Shown here one piece after another: positions 1 to 64,000 of a stretch of 64,000 nt of DNA. The stretch comes from Aurelia coerulea (taxonomy: Eukaryota; Cnidaria; Scyphozoa; Semaeostomeae; Ulmaridae), in contig CM076943.1 of NCBI GenBank assembly GCA_039566865.1, forward strand, positions 33,674,663-33,738,662, given 5' to 3'. The translations under genes were made by a program, and so were the position numbers. Position 1 is the first letter of the stretch; each line of letters starts with the position of its first letter. The notes beneath the pieces are model-generated. The model saw only the letters and a list, made by a program, of their open reading frames with translations, was not told the DNA's origin and did not search any database.

Positions 1-3000
1 TACTATAGACATTAGGTCTTACTTTAGCTTTACTGCATCAACAAACTTTGACTAATTAAATGTTTATTTTTACAAAGAAAACAAAATATAAACAAAAAAA
101 AAGTGTGGATTAACGCACTTTTTTACCTAAAATTCGTATTATAAAGAGATTTGAACTCATCTTTCTTTAAAACTTTAGTTCTGCCAGCTACTTCTTTTAT
201 AGCACTATATTACTGCTGAAGCAACCATTCTTGGAAACATTACTATAGAAGTTAGGTCTAATTTTAGCTTTACTCATTCAACAATCATCGATTAATTAAA
301 TGTTTATTTTCTCAAAGAAAAAAAAATATAAACACAAAAAGTGTGGATTAACGCACTTTATGAGTTAAAATTTGTATTATAAAGAGGTTTGAGCTCATCT
401 TTCTTTAAAACTTTAGTTCTGCCAGCTACTTCTTTTATAGCACTATATTATTGCTGCAGCAACCATTCTTGGAAACATTACTATAGACATTATTTCTTTC
501 TTTAGTCTAATTTTAGCTTTACTGCATCAACAAACATCGGTTAATTAAATGTTTATTTTTACAAAGAAAACAAAATATATATACACAAAAAAGTGTGGAT
601 TAACGCACTTTATTAGCTAGAATTCGTATTATAAAGAATTTTGAGCTCATCTTTCTTTAAAACTTTAGTTCCGCCAGCTATTTCTTTTATAGTACTATAC
701 TAGTGCTGTAGCAACCATTCTTGGAAACATTACTATAGACATTAGGTCTTATTTTAGCTTTACTGCATCAACAAACATTGACCAATTAAATGTTTATTTT
801 ATCAAAGAAAACAAAATATAAACACAAAAAGTGTGGATTAACACACTTTATTAGCTAAAATTGGTATTATAAAGAGTTTTGAGCTCATGTTTCTTTACAA
901 CTTTAGTTCTAACAGCTACTTCTCTTATAGCACTATATTAGTGCTGCAGCAACCATTCTTGGAAACATTACTAAAGACATTAGTTCTTTCTTTAGTCTAA
1001 TTTTGGCTTTACTGCATCAACAAACATCGGTTGATTAAATGTTTACTTTTTCAAAGAAAACAAAATATAAACACAAAAAAGTGTGGATTAACGCACTTTA
1101 TGAGCTAAAATTTGTATTATAAAGAGGTTTGAGCTCATATTTCTTTAAAACTTTAGTTCTGCCAGTTACTTCTTTTATAGCACTATATTAGTGCTGCAGC
1201 AACCATTCTTGGAAACATTGCTATAGACATTATTTATTTCTTCAGTCTAATTTCAGCTTTACTGTATCAACAAACATCGGTTAATTAAATGTTTATTTTC
1301 TCAAAGAAAACAAAATATAAACAAAAAAGTGTGGATTAACGCACTTTATTAGCTAAATTTCGTATTATAAAGAGTTTTGAGCTCATCTTTCTTTGAAATT
1401 TTAGTTCTGCCAACTACTTCTTTTATAGCACTATATTAGTGCTGCAGCAAATATTCTTGAAAACATTAATATAGACATTATTCCTATCTTTAATCTAAAT
1501 TCAGCTTTACTGCATCAACAAACATCGGTTAATTAAATGTTTATTTTTTCAAAGAAAACAAAATATAAACACAAAAAAGTGTGGATTAACGCACTTTTTT
1601 ACCTAAAATTCGTATTATCAAGAGATTTGAACTCATCTTTCTTTAACATTTAGTTCTGCCAGCTACTTCTTTTATAGCACTATATTACTGCTGAAGCAAC
1701 CATTCTTGGAAACATTACTATAGAAATTAGGTCTATTTTTAGCTTTACTCCATCAACAATCATCGATTAATTAAATGTTTATTTTCTCAAAGAAAACAAA
1801 ATATAAACACAAAATGTATGGATTAACGCACTTAATGAGCTAAAATTTGTATTATAAAGAGGTATGAGCTCATATTTCTTTAAAACTTTAGTTCTGCCAG
1901 CTACTTCTTTTATAGCACTATATTAGTGCTGCAGCAACCATTCTTGGAAACATTACTATAGACATTATTTCTTTCTTTAGTCTTATTTCATCTTTAATGC
2001 ATCAACAAACATCGGTTAATTAAATGTTTATTTTCTCAAAGAAAACAAAATATAAACACAAAAAGTGTGGATTAACGCACTTTAAGAGTTAAAATTTGTA
2101 TTATAAACAGGTTTGAGCTCATCTTTCTTTAAAACTTTAATTCTGCCAGCTACTTCTTTTATAGCACTATCCTAGTGCTGCAGCAACCATTCTTGGAAAC
2201 ATTACTATAGACATTCGGTCTTATTTTAGCTTTACTGCATCAACAAGCATTGACTAATTAAATGTTTATTTTCTCAAAGAAAACAAAATATAAACAAAAA
2301 ATGTGTGGATTAACACACTTTATGAGCTAAAATTCGTATTATAAAGAGTTTTGAGCTCATCTTTCTTTGAAATTTTAGTTCAGCCAACTACTTCTTTTAT
2401 AGCACTATATTAGTACTACAACTACCATTCCTCGAAACTTTACTATGGACATTAGTATTTCTTTAGTCTAAATTTCGCTTTACTGCATCAACAAACATAG
2501 GTTAATTAAATGTTTATTTTTTCAAAGAAAACAAAATATAAACACAAAAAAGTGTGGATTTACTTACTTTTTTAGCTAAAATTCGTATTATAAAGAGTTT
2601 TGAGCTCATCTTTCTTTAACACTTTAGTTCTGCAAGCTACTTCTTTTATAGTACCATACTAGTGCTGCAGCAACCATTTTTGGAAACATTACTATAGACA
2701 TTAGGTCTTATTTTAGCTTTACTGCATCAACAAACATTGATTAATTAAATGTTTATTTTCTCAAAGAAAGCAAAATAAAAACACAAAATGTGTGGATTAA
2801 CGCACTTAATGAGCTAAAATTTGTATTATAAAGAGTTTTGAGCTCATTTTTCTTTACAACTTTAGTTCTAACAGCTACTTCTCTTATAGCACTATATTAG
2901 TGCTGCAGCAACCATTCTTGGAAACATTACTAAAGACATTAGTTCTTTCTTTAGTCTAATATTGGCTTTACTGCATCAACAAACATCGGTTAATTATTTG

Positions 3001-6000
3001 TTTACTTTTTCAAAGAAAACAAAATATAAACACAAAAAAGTGTGGATTAACGCACTTTATGAGCTAAAATTTGTATTATAAAGAGGTTTGAGCTCATATT
3101 TCTTTAAAACTTTAGTTCTGCCAGCTACTTCTTTTATAGCACTATATTAGTGCTGCAGCAACCATTCTTGGAAACATTACTAAAGACATTATTTATTTCT
3201 TCAGTCTAATTTCAGCTTTACTGTATCAACAAACATCGGTTAATTAAATGTTTATTTTCTCAAAGAAAACAAAATATAAACAAAAAAGTGTGGATTAACG
3301 CACTTTATTAGCTAAATTTCGTATTATAAAGAGTTTTGAGCTCATCTTTCTTTGAAATTTTAGTTCTGACAACTACTTCTTTTATAGCACTATTTTAGTG
3401 CTGCAGCAAATATTCTTGGAAACATTACTATTGAAATTAGGTCTAATTTTAGCTTTACTCCATCAACAATCATCGATTAATCAAATTTTTATTTTCTCAA
3501 AGAAAACAAAATATAAACACAAAATGTGTGGATTAACGCACTTAATGAGCTAAAATTTGTATTATAAAGAGGTATGAGCTCATATTTCTTTAAAACTTTA
3601 GTTCTGCCAGCTACTTCTTTTATAGCACTATATTAGTGCTGCAGCAACCATTCTTGGAAACATTACTATAGACATTATTTCTTTCTTTAGTCTTATTTCA
3701 TCTTTACAGCATCAACAAACATCGGTTAATTAAATGTTTTTTTTCTCAAAAAAAACAAAATATAAACAAAAAAGTGTGGATTAACACACTTTATTAGCTA
3801 AAATTCGTATTATAAAGAGTTTTGAGCTCATCTTTCTTTGAAATTTTAGTTCTGCCAACTACTTCTTTTATAGCACTATTTTAGTGCGGCAGCAAATATT
3901 CTTGGAAACATTACTATAGACATTATTTCTTTCTTTAATCCAAATTCAGCTTTACTGCATCAACAAACATCGTTTAATTAAATGTTTTTTTCTCAAAGAA
4001 AACAAAATATAAACAAAAAAGTGTGGATTAACGCACTTTTTTTAACTAAAATTCGGATTATAAAGAGTTTTGAGCTCATCTTTCTTTAAAACTTTAGTTC
4101 TGCCAACTACTTCTCTTATAGTACTATACGAGTGCTGCAGCAACCATTCTTGGAAACATTACTATAGACATTAGGTCTTATTTTAGCTTTACCGCATCAA
4201 CAAGCATTGACTAATTAAATGTTTATTTTCTCAAAGAAAACAAAATATAAACACAAAAAGTGTGGATTAACACACTTTATGAGCTAAAATTCGTATTATA
4301 AAGAGTTTTGAGCTCATCTTTCTTTGAAGTTTTAGTTCAGCCAACTACTTCTTTTATAGCACTATGTTAGTACTACAACAACCATTCTTCGAAACTTTAC
4401 TATGGACATTAGTATTTCTTTAGTCTAAATTTAGCTTTACTGCATCAACAAACATCGGTTAATTAAATGTTTATTTTTTAAAAGAAAACAAAATATAAAC
4501 ACAAAAAAGTGTGGATTTACTTACTTTATTAGCTGAAATTCGTATTATAAAGAGTTTTGAGCTCATCTTTCTTTAAAACTTTAGTTCTGCCAGCTACTTC
4601 TTTTATAGTACTATACTAGTGCTGCAGCAACCATTTTTGGAAACATTACTATAGACATTAGGTCTTATTTTAGCTTTACTGCATCAACAAACATTGATTA
4701 ATTAAATGTTTATTTTCTCAAAGAAAGCAAAATATAAACACAAAAAGTGTGGATTAACACACTTTATTAGCTAGAATTCGTATTATAAAGAGTTTTGAGC
4801 TCATGTTTCTTTAAAACTTTAGTTCTAACAGCTACTTCTTTTATAGCACTATATTAGTGCTGCAGCAACCAATTCTTGGAAACATTACAATAGACATTAT
4901 TTCTTTCTTTAGTCTTATTTCAGTTTTACTGCATCAACAAACATCGGTTAATTAAATGTTTATTTTCTCAAAGAAAACAAAATATAAACACAAAAAGTGT
5001 AGATTAACGCACTTTATTAGCAAAAATTCGTATTATATAGATTTTTGAGCTCATCTTTCTCTACAACTTTAGTTCTGCAAGCTACTTCTTTTATACCACT
5101 ATATTAGTGCTTAAGTAACCATTAATGGAAAGATTACAATAGACATTAGGTCTTATTTTAACTTTGCTGCATAAACAAACATCGATTTATTAAATGTTTA
5201 TTTACTCAAAGAAAACAAAATATAAACACAAAAGGTGCGGATTAACGCACTTTATTAGCTAAAATTCGTATTATAAAGAGTTTTGAGCTCATCTTTCTTT
5301 GAAATTTTAGTTAAGCCAACTACTTCTTTTATAGCACTATATTAGTACTACAACAACCATTCTTCGAAACTTTACTATAGACATTAGTATTTCTTTAGTC
5401 TAAATTTAGCTTTACTGCATCAACAAACATCGGTTAATTAAATGTTTATTTTTTCAAAGAAAACAAAATATAAACACAAAAAAGTGTGGATTTACTTACT
5501 TTATTAGCTAAAATTCGTATTATAAAGAGTTTTGGGCTCATCTTTCTTTAAAACTTTAGTTCTGCCAGTTACTTCTTTTAAAGTACTATACTAGTGCTGC
5601 AGCAACCATTCTTGGAAACATTACTATAGACATTAGGTCTTTTTTTAGCTTTACTGCATCAACAAACATTGACTAATTAAATGTTCATTTTCTCAAAGAA
5701 AACAAAATATAAACACAAAAAGTGTGGATTAACACACTTTATTAGCTAGAATTCGTATTATAAAAGAAATTTGAACTCATCTTTATTTAAAACTTAGTTC
5801 TGCCAGCTACTTCTGTTATTGCACTATATTAGTGCTGAAGCAACCATTCTTGGAAACATTACTATAGAAATTAGGTCTTATTTTAGCTTTACTGCATCAA
5901 CAAACATTGACTAATTAAATGTTTATTTTCTCAAAGAAAACAAAATATAAACACAAAAAGTGTGGATTAACACACTTTATTAGCTAGAATTCGTATTATA

Positions 6001-9000
6001 ATGAGAATTGAAAACATGTTTCTTTAAAACTTTAGTTCTAAAAACTACTTCTTTTATAGTACTATACTAGTGCTGCAGCAACCATTCTTGGAAACATTAC
6101 TATAGACATTAGGTCTTTTTTTAGCTTTACTGCATCAACAAACATCGGTTAATTAAATGTCTATTTTTTCAAAGAAAACAAAATATAAACACAAAAAAGT
6201 ATGGATTCACTTACTTTATTAGCTAAAATTCGTATTATAAAGAGTTTTGAGCTCATCTTTCTTTAAAACTTTAGTTCTAACAGCTACTTCTTTTATAGCA
6301 CTATATTAGTGCTGCAGCAACCATTCTTGGAAACATTGCTTTAGACATTATTTATTTCTTCAGTCTAATTTCAGCTTTACTGTATCAACAAACATCGGTT
6401 AATTAAATGTTTATTTTCTCAAAGAAAACAAAATATAAACACAAAACGTGTGGAGTAACGCACTTTATGAGTTAAAATTTGTATTATAAAGAGGTTTGAG
6501 CTCATCTTTCTTTAAAACTTTAATTCTGCCAGCTACTTCTTTTATAGCACTATATTAGTGCTTGCAGCAACCATTCTAGGAAACATTAATATAGACATTA
6601 TTTCTTTCTTTAGTCTAATTTTAGCTTTACTGCATCAACAAACATCGGTTAATTAAATGTTTATTTTCTCAAAGAAAACAAAATATAAACACAAAACGTG
6701 TGGAGTAACGCACTTTATGAGTTAAAATTTGTATTATAAAGAGGTTTGAGCTCATCTTTCTTTAAAACTTTAGTTCTAACAGCTACTTCTTTTATAGCAC
6801 TATATTAGTGCTGCAGCAACCATTCTTGGAAACATTGCTTTAGACATTATTTATTTCTTCAGTCTAATTTCAGCTTTACTGTATCAACAAACATCGGTTA
6901 ATTAAATGTTTATTTTCTCAAAAAAAAACAAAATATAAACAAAAAAGTGTGGATTAACGCACTTTATTAGCTAGAATTCGTATTATAAAGAGTTTTGAGC
7001 TCATCTTTCTTTAAAACTTTATTTCCGCCAGCTATTTCTTTTATAGTACTATACTAGTGCTGTAGCAACCATTCTTGGAAACATTACTATAGACATTAGG
7101 TCTTATTTTAGCTTTACTGCATCAACAAACATTGACTAATTAAATGTTTATTTTATCATAGAAAACAAAATATAAACACAAAAAGTGTGGCTTAACACAC
7201 TTTATTAGCTAAAATTCGTATTATAAAGAGTTTTGAGCTCATGTTTCTTTACAACTTTAGTTCTGCCAACTACTTCTCTTATAGCACTATATTAGTGCTG
7301 CAGCAAATATTCTTGAAAACATTACTATAGACATTATTTCTTTCTTTAATCTAAATTCAGCTTTACTGCATCAACAAACATCGGTTAATTAAATGTTTAT
7401 TTTTTCAAAGAAAACAAAATATAAACACAAAAAGTGTGGATTAACGCACTTTTTTACCTAAAATTCGTATTATAAAGAGATTTGAACTCATCTTTCTTTA
7501 AAACTTTAGTTCTGCCAGCTACTTCTTTTATAGCACTATATTACTGCTGAAGCAACCATTCTTGGAAACATTACTATAGACATTATTTCTTTCTTTAATC
7601 TAAATTCAGCTTTACTAAATCAACAAACATCGGTTAATTAAATGTTTATTTTCTCAAAGAAAACAAAATATAAACACAAAAAGTGTGGATTAACGCATTT
7701 TATGAGTTAAAATTTGTATTATAAAGAGGTTTGAGCTCATCTTTCTTTAAAACTTTAATTCTGCCAGCTACTTCTTTTATAGCACTATACTAGTGCTGTA
7801 GCAACCATTCTTGGAAACATTACTATAGAAGTTAGGTCTAATTTTAGCTTTACTCCATCAACAATCATCGATTAATTAAATGTTTATTTTCTCAAAGAAA
7901 ACAAAATATAAACACAAAAAGTGTGGATTAACGCACTTTATGAGTTAAAATTTGTATTATAAAGAGGTTTGAGCTCATCTTTCTTTAAAACTTTAATTCT
8001 GCCAGCTACTTCTTTTATAGCACTATATTAGTGCTGCAGCAACCATTCTTGGAAACATTACTATAGACATTATTTCTTTCTTTAGTCTAATTTTAGCTTT
8101 ACTAAATCAACAAACATCGGTTAATTAAATGTTAATTTTTTCAAAGAAAACAAAATATAAACACAAAAATGTGTGGATTAACGCACTTTAGTAGTTAAAA
8201 TTCGTATTATAAAGAGATTTTAACTCATATTTCTTTAAAACTTTAGTTCTGCCAGCTACTTCTTTTATAGCACTATATTAGTGCTGCAGCAACCATTCTT
8301 GGAAACATTACTATAGACATTATTTCTTTCTTTAGTCTTATTTCATCTTTACTGCATCAACAAACATCGGTTAATTAAATGTTTATTTTCTCAAAGAAAA
8401 CAAAATATAAACACAAAAAGTGTGGATTAACGCACTTTATGAGTTAAAATTTGTATTATAAAGAGGTTTGAGCTCATCTTCCTTTAAAACGTTAATTCTG
8501 CCAGCTACTTCTTTTATAGCACTATATTAGTGCTTGCAGCAACCATTCTTGGAAACATTACTATAGACATTATTTCTTTCTTTAGTCTAATTTTAGCTTT
8601 ACTAAATCAAAAAACATCGGTTAATTAAATGTTTATTTTTTCAAAGAAAACAAAATATAAACACAAAATGTGTGGATTAACGCACTTTAGTAGTTAAAAT
8701 TCGTATTATAAAGAGATTTTAACTCATGTTTCTTTAAAACTTTAGTTCTAACAGCTACTTCTTTTATAGCACTATATTAGTGCTGCAGCAACCATTCTTG
8801 GAAACATTGCTTTAGACATTATTTATTTCTTCAGTCTAATTTCAGCTTTACTATATCAACAAACATCGGTTAATTAAATGTTTATTTTCTCAAAGAAAAC
8901 AAAATATAAACAAAAAAGTGTGGATTAACGCACTTAATGAGCTAAAATTTGTATTATAAAGAGGTATGAGCTCATATTTCTTGAAAACTTTAGTTCTGCC

Positions 9001-10600
9001 AGCTACTTCTTTTATAGCACTATATTAGTGCTGCAGCAACCATTCTTGGAAACATTATTATAGACATTATTTCTTTCTTTAGTCTTATTTCATCTTTACA
9101 GCATCAACAAACATCGGTTAATTAAATGTTTTTTTTTCTCAAAAAAAACAAAATATAAACAAAAAAGTGTGGATTAACGCACTTTATTAGCTAAAATTCG
9201 TATTATAAAAAGTTTTGAGCTCATCTTCCTTTAAAACTTTAATTCTGCCAGCTACTTCTTTTATAGCACTATACTAGTGCTGTAGCAACCATTCTTGGAA
9301 ACATTACTATAGAAGTTAGGTCTAATTTTAGCTTTACTCCATCAACAATCATCGATTAATTAAATGTTTATTTTCTCAAAGAAAACAAAATATAAACACA
9401 AAAAGTGTGGATTAACGCACTTTATGAGTTAAAATTTGTATTATAAAGAGGTTTGAGCTCATCTTTCTTTAAAACTTTAATTCTGCCAGCTACTTCTTTT
9501 ATAGCACTATATTAGTGCTGCAGCAACCATTCTTGGAAACATTACTATAGACATTATTTCTTTCTTTAGTCTAATTTTAGCTTTACTAAATCAACAAACA
9601 TCGGTTAATTAAATGTTAATTTTTTCAAAGAAAACAAAATATAAACACAAAAATATGTGGATTAACGCACTTTAGTAGTTAAAATTCGTATTATAAAGAG
9701 TTTTTAACTCATATTTCTTTAAAACTTTAGTTCTGCCAGCTACTTCTTTTATAGCACTATATTAGTGCTGCAGCAACCATTCTTGGAAACATTACTATAG
9801 ACATTATTTCTTTCTTTAGTCTTATTTCATCTTTACTGCATCAACAAACATCGGTTAATTAAATGTTTATTTTCTCAAAGAAAACAAAATGTAAACACAA
9901 AAGTGTGGATTAACGCACTTTATGAGTTAAAATTTGTATTATAAAGAGGTTTGAGCTCATCTTCCTTTAAAACTTTAATTCTGCCAGCTACTTCTTTTAT
10001 AGCACTATATTAGTGCTTGCAGCAACCATTCTTGGAAACATTACTATAGACATTATTTCTTTCTTTAGTCTAATTTTAGCTTTACTAAATCAAAAAACAT
10101 CGGTTAATTAAATGTTTATTTTTTCAAAGAAAACAAAATATAAACACAAAATGTGTGGATTAACGCACTTTAGTAGTTAAAATTCGTATTATAAAGAGAT
10201 TTTAACTCATGTTTCTTTAAAACTTTAGTTCTAACAGCTACTTCTTTTATAGCACTATATTAGTGCTGCAGCAACCATTCTTGGAAACATTGCTTTAGAC
10301 ATTATTTATTTCTTCAGTCTAATTTCAGCTTTACTATATCAACAAACATCGGTTAATTAAATGTTTATTTTCTCAAAGAAAACAAAATATAAACAAAAAA
10401 GTGTGGATTAACGCACTTTATTAGCTAGAATTCGTATTATAAAGAGTATTGAGCTCATCTTTCTTTAAAACTTTAGTTCCGCCAGCTATTTCTTTTATAG
10501 TACTATACTAGTGCTGTAGCAACCATTTTTGGAAACATTACTATAGACATTAGGTCTTATTTTAGCTTTACTGCATCAACAAACATTGACTAATTAAATG

Positions 10601-13600
10601 TTTATTCTATCAAAGAAAACAAAATCTAAACACAAAAAGTGTGGATTAACACACTTTATAAGCTAAAATTCGTATTATAAAGAGTTTTGAGCTCATGTTT
10701 CTTTACAACTTTAGTTCTAACAGCTGCTTCTCTTATAGCACTATATTAGTGCTGCAGCAACCATTCTTGGAAACATTACTAAAGACATTAGTTCTTTCTT
10801 TAGTCTAATTTTGGCTTTACTGCATCAACAAACATCGGTTAATTAAATGTTTACTTTTTCAAAGAAAACAAAATATAAACACAAAAAAGTGTGGATTAAC
10901 GCACTTTATGAGCTAAAATTTGTATTATAAAGAGGTTTGAGCTCATATTTCTTTAAAACTTTAGTTCTGCCAGTTACTTCTTTTATAGCACTATATTAGT
11001 GCTGCAGCAACCATTCTTGGAAACATTGCTATAGACATTATTTATTTCTTCAGTCTAATTTCAGCTTTACTGTATCAACAAACATCGGTTAATTAAATGT
11101 CTATTTTCTCAAAGAAAACAAAATATAAACAAAAAAGTGTGGATTAACGCACTTTATTAGCTAAATTTCGTATTATAAAGAGTTTTGAGCTCATCTTTCT
11201 TTGAAATTTTAGTTCTGCCAACTACTTCTTTTATAGCACTATATTAGTGCTGCAGCAAATATTCTTGAAAACATTAATATAGACATTATTCCTATCTTTA
11301 ATCTAAATTCAGCTTTACTGCATCAACAAACATCGGTTAATTAAATGTTTATTTTTTCAAAGAAAACAAAATATAGACACAAAAAAGTGTGGATTAACGC
11401 ACTTTTTTACCTAAAATTCATATTATAAAGAGATTTGAACTCATCTTTCTTTTACATTTAGTTCTGCCAGCTACTTCTTTTATAGCACTATATTACTGCT
11501 GAAGCAACCATTCTTGGAAACATTACTATAGAAGTTAGGTCTAATTTTAGCTTTACTCCATCAACAATCATCGATTAATTAAATGTTTATTTTCTCAAAG
11601 AAAACAAAATATAAACACAAAAAGTGTGGATTAACGCACTTTATGAGTTAAAATTTGTATTATAAAGAGGTTTGAGCTCATCTTTCTTTAAAACTTTAAT
11701 TCTGCCAGCTACTTCTTTTATAGCACTATATTAGTGCTGCAGCAACCATTCTTGGAAACATTACTATAGACATTATTTCTTTCTTTAGTCTAATTTTAGC
11801 TTTACTCCATCAACAATCATCGGTTAATTAAATGTTAATTTTTTCAAAGAAAACAAAATATAAACACAAAAAAGTGTGGATTAACGCACTTTAGTAGTTA
11901 AAATTCGTATTATAAAGAGGTTTGAGCTCATCTTTCTTTAAAACTTTAATTCTGCCAGCTACTTCTTTTATAGCACTATACTAGTGCTGTAGCAACCATT
12001 CTTGGAAACATTACTATAGACATTATTTCTTTCTTTAGTCTAATTTTAGCTTTACTAAATCAAAAAACATCGGTTAATTAAATGTTTATTTTTTCAAAGA
12101 AAACAAAATATAAACACAAAATGTGTGGATTAACGCACTTTAGTAGTTAAAATTCGTATTATAAAGAGATTTTAACTCATGTTTCTTTAAAACTTTAGTT
12201 CTAACAGCTACTTCTTTTATAGCACTATATTAGTGCTGCAGCAACCATTCTTGGAAACATTGCTTTAGACATTATTTATTTCTTTAGTCTAATTTTAGCT
12301 TTACTAAATCAAAAAACATCGGTTAATTAAATGTTTATTTTTTCAAAGAAAACAAAATATAAACAAAAAATGTGTGGATTAACGCACTTTAGTAGTTAAA
12401 ATTCGTATTATAAAGAGATTTTAACTCATGTCTCTTTAAAACTTTAGTTCTAACAGCTACTTCTTTTATAGCACTATATTAGTGCTGCAGCAACCATTCT
12501 TGGAAACATTGCTTTAGACATTATTTATTTCTTCAGTCTAATTTCAGCTTTACTATATCAACAAACATCGGTTAATTAAATGTTTATTTTCTCAAAGAAA
12601 ACAAAATATAAACAAAAAAGTGTGGATTAACGCACTTTATTAGCTAGAATTCGTATTATAAAGAGTATTGAGCTCATCTTTCTTTAAAACTTTAGTTCCG
12701 CCAACTATTTCTTTTATAGTACTATACTAGTGCTGTAGCAACCATTTTTGGAAACATTACTATAGACATTAGGTCTTATTTTAGCTTTACTGCATCAACA
12801 AACATTGACTAATTAAATGTTTATTCTATCAAAGAAAACAAAATCTAAACACAAAAAGTGTGGATTAACACACTTTATAAGCTAAAATTCGTATTATAAA
12901 GAGTTTTGAGCTCATGTTTCTTTACAACTTTAGTTCTAACAGCTGCTTCTCTTATAGCACTATATTAGTGCTGCAGCAACCATTCTTGGAAACATTACTA
13001 AAGACATTAGTTCTTTCTTTAGTCTAATTTTGGCTTTACTGCATCAACAAACATCGGTTAATTAAATGTTTACTTTTTCAAAGAAAACAAAATATAAACA
13101 CAAAAAAGTGTGGATTAACGCACTTTATGAGCTAAAATTTGTATTATAAAGAGGTTTGAGCTCATATTTCTTTAAAACTTTAGTTCTGCCAGTTACTTCT
13201 TTTATAGCACTATATTAGTGCTGCAGCAACCATTCTTGGAAACATTGCTATAGACATTATTTATTTCTTCAGTCTAATTTCAGCTTTACTGTATCAACAA
13301 ACATCGGTTAATTAAATGTCTATTTTCTCAAAGAAAACAAAATATAAACAAAAAAGTGTGGATTAACGCACTTTATTAGCTAAATTTCGTATTATAAAGA
13401 GTTTTGAGCTCATCTTTCTTTGAAATTTTAGTTCTGCCAACTACTTCTTTTATAGCACTATATTAGTGCTGCAGCAAATATTCTTGAAAACATTAATATA
13501 GACATTATTCCTATCTTTAATCTAAATTCAGCTTTACTGCATCAACAAACATCGGTTAATTAAATGTTTATTTTTTCAAAGAAAACAAAATATAGACACA

Positions 13601-15286
13601 AAAAAGTGTGGATTAACGCACTTTTTTACCTAAAATTCATATTATAAAGAGATTTGAACTCATCTTTCTTTTACATTTAGTTCTGCCAGCTACTTCTTTT
13701 ATAGCACTATATTACTGCTGAAGCAACCATTCTTGGAAACATTACTATAGAAGTTAGGTCTTATTTCATCTTTACAGCATCAACAAACATCGGTTAATTA
13801 AATGTTTTTTTTTCTCAAAAAAAACAAAATATAAACAAAAAAGTGTGGATTAACGCACTTTATTAGCTAAAATTCGTATTATAAAGAGTTTTGAGCTCAT
13901 CTTCCTTTAAAACTTTAATTCTGCCAGCTACTTCTTTTATAGCACTATACTAGTGCTGTAGCAACCATTCTTGGAAACATTACTATAGAAGTTAGGTCTA
14001 ATTTTAGCTTTACTCCATCAACAATCATCGATTAATTAAATGTTTATTTTCTCAAAGAAAACAAAATATAAACACAAAAAGTGTGGATTAACGCACTTTA
14101 TGAGTTAAAATTTGTATTATAAAGAGGTTTGAGCTCATATTTCTTTAAAACTTTAATTCTGCCAGCTACTTCTTTTATAGCACTATATTAGTGCTGCAGC
14201 AACCATTCTTGGAAACATTACTATAGACATTATTTCTTTCTTTAGTCTAATTTTAGCTTTACTAAATCAACAAACATCGGTTAATTAAATGTTTATTTTT
14301 TCAAAGAGAACAAAATATAAACACAAAAAAATGTGGATTAACGCACTTTAGTAGTTAAAATTCGTATTATAAAGAGATTTGAACTCATCTTTCTTTAAAA
14401 CTTTAGTTCTGCCAGCTACTTCTTTTATAGCACTATATTAGTGCTGCAGCAACCATTCTTGGAAACATTACTATAGACATTATTTCTTTCTTTAGTCTTA
14501 TTTCATCTTTACTGCATCAACAAACATCGGTTAATTAAATGTTTATTTTCTCAAAGAAAACAAAATGTAAACACAAAAGTGTGGATTAACGCACTTTATG
14601 AGTTAAAATTTGTATTATAAAGAGGTTTGAGCTCATCTTCCTTTAAAACTTTAATTCTGCCAGCTACTTCTTTTATAGCACTATATTAGTGCTTGCAGCA
14701 ACCATTCTTGGAAACATTACTATAGACATTATTTCTTTCTTTAGTCTAATTTTAGCTTTACTATATCAAAAAACATCGGTTAATTAAATGTTTATTTTTT
14801 CAAAGAAAACAAAATATAAACACAAAATGTGTGGATTAACGCACTTTAGTAGTTAAAATTCGTATTATAAAGAGATTTTAACTCATGTTTCTTTAAAACT
14901 TTAGTTCTAACAGCTACTTCTTTTATAGCACTATATTAGTGCTGCAGCAACCATTCTTGGAAACATTGCTTTAGACATTATTTATTTCTTCAGTCTAATT
15001 TCAGCTTTACTATATCAACAAACATCGGTTAATTAAATGTTTATTTTCTCAAAGAAAACAAAATATAAACAAAAAAGTGTGGATTAACGCACTTTATTAG
15101 CTAGAATTCGTATTATAAAGAGTATTGAGCTCATCTTTCTTTAAAACTTTAGTTCCGCCAGCTATTTCTTTTATAGTACTATACTAGTGCTGTAGCAACC
15201 ATTTTTGGAAACATTACTATAGACATTAGGTCTTATTTTAGCTTTACTGCATCAACAAACATTGACTAATTAAATGTTTATTCTAT
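10601..15286. repeat. Higher-order satellite repeat units (left block)
   Basis: The marker TTTATTCTAT, found only in one monomer type, occurs at 10601, 12820 and 15277 (spacing 2219 and 2457 bp). The monomer types between markers come in nearly the same order each time, so units of about 9-10 monomers were duplicated as blocks. The two spacings differ by 238 bp, one monomer, which points to unequal exchange out of step by a single unit. Confidence 0.85.
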
Positions 15287-16413
15287 CAAAGAAAACAAAA
15301 TCTAAACACAAAAAGTGTGGATTAACACACTTTATAAGCTAAAATTCGTATTATAAAGAGTTTTGAGCTCATGTTTCTTTACAACTTTAGTTCTAACAGC
15401 TGCTTCTCTTATAGCACTATATTAGTGCTGCAGCAACCATTCTTGGAAACATTACTAAAGACATTAGTTCTTTCTTTAGTCTAATTTTGGCTTTACTGCA
15501 TCAACAAACATCGGTTAATTAAATGTTTACTTTTTCAAAGAAAACAAAATATAAACACAAAAAAGTGTGGATTAACGCACTTTATGAGCTAAAATTTGTA
15601 TTATAAAGAGGTTTGAGCTCATATTTCTTTAAAACTTTAGTTCTGCCAGTTACTTCTTTTATAGCACTATATTAGTGCTGCAGCAACCATTCTTGGAAAC
15701 ATTGCTATAGACATTATTTATTTCTTCAGTCTAATTTCAGCTTTACTGTATCAACAAACATCGGTTAATTAAATGTCTATTTTCTCAAAGAAAACAAAAT
15801 ATAAACAAAAAAGTGTGGATTAACGCACTTTATTAGCTAAATTTCGTATTATAAAGAGTTTTGAGCTCATCTTTCTTTGAAATTTTAGTTCTGCCAACTA
15901 CTTCTTTTATAGCACTATATTAGTGCTGCAGCAAATATTCTTGAAAACATTAATATAGACATTATTCCTATCTTTAATCTAAATTCAGCTTTACTGCATC
16001 AACAAACATCGGTTAGTTAAATGTTTATTTTTTCAAAGAAAACAAAATATAGACACAAAAAAGTGTGGATTAACGCACTTTTTTACCTAAAATTCATATT
16101 ATAAAGAGATTTGAACTCATCTTTCTTTTACATTTAGTTCTGCCAGCTACTTCTTTTATAGCACTATATTACTGCTGAAGCAACCATTCTTGGAAACATT
16201 ACTATAGAAGTTAGGTCTAATTTTAGCTTTACTCCATCAACAATCATCGATTAATTAAATGTTTATTTTCTCAAAGAAAACAAAATATAAACACAAAAAG
16301 TGTGGATTAACGCACTTTATGAGTTAAAATTTGTATTATAAAGAGGTTTGAGCTCATCTTTCTTTAAAACTTTAATTCTGCCAGCTACTTCTTTTATAGC
16401 ACTATATTAGTGC

Positions 16414-16420
16414 TGCAGCA
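16414..16420. repeat. Target site duplication, left copy (TGCAGCA)
   Basis: Seven satellite bases directly before the left terminal repeat, identical to 46403-46409. They lie in the monomer motif GTGCTGCAGCAACC. Because the element begins CA and ends TG after the alternative 3-bp reading (CAG duplication, ends CACAAC...GTTGTG), the exact boundary is ambiguous by two bases; the 7-bp reading is the longest perfect duplication. Confidence 0.8.
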
Positions 16421-16503
16421 CAACCCAACCTCCTAAGAAATTTTAGTTCTAACCACTAAAACGTCGTGACCTAATTTTAGTTGTCTTTCCTAAAATTCTG
16501 TCA
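16421..16503 (+). repeat. Left terminal inverted repeat (83 bp)
   Basis: Begins CAACCCAACCTCCT and ends AAAATTCTGTCA. Compared with the reverse complement of 46320-46402, 78 of 83 positions agree; the differences are at positions 15, 16, 17, 19 and 28. Similarity stops abruptly after position 83. The inner 55 bases match without a difference, and include CTAACCACTAAAACGTCGTG, a plausible transposase-binding stretch (inference). Confidence 0.95.
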
Positions 16504-17377
16504 GTTTTTATAATGACTTGTCTTATCTCGGAAGCGAGGCTAATCGTGGTTGTGACGTGTTCGCTCTTGTTGAATGTTGTGTAGTTGAACAACAGCGGAT
16601 TGTGGACCGATACATCACATTTGATCCAGTCAAAGGAACTGCAAATTGGCTCATAGAAAGGTGATAGCTTCAAAAAGAAAAGGCAAGTACTGTGCATACA
16701 AATTATATTGCTTGATTTATTGATTTCGGAAAGGAAACTTGGCCAATTTATTTTCTTTACTTAGGCCACCTTTCTAGGCCGCCTCCCTTGCCCTCTTGCC
16801 TTGTGCAACACATGTCTTGTATTCTTTGCGTTTCTCTTGTGAGCGATCAGTGATAGCCTAAGTGATGATGATAAATTTCAACCCTTTACAATTTAACTGT
16901 GAAACAATACTAAGTCAACATGATTAATTCTATCTAAGTTAATAAAAATAACGTAATAATACTGGGAATACAATAGACGATTACGGAAAAGATGGCGTAC
17001 CTCATTTCCTCTCATTTCGCGCAATGCATGATAGGAATATGCCCCCTAGCAACGCATAGCTACCAAAATTTATGACTGCAGCATAAAATCTTTACCACAG
17101 TTGCGATAGATTTAGGCCGTCGCAACTTTATTGTGACTTTATTGCGTCGCAACTTTATTAGCTGTGAAACCGGACAAAAATGTCAATCTGCGACAAGTTT
17201 TTGTCGCAAACTCATGTGCTGATTAGAGTATGGCTTAGAGGAAGGTGCTTATTGCATTGATGACTAGAATGAACATTTATCGAAGTTCTGATAGCAATTT
17301 CTATGGTACAGCCACAGGAGTTCTGGAAAACCGTAAATTTTACAATATACTTATACATTTGAGCTCTTGATTTATAG
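16504..17377 (+). promoter_or_regulatory. 5' region of the transposase gene
   Basis: No convincing coding sequence. The 14-bp word GTCGCAACTTTATT occurs twice, at 17119-17132 and 17146-17159, with further GTCGCAA copies nearby, which suggests a degraded repeat. A splice acceptor-like TTGATTTATAG ends at 17377, just before the first coding exon, so a non-coding leader exon probably lies somewhere in this stretch. I could not place a TATA box or start site with confidence. Confidence 0.35.
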
Positions 17378-17545
17378 AAGCAATGGCAAAGCGAAAGAAA
17401 AAAGATGAATTTGAAAAGCTTGAGTTAACCCCAGAGGGTTTGTTGGAGCCACTCAAAAGCTACTTGGAACAGCCAATTTTGGGTAGTGTGATAGGAAAAA
17501 GACGAGATGAGGATATAAAGAAAAGGAAGCCATCATTAGCAAAGG
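17378..17545 (+). CDS. Transposase exon 1: start and basic N-terminus
   Basis: The ATG at 17383 follows acceptor-like TTTATAG and is the first in-frame start. Residues 1-54 are rich in Lys, Arg and Glu (MAKRKKKDEF at the start; KKRKPS near the end), resembling a nuclear localisation signal. The frame stays open to a TAA at 17569, so an unspliced 62-residue product is the alternative. The donor chosen (AAGG/GTGGAA) is the only GT giving the phase needed by the next exon. Confidence 0.6.
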
Positions 17546-20500
17546 GTGGAAAAAGTTTGTACCACGTGTAACTTATTTTGCTAAACCATCTGATGCTCGG
17601 AAATGTGCACCTAATGTTTTTAAGGAAACCATGGATTTGAAACAATACTAACACTTTCTCAAATTTCACCATTTGAATGTTAATATTTTTCAAAAGATCT
17701 CCTGGTTGGTTTTCTCAAATAATTATTTACACACGTAACAGGACCTTGAATGATAGCAGCTTCTGTGCAAGCTGACCAAGTTTACCTGTATAAATATAGA
17801 TTATTATTATTATTATTTTAAAACATCTGAGAGCACTAAAATTTTCTTAAAATCCTTTATATTCTGTTTTACAAGAACGTTTACATCCTCCTTGCTGTAT
17901 TGGAGGTAAATTATTCAAAAATTTGTAGATAGGTTATACATAACTACTCTATATATTTGGCTTGATTGGTCACATTATCTGTTTAATATGTGTGTACATT
18001 GATTTGACAACTGTCTTGTGCTAATTAGTCTCATTTATATCTTCTGTGCACCATAAACTTTATATTAATAATACATTTTTTATAGAGCAAAGCAGCAAGC
18101 AAGCTCCTTTGGCAGGCTCAGAACCATGTACAAATCTAGGTTTTTATGAAATGGATGCTCCTTTAGTTGATGGTAATTTTTATTTCATACCGTATCTATT
18201 TATAAAAAATGCTGCTTGAAAAAAGTGAAAGCCGAAAGCAACTTATAAAGTGCTTAAATCAAGGAGATTGAAACAAGCCAATGTGGTGTGGTTAAGAAGC
18301 TTGTCCGGAAAGTTTTAATTTTCTTGATTTATCTAACAATTTCAATGTTTCTTTCCAGCAATGAAGGAGAAATCCTTGCTTGCTGCTGTTGAATATTTGT
18401 AATTGTATACATATTTGTTTGTTTTCATGATTTTTTTAATTACGGCTTTAGAGGGGAGCGTGATGCTTATGATCAAATCATTCTGATAGAGGCAGCCCTT
18501 CAAGACCTCTGGTTTAATTTTATCTGCAGTAGATTCATGATCTACTTTGTGTGTTTGATGATTTAGTATATGACATCTGTTCATGAAAAAAATTATAATA
18601 ATTTTTTATCTTCAAATTCTATACTGGAGTTGTTTGAAGCAAGCATCCTTTTTTGTACCAGTCAATGGGTGCCATACTAGAACATTATTTTCACATAATA
18701 GCAAATCTGACATCTAGTATCAATTTCAAATCAAATGGACTCTGGTATTATTTTCCTCATTTTACCCTAGATGAAGATGATGATAGCACTCCTGTGACAG
18801 AAGAACAGCATTTTGATAATGACCATTTTCAGCCTGACCCTACCTTTGCAGCTTTGAAAAGTGACTGTGTAGAACTGCTAAGTGCTTACAATGATATGAA
18901 GGAGGTTCAACCTGCCAAGTTATCATGGAGAGAAAGGTGCTCTAGATCTGCTGAGAAGTGGGAAGTATGCAGACAAGGAATCATGAAAGCAGTGCTGAAA
19001 AATGAAAATTGTGAAGATGAAAGATTGTGTGATTACTGCAATTCAAAACATGGTGTCATTCGTTGCCTTGACTGTTGTTGGAAAGTTCTTTGTCTCAAAT
19101 GTGATGCAGTGAAGCATGAAGGAGAACCTTTTCATGACCGTGAAGTCATGCGTAATGGTTTTTATCAGGCTGTGTCGTCAAACGTAACACTGGACGAAGA
19201 AGGGAATATTACAGAGAAAGGTAATACTGTTTTTGCAAATGATGTAATTATATCAATATAGCAGTCCACGCCTTGTGTTCATGCCTTATCACAACAATTT
19301 CCTGAACTTGGTCAGAACATTCAAGAAATCTTTCTCTCCTGATACAGAACACATTCTCCAGAGATAAATACTGTAAACTGAAGGGATCTTACAGAAAATC
19401 TTCAGAGTTAAAAATGTTCCAAAGAATTCACAAGAATCCTTGTATCCAATCCTGTGCTTACAATATTTTTAACCCAAGGCCCGCAGGGGGGGAGTACATG
19501 ACTTATAGATTGACGGGGGTCTGCCACCTGATTTTCAGAAAGGTACCCTCTCCTAATAGTATAGTTGTGATTAAGTCCTTTTATTTCAACTTCAGGAATG
19601 CTTCCTCCATTACTTTTGTGCAAAGAAAACCATTGCTCTTGTGGAGGAACTTTGACCATTGAAAAATCATCCCAAACATGTGCTATTGTGACAGTAAAAG
19701 GTGGGCGCATTTATTTTGATATGTTCTCCTATTGTTTGTGATTTTGGTTTGAGTGCAGAGAAGCCTTCCATGCAGAGACTGATGGGCAACTGAAATCTCT
19801 CAAGTGCACTAAAACATCATATGATATTTAGTGTATATTCAATAATGATATAAAAATATTCAGATTCATAAGATTTAAAGTTTGATTATCAATATTTCTT
19901 TGCCACATTGCAATCTGTAACATTCAGATCCTTTATTTTTTGTTGCATTGCAACCAGAAATGATTCAAGGTGCTCTTTAATTAAAAGAAATTTTTTTCCA
20001 TCATAGGGAGATATGATTTTCCAAAGTTTCTCCTGTCATGCGAAGAATGCCAAAATAGTGTAAAGCCATTTGAGCTTGAGAATCTGATTTGCTGTGGATA
20101 CTGGCCTGGAAGTACATTGAATATTTCATATCTATTTTCATTTGATGTTCTAAACCTATGGGACTCACTCAGGAAAAGATTGCCTGGATCATCTTCAAGG
20201 GGATTTCTCAAGTCTTTAGAGGACATCTCAGTTAGTAAAGGCAGGGTATGATTCCTAAGATTGCTGAGTTTTTGCTGCTACAGAACTTTTGTTACATCCA
20301 AAAAGGTGCAAACTGAATATGCACCCCTCAGTAGAAAATGCAATTTGCACAGAATTTGCAATCAGTTTGCATCAAGTTTACTTCTTTGTTCTTTGTTCTT
20401 CTATCATTCTTTTGGAGTTTGTAAGCTTGCATGATCAATTTTGGCCCACAATTCAAGCTCTTCACTAAGAGGTTACACACTCCTAAACATACTCGACGCA

Positions 20501-23500
20501 AACTTTGCAAACTCTTTGCAAATTTGCTGTGAAATAAATGCAAAATAATGCAGACTATTTCTACTATTGTTCTGCAGCAGATCATAAAATATATGCACAG
20601 ACAAAGGATAGTGACCAATTTGTAATAGCAAGGGGATAATTATGAGCAGTCAATTATCGTAATTTACTGTAGATTGCGAACTTTTGAGAAATTTTGGTCT
20701 CGTTTCTGTTTGAACTAATAAAATGAATTTATTTCAATGCTCTTACGTTGAAAGATCGGAATTTCCTAGGAATTCCTAGGAAAATTCTGGCAAAGAAATT
20801 TGAGAAAACCAAGGAACTGAAAGAGCTTGGAAAATAGGAAAGCTTGGAAAATTTCCCGAGAATCCCTAAGGAAGGTTAGAAAAGGTAGAAAGGGCTAGGA
20901 AAATGTGCATGAATTGTCTTTAAATCCTCTCAAAAACTTGGAAATCTAGGAAAACTTGAAATAGGTTATTTTAATCGGGTGCTCTATGTATATTAACAAT
21001 TAATTTATACTGTTAATGTTTGTACTGTAGGTTGGTGTTATCAATCCAGATGCATTTGATGCAGCATTTGATGAGTGGTGCTATTTGAAGTATGAACTAT
21101 CAGTACTAGAAGGGGTAAATGGTTTTGCCTGTCCGTCATGTGATGGAAACCAACACACAGCTCATTGCGATGGTGATGCAAAGTTGGTGCGCTGCAAGAG
21201 TGGAGGAAGGTTAGGAATAATTACATACCGGGGGTGGGCAAGTAGCATCGTACAAACTTGACCTCCATGGTTTTGTTGATATCCGTTTTTGTGGCATTCA
21301 AGCTATTAGTTCACATCACATTGCTCCGTTTTTGTAAATGGAGGGAAAAAATCCGTTTTTGTCCGTTCACACTGAACCGCCTGATAACAAATACGGAGAG
21401 AAAAACCTTCGTTTTTGTGCGTTCACATCGCTCCGTTTTTGTGAAACTCACTGTTGAATATTGGAGCGTTTTCAAAAACCTCCGTTTTTGTGCGTTCACA
21501 CTGATAAAGTGCGTTTTCAAAAACCTCCGTTTTTGTGGATATCCACTTTTGATAGCGTTTTCGAAAACCTCCGTTTTTGTGGCATTTTTGTGCGGATCAG
21601 TGTGAACACTTTCACAAAAATGGAGATTTTTCTCACCGTTTTTGTACAAAAACGGAGCAGTGTGAGTGGGGCCTAAATTGCTGGGGAAAAGACCATTTTG
21701 CAAAGCATGATGTTGCTACCCAAAGCAAGCAGTTTACTATACGGAGCCGGAGGGGTTGACCAAACGGTTTTTATCAATGCCCTACAATGGTATGGCTGTC
21801 ATCCCCAGTTTGATATTCCCACCTTAAATATCACGCTTTTGATATCATCATTTGTAAACTTGGCTGACACTGGTAATTTTAGCTGAATGATAGTTATACT
21901 TTCATCCCCAAAGCAAAATAAAAGATTCATACTACAAAGAAGCATTCATCTATGACAACAGTAAAGTAGACTTGGTTCTCCAGAAGGTATACAAAAATGG
22001 CAAATTGAAACGGGTACGTAGACATGTATTTCGTTTTTCAATCATGATTCTAGACAAACTAATTATTTCATTTATTCAATTCCTTCATTCAGTCATTCAT
22101 TCATTCATTCAATCATTCATTCAAAACCGTCCTAGCTCCTGGCAGTGCAGAAAGCAAATTTAATTTTGGTATTTTCTGCCCTGAAGCTAAACAAGACGAA
22201 GGTACGACGAGTGCTCAATTCAAACGGTAGAATTATAGACAAGTAACTAAAATTTCTTCAAGCCATTCAATTAAAGTAAATAGGTCATAGAATGTTTGCA
22301 CCCACCTTTCTCCACAGATGTAAAGATTTTCAACTTATGCTGTGATATGTTATAGTGATGGCTCATGCTTATATTCGAGACACTTCAGGAAGATATCTGT
22401 TATAAAAAGGATCCTATCAACTCATTAATGGTCTGGTAATAGATTTCTACGAAATATCATACCTTACCAATATCCAGATAATGTAACTGCATTGATCAAC
22501 AGTTCAGTTATTTCGCATGTAGCTGCATAGACAACGTTAACAGTTATTTCATTATATTCTTAGTCCGACGTTGACAATCGATGTGGTGACTCTGTTTGGA
22601 AAGCAGCTGATAACCTCCCAAAGAGGAAGCGTAACTTAAATGAAACAGGCCTTCAGGTGGCTGTCTGCCGTCATGGAATAGCACAGAAAGCAGTCAACAT
22701 GTTTCAGGGAGAACTGTATGGCTATTCGTTGTATTTACAAAGAAAATTGATGGAGCCAGAAAATGTGGAATTTATGGTGATAGATGTTGCCTGCAAATAC
22801 TGGAAATGGTTGTCGAGAGTTGATCCTGATTTAGCAGCAGTAATGCATCCAGCAATTGGCGTCATGCATTGTAAACAGCACAAGCCTTCGTGTCAGGTTT
22901 GAGGAGCTTCGTAATTTATTTCTTGCAATGCTAACTTTATTGCATGCTTATACACATATGACTATGATTTACAGAGCCTCAATGACAAGTTGGTAAAAAC
23001 AAGCAAGAGAACCAAGTTTAGGAATTCAACGCTATCGTAAGTTGTTGTTTGTTTAATGATGAAAAAGAGAGAGAGAAAAAGAGTCAAAACAGTTAACAAG
23101 TTTTGGCGAGATGTGGAATAACAAGCATGCGGCTGACATTTGAAACTGAAGTAAAGGGCTAACTGGCATGTAAACATTTTGTTTGAGAAAATCACTTATC
23201 TTTTGGATCTTGAAATTAGTACAATGCCCGTGAGGGGTATGTATGGGAGCGAGAATTCCATACTTGATTCTGGTCTATGATTTACTTGGCAATGAAATTG
23301 AAATTAAATACAATTTTCACTTTCATAGAAATATAATTTCAATTTCAATGGCAAGTAAATCATAGACCAGAATCAATTGTGAAGTTCTCGTTCTCAAAAT
23401 ACCCCTAACCGGCATTTTCTGAATTCCTGGGTCTAAAAGAATTTACTCACCTGGTAGATATGGAAGCGTGCAATAAGTCCCAAGGAGGTTAGCCCTTGGT

Positions 23501-26500
23501 TAAACTTTATCATAAGCAGTTCAAAATTTTTCAAGCAAAAGCTTCCTATTAATGCATACTTTTCATTTTAGGTCAACTTTGGTACACGTTGGGTAGACGG
23601 TATGGGTTTGACAGCAGGCGAAGAGTGTGAGCAGTTCTTTTCGTATTTCTCAAGACTGGGGAATAACACTAAACACATGCTTCCTGAAGGTATACTTTCT
23701 TATGAATGTAACGTCTTTTGTACAGTTCACACAAAAGTCCAGTATAGGGCTGATTGTAAAACATATTGCAGAGTCATTTTGATTCTTTTATGAGCTTAAA
23801 GTTGGTAAATGTTTGATCAAATATGGTAGAAGCCGCATAAAAGAGACTGTAGATTAAGAACCTCTAGGCTGATTTGTGGCCAATTAAGCACCTTCCACAC
23901 AAGAACCACTATGTAAATGTAAAGAAACCATCCTAGCCTGTTACAAAAAATATCGGGTTCTTTCATACGGGTTTTACTGTTGTTCTCACGTTTTGAATTA
24001 TCTCACAGTGTAGTGTACTCTGCTTTCTTTCAAATCAGGGCGAGAAGAGACACTAACAGAGCATGCATTCGCTTGGAACAGAAGGAAAATTGGTGCATTG
24101 GCAGAAACTATAACAAAGCGTTCAAAGAAGGTAACAGGAATTTAAAAACTTGTTCATTTATTTAGGCACTATGACATCAATTCATCAAGATGCTCATTTA
24201 ATTTTTTTGTCGATATCTAAGTCTCCATCTGGCTAACATTTGTCCCTAGCTTCTCTCACTGACGTGCAGCTCTTGCCTTGACCTAGAATCATTGTAAAAC
24301 TCATGTTCTTTATTACACATGAAGATAAGTTGCATGCGATATGGCAAATTAAGTTGGTTTGGTATGCTCCTTGTACTCATTGATGGTTACCATATCTATT
24401 TTAGGTTAAGAAGGCAATCCTTGATACTAGACATGAGCTGAATACAGAAATGCGAGAACTTGATCTAGATGTGCAAAAATTGAAGAGGATGAAGGAGACA
24501 GTCAAAAACTGGGCCAAAGGTATTGTTAGGACTCTTGAGAGTTATTCATCTATGTATGATTCTGTGCTGAATATGTGCATCTTGCTACAGGAGTGAGTTG
24601 CTGTGGTAAATTGATTTAGAATATAAAATACATGCCCAACTATCAGATACTTCATTACCCAATAGTTTCCATCAGGAAACCTTAGGATATATATTCTTTC
24701 CAATCCGTCCGTTGTTTGCAAAATGATTTTCTCGTCCGTTGTTTGCAAAATGATTCATCAGTCAGATCTCCTCATGTTAAAAGTCAATTTTTACGTTAAC
24801 AAAGACTGGTAATGACAAGAATTGCCTTTGTTATGGTCTTTGGCTAATTCATCGGTGGTTCATGATGAATACGAGGCAGATATATTTTTTAAGGAAAGGG
24901 TGACGGGGTGGTTTTTTTTTGCAATAATTTCATACGGGGTGAGCAGGTTTCCTAGCAAGAATTTTTCTTCTGCACCGGCCCTGTCATGTAATAGATTTTG
25001 CACTGTCCCTCAGTGTCAGATTAAGATATTAGCAAATAATTCCATTACTAAAAGCACTATTTGTGGCCTGGTAGAGATTGTTCTTTTGCCCGTTTTCATT
25101 TATTCTCTTAACTGTTGCAGGCGATATTGAATCTGCTGCAGCAGAGAATGACTTTGATCGGTCAGAAGATGCATTCCTTATCTCCTATCAGTTGTGGAAG
25201 GAGCACCAGTTACCAACTGATGTCATAATCCAATTTAATGAAGAAATGCCTGATCTGCCACTTTCAGCTCTTCAACACCCATGCACTACAAGAGGAGTTG
25301 TTTGGAAGCAAAATTACATCAAGAAATATTTGGAGCAAAATCAAGACATTTCATCATCTGATCACCTGCTACCAGTTTGTCGTAAAATCCTTGGTTCTTT
25401 TGAAGGTCAAATTGAATCCAGTTACTATTCCAATGTCCAGAAACACTTGAATATGAAGAAATTAGCTGGTAAGATGATTACATCTTTCATTTTGTAAGAT
25501 GAAATGATATCTTGATCTTGCTTTCAGGATATCCATGCGTAAAATCAGTTAAAACTGAAAAATGCCAATTTTCTGGAACATAAGAAGTCACAACATTCAC
25601 AATGAGCGGCACAAATCAGTCAAGACTAAACTAGGTTATGACTATCAGCAAATACGATTAAGCCAGTATTTCAATAAACGAAGCTAGTTTATTCTAGGTT
25701 TGAACACTCCGTCAATCACGTTGGTTTTTGTTTACACTACTTTTGCACTGGTTTGTGATTCCGTGTAAATAGGTTCTAACAGCTTTATTTCTACAACATA
25801 TCATTATAACTATTGCAGAACCAAAGGGCGTATGCAATGGTTAATAGGCTACTCTATAGAAGAAAGAAGAAAGCAGTCAGACACAGCATTGTTTCTTTGG
25901 CATCCATTGTTGAGGGCGTGTGTGCAGCTTCGGTTAGGTTTAACTTGGGTTTGACCATGCACAAGCCCTTTGATTTCGCATTTCATTTCCCGTGTCCGTT
26001 GGAAGGTGGTTCTCCTGGGTGGCAGCGCGTGTTGGGTATTGGGAGTGGGGGATATGAATATTTGGGAATCATTAAACACGTGAAAGATACCAGATAAATT
26101 TGTAATTTACAATTGCAGCAACCTGCAAGCAGAGAAATACCTTGTGGAGACAGCTTTCTAAAGAAAGGGAGACCTTGAAGTGTAATATTGAGAAGTACAA
26201 CACCTTGCACGAGTTTATATGCAAACTTGAAAAGAAGCCAGCATCTAAAAAGATATCCGCTGATAGCTTAGAGATTGGCAATTTCCCATGGACCTCAAAA
26301 AGTGGGCTACAAGGTAAGACATCGTAAGAACGAATGAATTGTTCTATAACGGTACATATTTGAAGGCGCAAGGGTGTATGCAACAAAGGAGGAAAATCCA
26401 GCCCTTTAAGTATATGTGATGCAATGCTTCTTCACAAAACCATTTCTGAGACTACTGCTTATCCACGTTCGTCGTCAATTCTTAGTTAGCTCTTGGTTTT

Positions 26501-29452
26501 GATGCAAACTTACTGAATTCAAACAGTATTACATGATCATGGAACTATGAAACAATTTTGGAGTGTTATTACTAAATCTGAACGTCTTTGATAAACCAGG
26601 CAAAGTAATTTGTCCCTTCGACAATTTTTTCTTGCTTTATTATTTTCTCGGTAGTCAGACACACTTCTTTCACAAGCTAGCTATGTTGTTAAAACGGATT
26701 TCAGAATAAATTTTTCATTCCTGTTCGTTTTTGTTAGGTATTAATCACAAGGAGAGAGCACTTTTGGAGAAGTTTGTGTTTCTAGATAGAGCGAACGAGG
26801 AACTGAACATATTAGAAAGAGAGAAATCGAACTATCTGAGATTCTACAGAGAGGTCATTCGTATATTACGCCAGGAGATATCATCCGTTGAAGGTAAATG
26901 GCACCCAAATCAATTATTCTCGTACATCTTTTCATGCTATATATTCCATGTATACACAAGTTTTATCGTTGAAGTTATGCTTGCAATTCACGCCAGCACC
27001 CAGTTATACATTATTCCATGCTTTGATTGAAGATCATTGAGTCTGTGCATAAATGCGCAATGCTACTGGGTGAGTCAGAAAAAGGCTACTGCTCCCTAAA
27101 GGTACACGCAATAATAGTTTGCAATATCTGACTGAATTGCAAACATGTTCAATCATTTTTGGAACTTTTTCTGTCTGAAATCGGCCACTCTGTTCAGATT
27201 TTACAAAGGATTTACTCGAATTCGAGAAGAGGTAAAAACCGTGCCAAAGTCAGGAGCAACTGTTCCTAAAACATTTACCTTACAGGAATGACTTGAACAC
27301 GCTTTAGCACGATATACTCTAGGAAAAATAGACAAATCCTGTAGTATGAATGATTTATCCAGGGGGATTTTTAATTTCCCCTGGATGAATTAATCTAATT
27401 TAATTTCTTTATCTTTAATTTTTATTTCCAATAATTCATCATTTTCTCAGGAGGACAAAATACATTAATACATGTAAGTGCCTTTATAGTTAGGAAGGAA
27501 AGCCGCTGAAGTTTTGCTCGTCATTTTTCTTCACTTTTGCTGGTTCTCGAAGAGGGATTTTGCAGAAAATCTCTCCTAGCCATGGGATGGAATGGCATAT
27601 GAAAACTGAATGATTTACTGAACCTAATTGAACATATCTGAAATATAACGAGACAGTTTTCAATATCATTACTTCAGGGAGTGGCATATTTTCAAACGCA
27701 TGCTGTCTTAATGATATCTCTGCCATTTAAAGCAGTTCAAAGCCTTGTTAGATCAATTTGTTTTCTTTTATATGAAGTTGTTAGATGCATGTTATTATAT
27801 CGTGCTTTTCTTTGTTAAATTCAGTTTGCAATCAAGTTTCATCCCAGGAAAATGTTTGCATGCATGCATACATAAAAAGATACTTTACTTTGGTACGAAA
27901 AGTTCACAATTGAAAATTTCTTTTATAGATCCAAATGAGCAGCAAACTGCATGTGAGTCGGAGAACCAACAAGGGAACGAAGTAAGTTATGTTTTGAGTT
28001 CTTCTATTTTGATACAAATATGCTTTATTCGAAGTTCCCAGCTGCTAACGGCTGAAGTTCATAGCTGCTAGAATGGTAAAAGAATGTGGAATTGGCAATT
28101 TAAACATTCTTTTTGGAATTGGCTCTGTAATGCTATATAGGAAGCATTTGAAGTAAATGTTTTTATCGATATAGGCACTTAAATCTTGTTCACTTAAGAC
28201 CCTTCATAAAGACATATGCTGCTTAACCTTCTGTGTAAGAAGAAAGGTCTAACTTTTCTCGTTCTGTTATGACATCGTAAAGTTGACTAAAACTTAAATT
28301 GATTGAACTGGGACCCGATCTCCAATGAAATAGACTGTTTCAAACGGCAGGAATCGAGTACCCTACCATAGATTTTAATCGTTTTGCTCAAAACTTCTTA
28401 TTAATGGCTTGATTAATGTTCTCAAGCATTGCACATACATGGTAGAAGACTCCAATGGTGATATCAAAGCAGGAATCAACTCAGTGAAAAGAAGAGGTCT
28501 CCAATTCGCCCTTTCTCAGATTGTCAAGGGACTTCAGTCTTTTGAAGATGATAAGGAAAGAACGGAGAGAACAGATTCACAAAGTTATGAAGCTAGTGGT
28601 GAAAATGATACTGCAGAAAATGTCCAATACAGACATGAAAATCCCAATGATTTGGATGGTGACTCGGATGAATATGACGAGGATAACAATGCTGAGGAGG
28701 ATAATGAAATTGATAATGATCCGGACATTGGTCCCCAGGTTCAGGCATCCGGTCTAACGTATCAGAGAGGAGTAGATGGTGTTTGTTACAGAAACGTTGA
28801 TATTAAGAGATTTCATCGCAGCAGCAAAAAGTTCGCCGTATCAGACAGAGAAGATGACGGAGTCCTTATCTCTTACTTTCCTCACAATGTCTCCCAATCA
28901 ACATTGGATGGTCGCAATGAAAGCCAAGCTTGTTGCGTGATAAGTTTACTGGCCTGTCACTGGTTTCTCAGGAATGAAACGGACATCAGCCTTGACTTAG
29001 AATCACCAGAAGAGATTAGAGCCGTTGTCGTTAACAGCATTCGAATTGGAAACTACCTCCATGATCGATGCCGAGATGCATTGCCTCCAAGGTTTTTGAG
29101 TGTATTGGAAGGAGTAACAGTTCTTGCCCCATGGTTCTCGACGACAATTGATGACATTATCCCATTGCAACCAAAGGGTGATCAGTTCTCACTCTTTTAC
29201 CATCTACGACGGCTGATGAAGCTAGGAAAGAGAATTTCAGCTCTTATAACCTTACAGGAAATGACATGTGCGTTGCTACTTTCTACAGACGGTAGAGTGC
29301 TGTTTATTGACACTCATACTCATGTTACGCATGGAGCACTACTACTTCGTTCATCGCTCTTTACATTCAAAAGTATTTGCAGCTTTCTTTCCTCAATTCT
29401 GGGAACAGACTATAACACTGGCACACTAACCATTGTATCTTGTGACGATTAG
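17383..29452 (+). CDS. KDZ-superfamily transposase, 16 coding exons, 1252 aa
   Basis: Exons inferred from GT-AG sites and phase: 17383-17545, 18086-18172, 18771-19220, 19596-19700, 20007-20245, 21031-21209, 21914-22013, 22564-22896, 23572-23689, 24039-24130, 24405-24519, 25121-25468, 26119-26313, 26738-26893, 27929-27981, 28427-29452. They total 3759 bases with no internal stop. Order of parts: basic N-terminus (1-55); B-box-like cysteine cluster (170-205); second cysteine cluster (242-283); CGYWPGS motif (298-304); CPSC followed by DGDAKLVR (382-402); CRHG (476-479); VIDVACKY with Asp515; histidine/cysteine motif MHCKQHKPSC (542-551); GEECE (568-572); coiled coils (about 620-890); peptidase-like end (about 1040-1252). 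These motifs, in this order, are typical of KDZ transposases, which cut and rejoin DNA at the terminal repeats. Weak points are the first donor (GTGGAA) and the last acceptor (CTCAAG), so exon 1 and the join to the final exon are less sure. Confidence 0.85.
18771..19220 (+). CDS. Transposase exon 3: B-box-like zinc-binding cluster
   Basis: 150 codons between acceptor TTTTACCCTAG and donor GAAAG/GTAATA. It starts with an acidic run (DEDDDS). The cysteine cluster reads CDYC, then C, then CLDCC, C, LKC and DAVKH...H (residues 170-205 of the joined protein), a cross-brace pattern like B-box fingers. KDZ transposases commonly carry variable N-terminal cysteine clusters thought to bind DNA or chromatin. 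The open frame extends upstream of the acceptor (from 18653) without family-like sequence, which I regard as intron. Confidence 0.82.
19596..20245 (+). CDS. Transposase exons 4-5: second cysteine cluster and CGYWPGS motif
   Basis: Exon 4 (19596-19700) carries CKENHCSCGG; exon 5 (20007-20245) continues with GRYDF and SCEEC, forming a second metal-binding cluster across the splice junction. This is followed by CCGYWPGS and a helix ending SLRKRLPGSS, then FLKSLED and KGR. The passage from a cysteine pair through GYWPG to a short helical segment is typical of the region just before the catalytic core in animal KDZ proteins (family knowledge). Both junctions keep phase. Confidence 0.85.
20757..20960. 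repeat. Related AGGAATTCCTAGG repeat
   Basis: Starts GGAATTTCCTAGGAATTCC and continues with purine-rich words such as AAGCTTGGAAAATT. Similar to 42264-42590. Lies in the intron between transposase exons 5 and 6. Confidence 0.4.
21031..21209 (+). CDS. Transposase exon 6: CPxC motif and first catalytic Asp
   Basis: Contains DAFDAAFDEW, then CPSCDGNQHTAHCDGDAKLVR (residues 382-402). The DGD-x-KL-x-R word is the first conserved strand of the RNase H-like fold in this superfamily, and Asp395 is the likely first catalytic acidic residue (inferred by motif, not alignment). Donor GGAAG/GTTAGG is followed by an intron holding a nested repeat (about 21271-21676). Confidence 0.88.
21271..21676. repeat. 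Nested repeat with CCGTTTTTGTG motifs
   Basis: About nine copies of CCGTTTTTGTG or close variants, separated by GCGTTCACA and GCGTTTTCAAAAACCT words. The right end (CGGAGCAGTGTGAGTGGGGCC) is partly inverted relative to the left (TTCACATCACATTGCTCCG). It looks like a small non-autonomous DNA transposon in the intron between transposase exons 6 and 7. A similar end, CAGTGTGAATGGGGC, occurs near 36346. Several short open frames here are by-products of the repeat. Confidence 0.6.
21914..22896 (+). CDS. Transposase exons 7-8: core with CRHG and second catalytic Asp
   Basis: Exon 7 (21914-22013) begins after CCCCAAAG and encodes DSYYKEAFIYDN...KNGKLKR. Exon 8 (22564-22896) is 111 codons and holds the most diagnostic block: LNETGLQVAVCRHGI (residues 466-480), NMFQGELYGY (486-495), VIDVACKYWKW (513-523), and IGVMHCKQHKPSC (539-551). 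The CRHG...GE.YGY...DVACK succession is the clearest signature of KDZ transposases in the window. Asp515 is the probable second catalytic residue; the Cys/His positions probably bind zinc within the core. Confidence 0.92.
22085..22123. repeat. ATTC microsatellite
   Basis: Imperfect run of (ATTC)n in the intron between transposase exons 7 and 8. Confidence 0.8.
23226..23413. mobile_element. MITE-like hairpin (188 bp)
   Basis: Two arms, 23266-23306 and 23334-23374, match as inverted repeats at 39 of 41 positions around a 27-base loop. Similarity continues outward in weaker form to GCCCGTGAGGGGTAT on the left and its inverse on the right. Size and structure fit a miniature inverted-repeat element in the intron between exons 8 and 9. 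Confidence 0.7.
23572..24519 (+). CDS. Transposase exons 9-11: catalytic Glu motif and start of coiled coil
   Basis: Exon 9 (23572-23689) encodes GLTAGEECEQFFSYFSRLGN; the GE..E motif supplies the last acidic residue of the active site in this family (Glu569 or Glu572). Exon 10 (24039-24130) adds a helix with HAFAWNRRKIGAL. Exon 11 (24405-24519) is strongly helical and charged (TEMRELDLDVQKLKRMKETV), the first coiled-coil segment. All junctions are in phase (1, 0, 1). Confidence 0.88.
25121..26893 (+). CDS. Transposase exons 12-14: helical tail
   Basis: Exon 12 (25121-25468, 116 codons) follows a classic acceptor ACTGTTGCAG. Exon 13 (26119-26313) encodes CKQRNTLWRQLSKERETLKC, and exon 14 (26738-26893) a heptad-like LLEKFVFLDRANEELNILER. 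Such long helical tails after the RNase H-like core are common in KDZ proteins and may support oligomerisation (inference). An open frame at 25813-26097 between exons 12 and 13 does not join in phase and was left out. Confidence 0.82.
28427..29452 (+). CDS. Final exon: acidic linker and peptidase-like domain
   Basis: An open frame of 341 codons ending in TAG at 29450-29452. It starts with a basic helix (INSVKRRGLQFALSQIVKGL), then a very acidic linker (DGDSDEYDEDNNAEEDNE), then a folded-looking domain. The domain has ESQACCVISLLACHW near its start and STDGRVLFIDTHTHVTHGAL near its end. A Gln-x-Cys helix start followed by a strand ending Asp-x-His is the Cys...Asp/His order of papain-fold peptidases, including deubiquitinase families such as C76, not the His...Cys order of Ulp1. 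The peptidase call is an inference. It may be joined to the transposase through exon 27929-27981 (phase 0 on both sides) or translated separately from ATG at 28439. Confidence 0.6.
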   Translation, partial: HCTYMVEDSNGDIKAGINSVKRRGLQFALSQIVKGLQSFEDDKERTERTDSQSYEASGENDTAENVQYRHENPNDLDGDSDEYDEDNNAEEDNEIDNDPDIGPQVQASGLTYQRGVDGVCYRNVDIKRFHRSSKKFAVSDREDDGVLISYFPHNVSQSTLDGRNESQACCVISLLACHWFLRNETDISLDLESPEEIRAVVVNSIRIGNYLHDRCRDALPPRFLSVLEGVTVLAPWFSTTIDDIIPLQPKGDQFSLFYHLRRLMKLGKRISALITLQEMTCALLLSTDGRVLFIDTHTHVTHGALLLRSSLFTFKSICSFLSSILGTDYNTGTLTIVSCDD

Positions 29453-29717
29453 ATGTCATTTTGGAGTTGACTGACATTGTAAATTTGGAATAAGATGAAT
29501 ATTTTGTTTCTGTTCCTGGCTATTTTGTGTTAATCTATAAATTTATCATGTCTAGATTGACAAAAATCGCTTTTCTTTGATTTTTTTCCTTACCATTTGT
29601 TGACTTCGTTTTGGAACAACGTGATGAGCTACCTAGTGTATCAGAAAATATGGGCCACTTTGGAATTTCTTGAAAAGACGCCTTTACAGGGGCATGGTAA
29701 AATTGGCCATTTTCTCT

Positions 29718-29723
29718 AATAAA
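29718..29723 (+). terminator. Candidate polyadenylation signal AATAAA
   Basis: Lies 266 bases past the transposase/peptidase stop codon on the same strand (CTAATAAACCTGG). Position and sequence fit a 3' end signal, but AATAAA is frequent by chance in AT-rich DNA. Confidence 0.4.
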
Positions 29724-30324
29724 CCTGGTACCAGCATTAACCATTTATCGTTAGGATAACTGAATCCTAATTGAGAAGCTTTTGTCTACATTGGCTGGCT
29801 ATAATTCACCACCAAATTCTTATCAAATAAGAGTTGTGCCAAAAGAACTTTTTTCGTTTGAAAATTGCTTGTACGGAATATAAGCTTGATGAATGTCTGT
29901 GAAGAACAGTTTGATTGATAGGCTAAATAATATCTGATGGTTTTTTCGATTCCTCTATTTATTGCATGATCGAGGATGTAAGTAAACTGGATTTTACCAC
30001 AAAGGGCCAAAAACACTTGATAAAAATGAAGAATCTTCTCAGTCACAGCAATATGAAACTGTATTTCAGTTCCCTCAAGAGTAAAATAATTGATATTTAC
30101 AAAAGTAGCTTTACATCGTATCATTCATATACATGAAGAAATGAAATATATTTCAGTAGCACTGTCTATTTATCATGATCGATTACCTTCGAATTTATCA
30201 TAAGAAAATAACAAGGCAATTAACAACTATAAAGCATAACAAAACGGAAAGGAAAAGTAACGTCTTTAGGCTCAACGCACTCGGTGCATAACAACGTATG
30301 AATGAAATTAGTAAAAAAAGCACA

Positions 30325-30735
30325 AGGCATTTTTCTTTGGATTGAATGGCTTGAAAGGAACTTATAATACTTTGCTGTAAATCTTCAGTGGAAATTTTTG
30401 ATATCTTGATTTTTGTTCAAAATGGCTGCAATTTAATGATTTTTGAAAAAATTGATGGTAACTTTTGAAAACAGTTCAATCATCGTAAATCCTAAACCAG
30501 AGGAAGAAAAATCATATAACTTTAAAGAAAACCATAGTTGATGAAGGCCTACAATATGGTGAAAAGCAGAAATCAGTATCTTTTCTGGTTTAGGATTTAG
30601 GAATTTGATGATGCACTAGCCTCAAATTTAACAAATGCCACCATTTTGAAACCAAGCAAAATATCAATAAATTTCCGTGGCAGGTTTAGAGCAAAAAATG
30701 CTAAGTTCCTTCCAAGCCATTCAATTTGAGCCCTA
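30325..30735. mobile_element. Foldback repeat, copy A (about 410 bp)
   Basis: The two ends are imperfect inverses of each other: GAATGGCTTGAAAGGAACTT at the left, and AAGTTCCTTCCAAGCCATTC at the right. Arms of about 130 bases contain TTGATAT and CAAAATGGC words. The same sequence is found at 33131-33630. No coding capacity. Confidence 0.7.
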
Positions 30736-32023
30736 CGTTAGGAAAAAGTAAATGTAACTCTGGGTCCTCCTGGGCCCTCCTTAACTTAGATTTGTGCTGG
30801 GTATGCCCTTGAAATTGTTTACCCGGATCCAGATCCAGATTTTTCTGCTCCGACTTTTGAAAACCGGTGAAACTGAAAAATCAATACTCCAAAACATAAA
30901 TGCGTGACTGAGAAACAAGCATTTCTAGCAAAATATCCCCTTTTGACAACCACCCCTAGAAAAAGTGCATTTGTTATAACCAACGCTAGAAAACATGTGC
31001 AAAAAACAATTAACTGAAAAGCGGTACCTCACGTTGGACAAATATACTGAGAATCCCCCACCCCCCTCCCAATTGACCTCATTTGCCATATTAAAATGTA
31101 TACTTTCATTTGTATGAAGGGATGACATATAAATTTCTGTTGAAATCGTTTGTCCTTGGGAGAAAAGCAATTCTATCCATGGTAAAAGAATAAAATGATT
31201 TTCATTTTCAAATTGAAGCAAATGGAGTTCTATTGGCTCATTCAGTAAAATATCAGAATGAAATGTTATCTGATCAAGGTGAAATGCAATTTTTTCAAGA
31301 CGTACTCTATGCAATGCTTCAAAAAAAGCGCAAAACAAGTGTAAACCAAACCGTTGTTCATGCCAATTTTGGAGCTAGCACAACTCTTATTCGTACCAAA
31401 TTTAAAACAAAAAAACCTATGAAGTCATAAACAGGATGAAAAATTGTACTCTATCTTTTTTGAGGGGAGGGATTACATTCCAAGAATACAAAATACATTA
31501 AGCAACCGAAAATATATCAAGGATGCCGTGGAATAAATACATAAAATGCAAAGCTCAAGAAGTGTAGTTCAGCCATTTCAAATGATCATCCTTTTTGATT
31601 TCTGAAATTGCTAAACGCCCACAATATCTGCTCTCCGAAATATCGTAAGGTATGGTGCATCATTGTGAACACGCAAGTGAATGGTGCATAATTTCTCAAA
31701 GCAACATCAATATTTAGAATCTTCATGAAAGAGTGACTTATAACAACGGAGAGTGAGGAGCTAGCCGGTCAGACTGGATTAGTTTTCAGGTTTCATACAT
31801 GAGTTTGGGTAGCATTGTACTTTCTAGAGGGGGAGGGGTGGGGGTATTTTGCATATCTTTCCCGATATTATATAATTTTCTAGGTATCATCTACTCTTAT
31901 TATTTTCTTACATCGCTTGATTGAAGCTGGTTGCTGTTTCAAGATATTCTCGGTAAACATTCACTTTCAATTCAATCTTCAATTCAATTCAACTTCATAT
32001 TTTTACAAATGTTTCCTATCGTT

Positions 32024-32137
32024 GGGTGGGGGGGGGGTAATTCTAAAGTTGGGTGGAAACAGTTTACGTGCGCATAACTCGTTACTACTGAAAACCAGTC
32101 ATCCCTAGGATTCACGTTCTGGGTGGGGGGGGGGGGG
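32024..32137 (+). repeat. Paired G-tracts
   Basis: GGGTGGGGGGGGGGG(TAA) at 32024-32038 and a longer version at 32121-32137, separated by about 80 bases. Other G or C tracts are at 31054-31070 (C-rich), 31828-31844 and 40104-40114. They could form quadruplexes and are likely to be unstable in length. Confidence 0.6.
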
Positions 32138-32530
32138 TAACTTCAATAGGAATATGACAGTGGTGTGCCATTTTGACATCACACCATAAAATATGTAAAT
32201 TTCCCATAAACCATACCCAAAATGTACGGGTCATTCAAAATGTGTACCCTAAAACTGTGACAAAAAGTAAAAGCAATAACCAAGCATATGAACTTAGATC
32301 AAAATTAATAACCAAATGAGTTATCGTTTTAAAATGACTACCCTGGGTGCCAGAGCCATCAATAAAAAAATAAAATAAATATACTAAAATAGAAAAATTG
32401 GCACACAGGGTATAAAATGACACACCAAAATGCATGTCTTTTGGCATAGAAATGACACCCTAAACTTTATTTTCTGCTTAAAAAAGGTACCCTAAAAAGG
32501 CACATCCCGTACCGGTATATTTGGTAATTA

Positions 32531-32978
32531 CAGCGGGTACCCGCAAATAAGGAACCACTTTTTAAATTGAGGCCTCAGAAAGTTTCTTATTTGTTTCTTA
32601 TTTGATCAGGTTCAAAGTTTCTTATAGATAGGGAATCAAGTCAAGTGAAGGTGTATGACCATGGTATGACTGTACCATACATGCATGTGTATTGCACAGT
32701 ACTGGTACATTTTACATGTTTACCATGTTACCTTTTTGTTGTGTGAATCTTTAATTTTGAAAATGTTAATGCTGTTTAGAGAATGCTACATTATATTACA
32801 GTCATTTATGGGAATTATCTTCTAGCATGTAGGAACTATGACAAACCTGAAAATAAGAAACTTTTAAATTTCAGACCAACAATTGTTTCATATTAAAGGA
32901 GCCCCTTTTGAAGAAAATGAGGCCTGTTCCTTATACAAGGGGGTTTCTTATGTGCGGGTTCTTACTGTACCCCCACGA
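32531..32978. repeat. Probable decayed inverted-repeat element
   Basis: Left end GCGGGTACCCGCAAATAAGG and right end, inverted, GGGTACAGTAAGAACCCGCACATAAG share interrupted similarity. Words such as TTTCTTATTTG and GAGGCCT recur at both ends. Too diverged to set exact limits. Confidence 0.4.
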
Positions 32979-33130
32979 TTGGAATTCCTGACAAGGAATT
33001 CTCTTTATGTTGAGAATTTAACGGTCATGCTCTTAACCTACTTCCATAATCATGACCTCAATGATCGCTATATAATTATGGGGAGGGGGATGTTTCTCCA
33101 TTGATCGTAATTTACATGTATAAATAACAT

Positions 33131-33630
33131 AGGGCTCCAATCTTTAAAATGGTTGGTGTAAAATTCTATTAAAGTTTCTTTTGAATTAAATGGCTTGGAA
33201 GGAACTTAGCATTTTTTGCTCTAAACCTGCCACGGAAATTTATTGATATTCTGCTTGGTTTCAAGATGGCGGCATTTATCAAATGTGAGGCTATGACGTC
33301 ATCAAATGTCTAAATCTTAAACCAAACAAGAAACTGATTTCTGATTTTCATCATATTGTAGGCCTTCATAAACTATGGTTTTCTTGAAAGTTATATGATT
33401 TTTCCTTTGTTAGTTTAGGATTTCCGATGATTTGAAATTTTTCAAAATTATCCATGCATTTTTTTGAAATATTGAAATTGCCGCCATTTTGAAAAAAATC
33501 AAGATATCAAAAAATTTCCACGGCAGATTTACAGCAAAGCACCATACGTTTCTTTCAAGCTATTCAATGCAAATTTGCAAAGAAAACTGTCATATAATTT
33601 TACACCCACATTTTTAAAGATTTGCACCCT
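33131..33630. mobile_element. Foldback repeat, copy B (500 bp)
   Basis: Same family as 30325-30735 but longer. Outer ends read AGGGCTCCAATCTTTAAAAT and, inverted, AGGGTGCAAATCTTTAAAAA. Both copies are internally palindromic, so relative orientation is hard to define. The pair could pair with each other over hundreds of bases. Confidence 0.7.
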
Positions 33631-34137
33631 ATGCTTGTATAAATAGGGTTAAAACCACAGATAGGGTTAAAACCACTCTCTATTGTATGTGACGTGGTCA
33701 GACACATCATATTTTGAAAAAGCCAAGAATATACTCAACTTAGGACATTTTTAGACCCCAAAAAAATACTCATTGCTTCATAGTAAATGAAAACAAGAGT
33801 TTATAAATTATAATATACCGATTATGCGCCAAATAGCGTACCCAAAGGCATACTAGGCAACGTTTCCCAAACCCAAAAAATGTCTGACCCCCGTCACCTA
33901 CTAATAGGCAGTCCCCCTGGGGTTAAAACCCCACAATTCATTTTTGTGAAGAACGGAAGAAAAAGCAGCCTATTGATTCTGACGGTAGTTTTGTCCAGTT
34001 TCAAGGATGAATTGAGGCATATTTTCTATACTGCAATGCCATCCAATTTCTGTTATCAATCTCTGTGATCTTTCAAAAATGCTTTGTCTCATTTTGAAAG
34101 TAGTTAGCGAAGGAGCAGTTTTGATTTTATAGCTCAA

Positions 34138-34269
34138 ATGGCTCCAAACAGTAACTCTTTGATGCAAATAGTCGATGTTAAAATCGAAGAAATACATCGA
34201 CAGCTAGAGAAGCAACATAGGAGAAATCTGCCGAGAGGATTAGTTTCTACAAGGTTTCAAAAGATGTAA
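34138..34269 (+). CDS. Small open frame, 43 aa, uncertain
   Basis: ATG preceded by acceptor-like TTTTGATTTTATAG. Codes for MAPNSNSLMQ followed by a charged amphipathic helix (EEIHRQLEKQHRRN) and ends at TAA. The composition is protein-like and a donor-like ACAAG/GTTTC lies near the end, so it may be an exon of an unrecognised gene or chance. Confidence 0.25.
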   Translation: MAPNSNSLMQIVDVKIEEIHRQLEKQHRRNLPRGLVSTRFQKM

Positions 34270-34435
34270 CTGTCTTCTACTCATCCGGTAGGAAAACTGA
34301 TTTGCAAGTGAAACAAAAGTCCTTGTTTAAAATGTCACAAACAATCCTCTGCTCTCTGGTAAAAAGAAACAGCCAAATCACAGGTAACAACAATTGAAAA
34401 CTCTCAGTAGATATCAGGAATATATCAATATCATA

Positions 34436-35048
34436 ATATAAAAACAAACTATCGACAATAAATAATCCAAAAAAAAGCAAGAGACAAAATCGGCCAAGGT
34501 TTGTTTACAACCATTTCAAGTCATGTGATCAATCTCTTGATAAAACATCTGTTGATTTCTCTAACATATTTCGTGGCATGCAAAGTTATGACATGAGTGC
34601 AAAAAGTAGCATTATACTAAAACTTCCCAAGAGTATTGTCACATGGCTTGAAAAGGGTAAAACAAACGTTAGTCGATTAGGTCTACGCCTCATCAATTTA
34701 CAAGACGATCGAAAATTAACATCACAGCATCAATTTCTATATCACAAGCGAACTGTTCCTAAATTGGCGAAAGTTTTGATGTTTACGTGACCTAGCCTCT
34801 TTAAACAGCATTTTTTGCGTAAAGGTGACCATGATTGCACTACCCGGTGTGCCAAGAAAAACTATCCGCTTTTGACAAGTCACGATAAATCGCACCCTGG
34901 ATCGATTTTGGAGAATTACGACTTAAACTTGAAGGATTTTTTTAAAATATTCAGTTTTCTGGTTCCTTACCTATCAGCAAGTTTCTTAAAATATTTCTTC
35001 TCGATAATACTGCAAAACAACCAAATATCCTCGATCAAATTTTCTTGA
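34436..35048 (+). pseudogene. Open frame broken by one TGA, unknown
   Basis: Reading in one frame, codons 34436-34787 are open, then TGA at 34788-34790, then open again to 35048, about 200 codons in all. The two parts contain protein-like stretches (RPRFVYNHFKSCD; KNYPLLTSHDKSHPGSI). It may be a decayed coding region or a chance frame; open frames of this length are expected once or twice in AT-rich DNA of this size. Confidence 0.25.
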
Positions 35049-36902
35049 CATCCAACATGAATGGACAAAGAAAAACTATTTCGTGATAATTTGGGGATAT
35101 GCAAATCGATTAGATACCATCTGCTGCATGGCCGTGTGTACAAATTATCGTGGTTTATAAAAAAGTAGATAGTTTCTTTGGCGGACCTGTATTCTTACAT
35201 TTTTGCACCTGCAATTAGGGAACTTTAGCTGGGTTAAGGTAACAAGAATTATATGGTGAGTTTTCACAGTATTGCTTTACATTCATGTACGCTTATCATA
35301 CTATTGATATTTTTGAGTGAACATGCAGCCAAACACTCTGAAGATAACTGACAAGTAACCTGTGAAACGAGAACGAGTAAAATCTTTCCTCTTTTTGTCA
35401 TCTCTGTTTCAGGTAAAGTTATTTAACAATTATAAGGCGAACGCACACATTTGCACCAGCATGGAATCCAGTATGGGAAACGCAACTTGCAAAATAAAGT
35501 TCAATTAATGTTGACTAGTTGTTGAAGTAATTGTCAATGAAGTATGATTATTAAACCATCAATGTTCACTCTTCAGAATAGTTGTCAGTTTTGCACTCTT
35601 TTTACGATGACATTTCCTGCAAATGATTAAATGCTATCAATAAAGAGCGGGGGTATCAAATAATAATAGAAATAATCATTTGAGACAAATTCTTAACAAG
35701 GCTACGCCAATGAACCAATAAAACAAAGATTACTATGATGATCAGATATGCACAAAGACGGACATCTCCTGGGAACGGACGGTCTCTATTTTACAAAGGA
35801 AGCAATTCTTAAAAATCTCTTTTGCATAATATAGAGCTGCAGAGCTGTGAAATTATCAACAAAGCTGCGGACATTCTCTGGCCCTAAAAAAACTATGCTT
35901 TAAAACAGGAACTCGGCTGAATTTGTATGTTAAGACCCTTGCTAAAATGCCCAACGATTTATTGAAAATCTTTAATAGTTAATACTTTCAATTTGAATAT
36001 CATAGTCGAGGTCTCATTGTTTGGGAAAAAACTGCCGTTATCCCTAATACTCAATTCACATGTCAAATCTCCGTAAAATAAAGCATGTCATCACATTTTG
36101 TTTCCAAGTTTGCACGCAGTATCCTTTTTTAACAGTTTAGTCTCAATAAAACCTCTGGGGGGACCAGTATGAAAGCAAGGTCGCACTGACCTTTTATTGA
36201 AATATCTGCCATTCTTAAACATGGAGTGTTTTTGGATCAATTTTCTAGCTTTCGCCTGTAAATAGTTTATACTTGTATAAATTAGATCTCTTTCGTTTTG
36301 TTGTAATATATGACGTACAGTGAAGCTATTGCTGGTTTAACTGTGTCAGTGTGAATGGGGCATAATAAAGACCGGCAATTTCCTTTTGATATGCAAAAAT
36401 AAAGTAATGTATGTTGACCATGCAACTAGTGGCTTGGTATGTCAAAAGAAAATATCTTTCCATTAACTGGTCAATCGGTATATCATTATGTCAACTGAAT
36501 AACAAGAAATGAAACATGTTTAGTGCACTTGACAAGGAAATAGCGACATCGCAATACCTTCAACTGTTCAATGCATCAAAAAGGTTTCCAAGGGATCGAT
36601 CAGGATCTAAATGAGAATAGAAATTCGTAGACACAAAAAGCATACGGAAAACTGCAACCAAAGCAGCAGATAGCAGAGGCCAATGGGATATTAGCATAAT
36701 CACTAAAAGAACATAACAAGTCGTAGTCCCACTTGCATAAGAATAAAATATCTTGCAAAGAAACTGTTCACCAAGGTTTAAGAAAGATTTTGTGCACCAT
36801 TTCAAGTGACTTTTCTCGTGTACGATTTCAAGACTGATAAATTTTTCTTTCCATAAAAACAACTATTTCGTTTTTGTTCCAGAATACTGATTGAAGTAAA
36901 AA

Positions 36903-39900
36903 TTATTTACCAAAGTTTTCTTCTGTACGGTCACTGTCCATTTCTTCACCAGTGTTACTTTCATCTGAATAATGAAATTTGACGCATTGAATAAACAAGC
37001 AAATGCAAAGGTACGCCTCTAAGAGTCCTCGTCAATACCAATTTGCAAATTGTTTATTTCTACCTAACAATAAATTGTTTATACCGGGTATCTCAAAAAT
37101 AAGTACCCATTTTTGACAGGAAATAGGAACCAAACAATAAGATATCATTACTTCCCGATTTCACAGCTAAATCTATCAATCTTCAACTTAGATGTATATA
37201 CCTTGCATTTAGAAATCGTCCACCAAACACCGCAGATACAAGTTCGCAAAGTCAAAATTTACAGTGCACCAAACCAGAGGTTTTGAAAAGGGCCTAGTCA
37301 TAATTTGTATCATGGACATTGTCCAAAGCACCTGTAAATTTTAATTTTCCGTTGTTTACTTTGGAAAAAAGGAAAGACGCATGGACATGGCCCTGATCAA
37401 ACGAATGTAATGAAAATGTGGTAAGAATAATAAAATCATGCCACATCTCCAAAACAAGCATGCGTGTGCTCCTTTTCCTCTTTTTTGATACAAAACATTT
37501 GGGATCGAAGGACCGATTCCTCAAAAGAAAAGTCACTTTAACAACAATTGAAGCAATTAAAGGTATAAGTCTTTTCAAAGGTAAAAACGAAGGTCAACGT
37601 TGAAAATTCGATTGCAAAATGCCTGTGTGGTGTCAAACTATGGCTGGGCCATTTCTCAAAACCTCTGGTTTCAGGTGCACTCCAAATTTGACCTTGTGGG
37701 CTCATATCTCCGGTGTTTGGTGTAGCTCTGAATTCAAAAAGCCCCCACATTTTATCGTTTTGTTCCTTTGTTCAGTCAAAAGGGGGTACTTTTTTCGAGA
37801 CAACTGATCCAAAGAGCCCCTATCTTCCATGAAACGTCTGATGCGGTGAAAATAAACATAACAGAAATAGTTTATATTTCCATCTTGCACAGATTTTGAT
37901 TGGATACCATGTTATTTGTCTAATGCTAAAGGCTCGGTGTGGTTTTGACTGAAAGTACTTGGAAAGCCCTAAAACATTACATACAGCCCTAAATACAGGA
38001 TTTCTATAATCAAAGTACTATAAATTACTATTAACTGTAAAGAAACGTCGACATCTTTCTCTAACAGGATCTATTCAATCTAAAAAGATACACAGGGGGT
38101 CCCAAATAAGTGTCTGACTTTTAAACTTGAATAGGTCCGAGACTAATTGATGTATATGAACCATTTTGACATTTGAAAGCTGAAAAATATAATTTTCTGT
38201 TGAGTCTATTGCTGTTTCAGTTTGGGAACTTTTAGGAAACCAGGGTGTTCCTTAAAACTGACGCGAATCTTTAAATATTTTCACTCATTACTCTACTTTT
38301 CTCCAATATTATTCTTATTTCCGCATATAAAGTAATGGCAACATATTTTTACCTCAAGTAGCAGGGCTAAAGTTTCAGCCACTGCAAAAACTCCCATCTA
38401 AACAGGCCCTAAGGCTTGCTAACATAGGGTAAATATTTGTCAAAAGGAACCGATAATTCATTCCAACCTTCAAACAATGTCTCACCATCGTTCAGCAGTC
38501 CTTCTTCAATAGGCAATCTGTCGTCATTTTCATCATTATCATCATTATCATCATTATCATCATTATCATCATTTTCCTCGTTCTCTGGTTGTCTGTCAGC
38601 GTCTACAAAAAAGTTGTGGACGTCAAAAAGATCTTCCTACTAAAAGGCAAAGTGGAATGATTTGATATCAGATAGAACAATCTCACTTTTCGTTCTTAAG
38701 TTCGTTCTTAAGATTTTTCCTTCTAAATCGTAATCTTTATAGCCTTGTCTTTGAACTTTCGTTGTTTACTGGTATCATCAATTAATCAATCAATCTGCAC
38801 TTGATTTGATGTTGGGCCAAACAATGCTTAACTTCCTCAGCAAGCAGCTTTGTTATTCACTGCATCTTAAAATGATTTCCAAAGCAACTTTGCTAATATA
38901 ATTTCCTGCTCAGAGTCCTGCTGCCTGCCTTCTGTATGAATTCAACCACTGTCTTTTAGCATTAGGAGCCTGATCTAAAATTCACAGAAACACTTGCTTC
39001 ATTGTTAAACTTACTTTTGGTTGCCTCTTTTCTCAATGAACTTTGCTCTAGAAACAAATTAGGCATAAATGATTAGTTGCAGTGGGATAACATTACTTGG
39101 TTTAGAATAGTTGGGTAAGTGAAAGGCTATGTATTCTTTTCAAGATATGAAATTAAGGTACATTTTGCTTTCAGCTTCGAACTGTACATTACATAGAGAG
39201 AGCTACTTGGAAAAGCTACTTCAATGAACTGACAAACCTTCAAGTAACTTGGGTGTCGTACTCAAAGATCTCTTGCAGCTACCTAAACTACAGCTGTCTT
39301 AAATGGCTTAAACTTTGGAATGCTATATCTGATGAGATAAAGTCAAGCCAATCTATAGCCTTGTTAAACAATCACATCATGAAATGGAGACAATTCTAAA
39401 TGCATATCTAATTAGCTGAAAATGTAACTAATGCATTTTTTTAATTATTGGCTGGACCTAGTTACCATATTCTTGGAGGAAGCCATGTTTTTGAATCCAA
39501 CTTTAAAAATACTATTACTAACGAACAGAGCTATAAACCACCACCCTAAGTGTTAGACCAATCAACAAAATGTCCCTGTCAGGATCAATTTGCGGCCATT
39601 TACTGTAGGTAGCCTACTTCACTAAATTTGTTCAATAGCTGGGGGTTATTCTCTGGCAAATTATAGCAATTAATTTGTATTTGAGTTTTAACAATTAACG
39701 TGAAGGAATAGACAAATATGTTGGCCTATCAATAGAAAATATAAAGAGATTGCGCACATGTACCTGTGTTCATCATCTGAAAGCCAAATTTGTTCCGATT
39801 TCATAAATGAGCTCAGATCGTTCCCGTGACTGTTTCACATAACCAGCGCTGAGTTGGATAAACTTTCGTCACAAAAATTATCCCAAAATATTTGTTGATG

Positions 39901-42900
39901 ACACGTACAGTAAGATGTTACATGCAGATTCAAAAGTACACCCCATATCTTGCTTGATCTCATATTTGGAATTCTTAATTCTTCTCCATATTTAGAATCA
40001 AGAAGAACTCAGATTTCAGATGACACACAATCTCTTTAAAAACTGGTTTCAGCAGAGCCTGCAAAAAGCTAGTCGTAGTAAACTGTCAGTATTTTTTTCT
40101 GCTGGGGGGGGGGGCATTTTTCAAAATTTTAGTGAATTGACAAGTACCAGAAAAGAAATGTCATTTTCATTTTAGAGCCTTGTGTGTAGAGGTTTGGTCT
40201 GCTGTGTGAAATTACTGTCACTACAGTAGTGATGCTATAAAACTCAAAGGTTATTTTCATCACTTGACTTTGTAACAATGACAGATGTTCCACTGGAAAG
40301 ATCACTTTTATCAATCAACTGCCACAATCATAGAGTAGAACTAAGGGCATACCAATACTTTCAATATTTTCTGTATCTAAAATGAAATATATATACCTCT
40401 ATTTCTCTTCATAGTGCGTCTCCATCTTTTTATGTCAACTGGAATATTCCTTTCAGCTTCAAAGAGAAAAATCCTAAAGTGAGAAACTTAAATAGAACCT
40501 TTGAAATTTAACAACAAATTACAGATATTAATAAATCTCAGAAAAAATACATGCAATAAATGTTTTGGCGCAGAGCTGTCATCAGTAATGACTATTCATA
40601 ATCAAACAAAGCCTTTACATATATGTCTTGGGATACAAAGAAACTATGGAAAGGAAAGCTAAAGCTGGACCCTATACTAAATTCATAACAGTTCATCATA
40701 GAAAGGAGCCAGGTGTATAACATGGACCAAGCTACCTTCTCCAGAATGATGACAGTCAGGTCTGTGAAGTGTGGTCCTCCTTTTAGAATTTTTTTATGGG
40801 GCAAAATTCAAAAGAGTGGACATTAATCTTGCAGAATGGATCCAATGTAATCTGGTTATAGAATCTAAACTCCCAGTTAAAAGATATCACAGTTTTACAA
40901 ACACTGAGTTCTGCAATTTGGTTTCCAAAATAACAAAAGCAGAGCTCCTCAAACTATGGAAACTATGGAATCTTTTTCAAAGACCTCACTGTAGCCCCAG
41001 GTTTCTCATAAGATGGGACAGGAAAACATTCCCCATTCACATATTAATGCTTATTTGATTATAGAACTGTTCTTAATGCAACTTACTTACATGATTCAAA
41101 TTTCACAAACGAGAGGGCAATCAGTTCCCCCATAGTGGTCAATGATTTGCTGTCACCAACATATTTCTGTGCTAGCCCGCTTGTGCTCTGCACCTTCAAT
41201 GAAAGATGCTTTCCAGATGCTGTTGGGTTAACAGATATCAATATTGTGTCTGTATCATGATTTCTTTTCAAGATCTCAGCCTGAAACAAAATTAAAGTCC
41301 AGAAGTTGCAATGTATTTGCATTCAATCCATCCATTCAGTCCATTAATCATACAGTAAGTAGAATCTTATGAAGTCTTGTTCAGAAATTATTTGCGAGTT
41401 CCTTTTCAGGAACTTTTTGCACCAAGCCTAAGTTCATACAGTACCTCAAGGATTTGTATCTGCATTGAAGAACTCGTCATAATTCCTGGAAAATCCAAGT
41501 ATATCAAGGCTGCATTATGTAAATTTTAGAATACAGTTTTTTCCAACATAACTTTATACCTGGTACTTGACCATTCTAAATCGTGCAGATCACAGGCCTT
41601 TTGCACATGACAAGAATTGTTCACATTTATGAGAACCAATTAAGACTAGTATGTTCCAACTTTAAACTGGAAATTCTTAATTAAGAACTTATGAAGTTCT
41701 TAAAAATAAAATTATCAGGCAAGATATGTTAAAATATAAAAAATTCAAATAAATTCAAGCACATTTGCTGTTGCATCTATCGTTGTGTTGCAGTATTTCT
41801 GTCTTCAACAAATTTATGTGTTAATGTGCTAGGGCAATGCCTGGGGGCCATGCACTGAGAACATGCCATATTCCCAGTAACTTATGTATAAAAGCTCAGT
41901 GTTGTCAAATGCCATCCAAAAATGGCCCAAAAATTCTCAATCAACGGAGGATGGGTATATTTATTTTGGAAATGTCCAGGGTTGGCTGGGGAATTGAATG
42001 AGACATTATAGTAAACATGGCTCAACCCACATTTCTCTCTTTGAAACAAGGGTTTTCAAACATCAATGAAATGGGGTTATTAACGAGATTTCGCTATTTT
42101 TGATTATTCATATGACTAATTCCTATGATTGTGGTGTCATAAATGGAAAAAAAAATGTTGAGCTGCCACTTGAAAATAATTAGAACAAACCCTTTTCCAT
42201 AAATTGCTGGCCAGATTCTGGTTTCAGCATAGCCAGCACATTACAACATACATAAAGTATGGGCCTGCCCGTACCACAAAAGCTGGGGAGATAACTGGGA
42301 AAGCTAGGATTTCCTAGGATTTCCCCAGTTTCCCTAGCTTTTTCATCAAAACAAATTTCAAGCTGGGAATTATGTTTCCTATGAAGCTGGGGAAGCTGTG
42401 AATCAGTACCCAAAGAGCTAGGAAAGAAATTATATTCTACTATTTCCCAGCTTTCCTAGGAATTTTGCTCTTTTTCCCATCTTTTTTATCCTTAGGAATC
42501 CTATGTAGGAAGCTAGGGAATTTTGCCCAGAAATTACGCAGATAAATCCTAGGAATTCCTAGGTATTTTCCAGTTTTTTTTAGTATGGGTGATGCACATT
42601 GATATTTTCTTCCTTCTGAAGAGTTCGCAAGAATCCTTGACTTATAACTGTTACATTACAGCCCTGAAGAAGTCCTGCATGGCAGGACGAAATATTGGCA
42701 TAAATAAATTGATTCAACCATTTGCTGTTGTTTTTTTGTTGTATTGCGGTGTTTCTGCCTTTAAACTCATTTTTTCCTTCTTGGGAGCTCTTGTTTAAAC
42801 ATTTTGGCTGGCTTTCAAAGGCTCAATTATTCTTATCAGAAGGTCAAACTCTTGAAAACACATACACACAGAAGCATTTGAGAAACTGTTTGCCAACTTA

Positions 42901-45900
42901 ATGTTCACAAAACCCATACTGCATACAAATATTGAATTGGTATACTCACCCTCTCAAACATTCTCTTTGACTGCTCGGACTGATTTGTCTTCCCCTTCAC
43001 ACCACAAACACGTCTCTTCTTTGAAAATACAGCCTTGCAAAATTTACAAGTCCGATTGGCATTTGGTTGCAGTTCATCAGAATTGCAAGAATAACATTTC
43101 TGAAAATGACACAAAGAATGGGAATTAACTATGGCAAATAATGTACCAAAATATGAAATCCCTATAGTACAGACCTTCTGGAAATCAATGATACAGTGAT
43201 AAGAATACAGGGAGTCCCAAAAAATTGTGCCCCGTTTGTCTGAAGATTGCAACAAAACGGCGAAAGATTCTCGCAAAACTTTTGCATGCTGCTCTTCAGA
43301 TATTCAATTAAAGTTTGCTACCATCCCCGTAAAAATCCGTTGAGAAATGATGGAGCTATGACCTTCAGGAGACCAAATTTGACCGATCACTGAAACCAGC
43401 GGTTGGCCATTTTGTCTTACTATTTTGCAACGATAAATAGCTTCATGGATTGAAAATGAAACAGCAGCCTCCAATTTCATAGCTTTTGTGAAAATTCCGA
43501 TAATCCTCGGTGAGTTCCACCATTTCTAACCTCACAGAAATCATTTCTTTCCTCACGTGAAGATACTTATCACTGCAAAATAGTAAGACAAAATGGCCGA
43601 CCGCTGGTTTAAGTCTTCAGGCAAATTTGGTCTTCTGAAGGTCACAGCTCCAATTTCTTGGCGGATTTTTATGGGGATGGTTGCAAAATGCAAACTTTAA
43701 TTGAGTATCTGAAGAGCAGCATCATGCAAAAATTTGGCGACAATCTTTTGCCGTTTTGTCGCAATCTTTAGGCCAACAGGGCACAAATTTTTTGGAACAC
43801 CCTGTAGAGTTTCAAAGAGTTTCTACCATATTGTCACCATTTCAATGATTTCTCATAGGTGTGTGTTAACCTCCATCAGCATGATGTTTTGTGGGCCTTT
43901 GTAGCATTCTTGAGCCATCTGAAATACTGTAACTTTTTCTGTACAAGAATTATGGGGCAAGAAAATTACATTAATGTGTACAAGGTCCATACTGTTAAAT
44001 TTAATCAAGTTCATACCTTTCATTATTTGAAGTAAAAGAGCAAAACAAATGTGCTTACTTTCATGGCAATGGATGGTCTTGTTGGCTTCCTTCCTGCAAT
44101 GAAACAACCTAATGCTAACTGCCTGAGTTACATTTTCTGTCAATATTTAGCTTATAATCTACAACAATTACCTAACATATGATAGCAACTGGCACCAAGA
44201 CTATTTTCAACAATGCGTGGGCTAACACGGCATTTATCAAGTAAACAGCTGTATTCTTTTTTTGAGGGGTGTCTTACTCTTTAAAATCTCAAACAACTTC
44301 AATGGCAAAAATCCTTTTGTTTTCAGGGAAAATCTGTAGATAATCGCTAAAAATCCCATTTTTTTAAACAAATTTTCCACGTCTTTTCAATAGCGTGCTA
44401 CACCCCTCGCTTATTTTGCTAAAACATACAAATTGATCTTATGAAGACTGGCATAAACAGCCTCTTGTGAACTGTGGAAAACCCAAAACAAAAATATAAT
44501 ACACTGAAATGCTCCCTCTACTAAAGCCTTGAGGCAAGAGCCTGCTCAACAAGATATGGCAAAATCTGACTGACCTGTTACTGTATATTGTGATGCAATT
44601 ACTTTTAAAAACCATGCTACTGTACATACCCACATTAAAATTTACATTTTCTGCAGCATTTGAATAATCCTATTCTTGAAACACAAAATGTCTCAAGAAT
44701 CTGTTTGGAATTCTTTTTCTTATGCAAGGAATTCTTGTGAAAGGGAATCCAGAACAATATCACAAGATAAGTAAAAACATCAGGAAAAATATTACTCTTA
44801 ACATTTCCTTCCAAATTAACAGGCAATTACTTTTAAATGAAACAACAAGGAACATTTTGGAAAAGGAAGTTGCATTCACTTGCATGTAGACAAACACCAT
44901 GTTAAAGGGAATGTAAGCACATAAAATGGCTCAAGCCACTTGCAATCAAATTCTAGCCTATCAGATATCAGTATTTCCTGTTGGCATAGATCAGTTACCC
45001 AAATATGATGTGGCATGTGTGATAGCCTATTGTATTCGCATACTTATTTTCATCAAGGGCTTATATATGCTTAGATTCCCTCTAAACTCCATATTTAAAA
45101 TATCTCTGTTACAAAGATCCTGGAGAAGGGTACTTAATGGTTAAAGTGAGCCTGGACCTACCGCTTGTATGAATGGGTTTTTTCATTTGAAATTCCTTAC
45201 AAATAAAATGGGTCTGTTTTTAACCTTAATTCTGGTAAGTGGGTAGTTTTTCTAGAATTTTCTTATCAATGGGTCTCATAATGATTATGTGCACCAACAA
45301 CTCTGAAAATTCCTTATATTTTGCTTAAAGTTAGTTGACAAGATAAATAGCTAACTCAAGAGCTGCACATATGCACATGCAGGTCTAAGATTAGCCTATT
45401 GTATTTGATGATTTCGACATGTGCGTGCACAGGTACATTTTTACTAGGGGAGCAATTACTTGTGTACGCGTTCCCTTGTCCTATTTTTAGATTACCTCTA
45501 CTTAGCTCCCTCAACTAACTTTAAGAAATGATTAATTCAAGAAAAGACAACGTTTTGTGTAGCCAGTCAAAGCTGAAGAAATTTGAATAAACCTTGCATA
45601 TTACTGCCTTAATTAATTGACAGGATTCATCAGATAATTGGTCAGAAATTTCCTGATATTCACGCGAAAGGGTTTGGAATTCTTGAATATTCCGTCATAC
45701 AAATGGGTCCTATCGTCAAAGAAATTCCGGATGATGCCCTAATCACGATGAAGTACCCCTCCCCACGGGGGACAAAGATCTTAATATACTGCATAGCCTA
45801 TATGGGCCTAACTAAACAATGGGTAGGAAGATGCTGAAGAAATTCCAAAAATCGTAGAAAATCCAATTCAAGGGGGTTTCAGCTTTTAAATAATGTCAGT

Positions 45901-46235
45901 ATATTGCATTTTCTCAGCTATCGATTGATGCCAAATTAATTGAAGTTAAACCAAGGAGCTTTGAGAGGCGCGCGATCAAACGCCATAATAGTCATCAAAG
46001 GCCTACCTTAGCCTAGGCCTACTGTTAAGCGTGCGTATCATGTCAGATTTGAGACGAAGATCCACTGTATTAAAACTCTGAAATCACGTCGGGCTAAAAG
46101 GACAGGTTAGAGAATTTAGTAAAATGTGATTCGATGAACTAATTCTAATTGAATTCAACAATAGCAATGTCTTCTTATACGTAATAAGTACGTAATAATA
46201 AGTAAGAACTTACCGCTGTTCGATGCTGCCTCCAT
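36903..46235 (-). CDS. Zinc-ribbon accessory protein, 8 exons, 234 aa, function unknown
   Basis: Minus-strand exons in coding order: 46235-46214, 44093-44059, 43918-43871, 43099-42950, 41280-41087, 40473-40397, 38602-38486, 36964-36903. They total 705 bases, open from ATG to TAA, with every junction in phase. Parts: basic N-terminus; zinc ribbon with CYSC and CKFC 12 residues apart (residues 37-56) followed by a basic KKRR stretch; a compact domain (86-150) with TDTILISVNPTASGKHL and SLTTMGELIAL; a basic segment IKRWRRTMKRNR; and an acidic tail of Asn-Asp-Asp repeats. I do not recognise the family. It starts beside the right terminal repeat and converges on the transposase gene, so a role in end binding, regulation or nuclear targeting is a guess. 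Weak points: the third donor (GTTAAC) and whether the last exon ends at TAA or splices on at GTAAAT. Confidence 0.68.
38486..38602 (-). CDS. Accessory gene exon 7: acidic Asn-Asp repeat tail
   Basis: Acceptor TTTTTTGTAG, then codons for DADRQPENEEND and a run of AATGATGAT triplet repeats giving repeated Asn-Asp-Asp, then RLPIEEGLLND and donor G/GTGAGA. The repeat tract (about 38522-38573) is a trinucleotide microsatellite inside a coding exon, so its length probably varies between copies. Exon 6 (ending in phase 1) joins it directly. Confidence 0.65.
41087..41280 (-). CDS. Accessory gene exon 5: compact unknown domain
   Basis: Begins after TTTGTTTCAG with AEILKRNHDTDTILISV and runs 64 codons plus two bases. 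The later donor (TGTAA/GTAAGT) is preferred over one four bases earlier, because only it keeps the frame into exon 6 (40473-40397). The alternating hydrophobic pattern suggests strands followed by a helix. No known domain recognised. Confidence 0.72.
42264..42590. repeat. CTAGGAATTCCTAGG-rich foldback repeat
   Basis: Multiple copies of TTCCTAGGAATTCCTAGG-like words and AAGCTGGGGA/TCCCCAGTTT inverses; the ends (CCCGTACCACAAAAGCTGG and the inverse of CCAGTTTTTTTTAGTATGGG) are roughly complementary. A related purine-rich stretch with the same palindrome lies at about 20757-20960. Probably two copies of one repeat family. Confidence 0.5.
42664..42692 (+). ncRNA. Hammerhead-like hairpin from a retroelement tail
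   Basis: CTGAAGA, one A, then a perfect 7-bp stem (GTCCTGC/GCAGGAC) with loop ATG, then GAAA. This resembles the CUGANGA...GAAA core of hammerhead ribozymes, but has an extra base before the stem, and I cannot identify a clear third helix and cleavage site. Similar tails are found at the 3' ends of some animal retroelements, so this may be a relic insertion in the intron between accessory exons 4 and 5. Confidence 0.3.
42950..43099 (-). CDS. Accessory gene exon 4: zinc ribbon
   Basis: Exactly 50 codons between acceptor GTGTCATTTTCAG and donor AGAGG/GTGAGT. Two CxxC knuckles 12 residues apart (KCYSCNSDEL and TCKFCKAVF) form a zinc ribbon, followed by SKKRRVCG and KGKTNQSEQSKR, a basic patch suited to nucleic-acid binding. 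This is the most clearly coding part of the right half of the element. Confidence 0.8.
43206..43806. mobile_element. MITE with CAGGG ends and TA duplication (about 600 bp)
   Basis: Left end (TA)CAGGGAGTCCCAAAAAATTG and the inverse of the right end, (TA)CAGGGTGTTCCAAAAAATTT, match at most positions, with TA on both outer sides as for Tc1/mariner-type insertions. Long internal inverted arms include CCAAATTTG, CCAGCGGT and GGCCATTTTGTCTTACTATTTTGC. No coding capacity. Sits in the intron between accessory exons 3 and 4. Confidence 0.75.
44100..46213 (-). other. Intron 1 of the accessory gene
   Basis: Bounded by donor GTAAGT at 46213 and acceptor TTTCATTGCAG ending at 44094. I see no convincing exon or named repeat inside; short open frames (for example 44439-44633 and 44926-45144) look like chance. 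Confidence 0.5.
46214..46235 (-). CDS. Accessory gene exon 1: start codon
   Basis: A 22-base coding exon: ATG, then codons for EAASNS, and a strong donor G/GTAAGT. The ATG lies 84 bases inside the right terminal repeat. The next exon (44093-44059) begins after TTTCATTGCAG and completes the split Gly codon. Confidence 0.65.
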
Positions 46236-46319
46236 TTCGTAAGCTATTCTGCATGACCCTAGCTGACGGCAAACGTACAACTACTTCATGTAAATAAACA
46301 ATACTAGTGTTGTAAATAT

Positions 46320-46402
46320 TGACAGAATTTTAGGAAAGACAACTAAAATTAGGTCACGACGTTTTAGTGGTTAGCACTAAAATCTTAAAGGAGGTTGGGT
46401 TG
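46320..46402 (-). repeat. Right terminal inverted repeat (83 bp)
   Basis: Inverse partner of 16421-16503, read on the minus strand from 46402. It lies only 84 bases upstream of the start codon of the minus-strand gene (46235), so promoter or leader elements of that gene probably overlap or adjoin the repeat. Confidence 0.95.
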
Positions 46403-46409
46403 TGCAGCA
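46403..46409. repeat. Target site duplication, right copy (TGCAGCA)
   Basis: Perfect match to the left copy at 16414-16420. The satellite continues from it without loss (CAACCATTCTTGG). Confidence 0.8.
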
Positions 46410-47484
46410 ACCATTCTTGGAAACATTACTATAGACATTATTTCTTTCTTTAGTCTAATTTTAGCTTTACTAAATCAACAAACATCGGTTAATTAAATGT
46501 TAATTTTTTCAAAGAAAACAAAATATAAACACAAAAATGTGTGGATTAACGCACTTTAGTAGTTAAAATTCGTATTATAAAGAGGTTTGAGCTCATCTTT
46601 CTTTAAAACTTTAATTCTGCCAGCTACTTCTTTTATAGCACTATACTAGTGCTGTAGCAACCATTCTTGGAAACATTACTATAGACATTATTTCTTTCTT
46701 TAGTCTAATTTTAGCTTTACTAAATCAAAAAACATCGGTTAATTAAATGTTTATTTTTTCAAAGAAAACAAAATATAAACACAAAATGTGTGGATTAACG
46801 CACTTTAGTAGTTAAAATTCGTATTATAAAGAGATTTTAACTCATGTTTCTTTAAAACTTTAGTTCTAACAGCTACTTCTTTTATAGCACTATATTAGTG
46901 CTGCAGCAACCATTCTTGGAAACATTGCTTTAGACATTATTTATTTCTTTAGTCTAATTTTAGCTTTACTAAATCAAAAAACATCGGTTAATTAAATGTT
47001 TATTTTTTCAAAGAAAACAAAATATAAACACAAAATGTGTGGATTAACGCACTTTAGTAGTTAAAATTCGTATTATAAAGAGATTTTAACTCATGTTTCT
47101 TTAAAACTTTAGTTCTAACAGCTACTTCTTTTATAGCACTATATTAGTGCTGCAGCAACCATTCTTGGAAACATTGCTTTAGACATTATTTATTTCTTCA
47201 GTCTAATTTCAGCTTTACTATATCAACAAACATCGGTTAATTAAATGTTTATTTTCTCAAAGAAAACAAAATATAAACAAAAAAGTGTGGATTAACGCAC
47301 TTTATTAGCTAGAATTCGTATTATAAAGAGTATTGAGCTCATCTTTCTTTAAAACTTTAGTTCCGCCAGCTATTTCTTTTATAGTACGATACTAGTGCTG
47401 TAGCAACCATTTTTGGAAACATTACTATAGACATTAGGTCTTATTTTAGCTTTACTGCATCAACAAACATTGACTAATTAAATG

Positions 47485-50400
47485 TTTATTCTATCAAAGA
47501 AAACAAAATCTAAACACAAAAAGTGTGGATTAACACACTTTATTAGCTAAAATTCGTATTATAAAGAGTTTTGAGCTCATGTTTCTTTACAACTTTAGTT
47601 CTAACAGCTGCTTCTCTTATAGCACTATATTAGTGCTGCAGCAACCATTCTTGGAAACATTACTAAAGACATTAGTTCTTTCTTTAGTCTAATTTTGGCT
47701 TTACTGCATCAACAAACATCGGTTAATTAAATGTTTACTTTTTCAAAGAAAACAAAATATAAACACAAAAAAGTGTGGATTAACGCACTTTATGAGCTAA
47801 AATTTGTATTATAAAGAGGTTTGAGCTCATATTTCTTTAAAACTTTAGTTCTGCCAGTTACTTCTTTTATAGCACTATATTAGTGCTGCAGCAACCATTC
47901 TTGGAAACATTGCTATAGACATTATTTATTTCTTCAGTCTAATTTCAGCTTTACTGTATCAACAAACATCGGTTAATTAAATGTCTATTTTCTCAAAGAA
48001 AACAAAATATAAACAAAAAAGTGTGGATTAACGCACTTTATTAGCTAAATTTCGTATTATAAAGAGTTTTGAGCTCATCTTTCTTTGAAATTTTAGTTCT
48101 GCCAACTACTTCTTTTATAGCACTATATTAGTGCTGCAGCAAATATTCTTGAAAACATTAATATAGACATTATTCCTATCTTTAATCTAAATTCAGCTTT
48201 ACTGCATCAACAAACATCGGTTAATTAAATGTTTATTTTTTCAAAGAAAACAAAATATAGACACAAAAAAGTGTGGATTAACGCACTTTTTTACCTAAAA
48301 TTCATATTATAAAGAGATTTGAACTCATCTTTCTTTTACATTTAGTTCTGCCAGCTACTTCTTTTATAGCACTATATTACTGCTGAAGCAACCATTCTTG
48401 GAAACATTACTATAGAAGTTAGGTCTAATTTTAGCTTTACTCCATCAACAATCATCGATTAATTAAATGTTTATTTTCTCAAAGAAAACAAAATATAAAC
48501 ACAAAAAGTGTGGATTAACGCACTTTATGAGTTAAAATTTGTATTATAAAGAGGTTTGAGCTCATCTTTCTTTAAAACTTTAATTCTGCCAGCTACTTCT
48601 TTTATAGCACTATATTAGTGCTGCAGCAACCATTCTTGGAAACATTACTATAGACATTATTTCTTTCTTTAGTCTAATTTTAGCTTTACTAAATCAACAA
48701 ACATCGGTTAATTAAATGTTAATTTTTTCAAAGAAAACAAAATATAAACACAAAAATGTGTGGATTAACGCACTTTAGTAGTTAAAATTCGTATTATAAA
48801 GAGGTTTGAGCTCATCTTTCTTTAAAACTTTAATTCTGCCAGCTACTTCTTTTATAGCACTATACTAGTGCTGTAGCAACCATTCTTGGAAACATTACTA
48901 TAGAAGTTAGGTCTAATTTTAGCTTTACTCCATCAACAATCATCGATTAATTAAATGTTTATTTTCTCAAAGAAAACAAAATATAAACACAAAAAGTGTG
49001 GATTAACGCACTTTATGAGTTAAAATTTGTATTATAAAGAGGTTTGAGCTCATCTTTCTTTAAAACTTTAATTCTGCCAGCTACTTCTTTTATAGCACTA
49101 TACTAGTGCTGTAGCAACCATTCTTGGAAACATTACTATAGAAGTTAGGTCTAATTTTAGCTTTACTCCATCAACAATCATCGATTAATTAAATGTTTAT
49201 TTTCTCAAAGAAAACAAAATATAAACACAAAAAGTGTGGATTAACGCACTTTATGAGTTAAAATTTGTATTATAAAGAGGTTTGAGCTCATCTTTCTTTA
49301 AAACTTTAATTCTGCCAGCTACTTCTTTTATAGCACTATATTAGTGCTGCAGCAACCATTCTTGGAAACATTACTATAGACATTATTTCTTTCTTTAGTC
49401 TAATTTTAGCTTTACTAAATCAACAAACATCGGTTAATTAAATGTTAATTTTTTCAAAGAAAACAAAATATAAACACAAAAATGTGTGGATTAATGCACT
49501 TTAGTAGTTAAAATTCGTATTATAAAGAGATTTTAACTCATATTTCTTTAAAACTTTAGTTCTGCCAGCTACTTCTTTTATAGCACTATATTAGTGCTGC
49601 AGCAACCATTCTTGGAAACATTACTATAGACATTATTTCTTTCTTTAGTCTTATTTCATCTTTACTGCATCAACAAACATCGGTTAATTAAATGTTTATT
49701 TTCTCAAAGAAAACAAAATATAAACACAAAAAGTGTGGATTAACGCACTTTATGAGTTAAAATTTGTATTATAAAGAGGTTTGAGCTCATCTTCCTTTAA
49801 AACTTTAATTCTGCCAGCTACTTCTTTTATAGCACTATATTAGTGCTTGCAGCAACCATTCTTGGAAACATTACTATAGACATTATTTCTTTCTTTAGTC
49901 TAATTTTAGCTTTACTAAATCAAAAAACATCGGTTAATTAAATGTTTATTTTTTCAAAGAAAACAAAATATAAACACAAAATGTGTGGATTAACGCACTT
50001 TAGTAGTTAAAATTCGTATTATAAAGAGATTTTAACTCATGTTTCTTTAAAACTTTAGTTCTAACAGCTACTTCTTTTATAGCACTATATTAGTGCTGCA
50101 GCAACCATTCTTGGAAACATTGCTTTAGACATTATTTATTTCTTCAGTCTAATTTCAGCTTTACTATATCAACAAACATCGGTTAATTAAATGTTTATTT
50201 TCTCAAAGAAAACAAAATATAAACAAAAAAGTGTGGATTAACGCACTTTATTAGCTAGAATTCGTATTATAAAGAGTATTGAGCTCATCTTTCTTTAAAA
50301 CTTTAGTTCCGCCAGCTATTTCTTTTATAGTACTATACTAGTGCTGTAGCAACCATTTTTGGAAACATTACTATAGACATTAGGTCTTATTTTAGCTTTA

Positions 50401-53400
50401 CTGCATCAACAAACATTGACTAATTAAATGTTTATTCTATCAAAGAAAACAAAATCTAAACACAAAAAGTGTGGATTAACACACTTTATAAGCTAAAATT
50501 CGTATTATAAAGAGTTTTGAGCTCATGTTTCTTTACAACTTTAGTTCTAACAGCTGCTTCTCTAATAGCACTATATTAGTGCTGCAGCAACCATTCTTGG
50601 AAACATTACTATAGAAGTTAGGTCTAATTTTAGCTTTACTCCATCAACAATCATCGATTAATTAAATGTTTATTTTCTCAAAGAAAACAAAATATAAACA
50701 CAAAAAGTGTGGATTAACGCACTTTATGAGTTAAAATTTGTATTATAAAGAGGTTTGAGCTCATCTTTCTTTAAAACTTTAATTCTGCCAGCTACTTCTT
50801 TTATAGCACTATATTAGTGCTGCAGCAACCATTCTTGGAAACATTACTATAGACATTATTTCTTTCTTTAGTCTAATTTTAGCTTTACTAAATCAACAAA
50901 CATCGGTTAATTAAATGTTTATTTTTTCAAAGAAAACAAAATATAGACACAAAAAAGTGTGGATTAACGCACTTTTTTACCTAAAATTCATATTATAAAG
51001 AGATTTGAACTCATCTTTCTTTTACCTTTAGTTCTGCCAGCTACTTCTTTTATAGCACTATATTACTGCTGAAGCAACCATTCTTGGAAACATTACTATA
51101 GAAGTTAGGTCTAATTTTAGCTTTACTCCATCAACAATCATCGATTAATTAAATGTTTATATTCTCAAAGAAAACAAAATATAAACACAAAAAGTGTGGA
51201 TTAACGCACTTTATGAGTTAAAATTTGTATTATAAAGAGGTTTGAGCTCATCTTTCTTTAAAACTTTAATTCTGCCAGCTACTTCTTTTATAGCACTATA
51301 TTAGTGCTGCAGCAACCATTCTTGGAAACATTACTATAGACATTATTTCTTTCTTTAGTCTAATTTTAGCTTTACTAAATCAACAAACATCGGTTAATTA
51401 AATGTTAATTTTTTCAAAGAAAACAAAATATAAACACAAAAATGTGTGGATTAACGCACTTTAGTAGTTAAAATTCGTATTATAAAGAGATTTTAACTCA
51501 TATTTCTTTTACCTTTAGTTCTGCCAGCTACTTCTTTTATAGCACTATATTACTGCTGAAGCAACCATTCTTGGAAACATTACTATAGAAGTTAGGTCTA
51601 ATTTTAGCTTTACTCCATCAACAATCATCGATTAATTAAATGTTTATTTTCTCAAAGAAAACAAAATATAAACACAAAAAGTGTGGATTAACGCACTTTA
51701 TGAGTTAAAATTTGTATTATAAAGAGGTTTGAGCTCATCTTTCTTTAAAACTTTAATTCTGCCAGCTACTTCTTTTATAGCACTATATTAGTGCTGCAGC
51801 AACCATTCTTGGAAACATTGCTTTAGACATTATTTATTTCTTCAGTCTAATTTCAGCTTTACTATATCAACAAACATCGGTTAATTAAATGTTTATTTTC
51901 TCAAAGAAAACAAAATATAAACAAAAAAGTGTGGATTAACGCACTTTATTAGCTAGAATTCGTATTATAAAGAGTATTGAGCTCATCTTTCTTTAAAACT
52001 TTAGTTCCGCCAGCTATTTCTTTTATAGTACTATACTAGTGCTGTAGCAACCATTTTTGGAAACATTACTATAGACATTAGGTCTTATTTTAGCTTTACT
52101 GCATCAACAAACATTGACTAATTAAATGTTTATTCTATCAAAGAAAACAAAATCTAAACACAAAAAGTGTGGATTAACACACTTTATAAGCTAAAATTCG
52201 TATTATAAAGAGTTTTGAGCTCATGTTTCTTTACAACTTTAGTTCTAACAGCTGCTTCTCTTATAGCACTATATTAGTGCTGCAGCAACCATTCTTGGAA
52301 ACATTACTAAAGACATTAGTTCTTTCTTTAGTCTAATTTTGGCTTTACTGCATCAACAAACATCGGTTAATTAAATGTTTACTTTTTCAAAGAAAACAAA
52401 ATATAAACACAAAAAAGTGTGGATTAACGCACTTTATGAGCTAAAATTTGTATTATAAAGAGGTTTGAGCTCATATTTCTTTAAAACTTTAGTTCTGCCA
52501 GTTACTTCTTTTATAGCACTATATTAGTGCTGCAGCAACCATTCTTGGAAACATTGCTATAGACATTATTTATTTCTTCAGTCTAATTTCAGCTTTACTG
52601 TATCAACAAACATCGGTTAATTAAATGTCTATTTTCTCAAAGAAAACAAAATATAAACAAAAAAGTGTGGATTAACGCACTTTATTAGCTAAATTTCGTA
52701 TTATAAAGAGTTTTGAGCTCATCTTTCTTTGAAATTTTAGTTCTGCCAACTACTTCTTTTATAGCACTATATTAGTGCTGCAGCAAATATTCTTGAAAAC
52801 ATTAATATAGACATTATTCCTATCTTTAATCTAAATTCAGCTTTACTGCATCAACAAACATCGGTTAATTAAATGTTTATTTTTTCAAAGAAAACAAAAT
52901 ATAGACACAAAAAAGTGTGGATTAACGCACTTTTTTACCTAAAATTCATATTATAAAGAGATTTGAACTCATCTTTCTTTTACATTTAGTTCTGCCAGCT
53001 ACTTCTTTTATAGCACTATATTACTGCTGAAGCAACCATTCTTGGAAACATTACTATAGAAGTTAGGTCTAATTTTAGCTTTACTCCATCAACAATCATC
53101 GATTAATTAAATGTTTATTTTCTCAAAGAAAACAAAATATAAACACAAAAAGTGTGGATTAACGCACTTTATGAGTTAAAATTTGTATTATAAAGAGGTT
53201 TGAGCTCATCTTTCTTTAAAACTTTAATTCTGCCAGCTACTTCTTTTATAGCACTATATTAGTGCTGCAGCAACCATTCTTGGAAACATTACTATAGACA
53301 TTATTTCTTTCTTTAGTCTAATTTTAGCTTTACTAAATCAACAAACATCGGTTAATTAAATGTTAATTTTTTCAAAGAAAACAAAATATAAACACAAAAA

Positions 53401-56400
53401 TGTGTGGATTAACGCACTTTAGTAGTTAAAATTCGTATTATAAAGAGGTTTGAGCTCATCTTTCTTTAAAACTTTAATTCTGCCAGCTACTTCTTTTATA
53501 GCACTATACTAGTGCTGTAGCAACCATTCTTGGAAACATTACTATAGAAGTTAGGTCTAATTTTAGCTTTACTCCATCAACAATCATCGATTAATTAAAT
53601 GTTTATTTTCTCAAAGAAAACAAAATATAAACACAAAAAGTGTGGATTAACGCACTTTATGAGTTAAAATTTGTATTATAAAGAGGTTTGAGCTCATCTT
53701 TCTTTAAAACTTTAATTCTGCCAGCTACTTCTTTTATAGCACTATACTAGTGCTGTAGCAACCATTCTTGGAAACATTACTATAGAAGTTAGGTCTAATT
53801 TTAGCTTTACTCCATCAACAATCATCGATTAATTAAATGTTTATTTTCTCAAAGAAAACAAAATATAAACACAAAAAGTGTGGATTAACGCACTTTATGA
53901 GTTAAAATTTGTATTATAAAGAGGTTTGAGCTCATCTTTCTTTAAAACTTTAATTCTGCCAGCTACTTCTTTTATAGCACTATATTAGTGCTGCAGCAAC
54001 CATTCTTGGAAACATTACTATAGACATTATTTCTTTCTTTAGTCTAATTTTAGCTTTACTAAATCAACAAACATCGGTTAATTAAATGTTAATTTTTTCA
54101 AAGAAAACAAAATATAAACACAAAAATGTGTGGATTAATGCACTTTAGTAGTTAAAATTCGTATTATAAAGAGATTTTAACTCATATTTCTTTAAAACTT
54201 TAGTTCTGCCAGCTACTTCTTTTATAGCACTATATTAGTGCTGCAGCAACCATTCTTGGAAACATTACTATAGACATTATTTCTTTCTTTAGTCTTATTT
54301 CATCTTTACTGCATCAACAAACATCGGTTAATTAAATGTTTATTTTCTCAAAGAAAACAAAATATAAACACAAAAAGTGTGGATTAACGCACTTTATGAG
54401 TTAAAATTTGTATTATAAAGAGGTTTGAGCTCATCTTCCTTTAAAACTTTAATTCTGCCAGCTACTTCTTTTATAGCACTATATTAGTGCTTGCAGCAAC
54501 CATTCTTGGAAACATTACTATAGACATTATTTCTTTCTTTAGTCTAATTTTAGCTTTACTAAATCAAAAAACATCGGCTAATTAAATGTTTATTTTTTCA
54601 AAGAAAACAAAATATAAACACAAAATGTGTGGATTAACGCACTTTAGTAGTTAAAATTCGTATTATAAAGAGATTTTAACTCATGTTTCTTTAAAACTTT
54701 AGTTCTAACAGCTACTTCTTTTATAGCACTATATTAGTGCTGCAGCAACCATTCTTGGAAACATTGCTTTAGACATTATTTATTTCTTCAGTCTAATTTC
54801 AGCTTTACTATATCAACAAACATCGGTTAATTAAATGTTTATTTTCTCAAAGAAAACAAAATATAAACAAAAAAGTGTGGATTAACGCACTTTATTAGCT
54901 AGAATTCGTATTATAAAGAGTATTGAGCTCATCTTTCTTTAAAACTTTAGTTCCGCCAGCTATTTCTTTTATAGTACTATACTAGTGCTGTAGCAACCAT
55001 TTTTGGAAACATTACTATAGACATTAGGTCTTATTTTAGCTTTACTGCATCAACAAACATTGACTAATTAAATGTTTATTCTATCAAAGAAAACAAAATC
55101 TAAACACAAAAAGTGTGGATTAACACACTTTATAAGCTAAAATTCGTATTATAAAGAGTTTTGAGCTCATGTTTCTTTACAACTTTAGTTCTAACAGCTG
55201 CTTCTCTAATAGCACTATATTAGTGCTGCAGCAACCATTCTTGGAAACATTACTATAGAAGTTAGGTCTAATTTTAGCTTTACTCCATCAACAATCATCG
55301 ATTAATTAAATGTTTATTTTCTCAAAGAAAACAAAATATAAACACAAAAAGTGTGGATTAACGCACTTTATGAGTTAAAATTTGTATTATAAAGAGGTTT
55401 GAGCTCATCTTTCTTTAAAACTTTAATTCTGCCAGCTACTTCTTTTATAGCACTATATTAGTGCTGCAGCAACCATTCTTGGAAACATTACTATAGACAT
55501 TATTTCTTTCTTTAGTCTAATTTTAGCTTTACTAAATCAACAAACATCGGTTAATTAAATGTTTATTTTTTCAAAGAAAACAAAATATAGACACAAAAAA
55601 GTGTGGATTAACGCACTTTTTTACCTAAAATTCATATTATAAAGAGATTTGAACTCATCTTTCTTTTACCTTTAGTTCTGCCAGCTACTTCTTTTATAGC
55701 ACTATATTACTGCTGAAGCAACCATTCTTGGAAACATTACTATAGAAGTTAGGTCTAATTTTAGCTTTACTCCATCAACAATCATCGATTAATTAAATGT
55801 TTATATTCTCAAAGAAAACAAAATATAAACACAAAAAGTGTGGATTAACGCACTTTATGAGTTAAAATTTGTATTATAAAGAGGTTTGAGCTCATCTTTC
55901 TTTAAAACTTTAATTCTGCCAGCTACTTCTTTTATAGCACTATATTAGTGCTGCAGCAACCATTCTTGGAAACATTACTATAGACATTATTTCTTTCTTT
56001 AGTCTAATTTTAGCTTTACTAAATCAACAAACATCGGTTAATTAAATGTTAATTTTTTCAAAGAAAACAAAATATAAACACAAAAATGTGTGGATTAACG
56101 CACTTTAGTAGTTAAAATTCGTATTATAAAGAGATTTTAACTCATATTTCTTTTACCTTTAGTTCTGCCAGCTACTTCTTTTATAGCACTATATTACTGC
56201 TGAAGCAACCATTCTTGGAAACATTACTATAGAAGTTAGGTCTAATTTTAGCTTTACTCCATCAACAATCATCGATTAATTAAATGTTTATTTTCTCAAA
56301 GAAAACAAAATATAAACACAAAAAGTGTGGATTAACGCACTTTATGAGTTAAAATTTGTATTATAAAGAGGTTTGAGCTCATCTTTCTTTAAAACTTTAA

Positions 56401-58018
56401 TTCTGCCAGCTACTTCTTTTATAGCACTATATTAGTGCTGCAGCAACCATTCTTGGAAACATTACTATAGACATTATTTCTTTCTTTAGTCTAATTTTAG
56501 CTTTACTAAATCAACAAACATCGGTTAATTAAATGTTTATTTTTTCAAAGAAAACAAAATATAGACACAAAAAAGTGTGGATTAACGCACTTTTTTACCT
56601 AAAATTCATATTATAAAGAGATTTGAACTCATCTTTCTTTTACCTTTAGTTCTGCCAGCTACTTCTTTTATAGCACTATATTACTGCTGAAGCAACCATT
56701 CTTGGAAACATTACTATAGAAGTTAGGTCTAATTTTAGCTTTACTCCATCAACAATCATCGATTAATTAAATGTTTATTTTCTCAAAGAAAACAAAATAT
56801 AAACACAAAAAGTGTGGATTAACGCACTTTATGAGTTAAAATTTGTATTATAAAGAGGTTTGAGCTCATCTTTCTTTAAAACTTTAATTCTGCCAGCTAC
56901 TTCTTTTATAGCACTATATTAGTGCTGCAGCAACCATTCTTGGAAACATTACTATAGACATTATTTCTTTCTTTAGTCTAATTTTAGCTTTACTAAATCA
57001 ACAAACATCGGTTAATTAAATGTTAATTTTTTCAAAGAAAACAAAATATAAACACAAAAATGTGTGGATTAACGCACTTTAGTAGTTAAAATTCGTATTA
57101 TAAAGAGATTTTAACTCATATTTCTTTAAAACTTTAGTTCTGCCAGCTACTTCTTTTATAGCACTATATTAGTGCTGCAGCAACCATTCTTGGAAACATT
57201 ACTATAGACATTATTTCTTTCTTTAGTCTTATTTCATCTTTACTGCATCAACAAACATCGGTTAATTAAATGTTTATTTTCTCAAAGAAAACAAAATATA
57301 AACACAAAAAGTGTGGATTAACGCACTTTATGAGTTAAAATTTGTATTATAAAGAGGTTTGAGCTCATCTTCCTTTAAAACTTTAATTCTGCCAGCTACT
57401 TCTTTTATAGCACTATATTAGTGCTTGCAGCAACCTTTCTTGGAAACATTACTATAGACATTATTTCTTTCTTTAGTCTAATTTTAGCTTTACTAAATCA
57501 AAAAACATCGGTTAATTAAATGTTTATTTTTTCAAAGAAAACAAAATATAAACACAAAATGTGTGGATTAACGCACTTTAGTAGTTAAAATTCGTATTAT
57601 AAAGAGATTTTAACTCATGTTTCTTTAAAACTTTAGTTCTAACAGCTACTTCTTTTATAGCACTATATTAGTGCTGCAGCAACCATTCTTGGAAACATTG
57701 CTTTAGACATTATTTATTTCTTCAGTCTAATTTCAGCTTTACTAAATCAAAAAACATCGGTTAATTAAATGTTTATTTTCTCAAAGAAAACAAAATATAA
57801 ACAAAAAAGTGTGGATTAACGCACTTTATTAGCTAGAATTCGTATTATAAAGAGTATTGAGCTCATCTTTCTTTAAAACTTTAGTTCCGCCAGCTATTTC
57901 TTTTATAGTACTATACTAGTGCTGTAGCAACCATTTTTGGAAACATTACTATAGACATTAGGTCTTATTTTAGCTTTACTGCATCAACAAACATTGACTA
58001 ATTAAATGTTTATTCTAT
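47485..58018. repeat. Higher-order satellite repeat units (right block)
   Basis: The marker TTTATTCTAT occurs at 47485, 50431, 52129, 55075 and 58009. The spacings are 2946, 1698, 2946 and 2934 bp. The pair 2946+1698 (4644 bp) forms a larger unit repeated in tandem; sites such as TCTAATAGCA at 50561 and 55205 keep the same offset. Copies differ by very few bases, so these duplications are recent. Confidence 0.85.
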
Positions 58019-61000
58019 CAAAGAAAACAAAATCTAAACACAAAAAGTGTGGATTAACACACTTTATAAGCTAAAATTCGTATTATAAAGAGTTTTGAGC
58101 TCATGTTTCTTTACAACTTTAGTTCTAACAGCTGCTTCTCTAATAGCACTATATTAGTGCTGCAGCAACCATTCTTGGAAACATTACTATAGAAGTTAGG
58201 TCTAATTTTAGCTTTACTCCATCAACAATCATCGATTAATTAAATGTTTATTTTCTCAAAGAAAACAAAATATAAACACAAAAAGTGTGGATTAACGCAC
58301 TTTATGAGTTAAAATTTGTATTATAAAGAGGTTTGAGCTCATCTTTCTTTAAAACTTTAATTCTGCCAGCTACTTCTTTTATAGCACTATATTAGTGCTG
58401 CAGCAACCATTCTTGGAAACATTACTATAGACATTATTTCTTTCTTTAGTCTAATTTTAGCTTTACTAAATCAACAAACATCGGTTAATTAAATGTTTAT
58501 TTTTTCAAAGAAAACAAAATATAGACACAAAAAAGTGTGGATTAACGCACTTTTTTACCTAAAATTCATATTATAAAGAGATTTGAACTCATCTTTCTTT
58601 TACCTTTAGTTCTGCCAGCTACTTCTTTTATAGCACTATATTACTGCTGAAGCAACCATTCTTGGAAACATTACTATAGAAGTTAGGTCTAATTTTAGCT
58701 TTACTCCATCAACAATCATCGATTAATTAAATGTTTATTTTCTCAAAGAAAACAAAATATAAACACAAAAAGTGTGGATTAACGCACTTTATGAGTTAAA
58801 ATTTGTATTATAAAGAGGTTTGAGCTCATCTTTCTTTAAAACTTTAATTCTGCCAGCTACTTCTTTTATAGCACTATATTAGTGCTGCAGCAACCATTCT
58901 TGGAAACATTACTATAGACATTATTTCTTTCTTTAGTCTAATTTTAGCTTTACTAAATCAACAAACATCGGTTAATTAAATGTTAATTTTTTCAAAGAAA
59001 ACAAAATATAAACACAAAAATGTGTGGATTAACGCACTTTAGTAGTTAAAATTCGTATTATAAAGAGATTTTAACTCATATTTCTTTTACCTTTAGTTCT
59101 GCCAGCTACTTCTTTTATAGCACTATATTACTGCTGAAGCAACCATTCTTGGAAACATTACTATAGAAGTTAGGTCTAATTTTAGCTTTACTCCATCAAC
59201 AATCATCGATTAATTAAATGTTTATTTTCTCAAAGAAAACAAAATATAAACACAAAAAGTGTGGATTAACGCACTTTATGAGTTAAAATTTGTATTATAA
59301 AGAGGTTTGAGCTCATCTTTCTTTAAAACTTTAATTCTGCCAGCTACTTCTTTTATAGCACTATATTAGTGCTGCAGCAACCATTCTTGGAAACATTACT
59401 ATAGACATTATTTCTTTCTTTAGTCTAATTTTAGCTTTACTAAATCAACAAACATCGGTTAATTAAATGTTTATTTTTTCAAAGAAAACAAAATATAGAC
59501 ACAAAAAAGTGTGGATTAACGCACTTTTTTACCTAAAATTCATATTATAAAGAGATTTGAACTCATCTTTCTTTTACCTTTAGTTCTGCCAGCTACTTCT
59601 TTTATAGCACTATATTACTGCTGAAGCAACCATTCTTGGAAACATTACTATAGAAGTTAGGTCTAATTTTAGCTTTACTCCATCAACAATCATCGATTAA
59701 TTAAATGTTTATTTTCTCAAAGAAAACAAAATATAAACACAAAAAGTGTGGATTAACGCACTTTATGAGTTAAAATTTGTATTATAAAGAGGTTTGAGCT
59801 CATCTTTCTTTAAAACTTTAATTCTGCCAGCTACTTCTTTTATAGCACTATATTAGTGCTGCAGCAACCATTCTTGGAAACATTACTATAGACATTATTT
59901 CTTTCTTTAGTCTAATTTTAGCTTTACTAAATCAACAAACATCGGTTAATTAAATGTTAATTTTTTCAAAGAAAACAAAATATAAACACAAAAATGTGTG
60001 GATTAACGCACTTTAGTAGTTAAAATTCGTATTATAAAGAGATTTTAACTCATATTTCTTTAAAACTTTAGTTCTGCCAGCTACTTCTTTTATAGCACTA
60101 TATTAGTGCTGCAGCAACCATTCTTGGAAACATTACTATAGACATTATTTCTTTCTTTAGTCTTATTTCATCTTTACTGCATCAACAAACATCGGTTAAT
60201 TAAATGTTTATTTTCTCAAAGAAAACAAAATATAAACACAAAAAGTGTGGATTAACGCACTTTATGAGTTAAAATTTGTATTATAAAGAGGTTTGAGCTC
60301 ATCTTCCTTTAAAACTTTAATTCTGCCAGCTACTTCTTTTATAGCACTATATTAGTGCTTGCAGCAACCTTTCTTGGAAACATTACTATAGACATTATTT
60401 CTTTCTTTAGTCTAATTTTAGCTTTACTAAATCAAAAAACATCGGTTAATTAAATGTTTATTTTTTCAAAGAAAACAAAATATAAACACAAAATGTGTGG
60501 ATTAACGCACTTTAGTAGTTAAAATTCGTATTATAAAGAGATTTTAACTCATGTTTCTTTAAAACTTTAGTTCTAACAGCTACTTCTTTTATAGCACTAT
60601 ATTAGTGCTGCAGCTACCATTCTTGGAAACATTGCTTTAGACATTATTTATTTCTTCAGTCTAATTTCAGCTTTATTGTATCAACAAACATCGGTTAATT
60701 AAATGTTTATTTTCTCAAAGAAAACAAAATATAAACAAAAAAGTGTGGATTAACGCACTTTATTAGCTAAATTTCGTATTATAAAGAGTTTTGAGCTCAT
60801 CTTTCTTTGAAATGTTAGTTCTGCCAACTACTTCTTTTATAGCACTATATTAGTGCTGCAGCAAATATTCTTGAAAACATTAATATAGACATTATTCCTA
60901 TCTTTAATCTAAATTCAGCTTTACTGCCTCAACAAACATCGGTTAATTAAATGTTTATTTTTTCAAAGAAAACAAAATATAGACACAAAAAAGTGTGGAT

Positions 61001-64000
61001 TAACGCACTTTTTTACCTAAAATTCATATTATAAAGAGATTTGAACTCATCTTTCTTTTACATTTAGTTCTGCCAGCTACTTCTTTTATAGCACTATATT
61101 ACTGCTGAAGCAACCGTTCTTGGAAACATTACTATAGAAGTTAGGTCTAATTTTAGCTTTACTCCATCAACAATCATCGATTAATTAAATGTTTATTTTC
61201 TCAAAGAAAACAAAATATAAACACAAAAAGTGTGGATTAACGCACTTTATGAGTTAAAATTTGTATTATAAAGAGGTTTGAGCTCATCTTTCTTTAAAAC
61301 TTTAATACTGCCAGCTACTTCTTTTATAGCACTATATTAGTGCTGCAGCAACCATTCTTGGAAACATTACTATAGACATTATTTCTTTCTTTAGTCTAAT
61401 TTTAGCTTTACTAAATCAACAAACATCGGTTAATTAAATGTTAATTTTTTCAAAGAAAACAAAATATAAACACAAAAATGTGTGGATTAACGCACTTTAG
61501 TAGTTAAAATTCGTATTATAAAGAGATTTTAACTCATATTTCTTTAAAACTTTAGTTCTGCCAGCTACTTCTTTTATAGCACTATATTAGTGCTGCAGCA
61601 ACCATTCTTGGAAACATTACTATAGACATTATTTCTTTCTTTAGTCTTATTTCATCTTTAATGCATCAACAAACATCGGTTAATTAAATGTTTATTTTCT
61701 CAAAGAAAACAAAATATAAACACAAAAAGTGTGGATTAACGCTTTTTATGAGTTAAAATTTGTATTATAAAGAGGTTTGAGCTCATCTTCCTTTAAAACT
61801 TTAATTCTGCCAGCTACTTCTTTTATAGCACTATATTAGTGCTTGCAGCAACCATTCTTGGAAACATTACTATAGACACTATTTCTTTCTTTAGTCTAAT
61901 TTTAGCTTTACTAAATCAACAAACATCGGTTAATTAAATGTTTATTTTTTCAAAGAAAACAAAATATAAACACAAAAATGTGTGGATTAACGCACTTTAG
62001 TAGTTAAAATTCGTATTATAAAGAGATTTTAACTCATGTTTCTTTAAAACTTTAGTTCTAACAGCTACTTCTTTTATAGCATTATATTAGTGCTGCAGCA
62101 ACCATTCTTGGAAACATTGCTTTAGACATTATTTATTTCTTCAGTCTAATTTGAGCTTTACTATATCAACAAACATCGGTTAATTAAATGTTTATTTTCT
62201 CAAAGAAAACAAAATATAAACAAAAAAGTGTGGATTAACGCACTTTATTAGCTAGAATTCGTATTATAAAGAGTATTGAGCTCATCTTTCTTTAAAACTT
62301 TAGTTCCGCCAGCTATTTCCTTTATAGTACTATACTAGTGCTGTAGCAACCATTCTTGGAAACATTACTATAGACATTAGGTCTTATTTTAGCTTTACTG
62401 CATCAACAAACATTGACTAATTAAATGTTTATTTTCTCAAAGAAAACAAAATATAAACACAAAAAGTGTGGATTAACACACTTTATTAGCTAAAATTCGT
62501 ATTATAAAGAGTTTTGAGCTCATGTTTCTTTACAACTTTAGTTCTAACAGCTACTTCTCTTATAGCACTATATTAGTGCTGCAGCAACCATTCTTGGAAA
62601 CATTACTAAAGACATTAGTTCTTTCTTTAGTCTAATTTTGGCTTTACTGCATCAACAAACATCGATTAATTAAATGTTTACTTTTTCAAAGAAAACAAAA
62701 TATAAACACAAAAAAGTGTGGATTAACGCACTTTATGAGCTAAAATTTGTATTATAAAGAGGTTTGAGCTCATATTTCTTTAAAACGTTAGTTCTGCCAG
62801 TTACTTCTTTTATAGCACTATATTAGTGCTGCAGCAACCATTCTTGGAAACATTGCTATAGACATTGTTTATTTCTTCAGTCTAATTTCAGCTTTACTGT
62901 ATCAACAAACATCGGTTAATTAAATGTTTATTTTCTCAAAGAAAACAAAATATAAACACAAAAATGTGTGGATTAACGCACTTTAGTAGTTAAAATTCGT
63001 ATTATAAAGAGATTTTAACTCATGTTTCTTTAAAACTTTAGTTCTAACAGCTACTTCTTTTATAGCACTATATTAGTGCTGCAGCAACCATTCTTGGAAA
63101 CATTGCTTTAGACATTATTTATTTCTTCAGTCTAATTTGAGCTTTACTATATCAACAAACATCGGTTAATTAAATGTTTATTTTCTCAAAGAAAACAAAA
63201 TATAAACAAAAAAGTGTGGATTAACGCACTTTATTAGCTAGAATTCGTATTATAAAGAGTATTGAGCTCATCTTTCTTTAAAACTTTAGTTCCGCCAGCT
63301 ATTTCTTTTATAGTACTATGCTAGTGCTGTAGCAACCATTCTTGGAAACATTACTATAGACATTAGGTCTTATTTTAGCTTTACTGCATCAACAAACATT
63401 GACTAATTAAATGTTTATTTTATCAAAGAAAACAAAATATAAACACAAAAAGTGTGGATTAACACACTTTATTAGCTAAAATTCGTATTATAAAGAGTTT
63501 TGAGCTCATGTTTCTTTACAACTTTAGTTCTAACAGCTACTTCTCTTATAGCACTATATTAGTGCTGCAGCAACCATTCTTGGAAACATTACTAAAGACA
63601 TTAGTTCTTTCTTTAGTCTAATTTTGGCTTTACTGCATCAACAAACATCGGTTAATTAAATGTTTACTTTTTCAAAGAAAACAAAATATAAACACAAAAA
63701 AGTGTGGATTAACGCACTTTATGAGCTAAAATTTGTATTATAAAGAGGTTTGAGCTCATATTTCTTTAAAACGTTAGTTCTGCCAGTTACTTCTTTTATA
63801 GCACTATATTAGTGCTGCAGCAACCATTCTTGGAAACATTGCTATAGACATTGTTTATTTCTTCAGTCTAATTTCAGCTTTACTGTATCAACAAACATCG
63901 GTTAATTAAATGTTTATTTTCTCAAAGAAAACAAAACATAAACACAAAAATGTGTGGATTAACGCACTTTAGTAGTTAAAATTCGTATTATAAAGAGATT

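Follow-up and report, generated by a model that had tools for sequence, protein, structure and literature searches.

We confirmed that positions 16421-46402 of the window (the whole 64,000-nucleotide stretch of Aurelia coerulea DNA analyzed here, C1:33674663-33738662 of a 574-Mb assembly with 294 contigs) are a complete transposon of 29,982 bp inserted within a satellite array. Judging from its predicted genes, ends, and genomic copies, we assign it, with a probability of roughly 0.85, to the KDZ superfamily as a giant DNA transposon that moves by cut and paste and is probably autonomous. A spliced transposase of ~1,200 residues, whose zinc cluster is of the CxC3 type and whose KDZ core is RNase-H-like, would recognize the 93-bp inverted ends and cut out the ~30-kb unit, which would then insert at a 7-bp staggered cut. 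A sequence-only reading of the window had proposed a complete KDZ transposon, and the ends, the 7-bp duplication, an empty site, two more full-length copies, and the KDZ profile all agree with that proposal.

Ends, insertion site, and related copies

The limits of the element were read directly from the sequence. The element starts at 16421 with CAACCCAACC (CAACCC...) and finishes at 46402 with GGTTGGGTTG (...GGGTTG). Self-alignment and genome copies defined terminal inverted repeats at 16421-16513 (plus strand) and 46310-46402 (minus strand), each of 93 bp, that differ by four substitutions and two 2-nt gaps when left and right are aligned. The inverted ends of the earlier reading are thus real, with their length revised from 83 to 93 bp. 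The 7-bp target site duplication that it reported was upheld as TGCAGCA at 16414-16420 and 46403-46409, supported by both the sequence and the empty site.

A satellite of ~250 bp fills positions 16-16420 and 46403 to the window end almost without breaks around the element (period of 249-250 bp with 87-88% matches, and on the right side also a 487-bp period). The boundary is sharp, with a GC content of 27-28% and a steady negative skew in the satellite and a GC content of 34-38% and an altered skew in the element. As an empty-site query, we used a 160-bp junction consisting of the left flank including TGCAGCA and the sequence following the right TGCAGCA. This junction was spanned by 136 of 137 BLAST matches in the window's own satellite (76 gapless; median identity, 91.9%), and the best six satellite matches were 100% identical to it. 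Thus, the joined flanks match satellite monomers exactly, indicating precise insertion with a 7-bp duplication.

A 90-bp query from the left end matched 18 places in the host genome, far above chance. In addition to the window copy (A1), two complete copies of this family (family A) were found: A2 on C6 (30,958 bp; duplication CTTGGTT) and A3 at C4:19027297-19057662 (30,366 bp; no duplication visible). Both terminate at the same bases as the window copy, in agreement with the limits proposed from the window alone. Agreement of termini did not mean that all copies are full length, since one has an internal deletion, one is a left half, and two are partial ends (on C21 and C5). The internal-deletion derivative, A4 on C9, spans 3.4 kb and retains only element positions 1-1594 and 28199-29982 (~98%), with both ends and its own 7-bp duplication, TATCTTT. 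Because A4 kept its ends and has its own duplication, the ends plus at most 1.6 and 1.8 kb appear to be enough for movement in trans. A5, also on C9, contains only the left 16,260 bp and breaks off at element position 16260 within a MITE-like repeat (L019:7839-7840). Private inserts were seen in A2 (~970 bp; L009:1261-2229), A5 (976 bp; L018:2312-3288), and A3 (429 bp; L013:5523-5952); those of A5 and A3 have inverted ends, implying that other elements are active too.

The giant KDZ element has moved recently. Pairwise comparison of A1, A2, and A3 revealed 24, 46, and 64 substitutions over ~29.9 kb (0.08-0.21%), with the window copy diverging from the other two by 0.08% and 0.15% and A5 diverging from other family A copies by 0.11-0.23%. 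The sequence-only reading had reached recent movement through the near-identical ends of the window copy, an argument that does not hold. The left-end query was 100% identical to the left ends of A1, A2, A3, and A5 and 92% identical to the right ends of A1 to A4; the left-right mismatches are therefore inherited and provide no insertion clock, and it is copy-to-copy identity that dates movement. The copy comparisons yielded 84 variable sites along with 17 indel events, none of the latter in modeled exons. Variable sites occurred at similar densities in exonic (9 in 3,621 bp) and non-exonic (74 in 25,926 bp) sequence, which leaves the copies as yet without a sign of selection.

A second, diverged family (family B) consists of three end pairs on C9, at 35.2, 36.8, and 40.7 kb, and a single end on C11, with ends 83% identical to the family A end query over the outer 64 bp. 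The 40.7-kb copy, read whole, is 40,655 bp long, with duplication TGTATTC, inverted ends of 80 bp, and the same gene layout as family A. The remaining two pairs were read for 50 bp at both ends; one has GATCTAT on both sides and the third, B3 (C9:11710858-11746049), has no duplication. A perfect 7-bp duplication was hence present in five of the seven copies with two ends in families A and B, the two others being A3 and B3, whose flanks may have been exchanged through inter-copy recombination. A further family (family C) occurs on C2, C12, and C17; two of its copies have more than 16.5 kb in common, and the C-terminal transposase exon is present. We saw no second gene in the 20 kb read in each of two family C copies, and its near end as a query gave four matches with no inverted partner. 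The left limit of the family C copy on C2 adjoins 3.1 kb of sequence with inverted ends of 97 bp (99%; L034:287-3407). Genome-wide, 60 exon-level KDZ matches exceeded the Pfam cut-off, which is a count of exons rather than elements and, from an exon-by-exon search, a lower bound.

The transposase gene and its C-terminal domain

The predicted transposase gene lies on the plus strand. Its probable first coding exon (17383-17529, with an approximate 3' boundary) has 25 of 47 residues conserved in family B. Pfam matches, family B, and splice phase support a block encoding CxC3 and the KDZ core (18771-24130) with exons at 18771-19220, 19596-19700, 20007-20245, 21031-21209, 21914-22013, 22564-22896, 23572-23689, and 24039-24130. 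Conservation with family B and splice phases then place exons at 24405-24540 (with a weak donor), 25121-25468, 26119-26313, and 26738-26893. The last exon (28427-29452; stop at 29450-29452) encodes an acidic stretch followed by a C-terminal domain of ~240 residues. Apart from the probable first exon, families A and B have these 13 exon blocks in common, in the same order and at 25-86% amino acid identity.

Between 18771 and 26893, the junctions have candidate splice sites with matching phases, including the one with the weak donor; as the sites were picked partly for phase, they provide support rather than proof. The 5' junction and the junction ahead of the last exon are tentative in our model. 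The last exon starts in another phase in both A and B, so the model probably lacks a small exon. The intact frames claimed by the sequence-only reading are supported with the exception of these two junctions: the frames of the modeled exons are open, and exon structure is identical in A1 to A3. These open frames, together with splice phases and conservation, support an intact predicted transposase.

The spliced core matched the KDZ profile PF18758 (E value of 2.5e-33; 116 bits against a cut-off of 26.6) and the CxC3 profile PF18804 (E value of 2.2e-23), in line with the KDZ motifs seen earlier, and the joined transposase was assigned to no other family. Residues D356, D476, and E530/E531 of a 583-residue piece, which we take to be the catalytic acids, were invariant across seven aligned relatives. 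With the KDZ domain, the CxC3 cluster, and the putative catalytic acids all present in the predicted protein, KDZ superfamily membership is established. The 19 database proteins matched, all with KDZ, were led by Acropora, followed by one EukProt protein, Clytia, and teleosts; the named ones with the highest scores are cnidarian. Between A and B, third codon positions were 30-50% identical and second positions 64-91% identical in the eight transposase blocks tested. We used these identities instead of dN/dS, for which only 2 of 11 blocks gave a value, silent sites in the others having diverged too far.

The C-terminal domain had no match in Pfam, NCBIfam, or PDB and, scored alone, matched no database protein at an E value of 0.001 among 2,680 candidates. 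It was also absent from the eight core relatives that we inspected, which stop before it; the search for core relatives excluded proteins well over 1,100 residues in length, and the search with the C-terminal domain admitted longer ones. In the host genome, we detected 28 matches to the C-terminal exon, 22 of them with a KDZ exon match no more than 30 kb away. All 22 lie on the same strand as KDZ and 5.5-16.8 kb downstream. AC and TH motifs are common to three diverged families, with Cys138 and His266 invariant there and a Tyr preceding the TH motif in family B. A single-sequence structure model had a mean pLDDT of 38.9, and a PDB profile search with the three families was rejected (best E value, 1.1). 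The unmatched C-terminal domain with its conserved Cys and His looks new. We propose only tentatively that these residues could mark a cysteine peptidase whose targets are host factors for modification or silencing.

The convergent second gene and the element interior

A second predicted gene is transcribed toward the transposase gene from the minus strand. Its four exons, which A and B have in common with matching phases where we placed the splice sites, are at 44059-44093 (conserved with family B), 42950-43099 (a Cys-rich, zinc-finger-like exon with CxxC...CxxC; 21 of 48 residues are the same in family B), 41091-41280 (the longest; 41 of 63 identical), and 40397-40456 (a basic exon; 16 of 19 identical). 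We found neither end of this gene. Codon positions 1, 2, and 3 of the longest exon were 63, 79, and 35% identical between A and B. The same exon matched one database protein, P0020 (92% over 66 amino acids), whose source label, Seg3879.6 of GoldUCD, we take to be an Aurelia annotation. Pieces of the last transposase exon and of the second gene matched no curated family; Pfam matches of the second gene to zf-UDP (0.0042, under the cut-off) and Usp (weak, 0.27) were rejected.

The longest exon had 19 matches in the genome, 10 of which are within 30 kb of a KDZ match. Each of the 10 lies 16.0-25.8 kb downstream of KDZ on the opposite strand. They represent A (three), B (three), and four loci on C2, C5, C9, and C17 that also contain the C-terminal exon; since copies within one family are not independent, their weight is that of about four families and not of 10 events. 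The other nine places have no KDZ match within 30 kb. Six of these nine are on contig C5, where decayed elements are possibly accumulating. The convergent gene, with its Cys-rich exon and fixed arrangement with KDZ, looks new, and we found no described relative. Its predicted product might be a DNA-binding accessory factor, an assignment that we regard as doubtful.

Modeled exons total 4,056 of the 29,982 bp, and the remainder, surrounding the two conserved genes, is made up of introns, spacers, and small nested repeats. We found neither large cargo nor a TET/JBP dioxygenase gene in the modeled exons and the 9 of 27 open reading frames of at least 90 amino acids that were scanned. A nested 3.2-kb inverted-repeat structure (30336-33573; arms of ~390 bp, ~86%) contains a repeat at 32529-32969. 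This repeat, 83% identical between A and B, was rejected as a conserved noncoding element; its own inverted ends (TACAG...CTGTA) and its likeness to the 429-bp insert of A3 indicate a MITE-like dispersed repeat. An imperfect palindrome (23244-23396; 66-bp arms, 86%) lies inside a modeled transposase intron. Four microRNA matches on it, at 23256-23384, all scored below Rfam gathering scores and were rejected.

Alternative explanations and known KDZ elements

It is highly improbable that the two ends are separate small elements, or that the copies arose by segmental duplication, with the 30 kb between the ends being host DNA. The mostly noncoding interior and the two copies without target duplications would suit such an origin, but A1 and A2 align colinearly over their whole length and have the same terminal bases, unrelated flanks, and different 7-bp duplications. 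Furthermore, the satellite array around the window copy is otherwise intact, and a host origin of the interior is refuted by the empty site as well as by the second copy. A non-autonomous window copy, with a non-functional transposase and moved in trans by another copy, appears unlikely. Its modeled exons are all open, the putative catalytic acids are kept, and exons are free of indels in A1 to A3, although the splice model is incomplete and the 3.4-kb A4 represents movement within family A without the transposase gene. Also in favor of non-autonomy, the transposase genes of giant KDZ elements in Ectocarpus are often pseudogenized, as described in the text of PMC12477816 compared here.

We likewise give a low probability to the C-terminal domain and the second gene being hitchhiking or unrelated genes outside the transposition machinery. 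Some places, namely 9 of 19 for the second gene and 6 of 28 for the C-terminal exon, have no KDZ exon detected within 30 kb, and the database core relatives inspected stop before the C-terminal domain. Against this, order and strand near KDZ are constant for every second-gene and C-terminal match in several diverged families, with 0.58% of the genome lying within 30 kb of a KDZ match. The places without KDZ may be decayed elements, and the KDZ search gives a lower bound.

Our preferred reading remains a giant, probably autonomous KDZ transposon, in an animal genome in which two KDZ families, diverged from each other and 30 and 35-41 kb long, share ends, one of them with near-identical copies. 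DNA transposition efficiency is said to drop with length in the portion of PMC6431247 consulted; the 30-kb element and the 3.4-kb derivative with the same ends offer a natural pair for asking how a transposase moves 30 kb. For a role in long-element movement, the C-terminal domain and the convergent gene offer specific candidates. These features may possibly define a distinct cnidarian lineage of two-gene giant KDZ elements, with a peptidase-like fusion, a convergent zinc-finger partner, and 7-bp duplications combined with long inverted repeats, a proposal that we hold loosely. If true, large size would be old, occurring in families of 30 and 35-41 kb, rather than the result of chance cargo capture, and the lineage would be a natural carrier of tens of kilobases of DNA in an animal.

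Within the literature covered, which takes in few subscription papers, we found no paper pairing KDZ with giant transposons and scyphozoa or with transposons and jellyfish. The claim of the sequence-only reading that 30 kb is an exceptional length is weakened by algal elements. According to the compared text of PMC12477816, KDZ elements reach 30.3 kb in Ectocarpus, where giants have nested insertions and additional genes, and a 31.7-kb KDZ element cited therein is actively transposing in Chlamydomonas. Like the Aurelia element, these giants combine a KDZ transposase and a length of tens of kilobases with additional genes and nested unrelated insertions shared among copies, but they are algal, and their genes and ends are not described in that text.

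In the description available in PMC12730594, two Laccaria families of Kyakuja have a 7-bp duplication and CA...TG termini without inverted repeats, and Zisupton has 8-bp duplications and inverted repeats. The Aurelia element resembles Kyakuja in its 7-bp duplication and CA...TG termini but differs from the Laccaria families in its inverted repeats (93 bp in A and 80 bp in B). It resembles Zisupton in KDZ superfamily membership and inverted repeats, whereas its duplications are of 7 bp in five of seven two-ended copies and not visible in two. With 7 bp, CA...TG, and long inverted repeats together, neither description, as far as given there, fully fits.

The CxC3-KDZ proteins of Acropora, Clytia, and teleosts are colinear with the core of the Aurelia transposase at 29-40% identity (seven aligned), with identical putative catalytic acids, and differ from it in ending without the C-terminal domain (eight inspected). 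On account of its animal host, its unmatched C-terminal domain, and its convergent second gene, we regard the Aurelia element as a distinct variant within a known type of transposon.
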